In this document: in pieces, positions 1 to 64,000 of the stretch | How positions within the stretch are numbered: position 1 is the stretch's first letter | Layout of the letters: each line of letters begins with the position of its first letter | Source: Microbacterium sp. YJN-G | GTDB lineage: Bacteria; Actinomycetota; Actinomycetes; Actinomycetales; Microbacteriaceae | Length of the DNA stretch: 64,000 nt | Assembly: GCF_015040615.1 (NCBI RefSeq) | Contig: NZ_CP060403.1 | Coordinates: 62,001 to 126,000 of the forward strand | Direction: 5' to 3' | Made by a program: the position numbers and the translations under genes | Notes under the pieces: generated by a model | Databases searched by the model: none | What the model was told of the DNA's origin: nothing | What the model saw: only the letters and a program-made list of their open reading frames with translations

Positions 1-487
1 TCACGGAACCATCGATGAGCTCGAGCATGACTCGGTCGTGTCCGGTGATGATGATGTTTTCTACCCGGTCGTCGTCCACGAGCGGCTGGAGACGACCGAG
101 CCGGAACAGTGCGTCGAAGACCGCGCGGGCCATGGCGTCCTGATGGGCGATGGTCCAGGCTGTGCCACCGGCGTTGACCTCGTCGGCCAGTGCGCTGTCG
201 ATCAGCTCCAGAACGATGGAGCGGCCGAGCTCCTGCTGTGATGCTGGGCCAAGGCGAGCCCGATCGGCAGCGATCGACTGGCTCAGCTGCTCTGACGCTT
301 GAGCACGCAGTGCAGCCACCAGACCCCAGTCGAGGTTTGATGCTCGTGACGGATCCGGAGGGCCGGCGCCCGCCAACTCTCGTCCAACCTTTGGGCTTCC
401 GAGCGGCGGGATGGGTTGCGCGAACAGCGGCAGCCTGGTGACGTCGGCCGCCTCGACGGGGGTGTCGATCTCCGCCCGGCTGGTCAT
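1..487 (-). CDS. CpaF/TadA-type secretion ATPase, N-terminal part (runs off window)
   Basis: Reading leftwards from ATG at 487, 162 codons stay open to the window edge. The encoded segment contains VENIIITGHDRVML, the characteristic N-terminal domain motif of CpaF/VirB11 secretion ATPases, which power Tad/Flp pilus assembly or related conjugative secretion at the inner face of the membrane. The Walker motifs would lie beyond the left edge, so catalytic competence cannot be judged. The start overlaps the stop of the preceding CpaE-like gene by ATGA (484-487), implying translational coupling. A proline-rich, poorly conserved stretch of about 50 residues precedes the recognised domain. Confidence 0.8.
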   Translation of the reverse strand, partial: MTSRAEIDTPVEAADVTRLPLFAQPIPPLGSPKVGRELAGAGPPDPSRASNLDWGLVAALRAQASEQLSQSIAADRARLGPASQQELGRSIVLELIDSALADEVNAGGTAWTIAHQDAMARAVFDALFRLGRLQPLVDDDRVENIIITGHDRVMLELIDGSV

Positions 488-1245
488 CGAATGGCCTCCG
501 CCAACTCGATGCGCTCGCTCGCGATGCGTGCCTGGATCCCCTCAATGGTCGCCCGCAGACTCCGTACGAGCGGACCGGTTTCGAAGCGCCGAGGGGGAGC
601 GGCTCCACGGTGGTAGACGGCTGCGGCATCCCTGTCATCGGCGACAGCGCCGACCACCGGGAGTCCCAGCACGGACGCCACCTCCCTGCGGGAGTAGGGC
701 TGGCCCTCACCCACGAGCAGGACGCATGCATCACGCCATGTGGCGGCCTTCCTCACCGTCTCGGACCACGATCGCGCCGCAGCCAGGGCTGGGAGCGTGG
801 TCTGGGTGACAAGGAGAGACACGTCTGCGTTCGCGAGCAGCGGTTCGGGCGACCCAACCAGACCGAGACGACCGGCGTCGACGATCACGTCCTGACCAGT
901 GGCGTCGAGATCGGCCAACGCTCCCGCCAGTGGCTGCCACAGGTCGCGCAGGCCCGCGGACTGAGCGTGAGATCGGGTGCCAGCGATGAACCCCGCCGCT
1001 GAGCCTTCAAACCGCTGGACCACCCCCGGTAGCGCGTCGGTAATGTCGTACGACGACAAGGCGAGCTCGATCAGCCCGGAGTCGTACTCCCGTGTGCCGC
1101 GGAAGAAGCCGGCCAGAAGCCCCGAGCCTCCCGTCGGATCGGCCTCGACGAGCAGCACAGGTCGCGGCCAGACGAGCGTCAGGCCCAGTGCGGTCGTGGT
1201 GACACCCGGCGACCCGGACGCCGAGGTGAGCGCGATGACCGACAT
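484..1245 (-). CDS. CpaE/ParA-like (MinD superfamily) protein
   Basis: A 253-residue protein of the MinD/ParA fold. It begins MSVIALTSASGSPGVTTTA, where the deviant Walker A has lost the usual lysines, as in some CpaE-type pseudo-ATPases that place pili or secretion complexes. VIVDAGRLG near residue 110 occupies the Walker B position. The start at 1245 has a good upstream AGGTGAGG; an in-frame extension to 1512 lies inside the neighbouring SAF gene and was rejected. It sits between the SAF gene (5' side) and the CpaF gene (ATGA overlap at its 3' end), the usual CpaB-CpaE-CpaF order. ATP binding may be weak or absent. Confidence 0.75.
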   Translation of the reverse strand: MSVIALTSASGSPGVTTTALGLTLVWPRPVLLVEADPTGGSGLLAGFFRGTREYDSGLIELALSSYDITDALPGVVQRFEGSAAGFIAGTRSHAQSAGLRDLWQPLAGALADLDATGQDVIVDAGRLGLVGSPEPLLANADVSLLVTQTTLPALAAARSWSETVRKAATWRDACVLLVGEGQPYSRREVASVLGLPVVGAVADDRDAAAVYHRGAAPPRRFETGPLVRSLRATIEGIQARIASERIELAEAIR

Positions 1246-1249
1246 GACC

Positions 1250-1924
1250 TCACCTGTCCCGGGAATCAAGGATGAGCGCGACGTTGCCGGTGGCGGCGCG
1301 TGCGGCGAGCACGGTGGCGTCGGCATGCGGGACCAGTACGTCGACGACCAAGACGCCGCTCTCGGAGTCGTAGTTGACCTCCACGACCTCGGCATCGTTG
1401 AACGCCGGAGGTCCCGACGACTGCTCACCACCGGGGGGTGGGGTGACCACGAGCCGGACCCGGTCTCCGGCCTGCAGCGCCATTCCCGGTGACTGGGCTG
1501 GCGAGAGGGCAACCCCGACGATCGATGCCCCGTCCTCGGGAACCGTCTCCGTAGTGGTGGCCCCAGCCGTGATCAGCCCGCCCTCAGCGATGTCGAGCGC
1601 GGCCCGCTTCCCGACAAGGTCGTCGAACGCGGAGGCAGCCACGGGGGAGAGGGCTGGATCAGCGCTGATCCGGACCCGCGCGAGGTCGTCTTCCGTGATC
1701 AGTGAGCCGCGCTCGATGGTGGACCGCGCGACCAGGACCTCCTGCGTGTTCGTGGTCGACGTCCACGCCCAAGCGGCGAGCAGTGCCCCGAGACAGATCG
1801 CGGCGACAGCACCCGCCACCAAGGCTGGCCGACGTCGGAGCTTGGGAGGCGGTACCAGTGGAGGGGAGGGCGGTGTCGACCCGCTCTCGACGCTCCTACC
1901 GTTCCTCGTGGTGGTGCTGGTCAT
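1250..1924 (-). CDS. SAF-domain membrane protein, CpaB/RcpC-like
   Basis: A 224-residue protein with a short cytoplasmic N terminus, one transmembrane segment at about residues 35-55 and an extracytoplasmic SAF domain from about 60 to 130 (EVLVARSTIERGSLITEDDL is the typical opening). CpaB/RcpC proteins of this design sit at the membrane of Tad pilus systems. The start at 1924 follows GGAGAGG. The gene ends 4 bases before the CpaE-like gene, so they are probably co-transcribed. Tad-like function is inferred from gene order rather than from a complete tad set, most of which would be off the left edge. Confidence 0.75.
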   Translation of the reverse strand: MTSTTTRNGRSVESGSTPPSPPLVPPPKLRRRPALVAGAVAAICLGALLAAWAWTSTTNTQEVLVARSTIERGSLITEDDLARVRISADPALSPVAASAFDDLVGKRAALDIAEGGLITAGATTTETVPEDGASIVGVALSPAQSPGMALQAGDRVRLVVTPPPGGEQSSGPPAFNDAEVVEVNYDSESGVLVVDVLVPHADATVLAARAATGNVALILDSRDR

Positions 1925-1953
1925 GTTCGATACCTCTCCGGTCGCGGTGCCCG

Positions 1954-2913
1954 CTACTGCACGAGCACCTGCGCTTCCCCGACCGCGATCGCGACCGATC
2001 GCCGTAGTCCATTCAGGCGGATCACTCCCGACTGCCCAGCCCCTGTCCACTCCACGACCCAGTCCGAGTTCGCAGTGACCGTGAACTTGCCGTCCTGCTC
2101 TCGGGAGCTCGACGTCGCATAGACATGGCCACAGGTGGGCGACTGCTGCATGCCGTACTCCGGCTTGTACGGAGTTCCTGCGTTACGACACACCACCTCA
2201 GTGCCATCGCCCATGTCCCACGTGACCCTGTGAACCCTGGCCGTGGCTGTGATCGTGATCCCGCCGGCCGAGGCACTCGCTGTGATCGGCCCGAACGTGT
2301 GATCGTCGGGGCCCGCAGCCCACATCCAGACTGGCATCCCGACCAGGCCAACACTGTCCGGGCCGGGTTCGGGGGCAAGACCGATGTTGATCGCCTTGAG
2401 CTGCATGTCCTCGATCGCGAGTCGAGCGACCTCGCCAGGCGTCGGCGTGGTGCCTGAGTCGGGCGGCGGATCCTGCGACCAGAGGTAGATCAAGATCCCG
2501 GTCTGCGGTTGATAGCAGTGATAGACGGCGCCGTCGCCTGGTTCGTGCCCCTGCCACGCGGGGTCTCCAGCGGGTGGCACTGGCGTCGCCAGCTGGACGT
2601 AGCAGTTCAAGCCATTGGACCAGTAGCCCGCATCCGACGAACACGGCACCGGCCCCGGCGGGGGCTGCGTGATACCGAGAGCCGTGCCATCCCACACGCA
2701 CGACTCCCCGCCGCCCGTCTCCACCGGAACGTCATCACCTTCTTCACCGGGGGTGCTGGGAGTTCCAGGCACGTGCACCCAGACGAGGCAGACACCGGTT
2801 TGCGGGTCATTGACCTGGCACTCGGTGTCCGCGAAGACCGGAGCCGGGGCAAGCAGCAGCAGAGGTGCCATGACCATGGCGAGAATCAGGACTCGCGCTA
2901 TGCACGATCGCAT
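1954..2913 (-). CDS. secreted Pro-rich protein with PKD-like C-terminal half
   Basis: A 319-residue exported protein. A hydrophobic signal segment (residues 3-25) ends near AFA, followed by a Cys- and Pro-rich region. The C-terminal half (about 190-310) contains WDMGDGTEVVC and CGHVY, typical of PKD-like beta domains. Such proteins occur beside actinobacterial Tad or conjugation loci and probably act at the cell surface. ATG at 2913 places the signal peptide at the N terminus; a GTG at 2952 would add 13 residues. Either start overlaps the end of the lipoprotein gene (2898), suggesting coupling. Function unknown. Confidence 0.6.
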   Translation of the reverse strand: MRSCIARVLILAMVMAPLLLLAPAPVFADTECQVNDPQTGVCLVWVHVPGTPSTPGEEGDDVPVETGGGESCVWDGTALGITQPPPGPVPCSSDAGYWSNGLNCYVQLATPVPPAGDPAWQGHEPGDGAVYHCYQPQTGILIYLWSQDPPPDSGTTPTPGEVARLAIEDMQLKAINIGLAPEPGPDSVGLVGMPVWMWAAGPDDHTFGPITASASAGGITITATARVHRVTWDMGDGTEVVCRNAGTPYKPEYGMQQSPTCGHVYATSSSREQDGKFTVTANSDWVVEWTGAGQSGVIRLNGLRRSVAIAVGEAQVLVQ

Positions 2914-3524
2914 GGCGGGCGCTCGAGATTCTGGCTGGAGGCGACACGCCACGAACCGCTCGGGTCCGCCTCAAAGTTGTAGTTGGAGACCAGGTAGCGA
3001 ATCCACCCGGTGTCGGGTCGTTCATCGCTGACAACCGACGTGCCATTGCTGTCGAGGATGTCGACGCCCCCGACGTCGTAGCAAACGTCGACCTGGACCG
3101 TGGGTACCCGACCGCCTTCGGGATCAGAGTTGTCCAGTACGACTCCCTCAACCGTGAGCTCGGCGATCTTCGTGTCGCCGGTCTGGTGCTGGCCTTGTTC
3201 GCGCTCTCGGGCGAACAAGGTCCGTTGAGCGGAGAGCTCCCCGCCGATGGCGACGCTGCGGAGCTTGGTGAGCTTCACCGCCGGGTCCGTGCGGAGCTCG
3301 TCGCGAACGGCATAGAAGGACCGCACCAGTGCCGACGCGTCGGCAGCGGCTGCCTCGCTGGTGGTCGTAGGCGTCGTCGCCGAGGTCGCCGGCGGTGAGA
3401 CAGGGTCGGCTGTGCTCGGCGGGTCACTTGCGGGTGGGGCCGGCTCGTCGTCGGCGCACGCAGTCACCGCGGCCAGCAGGAGTGCTGCAGTCGCGAGTGC
3501 GTGTGCTTCGCGTGAGGTCGTCAT
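2898..3524 (-). CDS. lipoprotein of unknown function
   Basis: A 208-residue protein with a clear lipoprotein signal: a hydrophobic segment ending LLLAAVTAC, with the lipid-attached Cys followed by DD. A Thr/Ser/Pro-rich linker (about 25-60) precedes a globular domain (60-205) resembling the small NTF2-like lipoproteins often found near conjugation genes, including WIRYLVSNYNFEADP. It is the first or second gene of the minus-strand surface/secretion operon and lies divergent to the relaxase. The start at 3524 is chosen because it puts the signal peptide first. Confidence 0.65.
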   Translation of the reverse strand: MTTSREAHALATAALLLAAVTACADDEPAPPASDPPSTADPVSPPATSATTPTTTSEAAAADASALVRSFYAVRDELRTDPAVKLTKLRSVAIGGELSAQRTLFAREREQGQHQTGDTKIAELTVEGVVLDNSDPEGGRVPTVQVDVCYDVGGVDILDSNGTSVVSDERPDTGWIRYLVSNYNFEADPSGSWRVASSQNLERPPCDRA

Positions 3525-3655
3525 CGCCGAGTTCCTGACTTCCCTCGCGGGGGCGCCCCGAGAAGGAACCGGCGGAGAACTTTGTGGCTCCCGGATAGAA
3601 CTCCGCCAGAACCAATTGAGGCACTGCGTACCCGTCCCACGCAACTGTCTCCCAT
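3521..3655 (-). CDS. possible 44-residue leader ORF
   Basis: ATG at 3655 follows an excellent GAGGAGGG ribosome site and the frame ends in an ATGA overlap with the lipoprotein start (3521-3524). The peptide (MGDSCVGRVRSAS and onwards) has no recognisable domain, and another frame over the same bases looks equally protein-like. It may be a small gene or only a translational leader for the lipoprotein. Confidence 0.3.
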   Translation of the reverse strand: MGDSCVGRVRSASIGSGGVLSGSHKVLRRFLLGAPPRGKSGTRR

Positions 3656-3876
3656 GATTTTCCCTCCTCGCTCCGATTGATCTGCTGGCTCTCTCCTCCA
3701 GGTGCGGCCGCCGGCCCACGTCCCTTCGCCCGTCCTCGCCCTGAAGGTCGTACTTCTCGACATACACCGTTTGCAGAACGAGGTGGGCTCTGTGGGCCTG
3801 CGGCCTGTGGACAAACGGCCGGTCGGCTGTCCTGTGGAACAGATTCCGCACCTGCACGCCGAGGAGGTGAGCGTGG
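3656..3876. other. divergent intergenic region, relaxase / secretion operon
   Basis: No supported gene. This is the shared upstream region of the minus-strand surface operon and the plus-strand relaxase, a usual place for an origin of transfer and promoters. Short runs such as GGCCGCCGGCC and CTGTGGACAAACGGCC/GGTCGGCTGTCC could form hairpins, but I could not single out a nic site. GAGGAGGTGAGC at 3861-3872 is the relaxase ribosome site. Confidence 0.4.
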
Positions 3877-6800
3877 GTGACGGTCTCGATGCGCGTGATG
3901 TCGTCGGGCAGGGGCTATGACTACCTGCTCAAGAGCGTGGTCCGCGGGGATGGCGACATGGGCGGAACGACCGCGCTCACGAGGTACTACACCCAGGAGG
4001 GCACGCCACCCGGCCGATGGATCGGCTCGGGGCTCCACGCACTCGGCAACGGTGCGATCAAACGAGGGGATGAGGTGATGCCAGAGCAGCTCGCACTGCT
4101 GCTCGGCACAGGTCGGGATCCGGTGACCGGCGAACCGCTGGGGCGGGCGTTTCCGGAATACGACGGGGTGAGGGCTCGGGTCGCGGCTCGGGTATCCAAG
4201 TTGCCTGGCGACCTCAGCGACGAACAGCGGCTCGAGGCGGCGGCCTCGATCGCGCACGAGGAGGTGGAGACCGGCACTCGACGTGCCGTCGCGGGCTTCG
4301 ACTTCACATTCAGCGTTCCCAAGTCGGTCTCAGTACTCTGGGGCGTCGCGGACACGGGAACCCAGGCATGTATCCGCGAGGCTCACCACCAGGCGCTCGG
4401 CGAAACGGTCGCCTTCCTGGAGCGCGAGGTCGCCACGACCCGTCGCGGTGTCGATGCTGGCGACGGCGCCGTGGCGCAAGCTGACATCGTCGGGATCGTC
4501 GCAACGGCGTACGACCATTGGGACTCCCGGCTCGGTGACCCGCAGCTCCACACGCACGTCGTCATCTCCAACAAGGTCAAGACCGCGGAGGACGGGCGCT
4601 GGCGCAGCCTGGACGGACGACCGCTCCATGCAGCTGTCGTCGCCATGTCTGCGCACTACAACGCGGTACTCGCTGACCGCATGACCCGCACCTTCGGTAT
4701 CGAGTGGGAGCAGCGCGACAGAGGCAACAACCACAACACGGCGTGGGAGCTGGAGCCCGTCCCGGAATCGCTCATCCGGGAGTTTTCCAGTCGCTCCCGA
4801 ATGATCGATCAAGAGACCAACCGCCTGATCGAGGAGTACGTCGCCCGCCACGGGCGCCGCCCCTCCACGACACGGATCATCGAGCTGCGAGCGAAAGCGA
4901 CGCTAACCACGCGCCCTGAGAAGGTCATCCGGTCGCTCTTCGACCTCACAACCGAATGGCGGGAACGGGTCCAGACGATCCTCGGGGCGGAGGCCGTCGA
5001 TTGGGCACGCAGAAGCACAGCGGGTCCGGTCGCCCGCCCCACCCTTCGGGCCGACGACATCTCGCTCCATGTCGTCGCCCAGGTAGGGGTCTCGGTTGTC
5101 GGAGCAGTGAGTGAGAAGCGTTCGACGTGGCGGCACTGGAATCTCTGGGCCGAGGCATCGCGGCAGACGATGGGGTGGCGCTTCGCGAGTGTGAAGGACC
5201 GCGAGGCCGTGGTCGGCTTGGTCGTCGATGCTGCGAAACAGGAGTCGCTGTCTCTGACTCCGCCCGAGCTGGCCACCAGCCCCGAGGTCTTCCGGCGAGA
5301 GGACGGCAGCACGGTGTTTCGGCCACGGCACTCGGTGGTCTTTACGTCTGAGGAGTTGCTCGCCGCCGAGGACCGGTTGCTGGCCCACTCGACCGACCTC
5401 ACCGCCCCGTCGGTCGGCCTGCATGTCGTCGAGCGCGTGGGACGCAAGCAACACCTGTTGAGCGCTGAGCAGGTCGACACGCTAGCGCGGATTGCTGTGT
5501 CCGGGCGGCAGATCGATTGTCTCGTCGGTCCTGCCGGTGCAGGCAAGACCACCGCCATGCACGCCCTGAAGACAGCTTGGACGACGGTGCACGGAAAGGA
5601 CAGCGTTGTCGGCCTCGCACCTAGCGCTATCGCGGCTCAAGTGCTCGCCGAAGACCTCGGCATCCGGTGCGAGAACACCGCCAAGTGGCTCCACGACTAC
5701 GACCGCGGACGGGCGCAGGTCCGGAAGGGGCACCTCGTGATCATCGACGAAGCCACGCTGGCCGGCACCTTGGCTCTCGACCGACTGGTCGCCCTCACAG
5801 CCGAAGCCGGCGCGAAGGTGCTGTTGGTTGGGGACTGGGCGCAACTCCAGTCAGTCGAGGCAGGAGGCGCGTTCACACTCCTGGCCTCCGCCCGCCCCGA
5901 CACCCCCGAGCTCACCGAGGTCCACCGCTTCACCAACGAGTGGGAAAAAGCCGCCTCGCTCGACCTGCGCTTGGGCCGCACCGAGGTCATCGGCACGTAC
6001 GTCCAACACGACCGGGTCCGCGAGGGCACAACCGACGCGATGATGGACGCCGCCTACCTCGCCTGGAGCGATGACATACGGGCCGGTCGCACCGCGATCC
6101 TCGTGGCAGATGCGACCGAGACGGTGAAGGACCTCAACACACGAGCCCGCGCCGACCGCATCGCCGGGGGCGATCCAGCAGGAAGCACCGAGGCCAATCT
6201 TGGTGACGGTACGCGTGCGTCAATGGGTGATCTTGTCATCACCCGCAGCAACGACCGTCGTCTCTCGACCGTGTATGGCGGATGGGTCCACAACGGAGAC
6301 CGCTGGCGCGTCACAAATGTGGGCGGTGACGGCTCGATGACCGTTCTGCGTCTCGGCGCGGTCTCGGGCTCAACCGTGACCCTGCCAGCGGCGTACGTCG
6401 CCAAGCACGTCGACCTAGGGTACGCCGTGACGGCCCACCGCGCCCAGGGCCTCACCGTCGACACCTCGCACGTCGTCGTCTCATGCACGGCCACCCGCGA
6501 GAGCCTGTACGTCTCCATGACACGGGGCAGGGAGGCGAACATCGCGTACGTCGCTCTGGACAAGCCCGATGAGGGCCACGCCCCGCCAGAGCCTGAGGAG
6601 GTCAACGCACGCACCGTGTTGTACGGCGTGCTCAAACACTCCGGGGCGGAACCGTCCGCCCACCGGATGATCGTTGAGGAGCAGGAACAGTGGTCATCCA
6701 TCGCGCAACTCGCGGCGGAGTACGAGACCATCGCTGCCGTTGCCCAGCGGGACCGCTGGATCAGCCTGGTAAAGGCCTGCGGGTTGACCGACGAGCAGAT

Positions 6801-7410
6801 CGACTCGGTGACCGGATCCGACTCGTTCGGTCCGCTCACTGCCGAGCTGCGACGTGCCGAAGCGAATGGACACGACGTCGACCGACTCCTGCCGGCGCTC
6901 GTCGCACGCCGATCGCTCGAAGATGCTGACGACGCGGGAGCCGTGCTGATCAGCCGACTCAAGAAGGCAGCGCGGCCCAAACGTGGGAGGCGTCGCGCAG
7001 AACCTAGCCACATCGCCGGGTTGATCCCCGTGGCCGAGGGCCCGATGTGTCCCGAGATGATGACCGCACTCACCGAGCGACAGTCACTTATGGAGTCGCG
7101 GGCGAAGGCATTGACCGCCAACGCGGTAGAGGCCAAGGAGCCCTGGCTCAAACGCCTGGGCACGCCACCTACAACGGACGCAGCCCGTAGCCGCTGGCTC
7201 AACGAGGTCAGCGCTGTGGCTGCCTTCCGCGACCGATACCGAGTGGACGGGCGACGCGCTCTCGGAGCGCCGCGAACCGCCGCGCAGAAACTCGACGCCG
7301 TCCGGGCACGAAAGGCGATACGCCGAGCTCGGGCAATAGCCGATCAGAAGGATGCACTTTCTAACGAGGGCAGAAGAAGCATGGACCTGTACCGACAACC
7401 CATCGTCTGA
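3877..7410 (+). CDS. MobF-family relaxase with C-terminal RecD-like helicase
   Basis: A complete 1177-residue TrwC/TraI-type conjugative relaxase. The N-terminal domain has candidate nicking tyrosines at 14 and 16 and the metal-binding histidine cluster HTHVV near residue 226. A helicase domain follows, with Walker A GPAGAGKTT near residue 551, Walker B IIDEAT near 621, and late motifs TAHRAQGLTVD and YVSMTRGRE near 855-890. It would nick the transfer origin, stay bound to the 5' end and unwind the strand for export. GTG at 3877 is chosen for the GAGGAGGTG ribosome site and the family-like N terminus. The last 250 residues are charged and helical. Its presence makes the DNA potentially mobilisable or self-transmissible. 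Confidence 0.95.
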   Translation: MTVSMRVMSSGRGYDYLLKSVVRGDGDMGGTTALTRYYTQEGTPPGRWIGSGLHALGNGAIKRGDEVMPEQLALLLGTGRDPVTGEPLGRAFPEYDGVRARVAARVSKLPGDLSDEQRLEAAASIAHEEVETGTRRAVAGFDFTFSVPKSVSVLWGVADTGTQACIREAHHQALGETVAFLEREVATTRRGVDAGDGAVAQADIVGIVATAYDHWDSRLGDPQLHTHVVISNKVKTAEDGRWRSLDGRPLHAAVVAMSAHYNAVLADRMTRTFGIEWEQRDRGNNHNTAWELEPVPESLIREFSSRSRMIDQETNRLIEEYVARHGRRPSTTRIIELRAKATLTTRPEKVIRSLFDLTTEWRERVQTILGAEAVDWARRSTAGPVARPTLRADDISLHVVAQVGVSVVGAVSEKRSTWRHWNLWAEASRQTMGWRFASVKDREAVVGLVVDAAKQESLSLTPPELATSPEVFRREDGSTVFRPRHSVVFTSEELLAAEDRLLAHSTDLTAPSVGLHVVERVGRKQHLLSAEQVDTLARIAVSGRQIDCLVGPAGAGKTTAMHALKTAWTTVHGKDSVVGLAPSAIAAQVLAEDLGIRCENTAKWLHDYDRGRAQVRKGHLVIIDEATLAGTLALDRLVALTAEAGAKVLLVGDWAQLQSVEAGGAFTLLASARPDTPELTEVHRFTNEWEKAASLDLRLGRTEVIGTYVQHDRVREGTTDAMMDAAYLAWSDDIRAGRTAILVADATETVKDLNTRARADRIAGGDPAGSTEANLGDGTRASMGDLVITRSNDRRLSTVYGGWVHNGDRWRVTNVGGDGSMTVLRLGAVSGSTVTLPAAYVAKHVDLGYAVTAHRAQGLTVDTSHVVVSCTATRESLYVSMTRGREANIAYVALDKPDEGHAPPEPEEVNARTVLYGVLKHSGAEPSAHRMIVEEQEQWSSIAQLAAEYETIAAVAQRDRWISLVKACGLTDEQIDSVTGSDSFGPLTAELRRAEANGHDVDRLLPALVARRSLEDADDAGAVLISRLKKAARPKRGRRRAEPSHIAGLIPVAEGPMCPEMMTALTERQSLMESRAKALTANAVEAKEPWLKRLGTPPTTDAARSRWLNEVSAVAAFRDRYRVDGRRALGAPRTAAQKLDAVRARKAIRRARAIADQKDALSNEGRRSMDLYRQPIV

Positions 7411-7522
7411 GCGGCGTCTCTACGACCCCCGTCGGGGACTTCTCCACAGCGCAAGGCACGCGACAGCCGCGTGGTCGAACTTGCGGCGTATGAAGGGATG
7501 AACGCTCTCAAAGGGGGTCCTT

Positions 7523-8359
7523 ATGTTCAGCCTGCGCTGGAACCTGAGCGCCGAGCTCTGCGGCTACCTACGTTTCTACATGCCTACCAACCGCGCGGTG
7601 GACCGGATGCGCGGCCCGCTGGGGCTCGAGTGGGCGATGCCGGTCTGCCTGATCGCGACGCTGTCCTACCTGTTGGCGCTGAGTATCTGCGCCACCCTCG
7701 TCGAAAGGGGTGGCCCGGCCTACCTGCTGGTAATGCTGTGCGCCTGGAACGGAATCAAGTTTGCCACCGCGGGTGTCTTGATTCCCGTTCGGTGGTTGAC
7801 CCTGAAATTAAGCAGTTTCTCGGTATCGGCCCGGCGGGGGTGCCTGATGGACAGGTTGACCGAGCTGCGGACGGCCATCGCCCACAACGCGGTGGCTGGG
7901 GGCAGCGCATACGGCCGGGCAGCGGCAGAGGTGGTCGCTCTCAGCCTGGAGGGGCAGCCGGATGAGGAGGTCGCCGTAGTGGTCTCCCGGACCACCGAGT
8001 GGCTGATCAGCACCAAGCCCTCGATTACCAGCATGCGCACGGTCGCCTTCGCTGCGCTCGAGGCTAGCCTTTCGTCGGAGGACCCCCGCGGGGCAGTCCT
8101 GGCTCGGATGCGTACCTTCATCGCAGACTCCGAGCGAGCCATAGCCTCGATCGCGGACCACGCCGCCTCGATGATTAAGCCTGGCGACAAGGTGTTGTAC
8201 GACTCCTACAGCGGATCCCTCGTGCAGTTGTTTCTCCGAGCGGTGGAGACCACGCCCGGTCTGACGGTGATGCTGACTGAGTCGCGTCCTTACAGGAGTC
8301 ACAACTGTCGGATAGGCCGAGCAGGTGGCCCCTGCTCGGTAACCCACGAACATGTGTGA
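7523..8359 (+). pseudogene. chimeric ORF: truncated membrane protein joined to truncated eIF2B-like protein
   Basis: One open frame of 278 codons holds pieces of two unrelated families. Residues 1-90 (LRFYMPTNRAVD, then two membrane segments) match the N-terminal part of a small actinobacterial membrane protein often called sulfate-permease-like. From about residue 109 (internal ATG at 7847) the sequence is the N-terminal part of an eIF2B alpha/beta/delta-like protein: the AIASIADHAASMIKPGDKVL segment, then LTESRP. The eIF2B fold stops dead after TESRP near 8288 and ends in unrelated residues. RBS AAAGGGGGTCC precedes 7523. Both halves lack their C termini, so this looks like a deletion product. 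The eIF2B part could still be translated from 7847. Confidence 0.6.
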
Positions 8360-8580
8360 GTAAGGCCCCGGCCCGCAACCACTCAGCGAGTCTGAGCGGT
8401 CACCCCATACGGTCTAGACCGCGATGAGAAAGCAGAAATGTTTCGATTTGACAAGGCGGACTGAGGGACCGGGTGCAACAGTGTTCGCGACGTGCAGGTC
8501 AGGCCGTCCGACCCAGCGGGAGACCAGTGCCACGCGGTGTGACTCGACCGACGAGGAGCGGCGCCGGGGAGCCTGCAGAG
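8360..8580. other. intergenic region left of IS256 copy 1
   Basis: No supported gene. Before the IS insertion this stretch was continuous with 11315 onwards and so was probably the upstream region of the amidase gene. It ends in half of the palindrome that the IS interrupted. Confidence 0.4.
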
Positions 8581-8588
8581 AGTGCACC
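8581..8588. repeat. left target-site duplication of IS256 copy 1
   Basis: AGTGCACC directly abuts the left end of the IS256-family element and is repeated exactly at 11307-11314 beyond its right end. An 8-bp duplication is normal for the IS256 family, so this copy arrived by simple transposition and both ends are original. Confidence 0.9.
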
Positions 8589-8708
8589 AGCGGAGCCCCG
8601 CATAGTGGTGTAACCCACGGTGGTCGCGCACGTCGTTGCTGACGTGAACGCGGTCACCGTGTGATCCTTCGAGAAGTCTCTTACCCCAACTCGAAAGGCA
8701 TCAACACG

Positions 8709-9780
8709 ATGACCGCTCCCCACATTGTCGACCCTGCAACGGTGCTCGGTGAAGCCCTTGCCGACGCTTCCCCGGATTTGATGCGACACCTGCTGCAAAC
8801 GATGATCAACGCCCTCCTGTCCGCCGACGCCGACGCCGTGGTCGGCGCCGAATGGGGACAGCCGTCCCCTGACCGCCTCACCCACCGCAACGGCTACCGC
8901 CACCGCGATCTCGACACCAGGGCTGGCACGATCGATGTCGCGATCCCGAAACTGCGATCGGGCACGTATTTCCCGGAGTGGCTTCTGGAGCGTCGCAAGC
9001 GCTCCGAGGCGGCCTTGATCACCGTGATCGCCGACTGCTACCTCGCAGGCGTCAGCACGCGGCGGATGGACAAGCTGGTGAAGACCCTCGGCATTCACGC
9101 CCTGTCGAAGTCGCAGGTGTCCCGGATGGCTGCCGAGCTCGACGAGCACGTGAACCAGTTCCGGCACCGCTCTTTGGCTGAGGCGGGCCCGTTCACGTTC
9201 GTCGCCGCCGACGCTCTGACGATGAAGGTTCGTGAGGGTGGCCGGGTGGTGAACACGGTCGTGCTGATCGCCACTGGCGTCAACGGTGACGGCCGCCGCG
9301 AAGTGCTCGGCCTGCAAACCGCGACAGCTGAGACCGGGTCGGCGTGGAATGCGTTCTTCGCAGACCTCGTCGCCCGCGGCCTCACCGGCGTGCAGCTGGT
9401 CACCAGTGACGCGCATGCCGGTTTGAAGGACGCGATTGCCGCGAACCTGCCCGGCGCGACCTGGCAGCGTTGCCGCACCCACTACGCGGCGAACCTGATG
9501 AGCGTGAGCCCGAAGAGCATGTGGCCGGCGGTGAAGGCGATGCTGCACTCCGTTTATGACCAGCCCACCGCCTCCGACGTGCACGCCCAGTTCGACCGCA
9601 CCCTGGATTACGTGACCGAGAAGCTGCCCGCGGTCGCCGAGCACCTCGATACCGCCAGGGCCGACATCCTGGCCTTCACCGAGTTCCCCAAAGACGTGTG
9701 GTCCCAAATCTGGTCGAACAATCCCAACGAGCGCCTCAACCGCGAGATCCGCCGCCGCACCGACTCCGTCGGCATCTTCC
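8709..9780 (+). pseudogene. IS256-family (Mutator-type) transposase, 5' fragment
   Basis: The start MTAPHIVDP at 8709 follows CGAAAGG. Translation is identical to copy 2 as far as TDSVGIF, then the frame runs into the IS110 element and stops at 9935. The fragment includes the DDE residues (the DALTMK and TSDAHAG aspartates and the NNPNERLN glutamate) but lacks the last part of the protein, which lies at 11090-11265. Loss of the C terminus probably inactivates it. Confidence 0.9.
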
Positions 9781-9829
9781 TGTGTGTTTCTCTTGACACT
9801 GGCGGAGCGATCAGCACCGCTGGGAGGCT

Positions 9830-9985
9830 CGTTGAGGTGTCAAGGATGACCCGGAATCTTTCTGTCGACCCGGTTGCGACGGGTCTGACCCCGTTAGGGC
9901 CAGTCTCCTCGACACCTCAACGGGTGGCCGCGTGACCTGATAGCGGCGTGATTGACCGGACGACAGGAGTGTCCAACGCCACCCG
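9830..9985 (+). ncRNA. candidate IS110 bridge RNA (target loop then donor loop)
   Basis: Two perfect stems are visible: CGTTGAGGTGTC (9830-9841) with its complement at 9911-9922, and CGGGTGGC (9921-9928) with its complement at 9978-9985. The first loop carries CGGAATCTT (9852-9860), 8 of 9 identical to the left target CGGCATCTT, and CGGTTG (9871-9876), complementary to CAACCG of the right target (11091-11096). The second loop carries GATAGCGGCG (9939-9948), identical to the last ten bases of the element before its CC core (11078-11087). This matches the target-then-donor order described for IS621 bridge RNAs. The ends of the RNA are not defined by sequence alone. Confidence 0.75.
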
Positions 9986-10014
9986 GCCTCAACCCTACGG
10001 ATCGGGAGAACACC

Positions 10015-11076
10015 ATGACACCCCTCGTAATCGGGATCGACCCACACAGCCGCGTTCACGTCGCTGCCGCCGTCGATCACCACGGCCGTTGCGTCGACAA
10101 GCACGAGAGCGGAGCCGCCCCGCAGCAGCTTCATGAACTCGTAGATTGGGTCGATCAGACCGGCGCAGACATCGTCGCGATCGAAGGCACGAAAGGCTAT
10201 GGGCTGCCGCTTGCGCGGCTGCTGGTCGCCGCGGGTCACACCGTTGTTGACGTTTCATCGAACCTCACAGCCGACGAACGGAAACGCTCCCGCCGGCCGG
10301 GCAAAGACGACGAAGGGGACGCTGTCGCGATCGCACGCATCGCGCTGCGCGAACCCGATCTCCCTGCCATGGACGCGACGCATCTCGACGCCGACCTCAA
10401 GCTCCTCGTCGACGCACGAGACCAGCTGGTCAGCGAGGAAGTCCGTGTCCGCAACCGTCTCCACGCACTGCTGCTCGTGATGTCTCCGGGCTACCAGGCC
10501 GTGACTGGCCCGTTGATCTCGCGCCCGGCGTTCGGACGAGCCCGGAGTCTTGCGCTGAAGGCGCGGAAGACGGACCCGATGCGCGCCAAGCTCGCGCTGG
10601 CAGCAGTGCGGAGGTTGAACGCGCTGCGAGACGAGCAAGCTGAGCTGGTTACGGAGATCGACGCGGAACTTGCACGTCGCCAGCCAACGCACCTGCTCGC
10701 GATTCCGGGAGTTGGTCCTCTCGTCGCCGCGAAGATCCTCGGCGAAGCTCGCGACCCGCGCCACTACGCGTCAGCCGCGGCATTCGCCGCGCACGCTGGC
10801 GTCGCACCGATTCCGGCCTCCAGCGGCAACACACATCGTCACCGTCTCGCACGCGGCGGGAATCGGCAGCTGAACCGCGCGCTGTTCACGATCGCGATGG
10901 TTCAAGCACGTTGGCACCCACCAGCTCGCGACTATCTCGCCAAGAAGCGGGCCGAGGGAAAGACCAGCGCGGAGGCTCGCCGTTGCCTCAAACGGCACCT
11001 CGCGAACATCGTCTACCGAGCGCTTATCCTCGACCTCCAAAAAGGCGACGACCACCAAATTGGTGCAGCTGCTTGA
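10015..11076 (+). CDS. IS110-family recombinase/transposase
   Basis: A complete 353-residue DEDD recombinase. The N-terminal RuvC-like domain has D9 (GIDPHS), E57 (AIEGT) and D99/D102 (KDDEGDA). The C-terminal Transposase_20 domain has PGVGPLVAAKILGEA and the serine-containing PASSGNTHRHRL segment thought to supply the nucleophile. ATG at 10015 follows a GGGAGAA ribosome site. The enzyme would work with the bridge RNA from its own 5' region. It has no frameshift and looks active; its insertion inactivated IS256 copy 1. Confidence 0.95.
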   Translation: MTPLVIGIDPHSRVHVAAAVDHHGRCVDKHESGAAPQQLHELVDWVDQTGADIVAIEGTKGYGLPLARLLVAAGHTVVDVSSNLTADERKRSRRPGKDDEGDAVAIARIALREPDLPAMDATHLDADLKLLVDARDQLVSEEVRVRNRLHALLLVMSPGYQAVTGPLISRPAFGRARSLALKARKTDPMRAKLALAAVRRLNALRDEQAELVTEIDAELARRQPTHLLAIPGVGPLVAAKILGEARDPRHYASAAAFAAHAGVAPIPASSGNTHRHRLARGGNRQLNRALFTIAMVQARWHPPARDYLAKKRAEGKTSAEARRCLKRHLANIVYRALILDLQKGDDHQIGAAA

Positions 11077-11089
11077 CGATAGCGGCGCC

Positions 11090-11265
11090 CCAACCGCGAC
11101 GCGATCATCCGCCTGGTCGGCGGCGTCCTGGCCGAGCAGACCGACGAGTGGGCCGAGGGGCGCCGCTACCTCGGGCTGGACGTTCTGGCCCGCTCCCGCA
11201 TGCGCGTCCTGCCCGACACCGAAAGCGAGGTGGTCGCCGACACCTTCATCGCGCTCAGCGCATAA
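11090..11265 (+). pseudogene. IS256-family transposase, 3' fragment
   Basis: These are the last codons of the copy 1 transposase, identical to the end of copy 2 (AIIRLVGGVLAEQTDEWAEG and onwards to the TAA at 11263-11265), displaced by the IS110 insertion. No start codon or ribosome site of its own is apparent. Confidence 0.9.
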
Positions 11266-11306
11266 AGCGAAGGATCAGCCGTTACACCACTTCCAGGGAC
11301 TTGACC

Positions 11307-11314
11307 AGTGCACC
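11307..11314. repeat. right target-site duplication of IS256 copy 1
   Basis: AGTGCACC repeats 8581-8588. Removing the IS and one repeat restores the perfect 15-bp palindrome AGTGCACCGTGCACT about 110 bases before the amidase start, which looks like a former operator. Confidence 0.88.
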
Positions 11315-11436
11315 GTGCACTGTGGTGGTGGAGATCATGTGCGTTGAAACCACAGACGAGGAAGCTGCGGAGACCTAGCGTAGAGCCATCGACGGACGAT
11401 CGTCAGTTGAGTCGTAACGCCACCCAAGGGGAAGTC

Positions 11437-12846
11437 ATGTCAGATCAGTTGTGGTCAAAGAGTGCTACCGAGCTTGCCGGATTGGTTCGCTCCAAAGTCG
11501 TCTCAGCGACCGAGGTCGTAGAAGCACATCTTCAGCGGATCGAGGACGTGAATCCGGAGCTCAACGCCATTGCCGTCGTGCTGGCGGATGATGCCCGGCA
11601 GTCTGCCCGCATCGCTGATGAGAAGACTCGAACGGAGCCAGACCAGCTGGGCAGACTTCATGGCGTCCCGATCACCCTCAAGGTGAATATTGACCTCGTC
11701 GGTTCGGCGACCTCGGACGCCGTACCCGCTTTCAAAGACTTCTACCCGCCTATGAACACGCCTCTAGTGGATCGACTCTTGGGGGAAGGCGCCATAGTTG
11801 TCGGTCGAACGAACATGTCGGACATGGGCATGCGCATGACGACCGACAGCACGCTGCATGGACTCACGAGAAACCCATGGCATCCGGGGCGCACGGCTGG
11901 CGGATCGTCAGGCGGCGAGGGCGCCGCCCTCGCATCTGGCATGTCGGCGCTGGGAGTCGGGAATGATCTCGTTGGTTCTCTGCGGAATCCTGCGCATTGC
12001 TGCGGCATCTCGACTCTGAAGCCCACCCCCGGCCGTATTCCGTGGGCGGACTCAATCCTGCCGCCTGACGGCCCGCTCTCCTTCCAAATGATGTTGGTGC
12101 ACGGCCCCATGGCGCGTCAGGTGGCGGACGTTCGGCTGGGCATGGAGATCATGAGCGGTGCTCACCCACGCGACCCCTACTCGGTTGACGTTCCGCTGTA
12201 CCGCGCCGATTCCAACCAGCCGTTCAAAGTCGCCGTCATGGCGGCGCCTCCTGGAGCACCAACAGACCCAGAGGTGTCCTCTGTGGTTCGCAAGGCAGGG
12301 GAGGCGGTGGCCGCGGCTGGCTACGAAGTCGACGAGATCGATGCTCCCGAGTATTTAGAGACGAGGCAGATTTGGCTCGACTTCCTGATGACCGAAGTCA
12401 ATGTTCTTCAGGATCACATAACCGAAGCGATGGGCCCTGCGGGACGCCAGTTCCTGCGCGGCTTCCTCGACCACGCGGGCCCGCTTGACCTTCCCGGGTA
12501 CATCGACCTGTTTGTGCGGCGTCGTCGGATGAGCAGGGTCTGGAACGACTTTTTCCAAGAGTACCCGGTGATTATCGCGCCCACGTGGCTTGATGTCGCG
12601 TTCGAGCACGACTGGGACTTGAAGTCGGTTGCGGACACTGTGGATAACTGTGGGCCGGTCGTGCCTGCCAACGTTCTAGGTCTTCCGGCGGCTGTGACCT
12701 TCGGGGGCCTCGCAAAGGGTATGCCTGTTGGTGTCCAATGCATCGCTGCGGCCTTCCACGACGATCAAGCGATGCAAGTCGCTGAGGTCATCGAGGCCGC
12801 TGTGGGAGCAACCCGCCCCGTCTCGCCGTTCATCAACGCTGGTTAG
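11437..12846 (+). CDS. amidase-signature family hydrolase
   Basis: A 469-residue amidase of the Ser-cisSer-Lys class. Lys82 (TLKVN), the Gly/Ser loop GGSSGGEGAAL (cis-Ser at about 157) and nucleophile Ser181 in GNDLVGSLRNPA are all present. Length is normal for aryl-acyl or indoleacetamide-type amidases. It hydrolyses an amide to acid and ammonia; the substrate is not predictable from sequence. The start at 11437 follows AAGGGGAAG; an upstream extension to 11308 lies in the target repeat and was rejected. Its natural upstream region has been cut off by IS256 copy 1, so expression may now depend on a promoter inside the IS end or in the 120 bases remaining. Confidence 0.9.
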   Translation: MSDQLWSKSATELAGLVRSKVVSATEVVEAHLQRIEDVNPELNAIAVVLADDARQSARIADEKTRTEPDQLGRLHGVPITLKVNIDLVGSATSDAVPAFKDFYPPMNTPLVDRLLGEGAIVVGRTNMSDMGMRMTTDSTLHGLTRNPWHPGRTAGGSSGGEGAALASGMSALGVGNDLVGSLRNPAHCCGISTLKPTPGRIPWADSILPPDGPLSFQMMLVHGPMARQVADVRLGMEIMSGAHPRDPYSVDVPLYRADSNQPFKVAVMAAPPGAPTDPEVSSVVRKAGEAVAAAGYEVDEIDAPEYLETRQIWLDFLMTEVNVLQDHITEAMGPAGRQFLRGFLDHAGPLDLPGYIDLFVRRRRMSRVWNDFFQEYPVIIAPTWLDVAFEHDWDLKSVADTVDNCGPVVPANVLGLPAAVTFGGLAKGMPVGVQCIAAAFHDDQAMQVAEVIEAAVGATRPVSPFINAG

Positions 12847-12994
12847 ACCGACGATCGGCTCCGCCGCAGCCGTCACGCGATGCCCGAGCTTGCCATGTCT
12901 TTCCGCAAGCGGCTCGGGCCGCGGAAGCGGCCTAACCGAACCGACACCGTGTTCACCATCGAGGGCCAAGGCCCCTCGGAGGCACGTCGCGCGC

Positions 12995-13022
12995 TTGACA
13001 TGTTGCGAGAAGTGGGTATACG
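12995..13022 (+). promoter_or_regulatory. consensus promoter, apparently giving a leaderless mRNA
   Basis: TTGACA (12995-13000), a 16-base spacer and TATACG (13017-13022) lie immediately before ATG 13031. Transcription would begin within a base or two of the A of the start codon, and no ribosome site is present. Leaderless genes are common in actinobacteria. Confidence 0.65.
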
Positions 13023-13030
13023 AAGTCGCT

Positions 13031-13678
13031 ATGAGAATTCCAGGGGGCTACCAGCGCTCAGCGCTGAGAATTCGAACTGCCGCATCGCTCGCTGCGGTAC
13101 TTCTGGCTGGAGTATTCGTGTTAGGCGGAACCCCAGCCAATGCCACCACTGAAGTCGAGGTCGAGACGCTCAGTTTTCCACTCGTTGCGGTTGCGCTTGA
13201 TGCTGATGTGGCAGCTGCAAACGGTTACGAACTGCGAGCTGATGACAGCGGACTGCTGTACTCCGTCCCGGTTGGAACTCCGGCCGATGCTCCCTACTCT
13301 GGCCCCAAGGCGTCCAGTGGCGGTGAAGCGGTCGTCGCCAACGAGAGCATTTCGCCGTTCGGTTCGGTGGCGGGAAACTGTGGGTCGTCATACATTTATG
13401 TGAGCACTGCTAACAAGACGTTCCTCACCGGCTACAGCATTAAGTCGAGCACCTACGGATTGCCAGTCAGCCATACTTGGGAGGTCTTCGTCGACACCGT
13501 CTATGGAGCCGGATACTACGATCTGGGAGGATTCCCACCCTGGGGTCAGTCTCAGTGGTCCGCGAGTCGGACAATAGTTGAATCCGGGACACCCCTGTAT
13601 GCAACCGTCACTCAAGGTACGGTGTTCACCGTATCGGGATGGGTGTGCTACGCCTATGGCCCAGAATGGCCGCCGTGA
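13031..13678 (+). CDS. secreted protein of unknown function
   Basis: A 215-residue protein with a twin-Arg/Lys-free N region, a hydrophobic core (about 17-33) and a likely signal peptidase site at NATTE near residue 38. The mature part is rich in Gly, Ser, Tyr and Thr, with only two cysteines (GNCGSS and GWVCY), which could form one disulfide. The composition suits an extracellular beta-rich protein. I recognise no domain. The surrounding 12.8-14.3 kb is lower in GC than its flanks, which suggests separate ancestry. Confidence 0.6.
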   Translation: MRIPGGYQRSALRIRTAASLAAVLLAGVFVLGGTPANATTEVEVETLSFPLVAVALDADVAAANGYELRADDSGLLYSVPVGTPADAPYSGPKASSGGEAVVANESISPFGSVAGNCGSSYIYVSTANKTFLTGYSIKSSTYGLPVSHTWEVFVDTVYGAGYYDLGGFPPWGQSQWSASRTIVESGTPLYATVTQGTVFTVSGWVCYAYGPEWPP

Positions 13679-13680
13679 GG

Positions 13681-14250
13681 ATGAATCCACTGTTGCTCGA
13701 GTCGGTCCGGCGCTCATTGCCGCCGTTCGGGGAGTTGCAGGTGCGAATGGCGGCGACGGTGCTTCGTGGGTTGCTCGTTCTCGGCAGGGAGCCGAGCACG
13801 TACGAAGCAGTGGGAATCGGGCTGAACGGTCATCGAAGTTCACTGCTTGACGCACCCTCGCCTCGGAGCGGAATCGTCTATCACTGGCATCAAGCGTGTG
13901 CCCGACGAGGCATTAGCTGCCAACACCAAATCGTAACGTCGGTAGTGAACTTCAGCATTGAGATGCTTTATGAATTCGCGGTTGAACACTATGTCAACAG
14001 TCTCGGGCTGACCCGGCCAGACGCTGTGCGAAGAGCACATGGGAAGGTGTATGTTGAGGCACGCGGATCCGCCTCGGACGCCGTGACGGCTAGCTTTGAC
14101 GGTGAGCGTATCGGCGGCACATCGATCGTTCTCGGCGACACCAGATACGACGCGTTTGAGTTCGACAGAGCAACGATCGTCTCTTCAGCGCATCGGACGC
14201 AACCTTGGACGGAGTACACCGTCACCCACGTTGAAATGAATCCCACCTAG
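13681..14250 (+). CDS. hypothetical protein
   Basis: A 189-residue frame starting 3 bases after the secreted-protein stop, with GTGAGG just upstream. The N-terminal third is hydrophobic and helical; the rest is mixed. No domain is recognised. Its stop codon overlaps the end of an IS5-family remnant on the other strand, so the C terminus could be altered by that insertion. It may be co-transcribed with the upstream gene, but evidence that it is coding rests only on the open frame and composition. Confidence 0.4.
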   Translation: MNPLLLESVRRSLPPFGELQVRMAATVLRGLLVLGREPSTYEAVGIGLNGHRSSLLDAPSPRSGIVYHWHQACARRGISCQHQIVTSVVNFSIEMLYEFAVEHYVNSLGLTRPDAVRRAHGKVYVEARGSASDAVTASFDGERIGGTSIVLGDTRYDAFEFDRATIVSSAHRTQPWTEYTVTHVEMNPT

Positions 14251-14595
14251 AACATGTCTGACAATGCCTTGATCCAGGCGATGACGGCGTTGAGGACGAT
14301 GGTGGCGCGGTAGACGGTATCGGGTGGCGATGCCTCGCCGTTGCTTGAGGCGGCAGAGGCGGCATTCGATCGCGTTCCGGCTCTTGTAGTCGGCGGCATC
14401 GAGTCCTACCTGTCGCCGCCCGCCGCGCGAACCGCGGCGCTTGCCATGCCACTTCTGGCCGTCGGGTTCTGGGATGACAGCGTCAGCTATCGATGCGACG
14501 ATCTAGCCGGTGGCGACGCCGTGACGCTGCCGGGCGGGTTCTCCGAGCTCCCGGACGCCGGCGAAGGCGCAGGCGAGACGTTCGTGGTCGGCAAC
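14247..14595 (-). pseudogene. IS5-family transposase remnant
   Basis: Reading the minus strand gives ADAVIPEPDGQKWHGK and RRGSRGG, then DAADYKSRNAIECRL and RLKQRRGIATRY, all characteristic of the C-terminal half of IS5-family transposases. A short deletion after ATRY shifts the frame, and the original ending (YRATIVLNAVIAWIKALSDMF) continues in another frame to the TAG at 14247-14249. An in-frame stop interrupts the upstream part. No N-terminal half is visible. It is a dead fragment marking an old insertion or deletion at the edge of the accessory module. Confidence 0.75.
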
Positions 14596-14941
14596 CGCGG
14601 CTGACTGTGATGATGGCGGTTGGAGTCCCGCAGCGGTCTTCCTGACTCAGCGGCTGAGTGCCGCCCCGATAGATTCGGGGAGTCCCGTCGCCGAGTTCGC
14701 GTCGCGGCTCCGAGAAACTACAGGTTCAATGGCACGGACCGGCGCAGACGGGTTGCTGGGATTCGGCGCGGTCGACGGGAACCTCCGGATTCTCGACACA
14801 GAATCAATGGCGCAGACGACAAAATCACTGTCATCGGACAGTGGCGCAATACCCGTTTCCAGTCCACCGTCTCGATCTCCTCGGGCTCACTCTGGCGTAG
14901 GGGACATCACGAGTGCGTCAGGGCACGCGGAGAATCCGCGA
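14596..14941. other. intergenic region before the FtsK-type gene
   Basis: No supported gene. GGGGACATCACGAGTGCGTC near 14907 resembles a stretch at 36138-36157 near the other end of the module, which hints at duplicated module-end or promoter-proximal sequence. Confidence 0.4.
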
Positions 14942-14974
14942 TGTCCGCGAAGGAGCCGATCGCCGGCCTATACC
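14942..14974 (+). promoter_or_regulatory. class II module promoter (TGTCCGCGAA-N17-TATACC)
   Basis: TGTCCGCGAA at 14942-14951 and TATACC at 14969-14974 are separated by exactly 17 bases, with GGCC next to the -10. Five other copies with identical spacing lie before start codons at 25760, 29722, 31237, 35594 (minus) and 36883 (plus). This copy points at the FtsK-type gene 45 bases downstream. Confidence 0.75.
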
Positions 14975-15018
14975 TCGCAAGAGGGTCGTGAAGTACTCGG
15001 CCCGCTCAGGAGGCTCGA

Positions 15019-17124
15019 ATGGCAACTCGTGTGGCATCACGTCCGCCGGCACGACCGCCCGCACCGGCAGCGGTGGCGTTGGGTGTTCTTCCCCGACGTC
15101 AGCTGACCGGGATCATCCCGGCGCTGCTGTGCATCGCTCTGGCGACGGCAGTGACGGGGCTGAACGCGGTGCGGCCGTTCACCGATCTGGTTCCGCTGCT
15201 GTGGGTCGTCGCGGTGCTGCTCGCCGCCGCCGCCGTCGTGTCCGGTGTGCGCACCTTCCAGCGTGAGGGTCGGATGGACCCGGCGATCGAGGCGGTGCTT
15301 CCACTGCTCGGCGCGGCGCAGCCGACGCGCGCGCTCGTCGAGCCGGTGAAGTGGACCCGCGGATGGGTGGGACTCCCGGAGCGCATCAAGATCCGATACG
15401 CCTCACACGTCGACGACACCGATCCTCGCTTCGTCGATCAGATCCTCGCCGGCCTGGCCCGCCGGCTCGGAGCGGAGTACCGGGTGCGCAAGCACAACTC
15501 GAGGCGCTGCGTGCTCGTCGTCGAGCTCGCCCCAGCCAGCGATCCGATCTCCCGCGAGCAGCAGCGCGCGATCGAGGTCGTCAAGCTGGTCATCGACCCG
15601 AGCGCGAACGTCTCTGTGAAGAGCGCCGAGGACGGATCGGTCTCGAAGATCGAGGTCAAGCACAACGTGGGGCCGAAGATGGCCATCGCCGCCCGACGCT
15701 CTCAGGTCGAGAAGGTGGTCTCTTCGATGCTTCCCGGCCGGTGGCGGGCGCACTGGGATCTCGAAGGCGACAAGATCACGTTCGAGGTCCGGCCGACGAT
15801 GCCAGACATGGTCCTGCACGAAGTGGAGCCCGCAGCCGCGCTCACCCATGCCGCCTACAAGGCGTTCAGGATCCCGATCGGCCCCGACGAGGACGGCCAG
15901 ATCCAGTCGTGGCATCCGGCGGTCTCTCCGCACTGCCTCGTCATCGGTGGCACCGGATCGGGCAAGACCAGCTTTCAGCACACGGTGCTCACCCACCTGG
16001 CGCACGCGCACTGGCGGGTGTGGGTACTCGATGGGAAGAGGATCGAGTTCGCCGGGTTCCGGGACTGGCCCAACGTCGAGCTCGTCGGCGCGCGCGTGGA
16101 GCACCAGGTGCGGATGCTGCATGCCGCGCACGAGCTCATGGAGGAGCGGTACTCGCAGCTCGAGAACGGCACGGCCCGTCTCGAGGACTTCGACCCGCTC
16201 GCCCTGATCATCGACGAGTACGCGACGTTCAAGGCGCGCGTGCAGCGGTGGTACAAGACGGTCAAGCCCAAGGGGGCGCCAGCGCAGGCTCCCGTCCTCG
16301 ATCTGCTCTCCGACCTCGCCCGCCTGGCGCGATCCGCGAAGATCCACATCCTGCTGGGCCTGCAGCGTCCCGACGTCGAGTTCCTCGGCGGTGAGATGCG
16401 AGACAACTTCGGCGCCCGCGTCAGCTTCGGCCGTCTCTCTCCGCAGGGCGCCAACATGATGTGGGACAGCTTCGCGGTCGGTGTCGCGATCCCGCGCAAC
16501 AAGCGCGGCCGTGGCGTCACCCTGAACGCCGAGTCCCTCCCCGTTGAGATCCAGGCGTTCTACACGCCGGATCCAGCGAAGCTCGACTCCACCGACAAGG
16601 GCGACTGGGATCACCTGGCGGCGCTGCGCCCCGAGGTCGCGGACTACGAGCGGATGATGGTGCGCGACCCGGAAGCGGAGCTCACCGACGATGGCGAGGG
16701 CGAGGAGATCGAGCCCGACTACTTCCAGTGGGCTTCGGCCGAGATCGTCCCGTGGGATCCCGCGGCCTCGTCGACGAGCAAGCACGAACCCCTCCGCCCC
16801 GCGAACGTCACTCCGCTGGACCCGCGCGAGCGAGTCAGGTTCGTCCCCGATGTCGACGACGAGACACCTGACGTCGACGCGGCCGCGGACGGCGACGGGT
16901 ACGGCGAATCGCTCGAGGGGCCCGCGGTGGAGCTCGAGGTCGGAGATCTCCTGCTCGTCGACTCGGCCTTGGGCCTGTGGGCCGTGATCGAGGGTGTGGA
17001 GCCCGATGTCGTCGACGACGAGTACCTCGCGATCGAGTACCGCGACCTCGACAACGGCGAGGACGGGTTGCTGACGGTCTTCGACAACTCGGTGGTCAGC
17101 TACCGCCGACCCGAGGCTGCGTGA
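15019..17124 (+). CDS. FtsK/SpoIIIE-type DNA translocase (conjugation/coupling ATPase)
   Basis: A 701-residue membrane-anchored ATPase with two N-terminal transmembrane segments (about 30-75), a middle domain, then the FtsK motor with Walker A GGTGSGKT near residue 310 and Walker B ALIIDEY near 394. The C-terminal 150 residues are acidic and include a small beta domain (VGDLLLVDS and onwards). Actinobacterial mobile elements use such proteins either for double-stranded DNA transfer (Tra/TcpA-like) or as coupling proteins. RBS AGGAGGC precedes 15019. It is the first gene of a plus-strand operon with a small membrane protein and a redoxin. It has no gamma domain of chromosomal FtsK, supporting a transfer role. 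Confidence 0.88.
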   Translation: MATRVASRPPARPPAPAAVALGVLPRRQLTGIIPALLCIALATAVTGLNAVRPFTDLVPLLWVVAVLLAAAAVVSGVRTFQREGRMDPAIEAVLPLLGAAQPTRALVEPVKWTRGWVGLPERIKIRYASHVDDTDPRFVDQILAGLARRLGAEYRVRKHNSRRCVLVVELAPASDPISREQQRAIEVVKLVIDPSANVSVKSAEDGSVSKIEVKHNVGPKMAIAARRSQVEKVVSSMLPGRWRAHWDLEGDKITFEVRPTMPDMVLHEVEPAAALTHAAYKAFRIPIGPDEDGQIQSWHPAVSPHCLVIGGTGSGKTSFQHTVLTHLAHAHWRVWVLDGKRIEFAGFRDWPNVELVGARVEHQVRMLHAAHELMEERYSQLENGTARLEDFDPLALIIDEYATFKARVQRWYKTVKPKGAPAQAPVLDLLSDLARLARSAKIHILLGLQRPDVEFLGGEMRDNFGARVSFGRLSPQGANMMWDSFAVGVAIPRNKRGRGVTLNAESLPVEIQAFYTPDPAKLDSTDKGDWDHLAALRPEVADYERMMVRDPEAELTDDGEGEEIEPDYFQWASAEIVPWDPAASSTSKHEPLRPANVTPLDPRERVRFVPDVDDETPDVDAAADGDGYGESLEGPAVELEVGDLLLVDSALGLWAVIEGVEPDVVDDEYLAIEYRDLDNGEDGLLTVFDNSVVSYRRPEAA

Positions 17125-17179
17125 TCGTGGCCGCCATGACGCTGCGGGCCACCTGGCCCCGAGAGAAGGGATGAGCCGG

Positions 17180-17458
17180 ATGTCGAACCAGAGCGTGTCG
17201 GAAGACGACTGGATCTCGCTGCTGCTGATCGCCGTGCTCGTCCTGGCTAGCGGCGCCGTGTCGCTGGGGATGTTCCTCGATCCGCTGCGCGCGTGGATGC
17301 TGCAGTACCACTTGCTCGAGCAGGGCGATGCCGTGGCGATCGCTGTCGTCGACGGCGTTGGGCTCGGCTGGGGGCAGATCCTCGTCATTCTCGCGATCCT
17401 GATCGGTGCGATCGCGCTCATCGTGTGGCTCAAGCGCCGCGCGGCTGCCCGTGTCTGA
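17180..17458 (+). CDS. small two-helix membrane protein
   Basis: About 92 residues with hydrophobic helices at roughly 12-30 and 58-80. The ATG at 17180 sits a proper distance from GAGAAGGG; an ATG at 17171 is too close to it. It lies between the translocase and the redoxin, so it may help anchor the translocase, but no family is recognised. Confidence 0.6.
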   Translation: MSNQSVSEDDWISLLLIAVLVLASGAVSLGMFLDPLRAWMLQYHLLEQGDAVAIAVVDGVGLGWGQILVILAILIGAIALIVWLKRRAAARV

Positions 17459-17509
17459 GCTGTCCGCCATGCTCAGCAAACGAGACCCAGAAAGGAGGAG
17501 AGATCACCC

Positions 17510-17770
17510 ATGACAACCACACTGACGAACGGCGACAAGTCGATCACGCTGTTCACGAAGCCATCGTGCGTGCAGTGCACCGCGACGTATCGCGCACTGG
17601 ATGCGAAGGGCATCGACTACGACGTCGTCGACCTCAGCGAGGACGCCGCGGCGCTCGAGCAGGTCAAGTCGCTCGGCTATCTGCAGGCGCCGGTCGTCAT
17701 CACGGATGAGGATCACTGGTCGGGCTTCCGTCCCGACAAGATCGACGAGCTCGCGCAGCGGCTCGCGTGA
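17510..17770 (+). CDS. nrdH: NrdH-like glutaredoxin
   Basis: An 86-residue thioredoxin-fold protein with the active-site motif CVQC (about residues 21-24) in FTKPSCVQCTATYRALD and the cis-proline segment QAPVVI; it ends in the WSGFRPDKI element typical of NrdH. NrdH proteins donate electrons to class Ib ribonucleotide reductase. No nrdIEF is nearby, so here it is a stand-alone copy of the kind carried by actinophages and plasmids. A strong AAAGGAGGAGAG ribosome site precedes it and a perfect hairpin terminator follows 6 bases after the stop. Confidence 0.88.
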   Translation: MTTTLTNGDKSITLFTKPSCVQCTATYRALDAKGIDYDVVDLSEDAAALEQVKSLGYLQAPVVITDEDHWSGFRPDKIDELAQRLA

Positions 17771-17776
17771 CTGACA

Positions 17777-17818
17777 GCAGAGGCCCCGCCGGCAGCTTTT
17801 CGCCGGCGGGGCCTCTGC
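17777..17818. terminator. bidirectional hairpin terminator
   Basis: A perfect 17-bp stem (17777-17793 with 17802-17818) and an 8-base loop lie between the plus-strand nrdH-like gene and the end of the convergent minus-strand operon. There is no strong U tract on either strand. Confidence 0.8.
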
Positions 17819-17839
17819 TCTGCTCGTCGGAGTGGGACA

Positions 17840-18088
17840 TCATCTGTGCGGCATGTGCGTCGCTGCCCACCGCTGCAGCAGCTCCTCCCGTAGAGGCCTG
17901 TTCAGCTCGAGCATCCGCCGCACCCCGGCCGGCGCTGCATCCGTCGGCGTGCCGGCGTCGAGCGTGCCGGCGTCGAGCGTGCGCAGCCCGAGATGCTCGC
18001 AGGCCCAGGCTGCGAGCTCGTCGAGCTCCACGGTGACGGTGGCGGTGACGTCGACGCGCTGCTGCCACTGAACCTTGTAGGCGGGCAT
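17840..18088 (-). CDS. hypothetical protein
   Basis: An 82-residue acidic protein opening MPAYKVQWQQRVDVTATVTV, with a beta-rich start and a Leu-rich helical end. It begins 7 bases after the stop of the upstream membrane-protein gene and is the last gene of the operator-controlled operon that starts at 19779. No domain recognised. A weak ribosome site suggests coupling to the upstream gene. Confidence 0.5.
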   Translation of the reverse strand: MPAYKVQWQQRVDVTATVTVELDELAAWACEHLGLRTLDAGTLDAGTPTDAAPAGVRRMLELNRPLREELLQRWAATHMPHR

Positions 18089-18095
18089 CGGACGC

Positions 18096-18317
18096 TCAAT
18101 CAGGATTGCGGAAGAAGTCGATCACGAGCGCGATGGTGAGGGGGACGAGGATCACCGCTACGGCGGTGATGATGATGCGATCGAGGATCGGCGCGGCGAG
18201 GGTCCCGAGCCACCCGGCGAGGACCGCGGCCGCGATGTACAGCAGTGCGATCGCGAGCCGGCGGAGCCAACGAGTCGTGGGCTCCGGGATCGTGCGGGGA
18301 CGGGCGGCGATGGTCAT
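18096..18317 (-). CDS. small membrane protein
   Basis: 73 residues with two hydrophobic segments (about 20-40 and 45-66; LYIAAAVLAGWLGTLAAPIL is part of the first). The start at 18317 overlaps the stop of the DUF3560 gene as ATGA. Function unknown. Confidence 0.6.
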   Translation of the reverse strand: MTIAARPRTIPEPTTRWLRRLAIALLYIAAAVLAGWLGTLAAPILDRIIITAVAVILVPLTIALVIDFFRNPD

Positions 18318-19267
18318 GAGTTCGCTCCGCTCTGGCCGGCACGGTGCTCGCGGATGTGCGTGTAGGGGACGGTGCCGCGGTGGCCGTAGGCGTCGACGAT
18401 CGTGACGCTCTTCGGGTTGGTGCGAGTGACGGTGCACCAGCTACCGAAGTACTTGATCTGGTCCCCGATGTCGATGGTGTCTCTGCTGTGGTCGGTGGCG
18501 ACACCGGTCGCGATCTGCTCGGCCCGGACCTCCTGCCAGTAGATGAGCTGATCATCGGTCGCGGCCAGCTCCCGCTTGAGCCGCTCGGCGTAGGCGCCGG
18601 TCGCTGCGGCCGTGACCTCGACATACCCGCCGGGGAGGGTGCGTCGGGAACCGTCGAGACGTCGACGGATGCCGGCAAGGTCTGCACGGAGCTTCTCGAT
18701 CCGGTTCGCCACAGTGATCGGCGCGTACCGCGCATCGTTCGACGCGGCCGCGATGTCGGCACGCACCTGGGCGCGCCGTGCCTCCGCGTCGGCGTCGATC
18801 GAGCGGCGGATCGCCGCGTCCGCCTTCGCGATCGCTCGGCGGTGGCCGGCCTCCGAGTGGTGTCCGACCTTGATGGGCTCGCCACCTTCAGGGAGACGTC
18901 GCAGCGCGCGTGCTGCGCGCTCCGCCTCCTCTGTGGCGTCCTGTTGGCGCCGAGCGGCGCGCTCCGACAGTGCGGCAGCGCGGTCGTCCCTGCGGTCGAC
19001 CAGGTCAGCCTCGACGACGGCCGCGGCCCGGCGTTCATAGTCGATCGAGATCTCGACAACGAACCCGGCAGCGGTGAGCTGCTCGGCGGTGCGGTTGATG
19101 ATCGCGGTCTTCGGTTCGCGGTCGCGGGAGTGGGGGATGTACCAGGATCCGAGCGCCCGGCTCCACCGCCAGCCGTTGGCCTTGAGAGCCTCGGCCGTGC
19201 CGTCGCCCCGGCTGGTCCCTTCGATGCGGGTGCCTTCCGCGGCAGCGTGGATGATCGTGAGCGTCAT
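18314..19267 (-). CDS. DUF3560-domain protein
   Basis: A 317-residue protein matching DUF3560, a family carried by actinobacterial plasmids and integrative elements. The diagnostic segment GGEPIKVGHHSEAGHRR is followed by a long alanine/arginine coiled region. The N-terminal 60 residues (NGWRWSRALGSWYIP) resemble the small domain often fused to DUF3560. The biochemical role is not known. It shares ATGA overlaps with both neighbours (18314-18317 and 19264-19267), so the operon is tightly coupled and is read from the operator promoter at 19802-19848. Confidence 0.8.
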   Translation of the reverse strand: MTLTIIHAAAEGTRIEGTSRGDGTAEALKANGWRWSRALGSWYIPHSRDREPKTAIINRTAEQLTAAGFVVEISIDYERRAAAVVEADLVDRRDDRAAALSERAARRQQDATEEAERAARALRRLPEGGEPIKVGHHSEAGHRRAIAKADAAIRRSIDADAEARRAQVRADIAAASNDARYAPITVANRIEKLRADLAGIRRRLDGSRRTLPGGYVEVTAAATGAYAERLKRELAATDDQLIYWQEVRAEQIATGVATDHSRDTIDIGDQIKYFGSWCTVTRTNPKSVTIVDAYGHRGTVPYTHIREHRAGQSGANS

Positions 19268-19779
19268 GGCCGGCTCCCTTCCCGCGCGGCCGCGTCGTGG
19301 GCGAGCGGGTGACGGAACCCGATCTCCCGTTCCCAGACCTCCGCGGCGCGGTGCAGGCCCTCGTACTCCTTCACGCCCAGGTGGTCGGGGGAGTCGACGA
19401 GCGTCCGGTGGGCGAACCGACGTGCGATCGCGTCGCCGAGGCGTTCGACGAGGTCACGCGCGGGGGACTGATCCCATCCGGGGTGGTGGCAGGAGACTTC
19501 GGCGAGTAAGAGGCGGCTGCGCTCGATCTGCAACGCCTGCTCGTCATCGGCCATGGGGACGATCTCGGCGACCGGCTGCCATTCGTAGCGCGGTGCGGCG
19601 ATGTGCTGCTTGATCGCGTAGCTGACGCTCGCGTAGTTCTCGTCCCAGAGGCTCTGACCCATCCGGTCGGCGTTCTCCGCGAGCTCGCGCGGAGTGTTGC
19701 TGCGGTAGGCGGGCGTGGAAATGTAGGCGGCGGTGACCAGCAGGTCGATGGTGTCGCGGTTCACGGGAAACGCGCGCAT
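19264..19779 (-). CDS. hypothetical protein, first gene of DUF3560 operon
   Basis: A 171-residue soluble protein opening MRAFPVNRDTIDLLVTAAY. No recognised domain; composition is helical and acidic. Its start has GAGGGGG upstream and the transcription start would fall about 20 bases before it, immediately after the 17-bp palindromic operator. Similar small proteins accompany DUF3560 in actinobacterial mobile elements. Confidence 0.65.
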   Translation of the reverse strand: MRAFPVNRDTIDLLVTAAYISTPAYRSNTPRELAENADRMGQSLWDENYASVSYAIKQHIAAPRYEWQPVAEIVPMADDEQALQIERSRLLLAEVSCHHPGWDQSPARDLVERLGDAIARRFAHRTLVDSPDHLGVKEYEGLHRAAEVWEREIGFRHPLAHDAAAREGSRP

Positions 19780-19801
19780 GATGAGACCCCCTCAGTAGGT
19801 G

Positions 19802-19848
19802 GTGAATGTGACATTCACTACCCTAGGGCCGGTAATCACCCATGTCAA
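19802..19848 (-). promoter_or_regulatory. class I promoter with 17-bp palindromic operator
   Basis: On the minus strand TTGACA (19848-19843), a 17-base spacer and TAGGGT (19825-19820) are followed at once by the perfect palindrome GTGAATGTCACATTCAC (19818-19802), which would cover the transcription start. The layout is that of a repressor-controlled promoter. Confidence 0.85.
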
Positions 19849-19945
19849 TGCATGATGATGATGCCGTCGCAGCATCCCCAGCCACGCCGTGGGCAGGGTG
19901 GGGTGGTATGAGGCGCGAGCGGCCTGGGCGGATACCGTTGGGATC

Positions 19946-22750
19946 GTGCCGAAGTCACTGTCGATGAATGAGATCCGAGCCCGCGCTGCGCAGTTCACCC
20001 GTGACTGGCAGGAAGAGCCCGGTGACGAGCGTCAGCAAGCGCAGTCCTTCGTTCGGGATCTGCTCGGCGTGTACGGGATCACCCAGACCCGTGCGGCGTT
20101 CTATGAGAAGCGCGTCAAGCGCTCATCGACCGGCTCGCGCGGATACATCGACGCGCTGATCCCTGGTCTCGCGCTTATCGAGATGAAGTCGGCCGGCAAG
20201 GATCTCGTCGCCGCCGAGCAGCAGGCGCTCGACTACATCGACGACCTTCCCGACCCGGAGGTTCCTCGGTGGGTCATCACGAGCGACTTCCGCCGGTTCC
20301 GCCTGCTCGATCTCCACGCTGAGAGCGAGAGCGTGCAGGAGTTCACCCTGACCCAGATGCGGGATCGTGCCGACGTGCTGGCCTTCCTCGCCGGGTATGG
20401 TGAGCGCACCTTCGGATCGAAGGCGCAGGAGTCGGCGTCGATCAAAGCGGCGAAGCTGATGGCGTCCCTATACGAGGCCCTCGAGGGGTCTGGGTACGAC
20501 GATCACGAGGCGTCGGTGTTCCTGGTGCGCACCTTGTTCGCCCTCTACGCTGATGACGCCGGAGTGTGGGATCGCGATATGTTCCTCGAGTTTCTCGAGA
20601 CCCGCACGGCGGCGGATGGTTCCGACCTCGGGCCTCAGCTGTCGTTGCTGTACCAGGTAATGGGACGTGAGCCGTCTCGTCGGCAGTCGAACCTCGACGA
20701 GCTAATCTCGCGGTTTCCCTACGTCAACGGCGGGGTTTTTGAGGAATCGGTGTCGATCCCGTCGTTCGATGCCGGCATGCGTGACCGGCTGATCTCGGCG
20801 GCAATGTTCAACTGGTCGGCGATCTCGCCTGCGATCTTCGGCAGCCTCTTCCAAGCCGTCAAAGACAAGACAGCTCGGCGTGAGCTCGGTGAGCACTACA
20901 CGACCGAGACCAACATCATGAAGGTCATCGGCCCGATGTTCCTCGATGAACTGCGGCAGCGGTTCACGGACGGGTATCACGACACCGCCAAGCTCAAGAG
21001 GTTGCGTGCGGACATGGGGCTGATGCGGTTCCTGGATCCTGCGTGCGGCTGCGGCAACTTCCTGGTGGTCGGCTACCGGCAGATGCGAGCGCTCGATCTT
21101 GAGGTTCTGCTGCGGATCCAGGAGTTGTCCGGCGAGACGGCACGCACGATGTTCTTCACCGAGGAGCACCTGGCCGTGCGGCTGTCGAGTTTCCACGGGA
21201 TTGAGCTCGAGGAGTGGCCTGCCCAGATCGCAGCGACGGCGCTGCACCTGGTGGAGCACCAGGCGAACCAGGCGATGGAGCTGGCGCTCGGATCTGCGCC
21301 CGATCCGCTGCCCCTGGACAAGATCAAGAGCATCGTCGTCGGCAACGCGCTGCGCGTCGATTGGGCAACCGTCCTAGAACCGACTGAGCACCTGTACATC
21401 ATGGGTAACCCGCCCTTCCTCGGCCACGCCACCCGCTCGTCAGAGCAAGCGCAGGAGCTGCGCGACGTGTGGCGGCGGGACGACATTGGGCGGCTGGACT
21501 ACGTCACTGGCTGGTATGCGAAGGCGCTCGAGTTGCTCGGCCGTCCGGGCTACCGGGGCGAGTTCGCCTTCGTCTCGACGAACTCGATCGCGCAAGGGGA
21601 GCCGGTGCCGGCGCTCTTCGGCCCTGTGTTCGCCGCAGGGTGGCGCGTCAAGTTCGCGCATCGGACATTCGCCTGGACCAGTGAAGCGCCCGGTGCCGCG
21701 GCAGTGCATTGTTCGGTGATCGGTTTCGACCGGCCGTCGAGGAAGAGGGCGCGGCTGTTTGACTACTCCGGAAATCTCAAGGGCGAGCCCGTCGAAATCC
21801 CCGTGGTGGATCAGCTCAACGGCTACCTGGTCGACGGGCCGATTGTCCTAGTCGACCAGCGCCGAAGCCCACTGGCCTCGGCGCTTCCTCCGATGGTGTT
21901 CGGGAACATGGCTCGTGACGACGGCAACCTCTTGATCGAGCCAGGCGACTACGCGGAGGTCATGGCGGATCCGATCGCCGCGAAGTACGTTCGGCCGTTC
22001 GTCGGCGCCCGGCAGCTCATCCACAACGAGCCCCGGTGGTGTCTGTGGCTCGTCGATCTGGACCCCAGCGACATTGCCCGCTCACCGATGCTCCGCCGGC
22101 GGCTGGATGCCGTGCGCCAGTTCCGCGCAGCATCGAGGGCCGAGTCCACTCGGCAGATGGCGGAGACGCCGCACCTATTCGGTCAAAGGTCGCAGCCCGA
22201 CACGCCCTATGTCTGCGTGCCGCGGCATGCGAGTGAGACCCGCAAGTTCTTCCCGACAGCCCTGTTCACCCCGGATGTGATCTGCGGTGACGCCAACTTC
22301 AAAGCAGATGACCCGGACGGCCTCGCGTTCGCAATGATCTCGTCTTCGGCATTCATCACCTGGCAGCGCACCATCGGAGGCCGCCTCGAGTCTCGTCTGC
22401 GCTTCTCGAGCACCCTGACGTGGAACACCTTCCCGCTGCCTACCATCACCGATTCACAGCGTGCCGCGATCATCGCCGGCGGTCGAGCCGTTCTGGATGC
22501 GAGAGCGCTACGCCCAGAACGCTCGCTCGCAGACCACTACAACCCCCTGGCGATGTCGCCCGAGCTACTCCGTGCCCACCGCGAACTCGACGTTGCTGTC
22601 GACAAGACTCTGGGGCTGCGTGGAGCAGCAACGGAAGCTGACCGGTTGCGAGCGCTGTTCGCCAGCTTCGCGAAGCTCACGACAGCGAATGAGCTCACGA
22701 TGCCGAAGAAGCGTTCCCGTAAGGCGAGAGCCGTGAGCGCGGCGTCGTGA
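19946..22750 (+). CDS. MmeI-like single-chain restriction-modification enzyme
   Basis: A 934-residue type IIL/IIG enzyme, the same size as MmeI. The N-terminal PD-(D/E)xK nuclease shows D69 in RGYIDALIP and E79-x-K81 in IEMKSAGKDL. The methyltransferase domain has motif I DPACGCGNFL near residue 364 and the N6-adenine motif IV NPPF near 488. A target-recognition region follows (about 620-860). One protein cuts and methylates, so no separate methylase is needed. GTG 19946 is preferred because the N terminus then aligns with the MmeI family opening (SxNEIRxRA); no ribosome site is visible. Specificity cannot be read from sequence. All catalytic motifs look intact. Confidence 0.9.
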   Translation: MPKSLSMNEIRARAAQFTRDWQEEPGDERQQAQSFVRDLLGVYGITQTRAAFYEKRVKRSSTGSRGYIDALIPGLALIEMKSAGKDLVAAEQQALDYIDDLPDPEVPRWVITSDFRRFRLLDLHAESESVQEFTLTQMRDRADVLAFLAGYGERTFGSKAQESASIKAAKLMASLYEALEGSGYDDHEASVFLVRTLFALYADDAGVWDRDMFLEFLETRTAADGSDLGPQLSLLYQVMGREPSRRQSNLDELISRFPYVNGGVFEESVSIPSFDAGMRDRLISAAMFNWSAISPAIFGSLFQAVKDKTARRELGEHYTTETNIMKVIGPMFLDELRQRFTDGYHDTAKLKRLRADMGLMRFLDPACGCGNFLVVGYRQMRALDLEVLLRIQELSGETARTMFFTEEHLAVRLSSFHGIELEEWPAQIAATALHLVEHQANQAMELALGSAPDPLPLDKIKSIVVGNALRVDWATVLEPTEHLYIMGNPPFLGHATRSSEQAQELRDVWRRDDIGRLDYVTGWYAKALELLGRPGYRGEFAFVSTNSIAQGEPVPALFGPVFAAGWRVKFAHRTFAWTSEAPGAAAVHCSVIGFDRPSRKRARLFDYSGNLKGEPVEIPVVDQLNGYLVDGPIVLVDQRRSPLASALPPMVFGNMARDDGNLLIEPGDYAEVMADPIAAKYVRPFVGARQLIHNEPRWCLWLVDLDPSDIARSPMLRRRLDAVRQFRAASRAESTRQMAETPHLFGQRSQPDTPYVCVPRHASETRKFFPTALFTPDVICGDANFKADDPDGLAFAMISSSAFITWQRTIGGRLESRLRFSSTLTWNTFPLPTITDSQRAAIIAGGRAVLDARALRPERSLADHYNPLAMSPELLRAHRELDVAVDKTLGLRGAATEADRLRALFASFAKLTTANELTMPKKRSRKARAVSAAS

Positions 22751-23082
22751 ACTGGCCGTACCCGACCGTCCCCGTCGACGGGATCGCGACGGTTGATGAG
22801 GACGGCGAAAATCAGGTCTGCGCTTGCGGCAATGATTCGGCTACCCAGGATTGGCGAAGTGCCGATCGTCACGGGTGCCTTACCTTCGATGCGGCGGGTT
22901 CGTCCGATCCGAACGAGTTCGCGGTGTGCCCGGTGTGCGGCCGCGTGTATCCCAACGCTGCGCTGTTCCAGGGCGCCGCGGCGGCTGTCGCCCGCTATGA
23001 GATCACGAGCGCCAAGTTCGTTGCTGCGCTACAACGGTATGACCACGATGCCTACGGATCCGGCGCGCCGTTGACGAGCTGA
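22747..23082 (+). CDS. small zinc-ribbon protein
   Basis: A 111-residue protein starting at a GTG that overlaps the restriction enzyme stop as GTGA (22747-22750). Two cysteine pairs, CACG near residue 25 and CPVC near 60, could bind one zinc. Its coupling to the MmeI-like gene suggests an accessory role, but no family is recognised. Confidence 0.6.
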   Translation: MNWPYPTVPVDGIATVDEDGENQVCACGNDSATQDWRSADRHGCLTFDAAGSSDPNEFAVCPVCGRVYPNAALFQGAAAAVARYEITSAKFVAALQRYDHDAYGSGAPLTS

Positions 23083-23134
23083 CGGCAGCGGCTCAGCGCG
23101 CGGTTGTCAGTGTGCCAGCATAAGGTTCGCTGTT

Positions 23135-23404
23135 GTGGTGCAGCACTGGTCTCCGATGTCTCAGCTGCAGGCGTCACCGGAGCCGGGGATCTGGTACGTG
23201 TTCGATCACAGTAAGCGGATCGCGATCATCCGCCATGTCGAGATCCGCGGCCGCAGGCTGTTGCGGTCGGTGACGTTTGATCGAGATCCCGATCGGCGAG
23301 TGTTGATCGGCTACTTCCCGGACGATGCGATGCGTCTCGCGGTTGAGTGCACCTGGTCTGAGTATGTGAGGGCGACCGGCCCTCCGGTGAGTAATCGTCG
23401 ATGA
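23135..23404 (+). CDS. hypothetical protein
   Basis: An 89-residue protein containing GIWYVFDHSKRIAIIRHVEI, a compact beta-strand pattern. Start uncertain: GTG at 23135 or ATG at 23156. Probably the third gene of the MmeI-like transcription unit. Confidence 0.45.
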   Translation: MVQHWSPMSQLQASPEPGIWYVFDHSKRIAIIRHVEIRGRRLLRSVTFDRDPDRRVLIGYFPDDAMRLAVECTWSEYVRATGPPVSNRR

Positions 23405-23429
23405 TCGCGTACCGCCGGGGCAAGAGAAA

Positions 23430-23536
23430 CGGCACCCGGCCGGAGCGTGGAAATTGTCACATTCACCAACGATCCAACTGAGGAGGAGCCATCGCCCCGA
23501 GGGGCGGGAGGGAACCTGCTCAACAGCCGGGTGCCG
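23430..23536. repeat. long inverted repeat between convergent genes, with a degenerate operator
   Basis: CGGCACCCGGC (23430-23440) is exactly complementary to 23526-23536, enclosing 85 bases. Inside are a damaged copy of the palindromic operator (23450-23466, 13 of 17 matching), a GAGGAGGAG ribosome-like run with no start codon after it, and a small GCCCCGAGGGGC hairpin. It may be a terminator for the two converging units or a small structured RNA. Confidence 0.5.
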
Positions 23537-23561
23537 CGCTTTAGTGTACCGCGCAGTGCGG

Positions 23562-23837
23562 TCAGAGCGGGGTGGATTGCAGGAGCTCGTCCGCGACTCT
23601 GTCGAGCAGCTGCGGGGTGAGCTGTTCGTGCCGGCCGGCGCGCTTGATGGCGTCGATCGTCGCGAGGATCGTGGTGTGCGCGTCCGGTGCGGCCGGGATG
23701 GTCTTCTGTGCCCGGCGGATGCTGGCGCTGAGCTCGAGGATCGCGGCTTCGTCTCGCTCGTTGTTCGCATAACCGGCGGCAAGCTCGAGCGCCTGGTGCA
23801 GCAGGCGGATCTCGGCGGTGGTCAACGGCGTGGTCAT
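23562..23837 (-). CDS. hypothetical helical protein
   Basis: 91 residues, all-helical by composition (LLHQALELAAGYANNERDEA). ATGA overlap with the upstream gene (23834-23837). Last gene of the class II operon beginning at 25760. Unknown function. Confidence 0.55.
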   Translation of the reverse strand: MTTPLTTAEIRLLHQALELAAGYANNERDEAAILELSASIRRAQKTIPAAPDAHTTILATIDAIKRAGRHEQLTPQLLDRVADELLQSTPL

Positions 23838-24118
23838 CGTGTCCTCATGTTCAGGAGCTCGGCGGTCAGCTGGGCAAAGCGCGCGTCGACGTCGCGCGGG
23901 TCGGCAAGGTCGGCGTCAGGAGCGATGGGGCGGGCGTCGTAGAAGTGATGACGGATGACGCGGCCGCGATCGTCGACGAAACCTGCTCCCTCGCCCTCGA
24001 TCGGGTCGAGGAGGGTGACGACGTCGACCGTGACCTCTCTTGCAGTGCCGCGTTCCCTGATTAGGGTGCGGTCTCCGATGTGCAGCGCGGGCCACGAGGC
24101 GAGCTCGGGGTCGGTCAT
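23834..24118 (-). CDS. hypothetical protein
   Basis: 94 residues with an N-terminal beta-rich half (GDRTLIRERGTAREVTVDVV) and a helical tail. ATGA-type overlaps with both neighbours. Start at 24118 chosen for the overlap and GGAAG upstream. No family recognised. Confidence 0.55.
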   Translation of the reverse strand: MTDPELASWPALHIGDRTLIRERGTAREVTVDVVTLLDPIEGEGAGFVDDRGRVIRHHFYDARPIAPDADLADPRDVDARFAQLTAELLNMRTR

Positions 24119-24357
24119 GGGACTTCCTTCCGTGCGGCGGGGGATGGGCGACGCAATCGTCGAGCGGACTTGAGGATGGGTTCGTTGCGGGGCAGCTTGG
24201 CGAGGAGCCAGTCGTCCCGGACGGCTATGGCGGCGGCGAAGCACGTCATGAGCGTGGGGTGGTGGTGGTTGGCGCATCCGGCGCGGGTCTGGCATCCGAG
24301 GTCGTAGCCCTCGGGGCTGCCGTGGACGATCCTCTTGGCGACCTCGTCGGATAGCAT
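24115..24357 (-). CDS. small Cys/His-motif protein
   Basis: 80 residues containing HGSPEGYDLGCQTRAGCANH, one copy of the HGTxxGYxxGCxxxxxC motif found in several proteins of this window (32310-33605, 43523-43930) and common in actinophage and plasmid genes. Probably a metal-binding or nucleic-acid-associated module. RBS GAGGAGCC upstream. Confidence 0.6.
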   Translation of the reverse strand: MLSDEVAKRIVHGSPEGYDLGCQTRAGCANHHHPTLMTCFAAAIAVRDDWLLAKLPRNEPILKSARRLRRPSPAARKEVP

Positions 24358-24367
24358 CGCCGGCTCC

Positions 24368-24778
24368 TCAGTCGAAGGTGGCGTCGATCAGGAGGTCGAG
24401 CGTGTCGGCGAGCTCGCGGAGACGATAGCTACGTCGGCCGGCGATGACGTGGCCGAACAGATTGACGAAGTGCAGCTCGCGGGTGGCGGTGTCGGCGACA
24501 GCGACGGTATGGACGTCGTGCGCGTCGATGTATTGCCAGCTGATGATGTAGTTGCGGCCGGCGACGTGCGCCTGCGCCCAGCGAAGGAGCAGCGCGCCGA
24601 GCGGGCCCTCTTCGGAGGCGCGGGGCGAGTAGGGGTCTGCCGGCACGATCGCGTCGACGGAATGGAATCCGACTGAGGAGCGGGTGATCTCGTAGCTGTC
24701 GAGCGGGATGTCGGTGAAGAGGTCGTTGTATCGGGTGCCGGTGTCGTCGGTGATGACGATGTTGTTGAGCGTGCTCAT
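24368..24778 (-). CDS. hypothetical protein
   Basis: 136 residues, soluble, with mixed alpha/beta composition (VGFHSVDAIVPADPYSP, then NYIISWQYIDAHDVHTVAVA). Lies 10 bases before the Cys/His-motif gene and 27 bases after the HNH nuclease gene in the same operon. No domain recognised. Confidence 0.55.
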   Translation of the reverse strand: MSTLNNIVITDDTGTRYNDLFTDIPLDSYEITRSSVGFHSVDAIVPADPYSPRASEEGPLGALLLRWAQAHVAGRNYIISWQYIDAHDVHTVAVADTATRELHFVNLFGHVIAGRRSYRLRELADTLDLLIDATFD

Positions 24779-24805
24779 CGGTGTCTGGTCCTCTCGGTGT
24801 GTGGG

Positions 24806-25546
24806 TCAAGCGGCGCAGCTGGTGAGCTGCGCGCGGAGGGCGGTGTAGTCGGCCGGATTGACCGTCAGCTGGTACGCGGCGAGGACGTCGACGAAGCGGG
24901 ATGCGTAGACGCATCCGTAGTCCGCGGCCGGGGGCATCCACTCGGCGGGCCCGCGGTCGCTCTTGGACTGATTGGCGCTGCCGTCCGTGGCCTGCAGGTT
25001 GAGCGGGTCGTTGGCGAAGTGTTCGCGCTGCGTCTCGTCCCATTCGTCGGCGCCCTGGCGCCATACCCAGGCGAGGGGCACGATGTGGTCGATCTGCACG
25101 AGCTCGCTGGTGCCCTGTCCGCGCTGGAAGGTGATCGTGAGCCCGGTGTACGGGTCGTGCAGCGTTCCGGTGAGGACGACGCAGTCGTGGGTGCCGGGCT
25201 TGGTGGTGATGTCCTCGAGCGCGGCCGCGAGCGCATCGTTGCGCTGGTCGCAGCCGTTGCGGTCGATGTCGGCCCAGCGTTGCCCGAAGGCGTCGCGCTG
25301 ATAGGTGTCCTGATTGTCAGCCTCGGCGATGTCCAGCTGCTCGAGCTGCTCGAGGCTCGCGGTGGCTTCTGCCGTGAGGTCAGCCGATGGCGTTGCCGGC
25401 GGTGCGGCGGATGCGGGGGGTGGGGTCTCGATCGTCGCAGCGGGACTGCTGCTGGCGGCCTGCGTGGTGAGGGCGATCGCGCCGGCGAGCAGTGCGACGA
25501 CCAGGGCGCCGGCGGCGGATGCGGTGCGGGTGGTGCGGCGGGTCAT
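24806..25546 (-). CDS. exported HNH (DUF1524-type) nuclease
   Basis: A 246-residue protein with a signal or anchor helix (about 10-30), an Ala/Pro/Thr-rich spacer, and a DUF1524/GmrSD-like HNH domain: QIDHIVPLAWVW near residue 151 supplies the metal-binding D-H pair and the FANDPLNL element the Asn. Exported HNH nucleases of this type are widespread in actinobacteria and act on DNA outside the cytoplasm. Its place in a conjugative module could mean DNA processing in the envelope or attack on neighbouring cells. No immunity gene is recognised next to it, although the small membrane gene just upstream is a candidate. Confidence 0.8.
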   Translation of the reverse strand: MTRRTTRTASAAGALVVALLAGAIALTTQAASSSPAATIETPPPASAAPPATPSADLTAEATASLEQLEQLDIAEADNQDTYQRDAFGQRWADIDRNGCDQRNDALAAALEDITTKPGTHDCVVLTGTLHDPYTGLTITFQRGQGTSELVQIDHIVPLAWVWRQGADEWDETQREHFANDPLNLQATDGSANQSKSDRGPAEWMPPAADYGCVYASRFVDVLAAYQLTVNPADYTALRAQLTSCAA

Positions 25547-25556
25547 GGTGGTCCGT

Positions 25557-25760
25557 TCAGAGGAAGAGGATGGCGCCGAGGACGACGGCCGCGACGAGCG
25601 CGGCTGCACTGATGGCGAGGCTGGCGAGGAGTTTGAGGGTGCGCCGCACGGTGCGCTCGGCGCGCCGGATGGTGTCGAGGGTGACGAGGATGCCGACGAG
25701 ACCACCACTGCCCAGCAGCAGGGGAGCGAAGTCGCGCGCGGTGCTGAGGGCGAGATCCAT
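25557..25760 (-). CDS. small membrane protein, first gene of operon
   Basis: 67 residues with hydrophobic segments at about 12-28 and 43-66. RBS GGAGGAACC upstream of the start at 25760. It begins the operon that continues with the exported HNH nuclease and is read from the class II promoter at 25787-25819. Confidence 0.6.
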   Translation of the reverse strand: MDLALSTARDFAPLLLGSGGLVGILVTLDTIRRAERTVRRTLKLLASLAISAAALVAAVVLGAILFL

Positions 25761-25786
25761 GGTTCCTCCGGGTGAGTGCGTCTAGG

Positions 25787-25819
25787 GGTATAGGCCGCGG
25801 TTGGGGGTGTTCGCGGACA
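25787..25819 (-). promoter_or_regulatory. class II module promoter
   Basis: Minus-strand TGTCCGCGAA (25819-25810), 17-base spacer ending GCGGCC, TATACC (25792-25787). The start codon at 25760 lies 26 bases downstream. Confidence 0.75.
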
Positions 25820-25824
25820 GGGGT

Positions 25825-25862
25825 GATCCGGGGACGGGCATGGGCGGGCCCGTCCCCGGATC
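25825..25862. terminator. hairpin terminator after the ArdC-like gene
   Basis: A perfect 15-bp stem (25825-25839 with 25848-25862) begins just past the stop of the ArdC-like gene and lies immediately before the next promoter, separating the two units. Confidence 0.75.
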
Positions 25863-25865
25863 CGG

Positions 25866-26741
25866 CTACGCGGCCGTTTCCTGACTCTCCTCGCCGAGCA
25901 TGGCGTCGGCGATCGCGTTGACGGCGCGGAGGACGTTGCCGGCGACGCTGCGGATGAGGTCGACGTCGCCGCCGGCCCATCCCGCGACGTAACCGATCGA
26001 CCACGCGCTGGTGTCGAGTCCGAGGAGTCCACCGGCGCAGTAGGCGACCGACTCGGCCTCGGTCTCGATCACGCCGCGGTGCTCGCGCGTGCTGCCCTCG
26101 TCGAAGTGCAGGAGTGCGTGGCCGATCTCGTGCAGGAGGGTCTTGACTCGCATGGCCGGCGCCATCTTCGCGTCGACGCGGATCTGTCGGGTGAGGCCAT
26201 CGGTGTACCCGTTGAGTCCGTCCTGCTCGATGTCCTCGAGCGCGACGTTCCACCCCTGGCCGGTGATGTAGACGGCGAGCTGGTCGAACAGCCCGGCGAC
26301 GTCGTCTCCCTCGAGGTAGACGGCGGGCTGCTCGGGAAGCGGCTCTCCCTCGGTGTCGGTGACGTCGAAGACGGAGAGTACGGGGTAGATCACCCGGCTG
26401 CTGGTGGACTCCTCGCCGGTGGTCTCGTCGACCTCGACGATGCGCTTGGTGGAGTAGCCGAAGATCTTGATCGACTTCGCGCCCTTGACGACGTGTCGGC
26501 CGAGGCTCTCCCACTGGCGGTAGCCGAGGCAGTAGGTGCCGCCCTGCGCGAGGATGAGCATCTGGTTGGAGAATGAGCGGCGCCGGACAATGCGGGCGAA
26601 CCGCAGCCAGGCCTTCCAGTTCTCGCTCTCGGCGAGTGTGGTGACCTGGGCGGTGAGCTGGGCGTGTAGCGCTTCGGCTTGCGCGCGGCGCTCTTCCGGG
26701 GTGCGCCGGGTGGTGCTGGAACGGCGGGTCTTGGTGGGCAT
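25866..26741 (-). CDS. ardC: ArdC-like anti-restriction protein with ImmA/IrrE peptidase domain
   Basis: 291 residues. The N-terminal ArdC domain (about 25-130; WKAWLRFARIVRRRSFSNQM, then GYRQWESLGRHVVKGAKSI) binds single-stranded DNA, and the C-terminal domain carries the zinc-peptidase motif HEIGH at 204-208 with downstream glutamates near 227-230. ArdC proteins protect incoming conjugative DNA from type I restriction. The start at 26741 follows GGGAGGAC. It is transcribed alone from an operator promoter and ended by a 15-bp hairpin, so its timing is set directly by the module repressor. Confidence 0.85.
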   Translation of the reverse strand: MPTKTRRSSTTRRTPEERRAQAEALHAQLTAQVTTLAESENWKAWLRFARIVRRRSFSNQMLILAQGGTYCLGYRQWESLGRHVVKGAKSIKIFGYSTKRIVEVDETTGEESTSSRVIYPVLSVFDVTDTEGEPLPEQPAVYLEGDDVAGLFDQLAVYITGQGWNVALEDIEQDGLNGYTDGLTRQIRVDAKMAPAMRVKTLLHEIGHALLHFDEGSTREHRGVIETEAESVAYCAGGLLGLDTSAWSIGYVAGWAGGDVDLIRSVAGNVLRAVNAIADAMLGEESQETAA

Positions 26742-26768
26742 GGAGTCCTCCCTCAAAGTGGACAAGTA

Positions 26769-26816
26769 GTGAATGTGACATTCACTACTCTAAGGGGTGG
26801 GCGGACAATGCGTCAA
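26769..26816 (-). promoter_or_regulatory. class I promoter with palindromic operator (ArdC-like gene)
   Basis: Minus-strand TTGACG (26816-26811), an 18-base spacer to TAGAGT, then the perfect operator GTGAATGTCACATTCAC (26785-26769). Confidence 0.82.
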
Positions 26817-26847
26817 CACCGGTTCTGAGCGGGCCAGCGGGAGGCGG

Positions 26848-27801
26848 TCAGCCCTGCAGAATGTCGGTGGCCGACTTGGGGTACGCGGTGCGAGGCAGCG
26901 TGATCGGTATGCGCCGGCGCTGGGTGCTGCTGCCGAGCGGGAAGGCGTAGCGGAAGTTCCCTGGATGCCTGATCTTGGTGACCTCGAGCGCGGCCAGCGC
27001 CTCGCGTAGCCAGCTCCGGGGGTCTTGGCCGGCTCGTCGGATGGGGGCGCCGAGGGAGACCAGAAATCGCTCCGCGGCATCTGCTCCCCGCTCCTGCCCC
27101 CTGATCTTGGACAGGGAACGCTCGGAGAGCACGACTCCTCGGCGGGCGTAATAGTTCAGCGTGCGTGCGGTGCTGCGTCCGAGGGCAATCGCGGAGCTTG
27201 CCTGGTAGATGGTTCCGACGTGGCCGGGGCTGAGCTGCTCGATGCGGTCAACGGTGGTGCCGTCGTCGAGAGTCTCGGTGATCAGTCGACGACGAGGCAT
27301 GGGATCTGCGAAGGAGACGACACCGCGGATGCCGCGGTCGTAGGCGTGACGGAAGGCGCGGGCGAGAAACCAGGACTCGGCGTTCGCCGGCGTATCTGTG
27401 AGGACGAATCGGCCCAGCTCGATGCTTTGCTCGTAGGGCTCGAGCGTGCTGAACACGGAGGAGAGCACGCCGCGGGTCATGGGAGTGGAGAAGGTGGCGA
27501 CGCCGACGAGAGCCATTCCGTCGACGATGGCTCCGTTGATGGGGAAGCGGTCGTCACGGGTGAGGAGTCCGATCGAGAAGCGTGCCGCGGGGAAGGATGC
27601 GGCGTAGTGCTCCTCGATGACGAACGCTCGCGCGGTGGCCTCGGTGATCGGGGCGACCCGGTACAGCCGGGGATCGAAGCCACCTTCGGAGGCGTGGCGC
27701 CACGAGTGCGAGCCTCGGGACCAGCGCTGGCAGTAGTCGCTCGCGGGGGAGTGGTGCGGCTCGGCCGGCGCGAGTGCCGGCCGAGCTGTCTGGGTGCTCA
27801 T
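26848..27801 (-). CDS. Mom-like DNA modification protein
   Basis: 317 residues with the GNAT-like fold features of the Mom family: the internal core FSIGLLTRDD, GVATFSTPMTRGVL, ELGRFVLTDTPANAESWFL and GVVSFADPMPRR, then HVGTIYQASSAIALGR. Phage Mu Mom converts adenine to N6-carbamoylmethyl-adenine and so shields DNA from restriction; homologues are frequent in actinophages and plasmids. It begins 3 bases after a DUF3846-type gene and shares its operator promoter. Together with the ArdC-like protein it gives the module two independent anti-restriction activities. Target bases of this homologue are unknown. Confidence 0.75.
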   Translation of the reverse strand: MSTQTARPALAPAEPHHSPASDYCQRWSRGSHSWRHASEGGFDPRLYRVAPITEATARAFVIEEHYAASFPAARFSIGLLTRDDRFPINGAIVDGMALVGVATFSTPMTRGVLSSVFSTLEPYEQSIELGRFVLTDTPANAESWFLARAFRHAYDRGIRGVVSFADPMPRRRLITETLDDGTTVDRIEQLSPGHVGTIYQASSAIALGRSTARTLNYYARRGVVLSERSLSKIRGQERGADAAERFLVSLGAPIRRAGQDPRSWLREALAALEVTKIRHPGNFRYAFPLGSSTQRRRIPITLPRTAYPKSATDILQG

Positions 27802-27804
27802 TGG

Positions 27805-28128
27805 TCAGATCTGGGCGGCGATCGCGCGCAGCTGCTCGTCGACGTCGGGGGCGACGTCGGTCCACTCGCCGCTTCTGGCTTGCAGCCCGACGATAAGCGC
27901 GTTGCTGAACAGCAGGGTGCCGCGGCCGTGCTGGGTCAGGTAGAGCGACGCGAGCAGGTTGGGCTCGGTGCTCTTGATGCCCGCATCCTCGTCGACGAGT
28001 AGAGCGTGCCCGTTGGTCAGGCGCAGCTCTGCGATCCACCCGCCGACTTCCTGCTGATAGTCGGCGAGCTCGTCGACGTCGATGGTGCTGACCTCGCCGG
28101 CAGGCGTGATCTTGATGACGGTGGTCAT
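27805..28128 (-). CDS. DUF3846-like small protein
   Basis: 107 residues with the pattern NALIVGLQARSGEWTDVAPD, as in DUF3846 proteins of phages and plasmids. RBS GAGGAGG is well placed before 28128; an upstream ATG inside the operator was rejected. First gene of the unit with the Mom-like gene. Confidence 0.65.
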   Translation of the reverse strand: MTTVIKITPAGEVSTIDVDELADYQQEVGGWIAELRLTNGHALLVDEDAGIKSTEPNLLASLYLTQHGRGTLLFSNALIVGLQARSGEWTDVAPDVDEQLRAIAAQI

Positions 28129-28153
28129 GGTGTCCTCCTCAGATCGAACACTA

Positions 28154-28201
28154 GTGAATGTGACATTCACTGATGCTAGGCTGATCGGCGACGCGCGTCA
28201 A
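28154..28201 (-). promoter_or_regulatory. class I promoter with palindromic operator (Mom unit)
   Basis: Minus-strand TTGACG (28201-28196), 17-base spacer, TAGCAT, then the perfect operator GTGAATGTCACATTCAC (28170-28154). Confidence 0.88.
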
Positions 28202-28233
28202 CCGATGCCGCTTTCCTCGAGGAGGATGCGACC

Positions 28234-28314
28234 GTGAGGATCCTCGCGGTCGGTACAGACGACTATGAGGTGTTCCCCTCGGCGCTGGCGCACGAGATCG
28301 CCCGAGGTCTCTGA
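28234..28314 (+). CDS. possible 26-residue small protein
   Basis: GTG at 28234 follows a strong CGAGGAGGATG ribosome site and encodes MRILAVGTDDYEVFPSALAH plus six residues, then stops. The peptide resembles the N terminus of a larger protein, so it may be a truncated gene. It is the only plus-strand frame between two minus-strand units. Confidence 0.35.
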   Translation: MRILAVGTDDYEVFPSALAHEIARGL

Positions 28315-28318
28315 CGCG

Positions 28319-29722
28319 CTAGAGGAGCGCGGTGTCCACGCGGCAGCACTTCTGCTGCGCGTAGGGACGGTCACTCAACGGGATCCAGCCCTCTTCTCCT
28401 CGGCGGAGGAGGCGCGGGTGTCCGGGCTCGGTCTCAGCAGTCATGTGTGGGCCAGCGTTGGTCCAGCAGTTCTGTGCGCGCGTCTCGCACCACAGCGCGA
28501 GTCGCGCTTCGCGGGGGAGACATGCCCGGTGCGTCCACCAGGCGCGCTTCTCCCCGTAGGGGCCGAATTGGTGCCCTTCACTGTGGGCGATTGCGTCGTG
28601 GACAGCGCGGAACACGTCGTTGGCGAGCATCGGCGCGCGCTCTCCCGAGGGGAGGGTGACGGTCACGGTGCGTGCCATCGGGTGGTCCGGCGGTAGAGCG
28701 CCTTCGGTGTGCTGCGAGACCTCGGTGCGGAAGTAGAACAGATGCTTGTTCTGTCGCAGATCGTCGAGCATCGCGGCGGAGTCGGCATAGGGCTGCTCGG
28801 CCTCTCCGTGCCAGGGCTCGAAGGTGTAGCCGGCTTCCGTGAGCATGTCCCACTGCGCGCCGATGTGCTGGCGCAGGCTTCGGTAAGACCGGGCGACCTG
28901 TGGGTGGGTGGGTTCGTGCGCTGCGGCCGCGTAGGCTCGCGCTGCAGCGATGTCGTCGAGCTCGGTCAGCCGGGGGATGGGTTTGCGTTGCGGGAACCCG
29001 TGCGCGTCGGCGTATCGCTCTCTGAGCGATTGGATCTCCTTGATGGGCTGGTGGCGCTGGTAGCTGTCGCTGCCTGGCACGAACGCGACGTGCGCTCGAG
29101 CGAAGGTGGGCGACGTGCCGAGACGTGCGGCGATCGCGTTCACGGCGGATGCCGGCAGCGGGTACTCGGCGGGTTCGGCGATCTCGAGCTTGCCGTCGTA
29201 GAGCCTGCCACCTGGTGCGCCGGCGGCGCGGAGGATGTCGAGAGTCTCCTGGACTTGCAGCTGCGAGCCGGTGTCGGCGGCGAAGCTGTAAACCCGGTCA
29301 GGTCCGTCCGGGTCGAAGTACCCGGCCATGATGCTGTCCTGCTCATACCGTCCTGCGAGCTCTCCCGCCCAGTCGGTGACCTGCTCGAAGCTGTCCGCAC
29401 GGACGATGTAGGCGCCGGCTGGTTCAGATGCGCCTTCCCAGAGCCCGTCTGCGTGCTGCAGTTCCGAGATCTCGATGCCGTGGCGTTCCGCGGCGGCGCG
29501 GAGGGTGTCTTCGTACTCGATCCACTCGTCGGTGTCGTAGTAGCTGGGGCGGGAGCTCATTCGCATCAGCTCGCCAGAGACCGGCCGGAACGGGGTTGCC
29601 CCGATGAAGGCCTCGAGCTGCTTCTCGGCGTTCTGCTCACGCTTCTCCGCACGCCGACGCCGCTGCCCTGCGGCTGTCGACGACGGGCACCGTCGCCCTC
29701 CGTGGTCGATGTCGTCGCACAT
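28319..29722 (-). CDS. large hypothetical protein of phage/plasmid type
   Basis: A 467-residue soluble protein opening MCDDIDHGGRRCPSSTAAGQ, a Cys/His motif shared with proteins of actinophages and plasmids. The C-terminal third contains AVHDAIAHSEGHQFGPYGEK and WWTHRACLP, a His/Glu-rich arrangement that could bind metal. I recognise no family with known function. It is transcribed alone from the class II promoter 23 bases upstream; RBS GGGAGAGG. Confidence 0.65.
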   Translation of the reverse strand: MCDDIDHGGRRCPSSTAAGQRRRRAEKREQNAEKQLEAFIGATPFRPVSGELMRMSSRPSYYDTDEWIEYEDTLRAAAERHGIEISELQHADGLWEGASEPAGAYIVRADSFEQVTDWAGELAGRYEQDSIMAGYFDPDGPDRVYSFAADTGSQLQVQETLDILRAAGAPGGRLYDGKLEIAEPAEYPLPASAVNAIAARLGTSPTFARAHVAFVPGSDSYQRHQPIKEIQSLRERYADAHGFPQRKPIPRLTELDDIAAARAYAAAAHEPTHPQVARSYRSLRQHIGAQWDMLTEAGYTFEPWHGEAEQPYADSAAMLDDLRQNKHLFYFRTEVSQHTEGALPPDHPMARTVTVTLPSGERAPMLANDVFRAVHDAIAHSEGHQFGPYGEKRAWWTHRACLPREARLALWCETRAQNCWTNAGPHMTAETEPGHPRLLRRGEEGWIPLSDRPYAQQKCCRVDTALL

Positions 29723-29744
29723 GGCCTCTCCCGTTCGTCTGCTG

Positions 29745-29777
29745 GGTATAGGCCGGTGTTGGGGGTGTTCGCGGACA
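29745..29777 (-). promoter_or_regulatory. class II module promoter
   Basis: Minus-strand TGTCCGCGAA (29777-29768), 17-base spacer, TATACC (29750-29745); start codon at 29722. Confidence 0.75.
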
Positions 29778-29783
29778 GAAATC

Positions 29784-29807
29784 GGGCCCCGCCGGTGAGC
29801 GGGGCCC
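29784..29807. terminator. hairpin terminator
   Basis: A 9-bp GC stem (29784-29792 with 29799-29807) and 6-base loop lie 25 bases past the stop of the 29832-29960 gene and just before the next promoter. Confidence 0.65.
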
Positions 29808-29831
29808 CGAGGAGTGCGGTCGAGGTCTGGG

Positions 29832-29960
29832 TCAGCCGTTGAGCTCCTCCCAGACCTGGTACGCGCGGTGGAACTCGGGGCTGTCATCGTTCCCCTCATT
29901 GATGAGCTGGTCGAGGTACTCGTCGAGCTCGGCCTGCGAGAGCTGGCGTGGATCCTTCAT
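29832..29960 (-). CDS. 42-residue acidic small protein
   Basis: MKDPRQLSQAELDEYLDQLI and 22 more residues, highly acidic and helical. It starts by ATGA overlap with the upstream gene (29957-29960), which supports it as real despite its size. Last gene of the operon read from 31237. Confidence 0.55.
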   Translation of the reverse strand: MKDPRQLSQAELDEYLDQLINEGNDDSPEFHRAYQVWEELNG

Positions 29961-30241
29961 GACACGGACCCATCCGCTACCGGCGGGCAGCTGCATCGGG
30001 CGCGTGGCTGCTGGCCTTTCCAATTGCCGGTGTAGAACAGCGCGCACGGCCACTCATGCTCGCCGCGGCGCCGCGGCCTCGGGACGGCGACCGTGAGCTC
30101 ACTGCCCAGGTTCAGCGCGTCCATGATGTCGTCGGCGATGAAACCTGCCTCTTCGTCAGGCTCGTCGGTGTGCTGCTGGATTATTCGCACGATCGTCGCG
30201 CGCACATCCAGAGTGACGGACGACGGCGCAGCCCCGGTCAT
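29957..30241 (-). CDS. hypothetical protein
   Basis: 94 residues; the C-terminal half EWPCALFYTGNWKGQQPRAR plus CSC has two or three cysteines. ATGA overlaps on both sides (29957-29960, 30238-30241). Confidence 0.55.
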   Translation of the reverse strand: MTGAAPSSVTLDVRATIVRIIQQHTDEPDEEAGFIADDIMDALNLGSELTVAVPRPRRRGEHEWPCALFYTGNWKGQQPRARCSCPPVADGSVS

Positions 30242-30678
30242 CGGGTGTACTCGCTCGGTGAGGGGATCGGCAGGTCGGGGTCGCGCAGCTCGTACTGCCG
30301 GTCCTCCACGTAGGCGGCGTACTCGTCGGCGAACTCACGCGCCTCGGCCTCGTTGTGTCCGTCCTGGCGGGCGTGATCGAACGCCGCCCGCCACTGCTCC
30401 CCCACTGCGCGATCGCGCAGCGCCGCGCTGACACCATCCATCAGCTGACCGGCCCGCACGGACGCGAACCGCAGATCCCCTTCGGCGAGGGCGAACAGGA
30501 TCTTCTCGATGCCTTCGATGGCGGGTGCGGGGATGGTCAGGGTGATGTCGTCGCCGGCGTCGTGCTGGCCGGTGCGGAGGCGCCAGAGTGCGTCGGAGAG
30601 GGTGAGTGCGCGTTGGCGCTGGATGGGGGTAAGGAGGGAGCTGTCGGTGCCGGTCGTGGTGGGGGCGGGGTTAGGCAT
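30238..30678 (-). CDS. hypothetical helical protein
   Basis: 146 residues, mainly helical (QRQRALTLSDALWRLRTGQH, then the acidic segment EAEAREFADEYAAYVEDR). Overlaps both neighbours in the operon. Unknown function. Confidence 0.55.
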   Translation of the reverse strand: MPNPAPTTTGTDSSLLTPIQRQRALTLSDALWRLRTGQHDAGDDITLTIPAPAIEGIEKILFALAEGDLRFASVRAGQLMDGVSAALRDRAVGEQWRAAFDHARQDGHNEAEAREFADEYAAYVEDRQYELRDPDLPIPSPSEYTR

Positions 30679-30892
30679 GCTCGGCCTCCTCTGTGGGCGG
30701 ATTCATGATGATGAACCCTGTGCCGGTGGGCGGCTGGTCCTGGCGCAGTCCGATGATCTCGGTGTCGTTCGCGTCGGTGTCGTTGAGGGTCTGCGTGAGC
30801 AGGTCGGCGTACTCGTCCGGGGTGAGTGCCTGGACGGCCGCGGCGTCGGTGACGTCGACGGGCTTGCCGTTGACGTGGAAGATGCGGGTCAT
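30671..30892 (-). CDS. hypothetical protein
   Basis: 73 residues opening MTRIFHVNGKPVDVTDAAAV. RBS CAGGGAGCACC sets the start at 30892. Small beta-alpha protein of the same operon; no family recognised. Confidence 0.55.
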   Translation of the reverse strand: MTRIFHVNGKPVDVTDAAAVQALTPDEYADLLTQTLNDTDANDTEIIGLRQDQPPTGTGFIIMNPPTEEAEHA

Positions 30893-30937
30893 GGTGCTCC
30901 CTGGTAGTGCGTCGGTGGTGTCCATCTTCGTCGCGGG

Positions 30938-31237
30938 TCAGTGGAGGTCGAGTTCGACGCTGTCGGCTTCGAGGTCGGGGATGGTCTGGTCAGGGTGGCT
31001 GAACGTGGCGGCGGGGGCGTGGACGGTGACGCGGTCCCCGCGGTGCGTTGTCAGTCGGAGCAGCTCGGCGAGGGCGCCGTTGGCGTGGACGTTGTAGGGG
31101 CCGGCGTCGGTGTCGACGCGGAACCCTACTCGTGCTCGGCGGTCGGGGAGGCGGCGGACGAAGGTGAGCGGGGTGCGGATGGTTCCTGTGATGGTGACCG
31201 CGGTGCCCGTGGGGGCGGCGGTCTGGGTGATGGTCAT
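30938..31237 (-). CDS. possible OB-fold protein, first gene of operon
   Basis: 99 residues with an alternating strand pattern (ITGTIRTPLTFVRRLPDRRA, then RVGFRVDTDAGPYNVHANG) reminiscent of small OB-fold nucleic-acid-binding proteins; this is inference from pattern only. RBS GAGGAGAAACGCC precedes 31237. The operator palindrome ends 23 bases upstream. Confidence 0.55.
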   Translation of the reverse strand: MTITQTAAPTGTAVTITGTIRTPLTFVRRLPDRRARVGFRVDTDAGPYNVHANGALAELLRLTTHRGDRVTVHAPAATFSHPDQTIPDLEADSVELDLH

Positions 31238-31259
31238 GGCGTTTCTCCTCAATCGAACA

Positions 31260-31284
31260 GTGAATGTGACATTCACTGACTATA
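31260..31284 (-). promoter_or_regulatory. palindromic operator with TATAGT -10
   Basis: Perfect operator GTGAATGTCACATTCAC (31276-31260) preceded on the minus strand by TATAGT (31284-31279). No good -35 lies 17 bases further up; the class II promoter at 31345-31377 is 60 bases upstream, so this operon may have tandem promoters or a roadblock operator. Confidence 0.7.
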
Positions 31285-31344
31285 CGCCTGCATGCCCGGT
31301 GGGGGAACCCCCGTGCATGGTGTTGCTGCAGGCCCTTCTTGCTG

Positions 31345-31377
31345 GGTATAGGCCGATGTTGGGGGTGTTCGCGGACA
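31345..31377 (-). promoter_or_regulatory. class II module promoter
   Basis: Minus-strand TGTCCGCGAA (31377-31368), 17-base spacer, TATACC (31350-31345). Downstream is a 12-codon frame (MHGGSPTGHAGV) whose stop codon lies inside the TATAGT of the operator promoter. Confidence 0.72.
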
Positions 31378-31401
31378 TCCGGGTTGTGGAGGTCGGTGCG
31401 G

Positions 31402-31842
31402 TCAGTCGTCGGGGCCGCTGTCGGGTTCGTCGCACGCGCCGCTGTTGATGGCGTCGACGCCGACTTTCGTGAGCACCCAGCCGGGTTCGACCCACGAGTA
31501 GCGTTCGATCAGTCCTCGCCTGCGGAGGGACTGGATGGTGCCGCCGGGGATCCCCAGGCCTGTCGTGTCGAGGTAGCTGGCGCCGCCGGAGAGTGATCGG
31601 CCATCGGCGATCATCCGCATGGTGACTCGTTGGGACCAGTTCAGCGGCCGGGCGTTCTGGCGGCGCTTGAGCTCGGTGGTGGCGCATCGCGTGGCGTCGG
31701 CCTCGGTGGTGTGATGGTGGGCGCAGCGCCACACTCGTTCGCCGGACTGGTGGGTGTCTTTGTCGGCGACGTCGTCGATGACGCCGCGCAGCGCGCCTCC
31801 TGGGCGTCCGGGAGTCCATGATGACCAGCTGGCGGTCAGCAT
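31402..31842 (-). CDS. possible winged-helix protein
   Basis: 146 residues. The segment from about 75 to 130 (GIPGGTIQSLRRRGLIERYS, then GWVLTKVGVDAI) has the helix-turn-wing rhythm of MarR-like or replication-type winged helices, so it is a candidate DNA-binding protein and possible module regulator. The N-terminal CAHHHTTEADATRC may bind metal. Overlaps the upstream zinc-ribbon gene. Confidence 0.55.
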   Translation of the reverse strand: MLTASWSSWTPGRPGGALRGVIDDVADKDTHQSGERVWRCAHHHTTEADATRCATTELKRRQNARPLNWSQRVTMRMIADGRSLSGGASYLDTTGLGIPGGTIQSLRRRGLIERYSWVEPGWVLTKVGVDAINSGACDEPDSGPDD

Positions 31843-32027
31843 GCGATCGCCGCGGTCAGCTCGGGGGTGAGGATGCCGGCTTGCTGGTCTGCACGCACGG
31901 CTGCGCCGCAGTCTTTGCAGGTCACGTCGGCGATCGTGGTGGCTGCCGATGACGTCTTGCGTCCGCAGTAGCCGCGTTGCCCTGTGGCGGTGGCAAGGCA
32001 GGTTCGGGCGGTGCTTTCCTGTGTCAT
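31836..32027 (-). CDS. small zinc-ribbon protein
   Basis: 63 residues with Cys residues at TCLAT and GYCGRK, and a CKDC pair. Start at 32027 overlaps the upstream stop as ATGA. Confidence 0.55.
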   Translation of the reverse strand: MTQESTARTCLATATGQRGYCGRKTSSAATTIADVTCKDCGAAVRADQQAGILTPELTAAIAC

Positions 32028-32287
32028 TGGTGGGGCCTGTCCTCGCAGCTCGAGCAGAGGTCGGGGGTGCCGTCGTCGTTGACCCACCAGCAGCCGCCGA
32101 AGCATGCTCGCTCGTCGGTGCAGCCGCAGACGTGACAGGTGCGCACGAGCTCGAGGAGCACCTGGTCGATTCCGCCTTGGGCGCCGAGCTCCGCGCCGAG
32201 CGCGGTGACTCGTGAGATCACGTCCTCGGGTGCGGTGCTGGGCACTTGGATCGTGATGGTGGTGGTAGGTGTGGTGCGGTCGTTCAT
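32024..32287 (-). CDS. small Cys-rich phage-type protein
   Basis: 87 residues. The C terminus holds CHVCGCTDERACFGGC, WW and a final CSSC, a cysteine cluster well known from small phage and plasmid proteins and probably binding zinc. ATGA overlap at its 3' end. Role unknown. Confidence 0.65.
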   Translation of the reverse strand: MNDRTTPTTTITIQVPSTAPEDVISRVTALGAELGAQGGIDQVLLELVRTCHVCGCTDERACFGGCWWVNDDGTPDLCSSCEDRPHQ

Positions 32288-32309
32288 GGTGGCCTTCCTG
32301 ATGTTGGTG

Positions 32310-33605
32310 TCAGGCGGAGCGGGCGAACTTCGTGGCTGCGGTAGTCGGCTGCAGGGCGAGCAGTCGTCGTGCTTTCTCTGCTTCGATCTCGCGGGGCAGC
32401 TCTCCTTTGCGGGTGCCTGAGCGGCCGTAGAGGAGGATCTTCACGCCGGTCTTGGACACCTGTGCCTGGTCGGCGATCTCGAGGACGGTCATGCCGGATG
32501 CCATGAGCTGGCGGACGTGCTGTCGGATCGGCTCGGCGGGCACGCGCGGGGCCTGCGGGGCGATGCCGGCCTCCCGGCGTCGGCGCCGTTCCTCAGCCAG
32601 TGACGCATCGGCGCACGAGATCTCCGCGGGGCAGTGGTCGCGGTCCTTGCAGCCGAGCTGGTAGCCGTAGGCGGTCCCGTGGTGCTCGAGCGGGATGCTC
32701 TGCGCCTTCCGGTTCGCCATCCACTGCCGGTGATACTCGCGGCCGGCTTCGATGCACTCGGGGCGGTCGCAGCCGCGCGCTCGGCATGCGTTGGTGCCGT
32801 GCGGCTGCAGCTGCCTCGGCTGCGAGGTTCGGGCAGCACGCGCGGTCCGAAGTCGCGGTGTGCGTGGCCTGGCCGGTGGGGAAGGGCGATCGTGGTCTGC
32901 GAGGGCGTCGACGGCGGACTGGTGCCGCAGGGTTGCCTCCTGCAGCGCTCTCTCGATCACCCCTCCGACGGAGAGGCCGGTGCCGGCGGCGATGGTGGCC
33001 GTCTTGAGGGTCTCGGCCGCGGCGCGCAGCTGGCCGCGCAGCTCTCGGTGGTCTTTGCGCCACTGCTCGAGCTCGTCGACGTGACGATCGAGGTCCGCTT
33101 CGTAGCCGTCGAGTGCCTCTGAGAACGCGCTGGCGAGCTCTGCGGGGAGCTTCTCGGCGTCGCTGCGTGCCTTGTCGAGCCACTGGTAGCCGGGATGGGT
33201 GCGCGGCCGCGGCGTCGACGGGCGAGGCCGTGCGGTCGGCGCCGGCGCCGGCGCCTCCTTCGGCATGCGCGGGGGTTTGGGTGTGTTGGCGCGCGCCGGC
33301 TTCGGTTTGGGGGTCGGCTTGGGTCGACGGGGGCGTGTGGCTTCGACGGCGGCACGGCGCTCTTCTCGAGCGGCGATCTTGTCCCGTTGCCGCGACTCGG
33401 CACGCGCGGCCTCGTCGCGCTCGAGGATCTCGGCGAGCGGTGTGCCGGCGTCGATGAGCTTCGCGAAGGAGTAGTCGCCCACGTAGCGGGTGTGGACGGT
33501 GCGGCAGGGGATCAGCGCGGGGCACGCGGCAGTGCGGCATCCGTGGCGGTACCCGTCCGGGGTACCGTGCGGGAAGCGGTCGTCGAGGAGATCGAGGGTG
33601 GACAT
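32310..33605 (-). CDS. multi-motif protein with C-terminal helix-turn-helix
   Basis: 431 residues. HGTPDGYRHGCRTAACP near residue 13, HGTNACRARGCDRPECI near 268 and HGTAYGYQLGCKDRDHCP near 308 are three copies of the Cys/His motif. A Pro/Lys/Arg-rich linker and a coiled coil (about 150-240) separate them. The C-terminal segment GMTVLEIADQAQVSKTGVKI is a helix-turn-helix. Such proteins are typical of actinophages. It is the best candidate in the module for a sequence-specific DNA-binding protein and could be the operator-binding factor, but this is untested. Confidence 0.65.
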   Translation of the reverse strand: MSTLDLLDDRFPHGTPDGYRHGCRTAACPALIPCRTVHTRYVGDYSFAKLIDAGTPLAEILERDEAARAESRQRDKIAAREERRAAVEATRPRRPKPTPKPKPARANTPKPPRMPKEAPAPAPTARPRPSTPRPRTHPGYQWLDKARSDAEKLPAELASAFSEALDGYEADLDRHVDELEQWRKDHRELRGQLRAAAETLKTATIAAGTGLSVGGVIERALQEATLRHQSAVDALADHDRPSPPARPRTPRLRTARAARTSQPRQLQPHGTNACRARGCDRPECIEAGREYHRQWMANRKAQSIPLEHHGTAYGYQLGCKDRDHCPAEISCADASLAEERRRRREAGIAPQAPRVPAEPIRQHVRQLMASGMTVLEIADQAQVSKTGVKILLYGRSGTRKGELPREIEAEKARRLLALQPTTAATKFARSA

Positions 33606-33616
33606 GACGGTCGACC

Positions 33617-34078
33617 TCAGTAGCGGAGGAGCTTCGCGGTGACCAGGGTCAACAGTGCTGCCCGCTGCGGGGCGTTGAGCCGTGAGAAGTGCGCACCAAC
33701 GGTGTCTAGCGCCGTGGTGAACTCCTCGGGCAGACCGTCGAGATCCCGCTTGATGCGCCGCTCATTCGCATCCCGCTGCGCCTCCGCTTGATCGGCCACG
33801 CGCCACTCGTCGGTGGCGGCTGTGTCGGCGTATCTGCCGGTGATCCGTGGCGTGTACTGTCCGCCCGTGTAGAGCACGGTCGGCTCGCCGGCGGGGCGGG
33901 TGATCGTGATGATCGCGCCCACCGGAGCCGACGTGTACGGCTTGTACGAGCCGAGCTCCTTGCTGGTGAGCTCACCGTCGTCGAGCGTCCGATACCAGTG
34001 CGCGAGCTTTCCATTACTCGCGGCCTTGCGGCCGACGTAGACGACTTCCTCGGTGACGGTCGCTGCCTCTTCGCTCAT
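33617..34078 (-). CDS. hypothetical protein, first gene of operon
   Basis: 153 residues opening MSEEAATVTEEVVYVGRKAA. The N-terminal half is a compact beta domain; the C-terminal half is helical. RBS GAGGAG before 34078. Directly downstream of a perfect operator promoter. Unknown function. Confidence 0.6.
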   Translation of the reverse strand: MSEEAATVTEEVVYVGRKAASNGKLAHWYRTLDDGELTSKELGSYKPYTSAPVGAIITITRPAGEPTVLYTGGQYTPRITGRYADTAATDEWRVADQAEAQRDANERRIKRDLDGLPEEFTTALDTVGAHFSRLNAPQRAALLTLVTAKLLRY

Positions 34079-34110
34079 TGGGGAGCACTCCTCGGATCAG
34101 TAAGAAAGTA

Positions 34111-34158
34111 GTGAATGTGACATTCACTGATACTAGAGAGGTTGCAGGGTCTTCGCAA
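34111..34158 (-). promoter_or_regulatory. class I promoter with palindromic operator
   Basis: Minus-strand TTGCGA (34158-34153), 17-base spacer, TAGTAT, then perfect GTGAATGTCACATTCAC (34127-34111). The -35 lies inside the 3' end of the 34133-34342 gene. Confidence 0.8.
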
Positions 34159-34342
34159 CCGTCGTCGTCGTCACGTCGACGGGCCGCTCTCGACGCTCGT
34201 TGACGGGAATCATCCGCACGGGCTCGTCGCGGGGAGCTTCGATCTCGAAGCCGCACGCGCCGCAGCTGTGCAGCCCGATCCCGTCGACGTCGTCGGAGGG
34301 GATGTACATGGTGGTCGGCTCTTCGCACATAAGGCAGCGCAT
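34133..34342 (-). CDS. small zinc-finger protein
   Basis: 69 residues with CLMC near residue 3 and CGAC near 28, a four-cysteine zinc site, followed by a charged tail. RBS ACGGAGATCACC. Last gene of the unit begun at 35594. Confidence 0.6.
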   Translation of the reverse strand: MRCLMCEEPTTMYIPSDDVDGIGLHSCGACGFEIEAPRDEPVRMIPVNERRERPVDVTTTTVAKTLQPL

Positions 34343-34362
34343 GGTGATCTCCGTTCGCGTGG

Positions 34363-34827
34363 TCAGGCGCTTGTTGCCGGGGTGATCGGTTGGACGGTGG
34401 CGGAGTAGCCGCGGTGGGAACCCCAGGCGGCGGCGATGCGGTCGGCGACGTCGCGGTCCTCTCCGAGGTACGGGCGGTATCGCTTGCCGCGGGGGTCTGT
34501 GATGACGACCTGGACGACGCCGGATGGCTCGCGCACGGTGACTCTGGCTGCGGGGATCGGATACGCCTGGACGTGGCCGGCGATGATGAAGATCGGGTAC
34601 AGGTCGCGTGCGAGCTCGGGGGTGCGGAACACGTCGTGAACCCATGCCGTGATGGCGAGCGCGCCGGCGGGGCTGAATCCGATGAGTCGTGCGGGGAGCT
34701 GCTCGAGCCCGGCGCGCACGAAGTAGTGCTCGTCGACGAGGATCGGCGTCGGTGGGAGCAGAGACTTCTCGTCGTGGGCGGGGTAGATGGTCAGGCTGGT
34801 GCGGCTGTTCATGAGGCGCTCGTTCAT
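34363..34827 (-). CDS. hypothetical protein
   Basis: 154 residues, beta-rich centre (ALAITAWVHDVF, then YPIFIIAGHVQAYPIP). Starts by ATGA overlap with the zinc-finger/OB-like gene (34824-34827). No family recognised. Confidence 0.55.
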   Translation of the reverse strand: MNERLMNSRTSLTIYPAHDEKSLLPPTPILVDEHYFVRAGLEQLPARLIGFSPAGALAITAWVHDVFRTPELARDLYPIFIIAGHVQAYPIPAARVTVREPSGVVQVVITDPRGKRYRPYLGEDRDVADRIAAAWGSHRGYSATVQPITPATSA

Positions 34828-35594
34828 GCGGTGCGGCGGATGCCGGCGGCGATGATGTGTGCCTTGGTGGGCCGGGAGTAGAAGCCGAAGCTGTCGTCGT
34901 CGTCGGAAGCGGAGACGGTGGCGGTGAACGCGACGACGTCGCCGCGGGCGGCGGTGGAGATCTCGGAGGGCTTGGTGCCCCATACGCGCCAGCCCTCGCC
35001 CTGGACGAGGATCTTGACGGTGATTCCCCACTGAGTGTCGGTGGTCTTGGTCGCGAGGATCTCGCCCTGGATGAGGGTGCGCCCGGTGGGGACCGGGCGG
35101 CGCGCGGCCAGCTCGAGCTCGTACTGCTCGAGCAGCTCGTGGGCGGTGCGGACCTCGTCGTCGTCGAGGGTGCCGGTGTAGTCCTCGAGGGAGTCGAGGA
35201 TGTAGCCGATCTTCTCGCGCAGCGGGTTTCCGTCTCGCATGCTCAGGTGTGCCTCGGTGAGCTGGTCGCGGAGGCCGGGGTGCTCGGCCTCGAAGGCGGC
35301 GCGGCGGGCGGTGATCGCCCGTGTTGTGTCGACGTGCTCGGCGTGTGCCTTCGCGTGGGCTCGTGCGGTGGCGCGGGCGCTGCTGACGAGGCGGCTGCGG
35401 GTGCCGGTGCCGCGGCAGTCGAAGCAGATCGGGCGCCCCTGGCCATCGGTGAAATGTGTCGGCGCGGTGTACAGGCCGGTGCCGATGCACTTGCCGCAGG
35501 TGTCGGTGATCCGCTCGGAGCCCTTGCGGCCGGGGAAGGGGTCGACGTAGAAGTCGTGCCAATCGGCCGGTGCGGTGGTGTCGATGCTGTCCAT
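34824..35594 (-). CDS. DnaJ-type zinc finger protein with possible OB domain
   Basis: 256 residues. TCGKCIGTG (about 32-40) and CFDCRGTGT (about 57-65) form a CxxCxGxG pair like the DnaJ zinc finger. A helical middle follows, and the last 85 residues (GEILATKTTDTQWGITVKIL onwards) are beta-rich, OB-like. RBS GGAGGATCCC. Read from the class II promoter 23 bases upstream. Similar zinc-finger proteins occur in actinophage genomes; the role is unknown. Confidence 0.65.
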   Translation of the reverse strand: MDSIDTTAPADWHDFYVDPFPGRKGSERITDTCGKCIGTGLYTAPTHFTDGQGRPICFDCRGTGTRSRLVSSARATARAHAKAHAEHVDTTRAITARRAAFEAEHPGLRDQLTEAHLSMRDGNPLREKIGYILDSLEDYTGTLDDDEVRTAHELLEQYELELAARRPVPTGRTLIQGEILATKTTDTQWGITVKILVQGEGWRVWGTKPSEISTAARGDVVAFTATVSASDDDDSFGFYSRPTKAHIIAAGIRRTA

Positions 35595-35616
35595 GGGATC
35601 CTCCGGTTCGTCTGTG

Positions 35617-35649
35617 GGTATAGGCCGCGGATCGTTCTCTTCGCGGACA
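35617..35649 (-). promoter_or_regulatory. class II module promoter
   Basis: Minus-strand TGTCCGCGAA (35649-35640), 17-base spacer, TATACC (35622-35617), start codon at 35594. The spacer sequence differs from other copies except for its last GCGGCC. Confidence 0.75.
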
Positions 35650-35662
35650 TGAAGGGGAAGGG

Positions 35663-35695
35663 GCGGGGGCGGCTGTGTCACGGAGCCGCCCCCGC
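35663..35695. terminator. 12-bp hairpin terminator
   Basis: Perfect stem 35663-35674 with 35684-35695 around a 9-base loop, placed just before the class II promoter. It would end transcription from the operator promoter at 35861-35907. Confidence 0.75.
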
Positions 35696-35855
35696 GGCGG
35701 CGACCTGGTTGGGAGGACGGCGGGTCGCCGGGAGGGACATGGCGGCGAGCGCGGCGAGCGCTCGTCAGGCTGCGGTGTGGCGCCTGTCCCTGGGAGGGGA
35801 ACGGCGTTGCGCGGTTCCCCTGGTTGTGGGTCTGTGGGTTCTCCCTCTACTCAGT
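35663..35855 (-). ncRNA. candidate operator-controlled noncoding RNA, about 190 nt
   Basis: A full class I promoter and operator (35861-35907) read leftwards into 190 bases with no plausible gene, then a strong hairpin (35663-35695). A run like a ribosome site (AGAGGGAG) has no start codon after it; the only frame is 20 codons without a ribosome site. A perfect 8-bp stem AGGGGAAC/GTTCCCCT (35795-35802 with 35814-35821) sits in the middle. The unit is therefore best read as a regulated structured RNA, or as a unit that lost its gene. Confidence 0.45.
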
Positions 35856-35860
35856 TAGTA

Positions 35861-35907
35861 GTGAATGTGACATTTACTAGGGTAGGTGTTTCCTGCCCGG
35901 AGGTCAA
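35861..35907 (-). promoter_or_regulatory. class I promoter with palindromic operator (one mismatch)
   Basis: Minus-strand TTGACC (35907-35902), 17-base spacer, TACCCT, then the operator at 35877-35861 with one base changed (GTAAATGTCACATTCAC). Confidence 0.8.
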
Positions 35908-35934
35908 GTGGCGATCTGGCCTGCATCTGCTGGA

Positions 35935-36066
35935 TCAGCTCGCGGGTGCGCGGTCCTCGTCGGCGGGGCCGAGCCCTTCCCAAAGGTCGGGGCGGTTCTC
36001 GTGGATCCAGGCGCAGATGGTGGCCCAGTCCGCGACGCCGGACGGGTGCTGGTTGATGGTTGCCAT
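35935..36066 (-). CDS. 43-residue small protein
   Basis: ATG at 36066 follows a strong CGGGAGGACACC ribosome site and encodes MATINQHPSGVADWATICAW plus 23 residues, ending at TGA 35935-35937. Trp-rich and acidic. It has its own operator (36091-36107), which strongly supports a real gene. Family unknown. Confidence 0.6.
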   Translation of the reverse strand: MATINQHPSGVADWATICAWIHENRPDLWEGLGPADEDRAPAS

Positions 36067-36090
36067 GGTGTCCTCCCGGATCGTCGGCTA

Positions 36091-36113
36091 GTGAATGTGA
36101 CATTCACAGCTTA
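36091..36113 (-). promoter_or_regulatory. palindromic operator with TAAGCT -10
   Basis: Perfect GTGAATGTCACATTCAC (36107-36091) preceded on the minus strand by TAAGCT (36113-36108). The upstream spacer ATGTCCGACCCCCTCCC is shared, with two differences, by the operator promoter at 36744, and both lack a good -35. Confidence 0.75.
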
Positions 36114-36156
36114 GGGAGGGGGTCGGACATCGCTGGGGGACATCGCGAGTGCGTCA

Positions 36157-36187
36157 CTGAGGGCGGCGGAGTTGCCGCCGCCCTCAG
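36157..36187. terminator. 13-bp hairpin terminator
   Basis: Perfect stem 36157-36169 with 36175-36187 and a 5-base loop, starting 7 bases past the stop of the 36194-36439 gene. Confidence 0.8.
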
Positions 36188-36193
36188 CTCGGT

Positions 36194-36439
36194 CTATTGC
36201 ATCTGTCTGGCGATGCCGGCTGCGGCGCTGACGACTCGACGGGGGATGCCGAAGATTTCGGGAGGGCCGGACGCGACGCCGTTGCTCCACACCTTTCCGA
36301 CGCGCCATCCGATGGGGAACCGGAGGGTGGTCGTGGTGTAGGTGGCCCCGGATTCGAGGGGGCCGGCGATCACACCGAGGGGGCTGACCTCGACGTACCA
36401 CCGGCCAACGGTCTTGGAGCCGCCTTCGTGGCCGTTCAT
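36194..36439 (-). CDS. hypothetical protein
   Basis: 81 residues opening MNGHEGGSKTVGRWYVEVSP, beta-rich with a final helix. ATGA overlap with the upstream gene (36436-36439). Ended by a strong terminator. Confidence 0.55.
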   Translation of the reverse strand: MNGHEGGSKTVGRWYVEVSPLGVIAGPLESGATYTTTTLRFPIGWRVGKVWSNGVASGPPEIFGIPRRVVSAAAGIARQMQ

Positions 36440-36723
36440 GCGCCGGCGTTCTCGAGCGGCTGCGCGACGTGTGCCGGCAGGGCGCGTAGCGCGGCGCGGG
36501 TCACCCACTCGTCGGCGGTCTCGTCGAACTGGCCGAGCTCGATGATCGGCCCCTGGTCGTCGTGGTGGATGAACAGCGACCCGTACTCGCGGCCGTCGAC
36601 GTACAGGTAGATGTTCCCGGCGTAGGCGCCGATCTCGCCGTTGTCGAACAGCCCGTCGCGGGCGTCGGGTTCACCCAGGTCGATCTCTTCCTGGCGGTGC
36701 CCGAAGTTGAGGGTGAGCTTCAT
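36436..36723 (-). CDS. hypothetical protein, first gene of two-gene operon
   Basis: 95 residues opening MKLTLNFGHRQEEIDLGEPD, then GNIYLYVDGREYGSLFIHHD, a beta-sandwich-like pattern. RBS CGGAGGACACC. Directly behind an operator. Confidence 0.6.
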   Translation of the reverse strand: MKLTLNFGHRQEEIDLGEPDARDGLFDNGEIGAYAGNIYLYVDGREYGSLFIHHDDQGPIIELGQFDETADEWVTRAALRALPAHVAQPLENAGA

Positions 36724-36743
36724 GGTGTCCTCCGTAGTAGGTG

Positions 36744-36766
36744 GTGAATGTGACATTCATAGGCTA
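36744..36766 (-). promoter_or_regulatory. palindromic operator (one mismatch) with TAGCCT -10
   Basis: Operator at 36760-36744 with one terminal change (ATGAATGTCACATTCAC), preceded on the minus strand by TAGCCT (36766-36761) and the shared spacer ATGTCGGACCCCCACCG. Confidence 0.72.
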
Positions 36767-36811
36767 CGGTGGGGGTCCGACATTGCGCCGGCGAGCGAGC
36801 GATGCACTCTG

Positions 36812-36844
36812 TGTCCGCGAAGCAGCCGGGATGCGGCCTATACC
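36812..36844 (+). promoter_or_regulatory. class II module promoter
   Basis: TGTCCGCGAA (36812-36821), 17-base spacer ending GCGGCC, TATACC (36839-36844), 38 bases before the start at 36883. Confidence 0.75.
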
Positions 36845-36882
36845 CCTCAGACGGGCACAAGCCCGCGACGAGAGGAGGAGCG

Positions 36883-37143
36883 ATGCCGAGTCGCGAAGAG
36901 GTAGACGACGTCCTGCAGCGCGTGGGGCTGGCGGCGATCTCGTACTACCCAGAGATTCACATCGACGAGCCGGACTACACCGTCGACACCGACGTTGATT
37001 GGTGCCTCGAGCCGGTGACCGACCTGACCGATGAGCAACGCGCCCCGCTGCGAGAGGCGGTCGGCCTGGCGATCACCAACCCGACAGCTCACCGGTACGC
37101 CCTGTTCCAGACGTTGCTCGAGCTGGCGCCAGCGGAGTCGTAA
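36883..37143 (+). CDS. hypothetical acidic protein
   Basis: 86 residues opening MPSREEVDDVLQRVGLAAIS, acidic throughout. RBS GAGAGGAGGAG. Its TAA overlaps the next start (TAATG at 37141-37145). Possibly an antitoxin-like or adaptor protein by composition, but no family is recognised. Confidence 0.55.
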   Translation: MPSREEVDDVLQRVGLAAISYYPEIHIDEPDYTVDTDVDWCLEPVTDLTDEQRAPLREAVGLAITNPTAHRYALFQTLLELAPAES

Positions 37144-37730
37144 TGTCCGCCGGCGTCGACGACTCGTCGGCGCGACCGGTTGGCGGACCAACCGACCCTC
37201 ACGCGGCATGGCTGCGAGCGGGTCAGGCACGCCAGCAGGCGAAGCGCGCCGAGCAGGAGCAGTCGGCTGCGGCGAGCGCTGCGGCCGATCCGAAGCGGGA
37301 CTACGCGAAGCGGTATCGCGAGGAGCATCGCGAGGAGATCCGCGCGTACCGGGCGAAGTATCACGCGGAGAACCGTGACGAAGTGAACCGGAAGAACCGG
37401 GAGTACATGCGGGAGCGGTCGCGGAAGATGCGAGCGCAGAAGGAGCGGCGCGAGAAGGACCGCGAGCGGGTGCGGCGGTGGACCGAGGCTAACCGTGAGC
37501 GCAAGCGCGAGACGATCAGGCGGTGGCACGCGGAGCACCCAGAGAAGACGGCGGAGTACTCGCGGCGCTACTACGAGCGCAACCGTGACGCGGTGCTGGC
37601 CAGGGCGAGACAGCGTCGAGATCAGAGCCCGGAGAAGGTGAAGGCGTCGTCGCGGGACTGGCAGCAGCGCAACCGGGAACACCTGACCGAGTGGCAGCGG
37701 CAGTATCGGGCTGAGAACCCGGATGTGTAA
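37143..37730 (+). pseudogene. Arg/Glu-rich coiled protein, truncated by IS256 copy 2
   Basis: 195 codons rich in Arg, Glu, Lys and Tyr with a repeating YRxEHREEIRAYRAKYHAEN-like unit. Such charged repeats commonly precede an HNH nuclease domain in phage and plasmid proteins. The TAA that ends it is completed by the first base of the IS256 element (37730), so the original C terminus is lost. The remaining repeat could still be translated. Confidence 0.6.
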
Positions 37731-39138
37731 GCGGAGCCCCGCATAGTGGTGTAACCCACGGTGGTCGCGCACGTCGTTGCTGACGTGAACGCGGTCACCG
37801 TGTGATCCTTCGAGAAGTCTCTTACCCCAACTCGAAAGGCATCAACACGATGACCGCTCCCCACATTGTCGACCCTGCAACGGTGCTCGGTGAAGCCCTT
37901 GCCGACGCTTCCCCGGATTTGATGCGACACCTGCTGCAAACGATGATCAACGCCCTCCTGTCCGCCGACGCCGACGCCGTGGTCGGCGCCGAATGGGGAC
38001 AGCCGTCCCCTGACCGCCTCACCCACCGCAACGGCTACCGCCACCGCGATCTCGACACCAGGGCTGGCACGATCGATGTCGCGATCCCGAAACTGCGATC
38101 GGGCACGTATTTCCCGGAGTGGCTTCTGGAGCGTCGCAAGCGCTCCGAGGCGGCCTTGATCACCGTGATCGCCGACTGCTACCTCGCAGGCGTCAGCACG
38201 CGGCGGATGGACAAGCTGGTGAAGACCCTCGGCATTCACGCCCTGTCGAAGTCGCAGGTGTCCCGGATGGCTGCCGAGCTCGACGAGCACGTGAACCAGT
38301 TCCGGCACCGCTCTTTGGCTGAGGCGGGCCCGTTCACGTTCGTCGCCGCCGACGCTCTGACGATGAAGGTTCGTGAGGGTGGCCGGGTGGTGAACACGGT
38401 CGTGCTGATCGCCACTGGCGTCAACGGTGACGGCCGCCGCGAAGTGCTCGGCCTGCAAACCGCGACAGCTGAGACCGGGTCGGCGTGGAATGCGTTCTTC
38501 GCAGACCTCGTCGCCCGCGGCCTCACCGGCGTGCAGCTGGTCACCAGTGACGCGCATGCCGGTTTGAAGGACGCGATTGCCGCGAACCTGCCCGGCGCGA
38601 CCTGGCAGCGTTGCCGCACCCACTACGCGGCGAACCTGATGAGCGTGAGCCCGAAGAGCATGTGGCCGGCGGTGAAGGCGATGCTGCACTCCGTTTATGA
38701 CCAGCCCACCGCCTCCGACGTGCACGCCCAGTTCGACCGCACCCTGGATTACGTGACCGAGAAGCTGCCCGCGGTCGCCGAGCACCTCGATACCGCCAGG
38801 GCCGACATCCTGGCCTTCACCGAGTTCCCCAAAGACGTGTGGTCCCAAATCTGGTCGAACAATCCCAACGAGCGCCTCAACCGCGAGATCCGCCGCCGCA
38901 CCGACTCCGTCGGCATCTTCCCCAACCGCGACGCGATCATCCGCCTGGTCGGCGGCGTCCTGGCCGAGCAGACCGACGAGTGGGCCGAGGGGCGCCGCTA
39001 CCTCGGGCTGGACGTTCTGGCCCGCTCCCGCATGCGCGTCCTGCCCGACACCGAAAGCGAGGTGGTCGCCGACACCTTCATCGCGCTCAGCGCATAAAGC
39101 GAAGGATCAGCCGTTACACCACTTCCAGGGACTTGACC
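37730..39138 (+). mobile_element. IS256-family insertion sequence, copy 2 (intact)
   Basis: 1409 bp, same ends as copy 1 (AGTGGTGTAAC 15 bases from each tip) and apparently identical in sequence. The flanks (GATGTGTA left, CGGGCAGT right) are not duplicates, unlike those of copy 1. This copy therefore did not simply transpose here; a deletion or recombination between IS copies is likely. It supplies functional transposase for both copies. Confidence 0.92.
37850..39097 (+). CDS. IS256-family (Mutator-type) transposase
   Basis: A complete 415-residue DDE transposase. The Mutator-type catalytic residues lie in VAADALTMK (D), TSDAHAGLK (D) and NNPNERLNREI (E), with the RCRTHYAANL signature region between. 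ATG 37850 follows CGAAAGG; a longer in-frame start at 37802 has no ribosome site. It is the intact counterpart of the split gene at 8709-11265 and should be able to mobilise both copies and, in principle, the 30 kb between them. Confidence 0.95.
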   Translation: MTAPHIVDPATVLGEALADASPDLMRHLLQTMINALLSADADAVVGAEWGQPSPDRLTHRNGYRHRDLDTRAGTIDVAIPKLRSGTYFPEWLLERRKRSEAALITVIADCYLAGVSTRRMDKLVKTLGIHALSKSQVSRMAAELDEHVNQFRHRSLAEAGPFTFVAADALTMKVREGGRVVNTVVLIATGVNGDGRREVLGLQTATAETGSAWNAFFADLVARGLTGVQLVTSDAHAGLKDAIAANLPGATWQRCRTHYAANLMSVSPKSMWPAVKAMLHSVYDQPTASDVHAQFDRTLDYVTEKLPAVAEHLDTARADILAFTEFPKDVWSQIWSNNPNERLNREIRRRTDSVGIFPNRDAIIRLVGGVLAEQTDEWAEGRRYLGLDVLARSRMRVLPDTESEVVADTFIALSA

Positions 39139-39478
39139 CGGGCAGTTGCGTCACGGGGGCGAGTGAGCCCTCCACTGTTTCATCCCGAGTGTGACGAAAC
39201 GGAGGCATCACGCTCATCACTGCCCCTGCGCTCTTCAACTCCCGCGGCGACCAGTCCACCCATCTCCGGAAGTAGGCCTCACCGAGGCCCGTCTCACTAG
39301 TGACGCGCCTGGTCGAGTTGCCGATGACCTTGGCGAACCATACAGCCGACTCGTTCCCGACCTCCAACGGTTCAGACTTGTTCCGCTTCCGAGCGGAGAT
39401 CTGTTTGCAGAGACTCCGCGCCTGTGCATCGTCGATGACCCCGAGCTGACGAAACCTCACCACGAACGCCTTGATGAA
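39139..39478 (-). pseudogene. C-terminal fragment of an XRE/ImmA-IrrE-type protein
   Basis: The minus strand reads VVRFRQLGVIDDAQARSLCK, QISARKRNKSEPLE and EAYFRRWVDWSPRELKSAG, the pattern seen at the C terminus of HTH/ImmA-type proteins that end in a small helical domain. The N-terminal HTH and peptidase parts are missing and the C terminus runs into IS256 copy 2. A fragment; assignment is by pattern. Confidence 0.5.
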
Positions 39479-39492
39479 GAAGCCCACTCCTC

Positions 39493-40005
39493 TTAGCCCA
39501 GCGCCAGTTCGAGCGCCCTCGTCCTGACAACGTCGATGATCCCGCGAAGCGCTCCCTTTGGGAAAGCCCTCTGAGCGCTGTACACCCCTCAATACTCGAT
39601 GAAGGGAACCAACCCCTCCTCGATCCACCCGTTGTACAACGCGATGAAGGCGGGATCCCAGGGCACCGCGATCCCCGACTCAGATGCGGCGAACGCTTCC
39701 AGCGTCGCGACAGGATCCTTGAAACTCATTTCGGACAGCCCGTCGAATCCATCCGAGATCCCTTGCTCGCGGGGGTGGTTGTGCCCTTGCTCAGCCCGGA
39801 CCAGTGATGACGGCCTGCGCGTTGACGGTGAACGGCCTGCGGTAATCGGGAATGCTGGCGACGTCGCTATAGCCGTTGAGCTCTGCCTTCACCCAGGCGA
39901 GCAAGGAGTCAGCGCCGAGGCGATGCGCGACGATCATGAGCTTTCGGGCATCGTGGCGGCGTCACCGTCGGGTGCCTGTTCAATTGCGTCGTCAAGCAGC
40001 GTCAT
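39493..40005 (-). pseudogene. decayed AbiTii abortive-infection gene
   Basis: Pieces of one protein are spread over three frames: MTLLDDAIEQAPDGDAA, then RKLMIVAHRLGADSLLAWVK with AELNGYSDV and PDYRRPF, then DPVATLEAFAASESGIAVPW and, after a stop at FIEY, SAQRAFPKGALRGIIDVVRT with RALELALG. In order they match the AbiTii domain (WVxxELNGY, PxYR, VRTRxLELAL). At least two frameshifts and one stop codon inactivate it. It marks an old defence gene next to the IS. Confidence 0.65.
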
Positions 40006-40297
40006 GCGCTCACGACGACATGCGTTCACGACACGGAAGCGGGTCGGAATCCAGGAGGAGCTCGCAGCAACTCAGCAAGGGTGATGAACACGTCAATTGT
40101 GCCGCTCAAGAGCGAGGGAAGGTCCATGATCCTCATCATGCAGCCGATCCGGCTCAGGCCCGTCGCCCACTACCCCCGGACAACCCCACCCCGCAGCGGC
40201 GTCGCGAAGGCCGCGATGGATCTCGGGCCGGCGGAAGAGCTGAACACGCCGTCAACACCGCCGGCGAACAACACTGCCGGCAACGTCACGGAAGGGC
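40006..40297. other. no gene recognised between AbiTii remnant and hipA
   Basis: No frame here shows a recognisable family or a good ribosome site. It may be residue of the decayed defence region. Confidence 0.4.
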
Positions 40298-41659
40298 CTA
40301 TTCGCCGTAGAGCCCAACCTCGGGCGGCGAATGCTCCGATGAGGCGAAGCTGCCACGATTCCCTCCAGCCGGAGTCGTCCCTTGCTGGAGGTCTCCTCGG
40401 CGTCTTTGTCCCGCAGACGGGCGCCCAGGGGTGGCGATATGTGTGCTCTCGACGGCGCCGATGATCTCCGGGGTGGCTGTGCGCTGCACCAGCAGCTGTG
40501 TCTCGCTCGCTGTCATCTGAGCTACCTCTGCCGCGTCCTCACGGTGTTCTCTGACGGCGTCAATCATGTGACGTGCGGTGGACAGGGCGTCCGCGTGGCT
40601 CACCCGGTAGAAGCTGTGGCGCCGCACGAGCGCTTCGAGACTGAACTCGCGGCTTCCGCCGCCGATGTCGGTGAGTCCTCCGGGTGTTGCATTCAGGTCG
40701 GGCGAGAGGTCGAAGGCGGGCGTGAATTCAGCGTTGGTCCCGTCCCAGAACACGGCGACGTTACGCAGGTGGTCATCGTCGATTCTCATCGCCATGCGGA
40801 ACGCCAACCGTCGGAAGAGTTCGGGCCCTACCTCCGCAGGCCTCGCACTGAGGCGGCTTAGCCGCTCGACAAGGTGAGGATAAGACGCCCCGTCCGGTGA
40901 CGCGTACTCGGTGACGGTGTTACCGGAGAGGACCATCCGCCGCTCGTCACCGACGCGGTCGAATCGTTCGATGAGGAGTGTGAGCCCCCGACCCCCGATG
41001 TCCACCAGTCGCGCGTCGGGCACGTCGAGACCCGCCTTGTCGGCGATGTAGATCGCAGCGCGTTCCGCCTTAATGAGCGGGCTCACCCGGTCGTAGTTTG
41101 TCGTGAACTTCGCGAGCCACGACCGACCGTCCAACCGAACGAACGCCTTCGGCTGGGACCCTCCCGCCGCGGTGAGCGTGTTCCGGACTGCGGCGTCCAG
41201 ATCCGGCCCGGCGGGGGCGTCGTCATCGATGGCTACGGCGGTCTCGGCGACGGTCTTGAGCCTGCCGCCGCCGAGTCGTGGGACGTAGTCTGTGGCGCTT
41301 GCCTGAAAGTCAAGTGCACCGACGCGGTCGGAGCCGGACTCGAGCATGTATCTCAGGTCGGGAAGAACGTGTTCGAGGTCGACCCCGAGCTGCCGATTGA
41401 TGACTTGACGCCCCCAGTTGTCGGGCATGGCGTCACGAATGGTGAACGGCATATCGAGGATTGGCACCGGCGGGTAAGCGACGCCCCGCTCGACGGGAAG
41501 GTCGGGTCCGAGGTCTACTCCTCCGCGTTCGACGTACGACCGGGCGTACTGAAACGACATGCCTTTCGTAGTGGTGGATGGGAACACTACCCCCGCGACG
41601 ACGGGTTCGGCGCTCCCCTGGGGGAACATCCAGACGTAGGCCCGACCATCAGAAGTCAT
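40298..41659 (-). CDS. hipA: HipA-family serine/threonine kinase toxin
   Basis: 453 residues. N-subdomain elements include MPDNWGRQVINRQLG and LESGSDRVGALDFQ; the kinase core has GGSQPKAFVRLDGRSWLAKF (ATP-binding Lys) and MRIDDDHLRNVAVFW (catalytic/metal loop), then FTPAFDLSPDLN. HipA kinases phosphorylate glutamyl-tRNA synthetase or related targets and cause growth arrest. Start 41659 overlaps the hipB stop by 11 bases, as is usual for hipBA. The last 50 residues are low-complexity and may be extraneous. Likely an addiction system stabilising the element. Confidence 0.88.
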   Translation of the reverse strand: MTSDGRAYVWMFPQGSAEPVVAGVVFPSTTTKGMSFQYARSYVERGGVDLGPDLPVERGVAYPPVPILDMPFTIRDAMPDNWGRQVINRQLGVDLEHVLPDLRYMLESGSDRVGALDFQASATDYVPRLGGGRLKTVAETAVAIDDDAPAGPDLDAAVRNTLTAAGGSQPKAFVRLDGRSWLAKFTTNYDRVSPLIKAERAAIYIADKAGLDVPDARLVDIGGRGLTLLIERFDRVGDERRMVLSGNTVTEYASPDGASYPHLVERLSRLSARPAEVGPELFRRLAFRMAMRIDDDHLRNVAVFWDGTNAEFTPAFDLSPDLNATPGGLTDIGGGSREFSLEALVRRHSFYRVSHADALSTARHMIDAVREHREDAAEVAQMTASETQLLVQRTATPEIIGAVESTHIATPGRPSAGQRRRGDLQQGTTPAGGNRGSFASSEHSPPEVGLYGE

Positions 41660-41969
41660 CGTCGATTGCCTGTTCTCGTCGGTTTCGGACGTTGGAAGGA
41701 ATGAGCGTAAGGGCCTGCTCGCCCTGTTGGCGGGTGCGAGCAAGGGTCCTCGGGTCCGTGATGTCGAAGAGTGGCACCCCGGCCGCCACGGCGGCATTGA
41801 GGACATGTCCGAGCGAGACGGCAGCGTCGCCACGCTCGATAAGCGTCATTGTCCGCGGGGACACATCGATGAGCTCCGCAAGCTGAGCCGCTGTCATGCG
41901 GCGAGCATGCCGACCGAGTCGGATCTGTTGCCCGAGGATACGAGCAGCGTCAGCGGCCTGCACCGTCAT
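41649..41969 (-). CDS. hipB: HipB-type antitoxin (XRE helix-turn-helix)
   Basis: 106 residues with an XRE helix-turn-helix (RMTAAQLAELIDVSPRTMTL, then ERGDAAVSLGHVLNAAVAAG). HipB neutralises HipA and represses the operon. ATG 41969 is preferred for the AGGAAG ribosome site 9 bases upstream; an ATG at 41996 would add nine residues. The AT-rich upstream region contains ACTTCAAAGTCAAAGT repeats that could be its operator. Confidence 0.85.
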   Translation of the reverse strand: MTVQAADAARILGQQIRLGRHARRMTAAQLAELIDVSPRTMTLIERGDAAVSLGHVLNAAVAAGVPLFDITDPRTLARTRQQGEQALTLIPSNVRNRREQAIDDDF

Positions 41970-42066
41970 CACAATCTTCTTCCTACTCATACTCATTACT
42001 TTCGCATTGAACCCACTTCAAAGTCAAAGTAAAGACATCCGCAAGTTCTAAAAGTCTGCTTGGGTC

Positions 42067-42111
42067 GTTCACTAAACCCGCGATTCCAGTCGGGAGTAGG
42101 GCTCGTGAAAC
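42067..42111. repeat. imperfect hairpin beyond the tnpB 3' end
   Basis: GTTCACTAAACCC (42067-42079) and GGGCTCGTGAAAC (42099-42111) form an imperfect stem 22 bases past the tnpB stop. Its position suits the right end of an IS200/IS605-type element and the end of the omega RNA scaffold, but the exact boundary is not certain. Confidence 0.45.
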
Positions 42112-42132
42112 AGGATTGCTGGCGATTCCACG

Positions 42133-43533
42133 CTAAGCTCCCCGACTTTCCACGACACCCCGGAAACCCTTGATTTTCCGCGGATCTGAACTTGCCTGCA
42201 CGCGCCGGCCAGCGGCACGTTTCCGCCTGCGAGATACGCCCGTGGACGCCTCGGATCGGTGGCTTCCTGCTTCATCCGGGACTGCTTCAGCGAGCTGAAG
42301 TCTGACGTCTCGTCCACAGGCGTAGACCGCGGGCCCCGCGGCAAGGATGTTGGTCGCGGCGTTGTAGTCGCGGTCCAGGCTGACCCCACAGGAGTCGCAC
42401 TGCCAGGTGCGGATGTTGAGCGGTTTCTTACCGCCGCTCTCACAGCAGACCGAGCAGATCTGTGTCGAGGCATAGAACCTTGGAGCCTTGATGAGGTCGA
42501 CCCCCTTGCGGGTGCACGCCTCTTCGAGGAACCGGAGGAACTGTCCCCAGCCGGCATCGTTGATGCTCTTGGCCATGTTCGTGTTCGCCATGCCTGCGAT
42601 GTTCAGTGTCTCGATGACGACCGTTTGGTTCTCACGGCTGAGCTTCGAGGCGAGCTGACGGGCATGGTCCTCACGGAGGTTTGCCACGCGACGATGTGCA
42701 CGAGCTCGCGCTCGCTTCGCCTTCGCGTAGTTGTGGCTCCCGGGAGTCTTCCGGGAGAGGTACTTGTCGGCGCGACGCAGTGTCGCTTCCGCGGCACGGT
42801 AATGACGGGGGTTCGCGATCTTCTCGCGGGTGCCGTCGGAGTAGGAGATCGCGGCGTAGTCGTTCAGGCCGACGTCAATGCCGGCCGCCCGAGGACGACG
42901 GGTCGGCTGCTTCGAGGCTTCGACCGGAACGCGGACGATGAACGACACCCAGAACTCCCCGTCGGGATCCTCGCGCACGGTCACGGCGCTCGGGTACCCG
43001 GGAAGCGGGCGATGCCAGTTGACAGGGATGTCCTGGTCGATGTTCGCGAGGTGAAGCGCGCCTCCTCCGCGACGGGTGTTCTGCCATCCGCCTCGGATCG
43101 TGAACGAATCCTCGGCAAAGCGAGCAGACTTGCGCGAGGTGCGCCGCGACTTGAACCGCAGGCGTCCGACGCGTCGGCCCTGGATCTTGCCGGCTGCCGA
43201 ATCGAAGAAGCGCCGGTACGCATCGGCGGCGTCATGCACGGCTGCCGACAGGGCTGTGTGGGACACCTCGGCAAGCCAGGCAGTGTTCGGGCTCTTCCGT
43301 GCCTCGGTGACGAGGGTCTTCGCCGCGTCGTAGCCGCTCGGGTGCTTTCCGCCTGCGGCGTACCGCTCTCGGGCGAGCGCGATGTACGAGTTGTAGACGA
43401 AGCGGCACGATCCGAACACACGTCGAAGGTTCTCGGCCGCCTCGAGCTCTGGGTAGATCCGATAGCTGTATCGGCGGACAGCGACGGGGCCGTCGTGTTT
43501 GCCGCGCTTCCGGGCACGCGCGTCAGCGCGCAT
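42133..43533 (-). CDS. tnpB: TnpB RNA-guided nuclease (IS200/IS605-type)
   Basis: 466 residues. The split RuvC site is complete: D220 in AAGIDVGLNDYA, E308 in VVIETLNIAGM and the Asp of LDRDYNAATNIL near 389. A zinc site (Cys 360, 363, 379, 382) lies between. TnpB is an omega-RNA-guided DNA nuclease that helps element retention. No tnpA accompanies it. The first 16 residues continue the Cys-repeat frame upstream, so the gene looks joined in frame to the tail of the preceding gene. The C-terminal Arg-rich tail overlaps the region expected to encode the omega RNA. Confidence 0.88.
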   Translation of the reverse strand: MRADARARKRGKHDGPVAVRRYSYRIYPELEAAENLRRVFGSCRFVYNSYIALARERYAAGGKHPSGYDAAKTLVTEARKSPNTAWLAEVSHTALSAAVHDAADAYRRFFDSAAGKIQGRRVGRLRFKSRRTSRKSARFAEDSFTIRGGWQNTRRGGGALHLANIDQDIPVNWHRPLPGYPSAVTVREDPDGEFWVSFIVRVPVEASKQPTRRPRAAGIDVGLNDYAAISYSDGTREKIANPRHYRAAEATLRRADKYLSRKTPGSHNYAKAKRARARAHRRVANLREDHARQLASKLSRENQTVVIETLNIAGMANTNMAKSINDAGWGQFLRFLEEACTRKGVDLIKAPRFYASTQICSVCCESGGKKPLNIRTWQCDSCGVSLDRDYNAATNILAAGPAVYACGRDVRLQLAEAVPDEAGSHRSEASTGVSRRRKRAAGRRVQASSDPRKIKGFRGVVESRGA

Positions 43534-43930
43534 CTCGGTTCCGGCAGCGCGGCAGGGAGCGCACGGACAGTTCCAGCGATTGTAGCCGCGGCGTGCCGTG
43601 AACTTCGTCGGGCATGACCCCGAGATCGGGCTTCACCCGCGCGGCGCGAGTGCGGGCCTTCGACCGTGCTCGGGCGACCTTGTTGCAGCGCCTGCAGCGA
43701 CAACTCCAGAACGTGTACCCGCTCGGCGTTCCGGGCGCCTTCTCCGGCATGCCCTCGGCCAACCGAGCCGCACGACGCGCGGCGGCCGCGGCACTGTTCG
43801 CGGCACGGCACGCATCGCACGTAGGACGGCAATGAGAGTAGGCACGGGTGGTGCCATGCTCATAGCCATCGGGCAGGTCCGGGTAGGTCACCCCTCCTCT
43901 ATGCGCGGTCTCGACGGCCATGATGGCCAT
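43523..43930 (-). CDS. Cys/His-repeat protein, frameshifted into tnpB
   Basis: Start at 43930 (or 43921). Contains HGTTRAYSHCRPTCDACRAA and GTPSGYTFWSCRCRRCNK, two copies of an HGTxxxYxxxxCxCxxCR module. A third copy (RRGYNRWNCPCAPCRAAGT) is present in the DNA but in the tnpB frame, so a frameshift separates the last repeat and fuses it to the start of tnpB. Related motifs occur at 24115-24357 and 32310-33605. Possibly a nucleic-acid-binding phage-type protein; function unknown. Confidence 0.5.
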   Translation of the reverse strand: MAIMAVETAHRGGVTYPDLPDGYEHGTTRAYSHCRPTCDACRAANSAAAAARRAARLAEGMPEKAPGTPSGYTFWSCRCRRCNKVARARSKARTRAARVKPDLGVMPDEVHGTPRLQSLELSVRSLPRCRNRDAR

Positions 43931-44278
43931 GTACGCGGCGCAAGGCGCTTCTCGGGAATCCTGCGGCGACAACGTCGGCGAGCCGATCCTTGGACGGCGT
44001 CCTGAGTGGCTACGGGCGAACTGGGCTTACTTTCACCTTTGATACGGGCCTGAACATCGGCGTCAGTGAGGTCACGGGTGACGGTGGCCTTGACGTCACC
44101 GGACGTCACGCCCCTCCTTTCGTGCTCCCTGCGAGCGGAGCGTTCTTCGTCAACCTCCACCGAGTCATGGAGAATACTGAGGCCCGATGGCCGTCGTCTC
44201 TTCGACTGACGGCCACGGCGACCGGCACGTACAGCGCATCGGAGTCTGACACCGCACAGGAGGTGAGGTCGGGTGCTA
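43931..44278. other. no gene recognised between Cys-repeat gene and cupin gene
   Basis: Both strands have open frames but none with a family signature or convincing ribosome site. It marks the border between mobile-element debris and the catabolic region. Confidence 0.4.
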
Positions 44279-44701
44279 CTAGTGCTCCGGCCAGTAGTCG
44301 TACACATCGCTCGTGCCGCGCATGAACTCGATGAACACGCAGTCCTCGTCACCGATTGTCCATGCCTCATGATTCGGAGGGAGCATCATGACGTCGCCGA
44401 CAGTGAACGTCTGCTCGGCGCCGTCTCGCTGGCGTACTCCGAGCGTGCCGCTGAGGATGTAGGCGACGTGGGGCTGAGGACACATGTCGGTGTCGAGGAA
44501 TCCCGTCTTTACCGCGTCTTCGGTTACCGATGATCCGACGGGGAACCTGATGAGCAGCGCGCTCGCCCCATCGAGCGTCACTAGGCGCTTGGTGATTCGC
44601 CCGATGGTGATCAGTTCGTATCCGGAGGGGTCGGAGAAGTTCCCCTTCTGCATGTCCGTCATTGGGGCTTCCTCGATGTTGTCGTTCGAGTGAGCGTTCA
44701 T
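44279..44701 (-). CDS. cupin-domain protein
   Basis: 140 residues with a single cupin barrel: CPQPHVAYILSGTLGVRQRD then TVGDVMMLPPNHEAWTIGDE, where His and Glu/Asp positions could bind metal. RBS GAAAGGA before 44701. Third gene of a minus-strand unit after PAS and metallo-hydrolase genes. Could be a small enzyme or sensor for a pathway intermediate; reaction unknown. Confidence 0.8.
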   Translation of the reverse strand: MNAHSNDNIEEAPMTDMQKGNFSDPSGYELITIGRITKRLVTLDGASALLIRFPVGSSVTEDAVKTGFLDTDMCPQPHVAYILSGTLGVRQRDGAEQTFTVGDVMMLPPNHEAWTIGDEDCVFIEFMRGTSDVYDYWPEH

Positions 44702-44732
44702 GGCATTCCTTTCAATCGTTTCCCTATGGGCG

Positions 44733-45506
44733 TCAATCGAGGCTGACGGTATCGCCGGGGTGGAGAGCGACGATGGCATCGCCTAGGCCGGCGGCCGCGA
44801 AAACCTCACGGATCTGCTCGGCGTTCTGGCTGAAGTGAGCCCAGGAGTCCTCGTGGATGGCCACTACCTTCTTCGCCTGAAGCCGCTGAGCTGCCTCCAA
44901 CGCCAGCTCGTTACTGAGTGTGATGTAGCTCCCGTCGGCGATGACGTCGAACTTTGCCCCGCCGACGAACAGCACAGCGATGTCCACAGGCCCGTACCGG
45001 TCGACGATGTCGTCCACGACATCCATCTGCGAGTTGTCACCGCTGACGTACACGGACGGAAGCCCAGGGCCGGCCAGATGAAAACCGATGACCGGGCCGA
45101 GCGCCTCCCACACCCCCTCCGGGCCGTGCTTGGCCGGCAGGGCAGTAATGGTCAATTCCCCGCCGTCCGGGAGTGGCACGGTGCGCGCCTCATGCTCCGC
45201 CAAGCCGACAACGTTCGGCCCGAAGTTCGACGCAACCTCCTCCGTCGTATACGCGAGCGGCACCATCGTGAGGAATCCGCGGCCGCTGACATCGAGGTTA
45301 TCGATGTGCTCGTGAGATGCCAGTGCGATGTCGATCTGCCCGAGCTCCTCTGGCGTGAAGGCGGGAGCGGCGTTCTTCACAACCGGCCCGGCGATGGGGT
45401 GATGATAGGTCTGAGGCGCATCGAACGTCGGGTCGGTGATGATTCGAACTCCACCGATGTTGAGAACGGCGGTAGGCCCGCCAACAAGAGTGACTGAAGT
45501 GGACAT
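44733..45506 (-). CDS. metallo-beta-lactamase-fold hydrolase (UlaG-like)
   Basis: 257 residues with the fold's metal motif as SHEHIDNLD near residue 64, plus PAKHGPEGVW, YVSGDNSQMD and the terminal IHEDSWAHF. The first motif varies from HxHxDH, as in UlaG-type lactonases and related hydrolases. RBS GAGGAGCATCAC. The substrate may be a pathway ester or lactone; not assignable from sequence. Confidence 0.8.
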   Translation of the reverse strand: MSTSVTLVGGPTAVLNIGGVRIITDPTFDAPQTYHHPIAGPVVKNAAPAFTPEELGQIDIALASHEHIDNLDVSGRGFLTMVPLAYTTEEVASNFGPNVVGLAEHEARTVPLPDGGELTITALPAKHGPEGVWEALGPVIGFHLAGPGLPSVYVSGDNSQMDVVDDIVDRYGPVDIAVLFVGGAKFDVIADGSYITLSNELALEAAQRLQAKKVVAIHEDSWAHFSQNAEQIREVFAAAGLGDAIVALHPGDTVSLD

Positions 45507-45523
45507 GTGATGCTCCTCGGGGG

Positions 45524-45949
45524 TCAGCTGTTGCGTGCGGACAGGGTCTGGGCGGTGACATCCTCCGCACCGTGGAGGACGTAGATGACGTTTCCTTCGT
45601 CATCGAGTACCGGCTCGTTGTGGGGCTGCCAATAGCGCTCCTCATACGAGCCGTCCGAGCGCTTCATGTCATACCTCTGCGGTTGGAGCACCAGCGACTG
45701 ACCGGTGTGCAGAACCTCCTCGAGGGAGCGACGGAGCACCTCCGTGCCGTTCGCGGTGGGGTCGTCCGGGTTGTCGGGGAAGACATCGAGAATGTGCTTC
45801 CCGATGGAACTCGCGCGCTCCTTCAACGTTGCGGCGAGGAATGAGTCGGTCGCCGCGACCACCCGCAAGTCCGGGTCGACGGCGATGTACTGCGCGTTGA
45901 TGGCGTTGAACAGACGCTCGAAGTCAGGCGGCTGGACGGACGTTGTCAT
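45524..45949 (-). CDS. single PAS-domain protein
   Basis: 141 residues forming one PAS domain (NAINAQYIAVDPDLRVVAAT, then GKHILDVFPDNP and the closing YVLHGAEDVTAQ). No output domain is attached, so it may act as a small sensor partner. First gene of a unit with the metallo-hydrolase and cupin genes, divergent from ppsR, with an ATGTGC/GCACAT-type site in the shared upstream region. Confidence 0.8.
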   Translation of the reverse strand: MTTSVQPPDFERLFNAINAQYIAVDPDLRVVAATDSFLAATLKERASSIGKHILDVFPDNPDDPTANGTEVLRRSLEEVLHTGQSLVLQPQRYDMKRSDGSYEERYWQPHNEPVLDDEGNVIYVLHGAEDVTAQTLSARNS

Positions 45950-46086
45950 GCTGTGCCTTTCTGTCATGGCAGGGGCCACATCGGTGTGGCGGTGTCGAAA
46001 GTCAATACGGAACGCGTCACCGCCTCCAGTGCAGATTTCGTACCACTCGACCTAAGTGGCTGCGATGCACAAGGCACATCACAAAC

Positions 46087-46103
46087 GCGTGCCCGGCGCA
46101 CAT
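46087..46103. promoter_or_regulatory. GTGC-N5-GCACAT site between PAS and ppsR genes
   Basis: GCGTGC-CCGGC-GCACAT: the right half matches the ATGTGC-N5-GCACAT palindrome seen upstream of other catabolic genes exactly, the left half in four bases. It lies 45 bases before ppsR. Confidence 0.5.
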
Positions 46104-46147
46104 ACCCGTGGATTGCCGTTCAGCGACGGTAGTGGCGAGGTGATCCC

Positions 46148-46966
46148 ATGCTTGAGTCCTCCGCTCCCCGGGCGGTGTTCTTCGTGTCCGACAGCACTGG
46201 GATCACCGCGGAGACACTGGGAAACGCGCTGTTGTCGAACTTCCCTGGCTTTGCTTTCACGCGAAGGACGGTGTCCTTCGTGGAGACCCTGCAGGAAGCC
46301 GCAGCCGTTGTTGAACTCGTAGAAGCGGCCGCCGCGTCGGGCCCGCCGCCCATCGTCTTCGTCACCGCGAAGAATCCTGAGATCGGTCTGGCTTTCGCGA
46401 GCGTTCCCGCAGTTCTCATCGATCTGCTCCGCGGGCACCTGACCAGCATCGAAGCAACGCTCGGGGCGTCAGCATCTCCGGAATCAGGCCGGTATCACTC
46501 CCTTGCCGACACCGACCGGTACTTCACTCGGATCAAAGCCATCGAATACACCATCGAGCACGACGACGGCCAGAGCTTCCGCAGGCTTGACCGCGCGGAC
46601 GTCATCATCATCGCGCCGAGCCGGTGCGGGAAAACCCCCACCTCGTTGTACCTTGCGCTGCAGCACGGGGTCCACGTCGCCAACTATCCGCTCACTGACG
46701 ACGACTTGCCAGGCGACGAGCTGCCGCCCGAGATCCGCCCATACGCCTTGAAGTGCTTCGGCCTCACCACCACACCCCAACGGCTCAGTCAGGTCCGACA
46801 CGAGCGTCGACCGGAATCTCATTACGCCAGCCTCACCCAGTGCACCACAGAGATTCGCAGAGCGGAGCACCTTTACCGCAGCGCGGGCATCCCTTTTCTC
46901 AACTCTTCCGCGAAGAGCGTCGAAGAGATGTCCGCCGTCGTGATCCAAACCCTCAACCTGCGTTAG
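46148..46966 (+). CDS. ppsR: PEP synthase regulatory protein (bifunctional kinase/pyrophosphorylase)
   Basis: 272 residues of the DUF299/PpsR family. [20 protein letters not shown] opens the protein and [16 protein letters not shown] near residue 158 is its P-loop. It reversibly phosphorylates the catalytic threonine region of PEP synthase, switching it off or on with ADP and phosphate levels. It lies 22 bases upstream of ppsA, an operon arrangement that fits its target. Complete length. Confidence 0.93.
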
Positions 46967-46988
46967 CAGCCCGTCAAAGGAGACAAGC

Positions 46989-49373
46989 ATGACCAATGTT
47001 CTGTGGTTCCATCAGGTCGGGATGTCCGACCTGGGCCGAGTGGGAGGGAAAAACGCCTCACTCGGCGAGATGGTGTCGCACCTCACCGATCTGGGAGTTC
47101 GGGTGCCCCGCGGTTTCGCCACGACTGCTGACGCCTACCGGGAGTTCATCGCTCACGGATCGCTCGGGGCCACCATCGCGGATGTCATCGCTCGAACCGA
47201 CGTCGACAACGTCACGGAGCTCGCGCGAATCGGGGCGGACATCCGCCGTCTCGTCCTTGCCCACCCGCTCCCTCAGAAGCTCGAGAACGACATCCGGGGA
47301 GCGTACGAAGAACTCGTCACCTCCGACCCCGAACCGAGATCGGTGACCTGGGCTGTCCGGTCCAGCGCGACCGCGGAGGATCTCCCCGACGCGTCATTCG
47401 CTGGTCAGCAGGAGACGTACCTGAATGTCGGCGGAATCGACAACATCCTCGATGCGATCCGGGCAGTGTTCGCGTCCCTGTACAACGACCGGGCCATTGC
47501 CTACCGGGCTCACCACGGATTCGACAGCGCGGACGTGGCCATCTCTGCAGGCGTGCAACGTATGGTCCGCTCTGACCTCGGTGCATCCGGGGTGATGTTC
47601 ACTGTCGACACCGAGTCGGGCTTCGACGAGGCCGTTTTCATCACCAGTTCCTACGGCCTGGGTGAGGCAGTCGTCCAGGGGGCTGTGAACCCGGACGAGT
47701 TCTTCGTGTCGAAACCGGTGCTGCGCGAGGGACGCCCAGCGATCCTGCGACGTTCCGTCGGCGAGAAGGCCACGGCGATGCGCTACACCGACCGGGTCGA
47801 TGCCGGTAAGAGCACGGCGTTCGTCCCGGTTCCGGAGTGGGCGCGACGTGAGTTCTCGATCACTGATACCGAGGTCAAAGAGCTCGCGCGCCTCGCCCTG
47901 ACCATCGAGGAGCACTACGGGCGCCCGATGGACATCGAATGGGCGAAAGACGGCATCGACGGTCACCTTTACATCCTGCAAGCGCGACCGGAGACTGTGG
48001 TGTCGCGTGCCACGGGTAACGTGCTCACCCGCTTCACGCTCCAGGGGCCTGGTGAGATCCTCACCGAGGGTCGCGCCATCGGCCAGCGGATCGGTGCGGG
48101 AACGACGCGTGTGCTCGACAGCGTGGACGACATGCAGGACTTCCAGGCCGGAGATGTCCTCGTCGCGGACATGACTGATCCTGACTGGGAGCCCATCATG
48201 AAGCGAGCTGCGGCCATCGTGACAAATCGTGGTGGCCGCACATGCCACGCCGCGATCATCGCGCGCGAACTCGGAATCCCCGCCGTTGTCGGGACAGGAA
48301 ACGCCACCACCGTGCTCAATGACGGCACAGATGTGACGGTCAGTTGCGCGGAAGGGGACACCGGTTTCGTGTACGCCGGTATCATCGACTTCGACGAGGA
48401 GGTGACAGAACTCGATCACATGCCGCCGACTCCGACTCGCATCATGATGAACGTCGGCACACCCGACCAGGCCTTCGCGTTCTCGCGGCTGCCCCACCAT
48501 GGTGTAGGGCTTGCCCGGTTGGAGTTCATCATCAACCGTCAAATCGGCATCCACCCGAAGGCGTTGTTGGATCACAAGACCCTGCCTTCTGTTCTCCGGC
48601 AGGAGGTCGACGAACGCATCGCGGCCTACCCCTCCCCGAGGGAGTTCTTCATCCGGCGGGTCGCCGAGGGTGTCGCGACCATCGCCGCGGCATTCGCTCC
48701 GGAACCCGTGATCGTGCGGCTGTCGGACTTCAAGTCCAACGAGTACGCCAACCTCCTCGGCGGTGAACTCTACGAACCGAAGGAGGAGAACCCGATGCTG
48801 GGGTACCGCGGGGCGTCCCGGTACATCTCAGACGACTTCCGCGACTGCTTCGCCATGGAATGCGAAGCCCTGCGGTTCGTTCGTGACGAGATGGGTCTGC
48901 GAAACGTGCAGGTGATGGTGCCGTTCGTGCGAACACTCGAGGAGGCTGCTACGGTCACGGACCTTCTCGCAAGCAACGGGCTCCGCCGGGGTGAGAACGA
49001 CCTGAAGGTCATGATGATGTGCGAGCTGCCTTCGAACGCTGTACTCGCCGATGACTTCCTCGAGTTCTTCGACGGCTTCTCCATCGGATCTAACGACATG
49101 ACGCAGCTGACGTTGGGGCTGGACCGAGACAGCGGCATCGTCGCTGCATCCTTCGATGAGCGCGACCCCGCCGTGTTGAAGATGCTGTCGCTCGCGATCA
49201 CGGCGTGCAAGGCTCGGGGCAAGTACGTCGGAGTGTGCGGGCAGGGCCCCAGCGACCACCCCGAGCTCGCCCAATGGCTGGTGGAGCAGGGGGTCGACTC
49301 CATGTCCCTCAACCCGGACACGGTGGTGCAAACCTGGTTGAAGATGTCCGACTTGCAGTGGGTCCCCGCCTGA
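46989..49373 (+). CDS. ppsA: phosphoenolpyruvate synthase
   Basis: 794 residues with the N-terminal ATP-grasp domain ([31 protein letters not shown]), the central phosphohistidine domain [20 protein letters not shown], and the C-terminal PEP/pyruvate-binding barrel ending [17 protein letters not shown]. It makes PEP from pyruvate and ATP at the start of gluconeogenesis. RBS AAAGGAGAC. Its position beside the amine cluster suggests that the degraded substrate enters metabolism as pyruvate or C2-C4 acids and must be converted to sugars. Confidence 0.96.
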
Positions 49374-49382
49374 ATCTGATGT

Positions 49383-49417
49383 CGTGGTGGATGCCGGCAC
49401 AGCCGGCGTCCATCACG
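49383..49417. terminator. hairpin between convergent ppsA and HxlR genes
   Basis: A near-perfect 16-bp stem (49383-49398 with 49402-49417) lies just past the ppsA stop and before the end of the minus-strand regulator gene, so it can serve both. Confidence 0.7.
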
Positions 49418-49420
49418 AGC

Positions 49421-50122
49421 TCACGCTGTGAGGCTCTGCGGCCGGAACCACGTGGGGTACGCGCGGGCCAACGCCTCCGCTCCACGAAACCCGACGTCGC
49501 CTTCGGCGATAGCCACCGCGCACTGTCGTTTGCCCCACCAGAGCTCATTGAGCACGCGCAGGTCGACGATGACCGTCAGATCTGGTTCCCTCTCTGGCGT
49601 TCCGATGCAGGCACCGGATCCTTGGTCGTCGGCGTACATCCACGCTTCGCCCGGGTTCTGGTCGGGGAACCGGAAGGCAAGGACGATACCTCCGCTGGGA
49701 AGACGGTCCCGCTGCAGCCCGAGATGCATCTGCCACAGAAGCGCGCCGACATTGAGATCGGCGTCCGTCGACGGAGAGACCCTCCAGTCGAGGGTCCACG
49801 CACCCAACGCTTCGAGAACCGGACGCAGGGCAACGCCGGCCGCCGTGAGATGGTATTCGCCGGTGTCCGATGAGTGCTCCGCGACACCGATTCGTACGAG
49901 GTAGCGCAGTCGCGTCGCGAACAACGTGCGGGACATCGTAGGCAGTGCCCGGTGAATGGCATTGAACCGCGTCGCTCCTACAAGCATCTCGCGGACGATG
50001 AGGAGCGTCCAACGGTCAGCGATCAGACGGGCACCGATGGAGACGGGGCAGTAGTCCGTCGGAGGCACCCAGCCATCGCGAGCCCCAGTCAACCGCGGCA
50101 GCGCGCTATTTGTGTCAGGCAT
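49421..50122 (-). CDS. HxlR-family regulator with SCP2-like C-terminal domain
   Basis: 233 residues. The N-terminal winged helix (CPVSIGARLIADRWTLLIVR, then TRFNAIHRALPTMSRTLFAT) is typical of HxlR; the C-terminal half (about 110-225) is an SCP2/sterol-carrier-like domain that may bind a small ligand. RBS AAGGAGGATC. It follows the aminotransferase gene by 21 bases and is probably co-transcribed. Likely a local repressor or activator responding to a pathway intermediate. Confidence 0.88.
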   Translation of the reverse strand: MPDTNSALPRLTGARDGWVPPTDYCPVSIGARLIADRWTLLIVREMLVGATRFNAIHRALPTMSRTLFATRLRYLVRIGVAEHSSDTGEYHLTAAGVALRPVLEALGAWTLDWRVSPSTDADLNVGALLWQMHLGLQRDRLPSGGIVLAFRFPDQNPGEAWMYADDQGSGACIGTPEREPDLTVIVDLRVLNELWWGKRQCAVAIAEGDVGFRGAEALARAYPTWFRPQSLTA

Positions 50123-50143
50123 GATCCTCCTTCGAGTACGCCC

Positions 50144-51526
50144 CTACATCGTCGTAGAGACCGCTTGGTCGCGCCGTTCCTGAGCTTGCGCGCTCACGGT
50201 GCTGAGAACAGACCGCAAGGCATCGACGATGATGTCAAATTCAGTCTGCTCCGCCACGAGCGGCGGGGCAACGTTGATAATCGCGATGTCGTCGTCGAAC
50301 GCTACCCGAGTGAGCACGCCCAACTGATGCAATCTCTTCTCAAGGTCGAGCGGACCCCAGATGCGCTTCCCGTGCGGGGCGTCCGCTGACGCCGAAACAA
50401 GCTCGATGGCCCACAAGTACCCGGCGCCTCTCACATCGTGGACCACATCGAGATCCAACAGCGAACGCAGCTCCTTCTCCAGGGCGGTCTGCCGTGCCCT
50501 AACCTGGCCGGGGAGGTCTATCCGCTCCATGATTTCGAGGTTCTTGAGGGCGACAGCCGCCATCACCGGATGACCGCCGAAGGTGTTCCCGTGGAGGAAC
50601 GACGAACCCGGACGTAGGAAGGGAGCAAACACCCGGTCTGAGGCGATCACCGCCCCCATCACAGCGTGCGCAGAGGACAGCCCTTTCGCTGTCACAATGA
50701 TGTCCGGGTCCAGTCCGAATCTCGCGCTGGCGAACCATACACCGCAGCGACCGAAAGCGGTGATCGTCTCGTCCGCCACCAGCAGCAGGCCGTAGGCATC
50801 GCACAGCCTCCGCAGACCCGCGAAGTAGCTCGGCGGGGCAGAGAGCATGCCGCCGTGGTTCTGCACTGGCTCAACGATCAAGGCCGCAATCGTGGACGGA
50901 TCGTTCTCGATGATCTGCTGTTCGAGCTCGTCGAGCAACTCACGCACGCCGTCATCGACAGAGTCCGCGCCGGTACCGAACAGCCGCCTGGTGTTCGACG
51001 TTCGAATGCTCGGAACCAGCATCGGTGCGAACTGTTCCCTCAGATGGTCAAGTCCGTTCAACGAGAGCGCACCCAACGTCGTACCGTGATACGCCGACTG
51101 CCGGGAGATGACTTTCCACCGGTCCTCGCCGTTCGCCAAGGCGAACGCGCGGGCGAGTTTCCACGCCGCTTCGACCGATTCCCCACCGCTCGGGGTGAAG
51201 AACACATGGTTCAGGCCAACCGGTGCCAATTTCGCCAACCGGTCCGCGAGCTCCAACGCCCGCGGGTGCGTGGAACCCCATGACGAGTGATACCCCAGCT
51301 GACAGTACTGAGCGAAGGCCGCACGGCCCATCTCTGCGCCGTAGGAATATCCCAGGTTGACGCAATACAAGTTCGACAGCGCGTCGAGATAGCTCTCGCC
51401 TGACTCGTCGATGAGGTAGCTGCCCCGTCCTTCGACGAACACCTGGGGCGCCGCGCCACCCATGTCGGAGAAATGCCGCCACAGATGTGGGTGCGAAGCG
51501 TCGCTAGTCAGCAAATCGGTTGGCAT
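50144..51526 (-). CDS. class III PLP-dependent aminotransferase
   Basis: 460 residues. PLP site: SGGESVEAAWKLARAF for the phosphate, ADETITAFGRCGVWF for the ring, and Lys in VTAKGLSSAHAVMGAVIA. The family includes putrescine, GABA and beta-alanine aminotransferases that use pyruvate or 2-oxoglutarate. In the Puu-like scheme it would act on an omega-amino acid such as GABA (PuuE role). ATG 51526 follows GAGGAGGGTGACC. It is divergent from the GAF/PucR regulator, with an ATGTGC/GCACAC site between them. Confidence 0.9.
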   Translation of the reverse strand: MPTDLLTSDASHPHLWRHFSDMGGAAPQVFVEGRGSYLIDESGESYLDALSNLYCVNLGYSYGAEMGRAAFAQYCQLGYHSSWGSTHPRALELADRLAKLAPVGLNHVFFTPSGGESVEAAWKLARAFALANGEDRWKVISRQSAYHGTTLGALSLNGLDHLREQFAPMLVPSIRTSNTRRLFGTGADSVDDGVRELLDELEQQIIENDPSTIAALIVEPVQNHGGMLSAPPSYFAGLRRLCDAYGLLLVADETITAFGRCGVWFASARFGLDPDIIVTAKGLSSAHAVMGAVIASDRVFAPFLRPGSSFLHGNTFGGHPVMAAVALKNLEIMERIDLPGQVRARQTALEKELRSLLDLDVVHDVRGAGYLWAIELVSASADAPHGKRIWGPLDLEKRLHQLGVLTRVAFDDDIAIINVAPPLVAEQTEFDIIVDALRSVLSTVSAQAQERRDQAVSTTM

Positions 51527-51598
51527 CCGGGTCACCCTCCTCGTTGCGCCCGCATCGGCGACAACAGCAGAACTCTGCCAGTTCACCGAAGGTCTACT

Positions 51599-51615
51599 AT
51601 GTGCATCAGGCACAC
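51599..51615. promoter_or_regulatory. ATGTGC-N5-GCACAC palindrome in divergent promoter region
   Basis: ATGTGC-ATCAG-GCACAC differs from the perfect palindrome in one base. It lies between the aminotransferase and the GAF/PucR regulator genes, a suitable place for autoregulation. Confidence 0.65.
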
Positions 51616-51712
51616 TCACTGCGTCCTCGGAGTGTGTCACGCACAAGCGATGATGCCTTCGGCGTCTTAGAGTCGCGGGGCGAGGCGAAGGAGTCTGCGC
51701 CAATCAGGGAAG

Positions 51713-53452
51713 GTGTCGCAGTTGTCATCGGATCGTAAGGATGTTCTCGCAGAGCGCCGCGCAGCGGTTCTCTCGCAGCTCGTGCTGCTGTTCGCTCAGG
51801 GTCGTGATCCCGTCGAGCTTGCCGAGGACGCGGTGCAGCTGGTTGCGCGCGCCACCGACACGAAAGCCGTGTTCGTGTACTTGTGGGATGAGGAAGACGA
51901 ACGCCTCGTTCTCCGGGTGGCGACCCAAGTCCCGCAACAGACGGGAATAGATGAGATCCGGTTGCGTCTCGGCGAAGGAATCGCGGGATGGGCGGCGATG
52001 CGTCAGGAGTCCGTCATCATCAACCGCGCGCCCGCCGAGGACCCCCGATTCGTCCCGTTCGCAAGCATCGAGGAGGAGGAGTTCCACTCGGTGCTCGCCG
52101 CGCCTATTGCGGACGAGTCGAACAATCTTCGCGGTGTGTTCGCCTTGTACTCCACAGAGGAGAGCGCCTTCGGTGAGGATGAGTTGGCCATCGCCGTTGA
52201 GGTCGGCCGCCTACTAGCCACGGGCCTCGTGCGCGCTGAGACCGTGAACGACCTCAACCATCAGTCCGCAATCGCGCACTTCCTGCTGGATTTTCCGACC
52301 GCTTCCCGGACGTCCTTGGTTCCCGCCTTGGACTTCGCCGCGCAACGTGTGCTGGAGCTCATCGACGGGCAGGTGTGCATGCTCGAGTACATGAGCAGAC
52401 GTGAAAACGCCGCGACCCCGATCATGTTCGCGTCGCGAACTGACACAGGTCAACGTGTATGGTCGACGCACTCCCGTTCCGCTGCTCAAAGCAGCATCGA
52501 CCAGCACTGCGGGGGCCTCGAGCACATGTCTGTCGCGCTCGGTGTCGGCGCCTCTCGTGGCATCCTCACCTGCTACCGGCCCGCACGGTTCCGCTCCCGA
52601 GACGTCGAGCGGCTGAGCGCGCTCGCCATGCAACTTGGAGTACTTCTCGAAGCTGTCGACCTGAACTCGGTGGGCTCCTCTCTGGCGACCAGGCTGCGGT
52701 TCACGCAGGACGATAGGGAAGCGGCCAGCATCCTCGGTGAGCTGGGGTTGGATGGCCCGGTCTGTCCCATTCTTGTCCGTGTGCACAGCGTGCAGAGCGA
52801 TTGGGAGACAGCCAGCCGGGCGTTGAAGGATGCTCTCAGCGTGGCTGCCGGAAACCGCGCGGTCGTGCTCCTGCACTCCACGTGGGGCTTGGTCCTCGCC
52901 GATGCGCCCGGAGGCCGGCTGGCACCTGAGTTGAGCTCGCACGTGTTCCAGGCCACCCAGCGACTCGCTGAAGGGGCGGGGCTGCGAGCCTCGATTGGCG
53001 TCGGTTCGGTCACTTCCACCCCTGACGACATCCGTCAAGCAATCGACAATGCCCGGAGCGCTCTGGAATGGGCCGGCGTGTACGGCCAGATATCTCCGGT
53101 GTCTTTGGCGATATATCAGGATGTCCGCGGCATGCTGCCGTTGAGTGATGTCGTCCGGGAGCTGGCTCCTACCGTCGTGTCGCTCGTCGGCATGCTCGAG
53201 CCTTTGGTTCAGTACGACATCAAGCAGGGAACGCAGCTCGTGAAGACTCTAGCTGTTCTCGCGGGATGGGGTGGTTCTGTGCAAGAGACCGCGAAGGAGC
53301 TGCTCATCCACCGCAACACGTTGCGGCAGCGGATGCAGCGTATCGAGCATGTGCTCGGCATCGTGCTGGGTCCCGGCACCGCGTGGTCGCCCCTGGCGCT
53401 CGCGGCTCGGGTTGCGAGCGCCAGGGTGAGCAGTTCAGTCGCGGCTCAGTAG
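51713..53452 (+). CDS. GAF-domain PucR/CdaR-type transcription regulator
   Basis: 579 residues: an N-terminal GAF domain (about 20-165; GIDEIRLRLGEGIAGWAAMR), a middle region, a GGDEF-like CdaR segment and a C-terminal PucR-type HTH with the signature GSVQETAKELLIHRNTLRQR near residue 525. Such proteins activate catabolic operons (purine, diacid or amine use) on binding a ligand. GTG 51713 has GGGAAGG close by; a TTG at 51722 is an alternative start. It is the obvious candidate to bind ATGTGC-N5-GCACAT. The 3' end overlaps the convergent diflavin reductase gene by 7 bases. Confidence 0.88.
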   Translation: MSQLSSDRKDVLAERRAAVLSQLVLLFAQGRDPVELAEDAVQLVARATDTKAVFVYLWDEEDERLVLRVATQVPQQTGIDEIRLRLGEGIAGWAAMRQESVIINRAPAEDPRFVPFASIEEEEFHSVLAAPIADESNNLRGVFALYSTEESAFGEDELAIAVEVGRLLATGLVRAETVNDLNHQSAIAHFLLDFPTASRTSLVPALDFAAQRVLELIDGQVCMLEYMSRRENAATPIMFASRTDTGQRVWSTHSRSAAQSSIDQHCGGLEHMSVALGVGASRGILTCYRPARFRSRDVERLSALAMQLGVLLEAVDLNSVGSSLATRLRFTQDDREAASILGELGLDGPVCPILVRVHSVQSDWETASRALKDALSVAAGNRAVVLLHSTWGLVLADAPGGRLAPELSSHVFQATQRLAEGAGLRASIGVGSVTSTPDDIRQAIDNARSALEWAGVYGQISPVSLAIYQDVRGMLPLSDVVRELAPTVVSLVGMLEPLVQYDIKQGTQLVKTLAVLAGWGGSVQETAKELLIHRNTLRQRMQRIEHVLGIVLGPGTAWSPLALAARVASARVSSSVAAQ

Positions 53453-55104
53453 ACGTCTTTGACGTAGCGCCCTGCCGCCTTCAGGTCGGCCACACGCTGC
53501 TCTCCGGCGGACGAGTCACCTGCGCCGAGGATGTCGACCAGCGCCCGGTCGACGTCTGCGGCCATGCGTGTCTTATCCCCACACACGAAGATGTACGCTC
53601 CGCCGTCCACCCACTCCCTCAGCTGATCTGCGTGATCGAGCATGACGTGCTGCACGTAGAGCTTCTCCGCCTGGTCACGCGAGAAAGCCACGTCGAGCCG
53701 GTCAAGCACGCCGCGTGCTCGCAGGTCCTCGAACTCGTCCTCGTACAGCCAGTCGAAGGCGCGGTGCTGATCCCCGAAGAACAGCCAGTTGCTGCCGGAG
53801 GCGCCGGAGGCATCGCGATGCCGAAGGAATGCTCGGAACGGTGCGACCCCCACACCCGGCCCGATCATGATCACCGGCTGGTCGTCAGCGGGGAGAGTGA
53901 ACTCGTGTGCGGGTACGCGGCGGACGGTGAACGCCGCTCCGTCCTCAGCACGTTCGCGCAGGAACTCGGTTGCGGTTCCTTGATGTTCGCCACGATCCCG
54001 CTCATATTTGACCCCCGCGACGGTGATGTGCAGTCTGCCGTCATCGAGGAGCGGGCTGGATGAGATCGAATAGTCCCGATGCTGGAGAGGTCGAAGCTCC
54101 GCCAGGACGTCCGCCGCAGGGATGCTCTCGCAGCCGAGGTCCGTGATGACGTCCAGCACGTCACGACCCCAGAGCCATGCGTCCAGGCGCTCCCGGGAGC
54201 CTGACTGGATGAGGTCGATGATCTCTTTCACGGAGTTGTTGTCCGGTTGCAGCCGCGACAGACCGACGATGAGACCGGGGTGCGGCAGACGCAGTTCGAC
54301 GTCGTGCTTGAGGATGTCCCGGAAAGCCCGCCCGTCAATGGTCTGCTCCCCGAAGACGTCAATCCACTGAGAGACGAGACGGTCGGAGTTCTTCGGGAAC
54401 ACCGAGAGCGAGTCACCGGGCGCGTAGGTGAACGGCTCATCGAACGCGAGTTCGTAGTGAGCGACGTACTTCGCGGAACCGGGCTTGGACAGCTGCTGGG
54501 TTGCCACCACCCTGGCGGTCCGGTCCCGGTCCGAGGCCGTGTGCTTCTCTGCAACGGCCTGACCCGGATCCTCAGAGTCGGCAGAGACCGCACCGTCCCA
54601 GGGCTGGGTGTCGAGCAGTTGCTGAACTGCCGGCTTCGCCCATCGCTCGGCACTGAACTCGAAGTCGATGTCGCAGTCGATGCTCTCGACGATTCGAGCG
54701 GCTCCGAGTTCTTCGAGCCGCTGGTCGATGTCGTGGCCGGCTTTGCAGAAGTCCTCGTACATGGAATCGCCGATGGAGAGGACCGCATAGGGCAGTCCTT
54801 CGAAGGCTCCGGCGGGGAGCTGTTGCAGCCAGTCCCAGAACTCTGCCGCGTTGTCCGGCATGTGGCCGTTATCGTGCGTGGAGGTCACAACCAGAAGTCG
54901 CTGGAGCTGCCGGTCTCCGGAGTGCAGCCAGTCCTCAAGGGACGCCAATTGCGCGTTGTTGCCGGCCTTCTCCACCTTCCCGTGGATCTGGAATGCCAGG
55001 TACTCCGCGTTGCCGGTCTGGCTCCCGAAAAGGATGGTGAGTTCCGCAGCATCTGACGCGGCCATCTTCGCTTCCCCCTCAGCGACGCTCAACTGTATGG
55101 TCAT
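53446..55104 (-). CDS. diflavin (FMN/FAD) NADPH reductase
   Basis: 552 residues built like cytochrome P450 reductase or CysJ: a flavodoxin domain (LTILFGSQTGNAEYLAFQIH, residues 20-165), a linker, an FAD domain (RPLQHRDYSISSSP) and an NADPH domain (GPGVGVAPFRAFLRHR, then YVQHVMLDHADQLREWVDGG and the C-terminal VKDVY aromatic). It moves electrons from NADPH to a haem or other acceptor. ATG 55104 overlaps the ALDH stop as ATGA; ATG 55065 has a better ribosome site (GAGGGGGAAG). It is a second electron donor in a cluster that already has ferredoxin and its reductase. Confidence 0.9.
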   Translation of the reverse strand: MTIQLSVAEGEAKMAASDAAELTILFGSQTGNAEYLAFQIHGKVEKAGNNAQLASLEDWLHSGDRQLQRLLVVTSTHDNGHMPDNAAEFWDWLQQLPAGAFEGLPYAVLSIGDSMYEDFCKAGHDIDQRLEELGAARIVESIDCDIDFEFSAERWAKPAVQQLLDTQPWDGAVSADSEDPGQAVAEKHTASDRDRTARVVATQQLSKPGSAKYVAHYELAFDEPFTYAPGDSLSVFPKNSDRLVSQWIDVFGEQTIDGRAFRDILKHDVELRLPHPGLIVGLSRLQPDNNSVKEIIDLIQSGSRERLDAWLWGRDVLDVITDLGCESIPAADVLAELRPLQHRDYSISSSPLLDDGRLHITVAGVKYERDRGEHQGTATEFLRERAEDGAAFTVRRVPAHEFTLPADDQPVIMIGPGVGVAPFRAFLRHRDASGASGSNWLFFGDQHRAFDWLYEDEFEDLRARGVLDRLDVAFSRDQAEKLYVQHVMLDHADQLREWVDGGAYIFVCGDKTRMAADVDRALVDILGAGDSSAGEQRVADLKAAGRYVKDVY

Positions 55105-56471
55105 GATTCGGTGTTGATGAAGACCGACTTCGGCTCTGTGAAGCCGCGCACGCCCTCCATCCCCAGCTCGCGTCCGATGCCGGACTGTTTGAAGCCACCG
55201 AACGGGACCTGCACACGGATGGAGGAGTTCGAGTTCACGGACAAGGTCCCGCTCTCCACACCCCTCGCAACGCGAAGCGCGCGGCCGACGTTGCTGGTCC
55301 AGATGGAGCCGCTGAGACCGTAGATCGTCTCGTTGGCGAGCCGGACCGCCTCCTCCTCCGTGTCGAAGGGAATGACCACGGCGACGGGGCCGAAGATCTC
55401 GTCCCGGGCTGCGCGGGTGGATCCGTCCTGGTCGACGGCGATGTGGGGGGCCATCCAGTAGCCGGGGCCGTCCGGGGCGGATCCCTTGAAGACCACATCG
55501 AGCTTGTCGTCGAGGAAGGACTCGACGGTCGTACGGTGCTCCTGTGACACCAGGGGGCCGAGGTCAGTGTCCAGCCGCGACGGGTCTCCGATCCGCAGAG
55601 CACTCGTGGCGGCGACGAACTTCTCAAGGAATTCGTCAAGAGCGGGCCGCTGCACGAGGATGCGGCTTCGTGCGCAGCAGTCCTGACCGGTGTTGTCGAA
55701 CACCGCCCATGGCGCGGATGCTGCCGCCTTGGCGATGTCGGCGTCAGCGAAGACGATGTTCGCGGACTTTCCGCCGAGTTCGAGGGTGACCCGCTTCATG
55801 GTGTCAGCGCTGGAGCGGAGGATGGATCGCCCCACCTCGGTGGACCCGGTGAAGCTGATCTTCCCGACCCTCGAGTCCTCGATGAGAGTTGAGCCCACTT
55901 CTGCGCCGCCGCCCGTGACCACTTGCAGGAGGTGCGGAATCGGGGAGACCTCCGCGGCGAGCTCGCCAAGCCGGACGGTGGACAGCGGGGTCATGCTCGC
56001 CGGCTTGACGATGACGGCGTTACCGGCCGCGAGGGCGGGCGCGATGCTCCAGCTGGCGATGGGCAGGGGGAAGTTCCAGGGTGTGATGACCCCGACGACA
56101 CCGATTGCCTCGCGGAAGGTCAGTGCTACGCCCCCGTCGACGGGAATGGTCTCACCGGTCAGCTTGTCGATGGTGCCGGCGTAGTAGCGGAACACCCCAG
56201 CGACGCTGTCTGCCTCAGCGAGCGCCGCCGTCATCGGCTTTCCCACATCGCGTGACTCGAGACTGGCCAGCTCCTCCCGATGGCGAGACACCGCATCAGC
56301 GAGGTCGAACAGGAACTGCTGGCGCTGCGCGATAGGAAGGCGTGCCCAGCTTCTCTGCGCAGCGACCGCTCGCTCTACAGCGATGTCAACGTCAGCGCGG
56401 GTGAACGCCCGCACCTCGTCGATCTGCTCTTCGGTCGCCGGGTTCCATACGGGAATTGTCAGGTTCGTCAT
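55101..56471 (-). CDS. aldehyde dehydrogenase (gamma-aminobutyraldehyde/semialdehyde type)
   Basis: 456 residues. NAD(P) and catalytic elements: TPWNFPLPIASWSIAPALAA, FTGSTEVGRSI, the general-base Glu in VTLELGGKSANIVF, and Cys in FDNTGQDCCARSRILV. It oxidises an aldehyde to the acid; in a Puu-like pathway it would act on the gamma-glutamyl-aminoaldehyde (PuuC role). RBS AAGAGGAGCG. It begins a unit with the diflavin reductase, separated from the reductase/ferredoxin/P450 genes by a strong hairpin. Confidence 0.92.
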   Translation of the reverse strand: MTNLTIPVWNPATEEQIDEVRAFTRADVDIAVERAVAAQRSWARLPIAQRQQFLFDLADAVSRHREELASLESRDVGKPMTAALAEADSVAGVFRYYAGTIDKLTGETIPVDGGVALTFREAIGVVGVITPWNFPLPIASWSIAPALAAGNAVIVKPASMTPLSTVRLGELAAEVSPIPHLLQVVTGGGAEVGSTLIEDSRVGKISFTGSTEVGRSILRSSADTMKRVTLELGGKSANIVFADADIAKAAASAPWAVFDNTGQDCCARSRILVQRPALDEFLEKFVAATSALRIGDPSRLDTDLGPLVSQEHRTTVESFLDDKLDVVFKGSAPDGPGYWMAPHIAVDQDGSTRAARDEIFGPVAVVIPFDTEEEAVRLANETIYGLSGSIWTSNVGRALRVARGVESGTLSVNSNSSIRVQVPFGGFKQSGIGRELGMEGVRGFTEPKSVFINTES

Positions 56472-56571
56472 CGCTCCTCTTCCGCCGTCTACGGGTCGCT
56501 CGCCCGCTTCAGTTGTCTTACCTTGGCTCACGCGGGGACGGAGCCAGCGTGCACGGAGTACGAAAGTGAAA

Positions 56572-56600
56572 GGGGGCATGTGCGTCATGCACATGCCCCC
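56572..56600. terminator. 12-bp hairpin containing ATGTGC-N5-GCACAT
   Basis: A perfect 12-bp stem (56572-56583 with 56589-56600) follows the ferredoxin reductase stop by 21 bases and is flanked by T-rich runs, so it can act as a terminator. Its core is the same ATGTGC-N5-GCACAT palindrome found before other genes of the cluster, 110 bases before the ALDH start. It could serve as both terminator and operator. Confidence 0.7.
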
Positions 56601-56621
56601 TTTCTTCGAGCGGTGTCCCTC

Positions 56622-57770
56622 TCACGCCGCCGTCAGCAGCCTCGCAATGCGCGGCTGCGCGTTGACGCCGATCCACGCGCTTGTGCCGTCCGGCGCGTCA
56701 TAGCGGTGAAGCGTCGCTCCGCGCTCTGGGTTCTCGAACTCCAGCACCGGCACGGCGTCCGGATGCAGCGCCCCGACCACTTGGACTTTGCGTCCTGCGA
56801 CTTCCGTCCAGAAGTATGACGGGGGCGCCGGCTGCCTGTTCACGCCGGTGAGCATCTCCGCAAGGTGTGCACCCTGCTGTCGCGCTTCGGCCCAGCTCTC
56901 CGTGCGCTGGCCCGGACCGCCGTCGCGCATGCGCGTGACCGCGTCACCGATACCGAACAGGTGCGGGACGACGGCCCCTTCCTGAACGACACGACCGTCG
57001 TCGTCGACGAGCAACGCACCCTGGGTGAGGAGGCCGCTCTCTTCCAGCCACCCGACGGCAGGGCGGGCGCCCACGGCGCTGATGAGGACGTCACCGACAA
57101 GCACAGGCCCGTCTCGGAGCTCCACCTCCCAGCCGCGGTCAGTGGTGCTGATGCGAGCGATATCGGCTTCCCAATGACAGGCAACGCCCGCATCCGCGAG
57201 CCAGGCAGACGTCTCCTGGCCCAGGTGGCCGGCCAACAGTCGCTCGAGGGGCCCTGCGGCTCGGTCCAGGAGCGCGACCTTCGATCCGCGGGCGGCGAGC
57301 GAGGAGGCGAGCTCCACGCCGATGGCTCCCGCGCCGATGACCACGGCAGACTCGCCGTTCGCCGTGCGCTCGCGCAGCCTTCGGGCATCCGCGGCGCTCC
57401 GCAGTACCGTGGTGTCCTCCGGTTCGATAGGCAGCCGCGCGGCGCTCGCACCCGTGGCGATCACAAGTTGGTCGAACGGCACAGCGCCCATCCGCCCATC
57501 GGGGTACTCGACTCTGACGACCGACGCCGACGTGTCCACGCTCGTGGCACGTGCACGGACGAGCTCGGCATTCAGGTCGCTCCAGTCAACGGCGATATCG
57601 TCCGCCTCACCCTCGACAAGGTAGTGCTTCGACAGCGGGGGCCTGTCATATGGGGCGTCGGGGTCACAGTCGATGACCGTGACCTGCGCACTGTTGCCGA
57701 GTTCCCGCAGCCGCTCGATAAACGCCGTGGTCGCGACGGAAGCGCCGACCACGACCAGCGACTCGCTCAC
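56622..57770 (-). CDS. NAD(P)H-dependent ferredoxin reductase (P450 type)
   Basis: 382 residues of the putidaredoxin/rhodocoxin reductase family: FAD motif VVVGASVATTAFIERLREL, then PYDRPPLSKHYLVEG, the NAD motif VVIGAGAIGVELASSLAARG near residue 140, and the second FAD motif HLFGIGDAVT. It reduces the adjacent ferredoxin for the P450. It starts at a GTG overlapping the ferredoxin stop (GTGA at 57767-57770), so the two are made together. Confidence 0.93.
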   Translation of the reverse strand: MSESLVVVGASVATTAFIERLRELGNSAQVTVIDCDPDAPYDRPPLSKHYLVEGEADDIAVDWSDLNAELVRARATSVDTSASVVRVEYPDGRMGAVPFDQLVIATGASAARLPIEPEDTTVLRSAADARRLRERTANGESAVVIGAGAIGVELASSLAARGSKVALLDRAAGPLERLLAGHLGQETSAWLADAGVACHWEADIARISTTDRGWEVELRDGPVLVGDVLISAVGARPAVGWLEESGLLTQGALLVDDDGRVVQEGAVVPHLFGIGDAVTRMRDGGPGQRTESWAEARQQGAHLAEMLTGVNRQPAPPSYFWTEVAGRKVQVVGALHPDAVPVLEFENPERGATLHRYDAPDGTSAWIGVNAQPRIARLLTAA

Positions 57771-57973
57771 GCGTCCTCCGTCTCGACGAGCTTGATGGCA
57801 CGCTCAGGGCAGTTTCTGATGGCTCTTCGCGTGTTCTCCTCTTCGAAGGCGCCCTCACGTCCTTCCACCACATGCCCGTATCCTTCATCGTCGATGTAGA
57901 AGGTCTCGGGGGCGATCATGAAGCACCGTGCGTGTCCCTGGCACCGTGCCGGGTCCACCCAGATCTTCGTCAT
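57767..57973 (-). CDS. [3Fe-4S]-type ferredoxin of P450 system
   Basis: 68 residues. The cluster ligands are in CQGHARC (a CxxHxxC motif in place of CxxCxxC) and the distal CP of RNCPERAI, the typical arrangement of actinobacterial P450 ferredoxins with a single 3Fe-4S or His-ligated cluster. It starts 1 base after the P450 stop. It carries electrons from the reductase gene just downstream to the P450. Confidence 0.93.
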   Translation of the reverse strand: MTKIWVDPARCQGHARCFMIAPETFYIDDEGYGHVVEGREGAFEEENTRRAIRNCPERAIKLVETEDA

Positions 57974-57974
57974 G

Positions 57975-59150
57975 TCACTCGCCTCCTGTCAGACGCAGCC
58001 GCAGCGACCCGACACCATGCCAGGGCTCCTCCTGGGCCAGCTCGAATTCCGGGATGGTGGCCAGGAAGTGCTCGAGGGAGATCACGAGCTCTTTGCGTCC
58101 GAGGTTTGAGCCCAGGCACCGGTGGATACCGCCGCCGAACGCGAGGTGCCGGTTGTTCTCGCGAGTGATGTCGATGTCGTTCGGGTTGTCGTAGATCTCG
58201 GGGTCTCGGTTGCCGGCTCCGAACACCAGCACCACACGCTCGCCCGCCTTGATCTCCTGCCCGCGGACCGTGGTGTCCTGCTTCGCGGTGCGCGCCATCG
58301 CCTGGACGGGCGACAGCGTACGCAGGAACTCCTCAGCCGCATCCACGATCCGGTCGGGCTCGCGGCGCAGAAGTGCCTGCGCTTCCTTGTTGCGGGCGAG
58401 GTACCACAGTGAGGAGCGGATCGCCCATGCGGTGGTGTCCAAGCCTGCGAGGAACAGCAGGTATCCGTAGGAGACCAACTCGTCATCAGTCAGCGGGCGT
58501 CCGTCGATTGTCGCGTTGAGCAGCTCGCCGGTGATGCCCTCGAGTGCCTTCCCTGCGCGCCCGTCGTCGATGAGGCGCTGCACGTAGGCGATGAGGTCGT
58601 CTCCGGCGGCTTTCGCCTTCTCGGGAGACTTGGTCCGCTCGTAGATGATGTCGTCGATCCACTGGTCGAACAGAGGCCAGTCCTTCTCCGGGTATCCGGC
58701 GAGTCGGCTGAAGATGATCGTCGGGTAGGGACGGGCGAAGAGTGCCGACACGTCGACGACTTCGCTGTCCTCGAACGCGGTTTTCACCTGATCCGACAGT
58801 TCGATGGCCGTGGAGTGCATGCCCGGTTCGAGCTTGTTGATCGCCATCGGAGTGAACATCGGAAGCAGCAGCTTGCGGAAGCCGGCGTGCGTGGGCGGGT
58901 CGATGTCGATGGGGATCAGCGGCATCTCCGTGCCGAAGGACGGCAGCAGCATCGACGGACCCACCGACCATGTCTCCGGGTCCTGCTCCGCGTCGAAGAT
59001 GTCCTCGCTCTTGGAGATGTACCAGAACCCGCCGTACTTCGAGCTGTGGCCGACAGGCTTCGACTCGTGCATCTGCGCGTAGTCGTCGAAGATCGTGTCG
59101 AGTGCCTTGCCGTGGAAGTCGAACTCGGCGAGGGTTTCGTTGTCAGACAT
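57975..59150 (-). CDS. cytochrome P450
   Basis: 391 residues, soluble bacterial class I P450. I-helix AGLDTT at 235-240 (oxygen activation), ExxR at 274-277, and the haem loop FGGGIHRCLG with axial Cys345. It is the only oxygen-activating enzyme in the cluster. Actinobacterial P450s in similar settings with a glutamine synthetase-like gene (the pip/mor loci) open cyclic secondary amines such as pyrrolidine, piperidine or morpholine; that substrate class is a plausible inference, not shown by the sequence. Overlaps the upstream hydrolase gene by 8 bases. Confidence 0.93.
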   Translation of the reverse strand: MSDNETLAEFDFHGKALDTIFDDYAQMHESKPVGHSSKYGGFWYISKSEDIFDAEQDPETWSVGPSMLLPSFGTEMPLIPIDIDPPTHAGFRKLLLPMFTPMAINKLEPGMHSTAIELSDQVKTAFEDSEVVDVSALFARPYPTIIFSRLAGYPEKDWPLFDQWIDDIIYERTKSPEKAKAAGDDLIAYVQRLIDDGRAGKALEGITGELLNATIDGRPLTDDELVSYGYLLFLAGLDTTAWAIRSSLWYLARNKEAQALLRREPDRIVDAAEEFLRTLSPVQAMARTAKQDTTVRGQEIKAGERVVLVFGAGNRDPEIYDNPNDIDITRENNRHLAFGGGIHRCLGSNLGRKELVISLEHFLATIPEFELAQEEPWHGVGSLRLRLTGGE

Positions 59151-59859
59151 GAGCCGGTTTCCTTTCGGTGTACGCGCTCGCCCGGCGAACAAGGTCGTCG
59201 AACAGAGCATGGTTGTCTGGTGAGGTCAGGTACAGGTGCTCCGGGTGCCATTGCACTGCGATGAGGTTGGCGGACGGGTCCTCGAACGCTTCGACCACTT
59301 CCCCTGCGCGTGCGGTGACGGTCAGCCCCTCGCCCAGACGCGCTACGGCCTGGTGGTGGTAACTGTTCACCGCCATCCGCTCTCCGACGATGCCCGCAAG
59401 AAGTGATGTCGGTTCGACGGCGATCTCGTGGTCCGCTTCGTTCGACGGGCGGGTCTGCCAGTGCCCGTCGAGGTGCTGGATGAGCGTGCCCCCGCGCAGG
59501 ACATTGATGAGCTGCAGCCCCCGGCAGATCGCCAGGATCGGCAGTCCTCGCTCACGGGCGTCACGCACAAGGGCCGTCTCGAAACGGTCACGGAAGGGGC
59601 TGACACCGTATACGGCCTCGTCCGGCGCCTGCCCGTACATCTCCGGGGACAGGTCGCCGCCACCGGTGAGGAGAAGCGCGTCGAAACCGTCGAGCAGGTC
59701 CTCCGGGATCGTCTCCGTGGCCGGGAGGATCGCCGGTCGGCCGCCCGCAGAGACAACGGCTTCGGCGTAGCTGAGCACCTGAAGTGTGGAGTCCCGCGGA
59801 CCGAAAGCGGACTGCTGCACGCTCCGGTCGGCGGTGACTGCGATAAGTGGACGAGGCAT
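59143..59859 (-). CDS. gamma-glutamyl-GABA hydrolase-like peptidase C26
   Basis: 238 residues of the class I glutamine amidotransferase/C26 family. The nucleophile elbow is AICRGLQLINVLRGG (Cys near 106), and the His-Glu pair is WHPEHLYL near the C terminus; SYHHQAV is the PuuD-type signature. PuuD releases GABA from gamma-glutamyl-GABA. TGATG overlap with the SDR gene. Its presence beside a GS-like ligase is the clearest sign of a gamma-glutamylation pathway. Confidence 0.9.
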   Translation of the reverse strand: MPRPLIAVTADRSVQQSAFGPRDSTLQVLSYAEAVVSAGGRPAILPATETIPEDLLDGFDALLLTGGGDLSPEMYGQAPDEAVYGVSPFRDRFETALVRDARERGLPILAICRGLQLINVLRGGTLIQHLDGHWQTRPSNEADHEIAVEPTSLLAGIVGERMAVNSYHHQAVARLGEGLTVTARAGEVVEAFEDPSANLIAVQWHPEHLYLTSPDNHALFDDLVRRASAYTERKPAHV

Positions 59860-60623
59860 CAGTAGATCGTCCAACCACCGTCGACGAACAGCGTCGTCCC
59901 GGTCACCCAGCTCGACTCGTCCGAGGCGAGGAATGCCACGCCGTTGGCGACGTCCTCGGGCTTGCCGATGCGTCCCATCGGGGTGCGCTCGAGCAGCCAG
60001 TTGCGGACCTCTTCCTTCCCGAGTGCCTCGGCCGTGAATGGCGTTTCGATGAATCCGGGCGCGACCGCGTTGACTCGAATGCCGGAGGAAGCGGCCTCGA
60101 CAGCCAGAGCGCGGGTGAGCTGCAGCAGGGCACCCTTGGAAGCGTTGTAGTGGATCTGGGGGTGGCCGCTCGAAGAGATCACGATGTGCGCTTCGACCGA
60201 GGTGATGTTCACGATGGAGCGCGTGTGATCACCGTCACCAGCTCGCAGGAGGCCGTATGCCTCGCGAGACACGATGAACGGACCGGTGGAGTTCACGGCG
60301 AACACCTGATCCCATTCCGCGACGGAAAGGTCCTCGAAAGTGCCGAACTTCACGATGCCGGCGTTGTTGACCAGCACGTCGAGGCGTCCGAACTCGTCGG
60401 CGACCTTCGCGAAGCCGGCACGGACGCTGTCCTCATCGGCGACGTTCGCCCGGATGTTGATGACGTTGTCGCGGCCGCCGAACACCGATTCGAGGGCATC
60501 CGGGTTCAGGTCGATGGCAGCGAGCGATGCTCCCTCATCGAGCAGCTTCTCAGCGATAGCACGACCGTTTCCGGACGCGGCTCCGGTGACCGCAGCGAAA
60601 CGTCCTTCAAGTCGATTTCCCAT
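59859..60623 (-). CDS. short-chain dehydrogenase/reductase
   Basis: 254 residues: NAD-binding TGAASGNGRAIAEKLLDEGA, LVNNAGI, catalytic Ser (NITSVEAH) and YxxxK in IHYNASKGALL, and the C-terminal FVDGGWTIY. It probably oxidises an alcohol formed by the P450, for example a hydroxylated ring carbon or carbinolamine, to the aldehyde or ketone. Lies between the GS-like ligase and the C26 hydrolase in one unit. Confidence 0.92.
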   Translation of the reverse strand: MGNRLEGRFAAVTGAASGNGRAIAEKLLDEGASLAAIDLNPDALESVFGGRDNVINIRANVADEDSVRAGFAKVADEFGRLDVLVNNAGIVKFGTFEDLSVAEWDQVFAVNSTGPFIVSREAYGLLRAGDGDHTRSIVNITSVEAHIVISSSGHPQIHYNASKGALLQLTRALAVEAASSGIRVNAVAPGFIETPFTAEALGKEEVRNWLLERTPMGRIGKPEDVANGVAFLASDESSWVTGTTLFVDGGWTIY

Positions 60624-60652
60624 ATTCGTTCTCTTTCTTGGCTTGTCGGGGG

Positions 60653-62041
60653 TCAGATGTGTTCGAGGTAGCGGGACGTCTCCCAGTCGGTGACAGCCTT
60701 GTGGAACTGCTGCACCTCCCACTGGCGGGTCTCCGTGTAGTGGCGGACGAATTCCTCACCGAAGTACTCCTTCGCCAGGTCGCTGTCCGCAAACACAGCG
60801 ATGGCTGCTTCCAGCGTGTGCGGCAGACGAACAGCGGCATCGCCGTCCTGCTCGTACGCGTTGCCGGTCACGGCCTCCGGCGGGGTGAGCGATTTCTCCA
60901 AGCCACTCAGACCCGACGCGATGTTGGCGGCGAGGACCAGGTACGGGTTGGCGTCCGCTCCCGCGATACGGTTCTCCACACGTGCTGCAGCCCCCGCCGA
61001 TGGGATGCTGCGGATGGCCACGGTGCGGTTGTCGACACCCCATGTGGCGCTGGATCCTGCCCATTGTCCGCCTTCGACTCGCTTGTAGGAGTTGACGGTC
61101 GGAAGGTACAGAGCGGTGAAGTCGCGGGAGCCGGCGACGAGCCCGGCGAGGTAGGCGTTTCCGATGCTGCTGAGCTCGCCGGGAGTGGTGGGGTTCGCGA
61201 ACAGGGCGTCCTCGTCCTCGGCGCTGATCAGGCTCTGGTGCACGTGTCCGGACGAACCCGCCTGCCCGGGGTTGATCTTGGCCATGAACGATGCAGTGAG
61301 CCCGTGGGCTGCGGCGATCTCCTTGACGGTGTGCTTGAGGAGCAGGGCGCTGTCCGCTGCCTGGATGGCGTCACCGTAATGGATGTTGACTTCGAACTGG
61401 CCAGCGCCGTGCTCGCTGTTGCTGGCCTCAATGAACACGCCCTGCTCTGCGAGCTGGTCACGGATGAGTCCGATCACGTGCTCGGTGCCCGAGTCGCGGT
61501 AGACGCTGTACGTGTGGTTGCCGTTGGTGATCGGCTCCAGGTCACGCCAGTTGCGGCGCGCGAGTTCGCGCGGAGTTCCCTCGAACAGGTAGAACTCGAA
61601 TTCGTATGCGCAGACCGGGGTGTATCCGAGGGCTGCAGCTCGGTCGACGATACGACGCAGGACGCCGCGAGGCGACTGCTCCAACGGTGTGCCATCGGGG
61701 TTGTAGAGGTCGCAGATGACGGAGGCCACACCCGGCTCACCCGGAACCAGCCTCAGTGTCGTGAGGTCGGGCCGCAGGTTCACGTCCGGGTAGCCGGTGT
61801 GCCAGCCGGTGAACGTGAGGTTCGGGATACTGGCGTCTTCAATGTCCCAGCCGAAGAGGATGTTGCAGATGTTCGTTCCGGCTTTGTACGCGGACTCCAC
61901 GAAGTACTTCGCCGTAAGGCGCTTGCCACGCCAGAGGCCGTCGATGTCGGGTGCACCGATCTTGATGACCTTGATCCCGTGCTCGGCGACGAACTCTTCG
62001 ACGTAGCGCTTCGGATCTTCGATCAGAACCTCATTGTTCAT
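60653..62041 (-). CDS. glutamine synthetase-like gamma-glutamyl-amine ligase
   Basis: 462 residues of the GS fold. Metal and ATP elements: YEFEFYLFEG, NSEHGAGQFEVNIHYGDA, SSGHVHQSL, then the NRTVAIRSIP region and the VENRIAGADANPYLVLAA segment. It lacks features of housekeeping GlnA (the adenylylation tyrosine region) and resembles PuuA/GlnA-like gamma-glutamylpolyamine or alkylamine ligases. It would couple glutamate to an amine using ATP. An ATGTGC-N5-GCACAT palindrome lies 80 bases upstream of the start. Confidence 0.9.
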   Translation of the reverse strand: MNNEVLIEDPKRYVEEFVAEHGIKVIKIGAPDIDGLWRGKRLTAKYFVESAYKAGTNICNILFGWDIEDASIPNLTFTGWHTGYPDVNLRPDLTTLRLVPGEPGVASVICDLYNPDGTPLEQSPRGVLRRIVDRAAALGYTPVCAYEFEFYLFEGTPRELARRNWRDLEPITNGNHTYSVYRDSGTEHVIGLIRDQLAEQGVFIEASNSEHGAGQFEVNIHYGDAIQAADSALLLKHTVKEIAAAHGLTASFMAKINPGQAGSSGHVHQSLISAEDEDALFANPTTPGELSSIGNAYLAGLVAGSRDFTALYLPTVNSYKRVEGGQWAGSSATWGVDNRTVAIRSIPSAGAAARVENRIAGADANPYLVLAANIASGLSGLEKSLTPPEAVTGNAYEQDGDAAVRLPHTLEAAIAVFADSDLAKEYFGEEFVRHYTETRQWEVQQFHKAVTDWETSRYLEHI

Positions 62042-62120
62042 GTGCCCTGCCTTCCAGCTTGCATTGATGGTGAGTATGAAGAGCGTGCAGCGAGGCTATC
62101 CGTGCCGCACACACCGCCTT

Positions 62121-62137
62121 ATGTGCGCCGCGCACAT
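62121..62137. promoter_or_regulatory. perfect ATGTGCGCCGCGCACAT palindrome upstream of GS-like gene
   Basis: A 17-base perfect palindrome with central C, 80 bases before the start of the GS-like gene, where an activator site is expected. Confidence 0.75.
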
Positions 62138-62194
62138 CGTTCCCAGTTTCGCGGTGCACGACGTACGGGTCGGCCCTGACCGCTGAACGACAAC

Positions 62195-62224
62195 GCCCGA
62201 GCGTGGCGAAAGCCACGCTCGGGC
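62195..62224. terminator. 13-bp hairpin with GAAA/TTTC loop after permease gene
   Basis: Perfect stem 62195-62207 with 62212-62224, starting 18 bases past the permease stop. It separates the permease transcript from the GS-like operon. Confidence 0.85.
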
Positions 62225-62241
62225 GATATCAGTAGCGGTGC

Positions 62242-63759
62242 TCAGGAGCGCGCGGGCGCTTCGCCCGCGATTGTCGCATCGAGTGCGTCGGGCAGCTCCT
62301 CCTCGTCGTAGATCTTCCCGATCCGGGCATACTCCGCAGGTCGGCGCTTGCGGAGATACAAGGCGTAGACCACGCCTGCGAGGGCGATGAGCAGAACATA
62401 GAGCGGGATCAGGTTGACGACCACCACATCCGCGCCGGCGAGGAACGGGATGTAGACGACCAGTAGGACCAGCACGATGGCCTGTGCGATGACCCCGATG
62501 GCCGGAGCGACCAGCGTCTTCCAGGTCGCGCCGGGACCGGAGCGGCCCACACGGTTGAAGTAGAAGATCACCGCGAGGGAGACCAGCAGCTGCACGAAGA
62601 CAACACCAGCGGTGCAGAAGATCGGCAACCATCCACCCAACTGCAGAAGCGGGTCCGCGCCGCCGAGAGCGAACAGGAGGATGACGATGATCGCGATGGC
62701 TGCCTGGACGCCGTTCGCGACGTATGGCGACTTGTGCTTGTCGTGCGTGCGCCCGAGAGCTGCAGGCAAGATGCGGTCACGCCCCATGGAGAAGAAGTAC
62801 CGCGAGGCGTTGTTGTGGAAAGCGAACGCACAGGCGAAGAACCCGGTGATCACGAGGAAATCCATCAGAACGCGCATGAAATGCCAGGTGTACATGTCGG
62901 CGAGGACGAAGTAGTAGTCGCCGACAAGAGTGCCAGCCTGCTCCATGGTCTGGTCCCCGAACCCGACGATGCCGGCGTAGGCGGCGAAGCTGTAGAACAC
63001 GCCGAGGGTGATGACGGCGATGTAGGTGGCCCGGGGAACGGACTGCTTCGGGTCCGTTGTCTCCTCGCCGTAGATGGCCGTCGTCTCGAAGCCGATCCAG
63101 GACCAGAACGCGAAGAAGAAGCCAATACCGATTGCCGGCGCGGCCAACCATCCTGCCGGGTTGAATGCCTCGGGCATCTGCCCCTGAGCTCCGCCTTGAA
63201 CAATCACGGCGGTTGCGACGAAGAAGACGACGAGGACCTCAAGCCCGAGCGCGATACCGAGAATCTTGCCGGTGAGCGTGACCTTGAAGTACGAGATCAC
63301 GAACATGATGATCACTCCTGCGACACTGCACACCCACCACGGGACGGCCCACCCGAAGTAGTTCTCCAGCATCGCTGAGGTGAAGTAGCCGAACCCGCCG
63401 CTGATAGCCGGAACGATCATGCTGTAAGCAAGCATGACCGTCCAGCCGGCACCCAGTCCAATCGGTCGGCCCAGTCCCTGTGTCGTGTAGTTGTAGAACG
63501 CCCCGGCAGCGGTGATCCGCTTCGCCATCTGGGCGAACCCGACCGCGAACACCAGCAGGATGAGTGTGGCGGCGACGTACGTCAGCGCTGTGGACATTCC
63601 CGCTCCGTTCGCGAACGAGATCGGGATGTAGGTGGATACCACCACCAGGGGCGCCGCCGCCGCGGTCACCATGAGGACGATGGTGAAGAACCGGATCGAG
63701 CCTTTCAGCAGGTCGGTTGAGACTTCCGCGGTCGCCCGCCGTGTTGAGTTTGTCGCCAT
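62242..63759 (-). CDS. APC-family amino acid/polyamine permease
   Basis: 505 residues with twelve or more predicted membrane helices. SIRFFTIVLMVTAAAAPLVV opens helix 1 with the unwound region, and KRITAAGAFYNYTTQGLGRP is the APC signature loop; FWSWIGFETTAIYGEE is helix 6. It imports an amine or amino acid with protons and would be the PuuP counterpart. Transcribed separately from the GS-like operon, with a terminator after it and a partial ATGTGC site 160 bases upstream. Confidence 0.92.
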   Translation of the reverse strand: MATNSTRRATAEVSTDLLKGSIRFFTIVLMVTAAAAPLVVVSTYIPISFANGAGMSTALTYVAATLILLVFAVGFAQMAKRITAAGAFYNYTTQGLGRPIGLGAGWTVMLAYSMIVPAISGGFGYFTSAMLENYFGWAVPWWVCSVAGVIIMFVISYFKVTLTGKILGIALGLEVLVVFFVATAVIVQGGAQGQMPEAFNPAGWLAAPAIGIGFFFAFWSWIGFETTAIYGEETTDPKQSVPRATYIAVITLGVFYSFAAYAGIVGFGDQTMEQAGTLVGDYYFVLADMYTWHFMRVLMDFLVITGFFACAFAFHNNASRYFFSMGRDRILPAALGRTHDKHKSPYVANGVQAAIAIIVILLFALGGADPLLQLGGWLPIFCTAGVVFVQLLVSLAVIFYFNRVGRSGPGATWKTLVAPAIGVIAQAIVLVLLVVYIPFLAGADVVVVNLIPLYVLLIALAGVVYALYLRKRRPAEYARIGKIYDEEELPDALDATIAGEAPARS

Positions 63760-64000
63760 TCGGGTATGCCTCTCAGTGCACGTTGCCTGATAAGTGGATA
63801 CTCCCGTTCAAGAGACCTGAACGCTTGTGAACGCCGTCGTTCACTCAATCGGGATGTGCGGAAAACTAATGGCGCTCGTCGCGGCGTGGAATGTCTCCTG
63901 CGACCATGTCAGCGGGGCGATATGTGCGCCGCGCCTATGATTCAGACTCCGGAGCCTGCGGGCAAAGCGTCGTTACCCTTGTGCTCGGGCGCGAACGATG
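63760..64000. other. upstream region of the permease gene to the window edge
   Basis: No gene supported within the window. It holds the permease promoter region and a partial ATGTGC palindrome at 63922-63938. A convergent or divergent gene may begin beyond the edge. Confidence 0.4.
63922..63938. promoter_or_regulatory. partial ATGTGC-N5-GCCTAT site upstream of permease
   Basis: The left half ATGTGC is exact and the spacer GCCGC equals that at 62127-62131; the right half matches 4 of 6. It lies 163 bases before the permease start. Confidence 0.45.

Follow-up and report, generated by a model that had tools for sequence, protein, structure and literature searches.

Operators of the lambda type are 17 bp long; around a central base, one half follows the consensus and the other is looser. 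Several promoters of a plasmid may also share a single operator, as in the ArdK regulon of R388 and pKM101, with which the work on the 'CUP' element of pKM101 reportedly belongs. In the part of the source available (PMC9723621), ArdK is a 102-aa KorA-family protein, a plasmid-borne helix-turn-helix (HTH) repressor tied to early steps after transfer; its direct repeats adjoin the -35 box, five promoters are controlled, including that of ardC, and the operator varies among plasmids of the family. The stoperators of cluster A mycobacteriophages block elongation along the phage genome (available parts of PMC6550527 and PMC9283540); they are numerous, lie in one predominant orientation, have a lineage-distinct consensus and are preferred by their own repressors (PMC6550527). 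The SAS/ESAS of cluster K mycobacteriophages, described in the available part of PMC3203893, comprise a 13-bp asymmetric sequence, GGGATAGGAGCCC, found just ahead of some but not all gene starts and mostly oriented the same way; a role in translation initiation was suggested for it.

In this study, a repeated sequence was analyzed in a 64,000-nucleotide stretch (the window) of C2, a 148,596-bp plasmid contig of Microbacterium sp. YJN-G. The repeats probably represent the operators of one plasmid-private, plasmid-wide repressor regulon, judging from their sequence and placement. The initial annotation had named six exact copies, two copies with one change and one damaged copy, all of which were found at the coordinates given:

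19802..19818, minus strand, operator GTGAATGTCACATTCAC; TTGACA-N17-TAGGGT; unit of 19264-19779 and the DUF3560 gene
26769..26785, minus strand, operator; TTGACG-N18-TAGAGT; ArdC-like gene
28154..28170, minus strand, operator; TTGACG-N17-TAGCAT; DUF3846 and Mom-like unit
31260..31276, minus strand, operator; weak -35 TTCCCC-N17-TATAGT; unit of the 99-aa gene
34111..34127, minus strand, operator; weak -35 TTGCGA-N17-TAGTAT; unit of the 153-aa gene
35861..35877, minus strand, operator variant GTAAATGTCACATTCAC (one change); TTGACC-N17-TACCCT; long leader upstream of 34824-35594
36091..36107, minus strand, operator; class-2 promoter ATGTCCGA-N9-TAAGCT; 43-aa gene
36744..36760, minus strand, operator variant ATGAATGTCACATTCAC (one change); class-2 promoter ATGTCGGA-N9-TAGCCT; 95-aa gene
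23450..23466, plus strand, degenerate copy with three mismatches to the operator; only the downstream half GTCACATTCAC intact

A search of the window with GTGAATGTNACATTCAC returned eight matches at two or fewer mismatches, a number that none of 100 shuffles reached (mean 0.00). C2 as a whole carries 24 copies (23 at two or fewer mismatches and C2:139475 at three), all in one orientation and directly behind a -10 box. In two islands of C2, the operator precedes 23 of 30 minus-strand genes that are first in their unit and none of 17 internal genes; elsewhere on the contig it precedes none of 63 genes, and, by position on C2, no transfer-like, pilus or primase gene. Two further copies of the half CACATTCAC on C2 lacked a preceding -10 box by the same test, and the chromosomal contig C1 has a single match, at two mismatches. 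The palindrome is thus not scattered at random but restricted almost entirely to two islands on a single replicon, standing at promoters and nearly absent elsewhere, as in a general set of repressor operators. The proposal of a single regulon across 19802-36766 holds as regards a shared operator at many promoter start regions, but its extent, at 24 sites, is far larger than was first noticed.

The operator was described at first as palindromic. It does have inverted-repeat character, but it is an orientation-locked 17-bp pseudo-palindrome with a fixed centre, in which the gene-side (downstream) half is invariant and the half beside the -10 box is variable (0 versus 14 changes). In this it resembles lambda-type operators, likewise of 17 bp with a central base, one fixed half and one looser half, with no shared sequence. 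A TTGACN promoter directly before the operator, claimed for five cases, was found at four of the eight window sites (19802, 26769, 28154 and 35861), 17-18 bp from a TANNNT box; at 34111 and 31260, TTGCGA and TTCCCC, respectively, take the place of the -35 box at 17-bp spacing, and 36091 and 36744 belong to a separate promoter class (class 2) with ATGTCNGA. The operator begins 0-2 bp past the -10 box, and a bound protein would therefore sit over the probable start of transcription and prevent initiation.

The genes behind the window sites are as follows:

19264..19779, minus strand, 171-aa gene, first in the DUF3560 unit; no Pfam family
18314..19267, minus strand, DUF3560 protein (PF12083, E=2.7e-14)
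25866..26741, minus strand, ArdC-like protein (ArdcN, E=2e-8; Peptidase_M78, E=5.2e-6)
27805..28128, minus strand, DUF3846 protein, first gene in the Mom-like unit
26848..27801, minus strand, Mom-like protein (PF25680, E=8.7e-21)
30938..31237, minus strand, 99-aa gene behind the 31260 operator; no Pfam or PHROG family
33617..34078, minus strand, 153-aa gene behind the 34111 operator; no Pfam or PHROG family
34824..35594, minus strand, 256-aa gene; no Pfam family; the 35861 operator lies 267 nt upstream, with a promoter of a second type between them at 35618
35935..36066, minus strand, 43-aa gene behind the 36091 operator
36436..36723, minus strand, 95-aa gene behind the 36744 operator; no Pfam family

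As the initial annotation had it for the ArdC-like and Mom-like genes and the DUF3560 operon, the ArdC-like, DUF3846/Mom-like and DUF3560 units each stand behind the shared operator. The regulon comprises most accessory units of the two islands, including these genes, and an ardC-type gene under a shared operator (26769, before the ArdcN gene) is also a feature of the ArdK regulon. Operator variation among related plasmids is a further likeness, and a plasmid-borne HTH repressor tied to early steps after transfer is what is proposed here. In contrast to the ArdK regulon as described in the available part of PMC9723621, however, C2 is an actinobacterial plasmid with 24 sites, the site is an inverted repeat past the -10 box and not a direct repeat of the ArdK type beside the -35 box, and the candidate repressor has no named family. 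We read the regulon as one that would work like that of R388 but with a different repressor, a different operator and a different operator position. The C2 sites share with stoperators their number, predominant orientation and lineage-distinct consensus, but they are pseudo-palindromic and lie at plasmid promoters (compared with the available part of PMC6550527); site placement speaks against a stoperator system, since all 24 sites lie behind a -10 box and not away from promoters. SAS/ESAS, as presented in the available part of PMC3203893, are likewise short repeats just ahead of starts but differ from the operator in sequence and in position, the operator lying behind the -10 box. The operator string was not found in the papers searched.

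The candidate repressor, OpR, is encoded beside the replication module:

C2:3161-3871, helix-turn-helix protein OpR, outside the window, adjoining the Tap/Tpg-like (telomere-type) replication module

OpR is slightly favoured as the binder of the operator. An operator lies upstream of its gene on C2 and in all five other C2-type loci read; OpR is itself behind an operator and is therefore probably autoregulated. The family occurs in 29 actinobacterial plasmid records. Several observations count against OpR: the NZ_CP064874.1 record carries the arrays but nothing that matches OpR; the seven genomes with OpR do not include G109, which is 83% complete and has 14 sites; the recognition helix of OpR is largely conserved although the operators differ; and two more HTH genes accompany it, for which the same co-divergence would be expected. 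No operator of this layout was found on OpR-bearing pAL1 or G040:C11 or in the 120 kb examined of pBD2, where the k-mer test listed only CGTCGACGA on G040:C11 (five against a null maximum of four) and CGCCCGCCGTC on pBD2 (three against two). Operator divergence set against that of OpR gave six mismatches at 29% for pC1c and seven at 32% for G121:C3, with pC1c off a strict trend.

It is possible, though doubtful, that the same regulon is governed instead by one of these neighbours: an excisionase/MerR-like HTH protein (C2:3968-4396; the label is that of this analysis) or a Tpg-like HTH protein (C2:4554-5129). Both genes adjoin OpR in C2-type, G075 and G121:C2-type loci, the HTH of the excisionase-like protein (L117 copy: PHROG 66, E=3.4e-6) differs between plasmids with different operators, and on G075 and G121:C2 the unit behind the operator contains the excisionase-like gene as well as OpR. 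In C2-type loci, however, the perfect operator lies between the two genes, directly before OpR, and at the site ahead of the excisionase-like gene the invariant half is missing; moreover, the C2 copy of that protein gave a DNA polymerase A match below threshold, and the Tpg-like protein a terminal protein match below threshold.

Control by a host chromosomal regulator, such as the TetR-family protein of C1:3340300-3340923, is improbable. The one chromosomal match, TAGTGAACGTCACGTTCACTA at C1:3337825, is perfectly palindromic and lies just ahead of a PPDK/PEP-utiliser gene, with the TetR gene next in line; its two differences from the plasmid site fall at symmetrical positions. It is, however, the only such match, and other Microbacterium plasmids have different operators, as do two replicons of the single genome G121; therefore, a single host factor is no explanation.

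Promoters of the Frpo/ssi kind, which work as single-stranded DNA during transfer, would fit the single orientation of the C2 copies, and as in the leading regions described in the available part of PMC11541004, anti-defence-like (here anti-restriction-like) genes share an orientation on a plasmid that also has a TrwC-type relaxase gene. All eight sites that were folded gave an operator hairpin (z of the DNA fold, -0.94 to -4.12), and in class 2 its stem extends in the direction of the -10 box. Nevertheless, this reading is very unlikely: unlike the promoters in that source, class-1 sites lie behind ordinary -35/-10 boxes and no common -35/-10 fold was seen, no pairing of the -35 region was shared by the eight folded sites, and in the G121:C3 and pC1c consensus only four of eight positions match their own reverse complement. 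Least probable of all is a function of the invariant half in the mRNA 5' leader (translation or stability) with no repressor: this half is orientation-locked and within the probable transcribed leader, but the upstream half is also conserved and complementary to it, the site occurs in both orientations upstream of tnsA genes, and an Rfam search of window positions 17000-38000 gave nothing at E<=0.5.

In the favoured reading of a plasmid-borne repressor, OpR, made beside the replication module, would bind the operators and its own promoter; regulon genes would stay silent while the plasmid is resident and be switched on upon entry into a repressor-free cell (zygotic induction). Related Microbacteriaceae plasmids have diverged operators: four carry different operators at the same promoter position, with a central GTCA in common. 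In 34 of 36 orthologous gene pairs, each gene has the operator of its own plasmid; relatives of the 171-aa gene on G075, G121:C2, G121:C3 and pC1c likewise each stand behind their own plasmid's operator. Plasmids A and B of Microbacterium sp. No. 7, from one strain, have different switches upstream of homologous genes. Because related plasmids carry different operators before related genes, each plasmid's operator seems to be a private switch, orthogonal between plasmids.

Unexpectedly, TnsA-like transposons, which also have a small winged-HTH protein, contain operator sequences of this kind. Among 18 distinct TnsA loci, selected without regard to the motif, a C2-type operator lies upstream of tnsA in 13 and the 15-nt downstream half of the G121:C2 operator in nine, each at two or fewer mismatches. 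We tentatively suggest that the transposase promoter region of actinobacterial TnsA-like transposons may be wired to operators that belong to the repressors of two or more plasmid lineages, gating transposition by plasmid entry or residence; if so, one mobile element would read the repressor of another. The system presents a concrete case of a large accessory gene set of a plasmid under what is probably one switch, and of the divergence of that switch. It supplies a candidate repressor family for actinobacterial plasmids, and the operator motif flags likely establishment genes among proteins with no known family.

The initial annotation described a single repressor regulon wired by copies of the palindrome GTGAATGTGACATTCAC, and this sequence was found at each position that it named. 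The operator regulon itself stands, but the extent given then was too small, the set analyzed here comprising 24 sites on C2, the plasmid contig (148,596 bp) of a genome of two contigs. The window corresponds to C2 positions 62001-126000. Random scatter, against which the proposal had been set, was not found in a genome-wide search: GTGAATGTNACATTCAC, with at most two mismatches, occurs at 24 places, 23 on C2 and one on the chromosome, and the reversed control pattern has one match in the whole genome. The analyzed set includes C2:139475 (three mismatches) and excludes two more C2 matches with three mismatches, namely C2:24088, which falls inside a called pilus-region gene, and the damaged window copy at 23450. 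A limited literature search found no paper containing the operator string. On the chromosome, the perfect palindrome TAGTGAACGTCACGTTCACTA (L059, C1:3337825) lies immediately 5' of a PPDK/PEP-utiliser gene, behind which stands a TetR gene. A lone downstream half, GTCACATTCAC (+ strand), adjoins a parA-like gene at C2:31107 and at NZ_CP064874.1:17375.

In the direction of the gene, 14 substitutions over the 24 C2 sites fall in the upstream half of the operator, which faces the -10 box, and none in the downstream half; the central base is C in all 24. For other plasmids, the corresponding upstream and downstream counts are 5 versus 1, 10 versus 2, 16 versus 3 and 1 versus 0 for sites with a GTCA core only; without this filter, distinct variants total 38 versus 10 (binomial p ~6e-5, ignoring relatedness). 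This unequal conservation makes the operator a pseudo-palindrome in which one half dominates, as in the lambda operators.

Genes on C2 were called using a simple purpose-written gene caller, and those with a gap of at least 40 nt or a divergent neighbour were regarded as first in their unit. In two islands (C2:79800-98800 and C2:136900-148596; 47 minus-strand genes together), an operator lies within 300 nt of 23 of the 30 first-in-unit minus-strand genes and is found at none of the 17 internal ones. Outside the islands, none of 63 minus-strand genes on C2 has an operator within 100 nt, a count that leaves out genes starting below C2:4000, the region of the operator of the candidate repressor OpR. 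For C2 genes with an operator no more than 75 nt away (23 genes), 17-32 nt separate the operator end from the start codon. The operator at window position 35861 lies 267 nt before the gene at 34824-35594, with a promoter of a second type at 35618 between them; the leader behind this operator (window 35595-35860) contains an inverted repeat. Operators without a nearby start codon also occur at G121:C2 127299 and G121:C3 4746, on two plasmids of another Microbacterium strain.

Seven of the 24 sites lie behind a sigma-70-like promoter, the -35 box of which is weak in some, and 17 lie behind ATGTCNGA, located 9 bp ahead of the -10 box and inexact in some. A genome-wide search with a strict pattern of the latter (class 2) gave 15 exact matches, none of them outside C2 and each adjoining an operator. 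Coordinates of repeated promoters and of a relaxase gene are as follows.

Window 36091-36783 and C2:137307-148250: class-2 element ATGTCNGA, 9 bp before the -10 box
Window 14965, 25788, 29746, 31346, 35618 and 36835, plus elsewhere on C2: second repeated promoter
Window 3877-7410: TrwC-type relaxase with helicase domain (PF08751, E=7.3e-88)

As ATGTCNGA is also found on other plasmids with different operators, it is a separate promoter element, possibly bound by a plasmid-encoded activator. The second repeated promoter, TGTCCGCGAA-N-GGCCTATAC, several copies of which precede transfer-like, pilus and FtsK-like genes, is represented on C2 by ten GGCCTATAC sites (one of them with TGTCTGCGAA), at least three of which adjoin operator promoters; G121:C2 has eight GGCCTATAT sites.

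Among 198 genomes of the genus, 22 have an operator match with at most one mismatch, and ten or more matches occur only in the source genome, G109 and G187; in a 398-genome sample of the family (nine of the genus), an exact match was found only in the source genome. The best plasmid match is from M. paraoxydans. The related M. paraoxydans record is typed by MOB-suite as non-mobilizable, yet a MobF relaxase is annotated in it. G075:C11, from another Microbacterium genome, carries the variant ATGAATGTCAGATTCAC in 15 copies plus one degenerate copy. Upstream regions of called genes, tested for k-mers over a Markov null, yielded other multi-copy sites: GTGTATGTCAGATACAC on G121:C2 (13 listed), GTAGGTGTCAAGTCAAC on G121:C3 (nine behind a -10 box) and GTAAGTGTCAGGTCTAC on the Curtobacterium plasmid pC1c (four behind a -10 box). 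On pXCEL01 (L106-L110), a different regulon-like motif, GCACCTTCCTG, is repeated 5' of many genes. Comparison of plasmids with different operators gave 479 reciprocal best ortholog pairs. Both members have an operator in 36 of these, and in 34 of the 36 each gene has the operator of its own plasmid, the other two being ties at one G075 gene; the 36 pairs have genes in common and hence are not 36 independent events.

The operator at C2:3889 precedes the gene for OpR (236 amino acids), the neighbours of which encode a Tap/primase-like protein (1673 amino acids; Tap model E=6.9e-36) and a Tpg-like protein (E=1.4e-4), both below the curated cut-offs. A structure model of OpR (14 sequences, mean pLDDT 74.5, pTM 0.72) has an N-terminal helix-turn-helix (HTH) with middling matches and a C-terminal part without assignment. 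Relatives were located in seven of the 198 same-genus genomes and at 22 loci in a genome collection; of the 29 plasmid records with one, 23 are from Rhodococcus. All five distinct C2-type loci examined besides C2 (OpR identity 77-97%) have a perfect operator a short way 5' of OpR: L117, L118, L119, L121 (probably the previously known G187 locus) and L122; L120 and L123 have the same upstream sequence as L119 and were not counted apart. In G075 and G121:C2, an operator precedes the unit containing OpR; the OpR positions in G121:C2 and G121:C3 are those in NZ_CP012698.1 and NZ_CP012699.1 (both Microbacterium sp. No. 7). Operator mismatches to C2 number 0, 2, 3 and 7 at OpR identities of 78%, 60%, 53% and 32%, respectively, and 6 at 29% in pC1c, a trend that any backbone gene might share. 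Two absences count against OpR: NZ_CP064874.1, an array-bearing record, contains no match to it, and its carriers in the 198 genomes of the genus do not include G109; both the record and G109 may be incomplete. At L117-L119, a second site, GTGAATGTCACGC-N9-GCGTGAC, in which the operator upstream half is joined to a different inverted repeat, lies 5' of an excisionase-like gene, with near versions in L121 and L122.

At ten single-match loci in other genomes (L032-L036, L038-L040, L043 and L045), the operator lies between tnsA, the product of which is TnsA-like (NF033179, over the cut-off in all three tested), and a small divergent HTH gene. A protein search gave 24 loci of TnsA-like transposons (L139-L162), 18 after near-identical ones were dropped; at least two of the contigs exceed 3 Mb and are therefore chromosomal. 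A C2-type operator (at most two mismatches) lies 5' of tnsA at 18 of the 24 loci (13 of 18 distinct), and the 15 nt downstream half of the G121:C2 operator at 14 (nine distinct). In these upstream regions, no match came from reversed controls, from 60 shuffled versions of the 15-mer or from the downstream parts of the operators of G121:C3 and pC1c. Candidates for binding there are OpR and the small HTH protein, alone or together. A profile of the small HTH family matched nothing on C2 or NZ_CP064874.1, and the E=0.034 that two single queries reached against one frame of the latter was taken as chance.

Operator units include the ArdC-like, DUF3846 plus Mom-like and DUF3560 genes; no Pfam family was found in five other operator-first window proteins, in a scan that left out a 43-amino-acid protein and the second-island genes. 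No operator precedes the replication, pilus and transfer-like units of C2. Operator 19802 lies between the DUF3560 unit and a divergent gene (window 19964-22750), which has the full set of five MmeI-type (type IIL) restriction-modification domains. ArdK of R388 acts as a repressor at the ardC promoter and at four further promoters associated with early post-transfer steps (PMC9723621); an ardC-type gene under shared control is common to that system and the regulon predicted here. Because of this content and the R388 parallel, the working model is that a resident repressor would hold the operator-unit genes low and that entry into a repressor-free cell would switch them on. The operators thus described form a putative regulon, private to each plasmid lineage, which is predicted from sequence to act in the manner of known plasmid repressor regulons, while differing from them in operator layout and in using an unnamed protein family.
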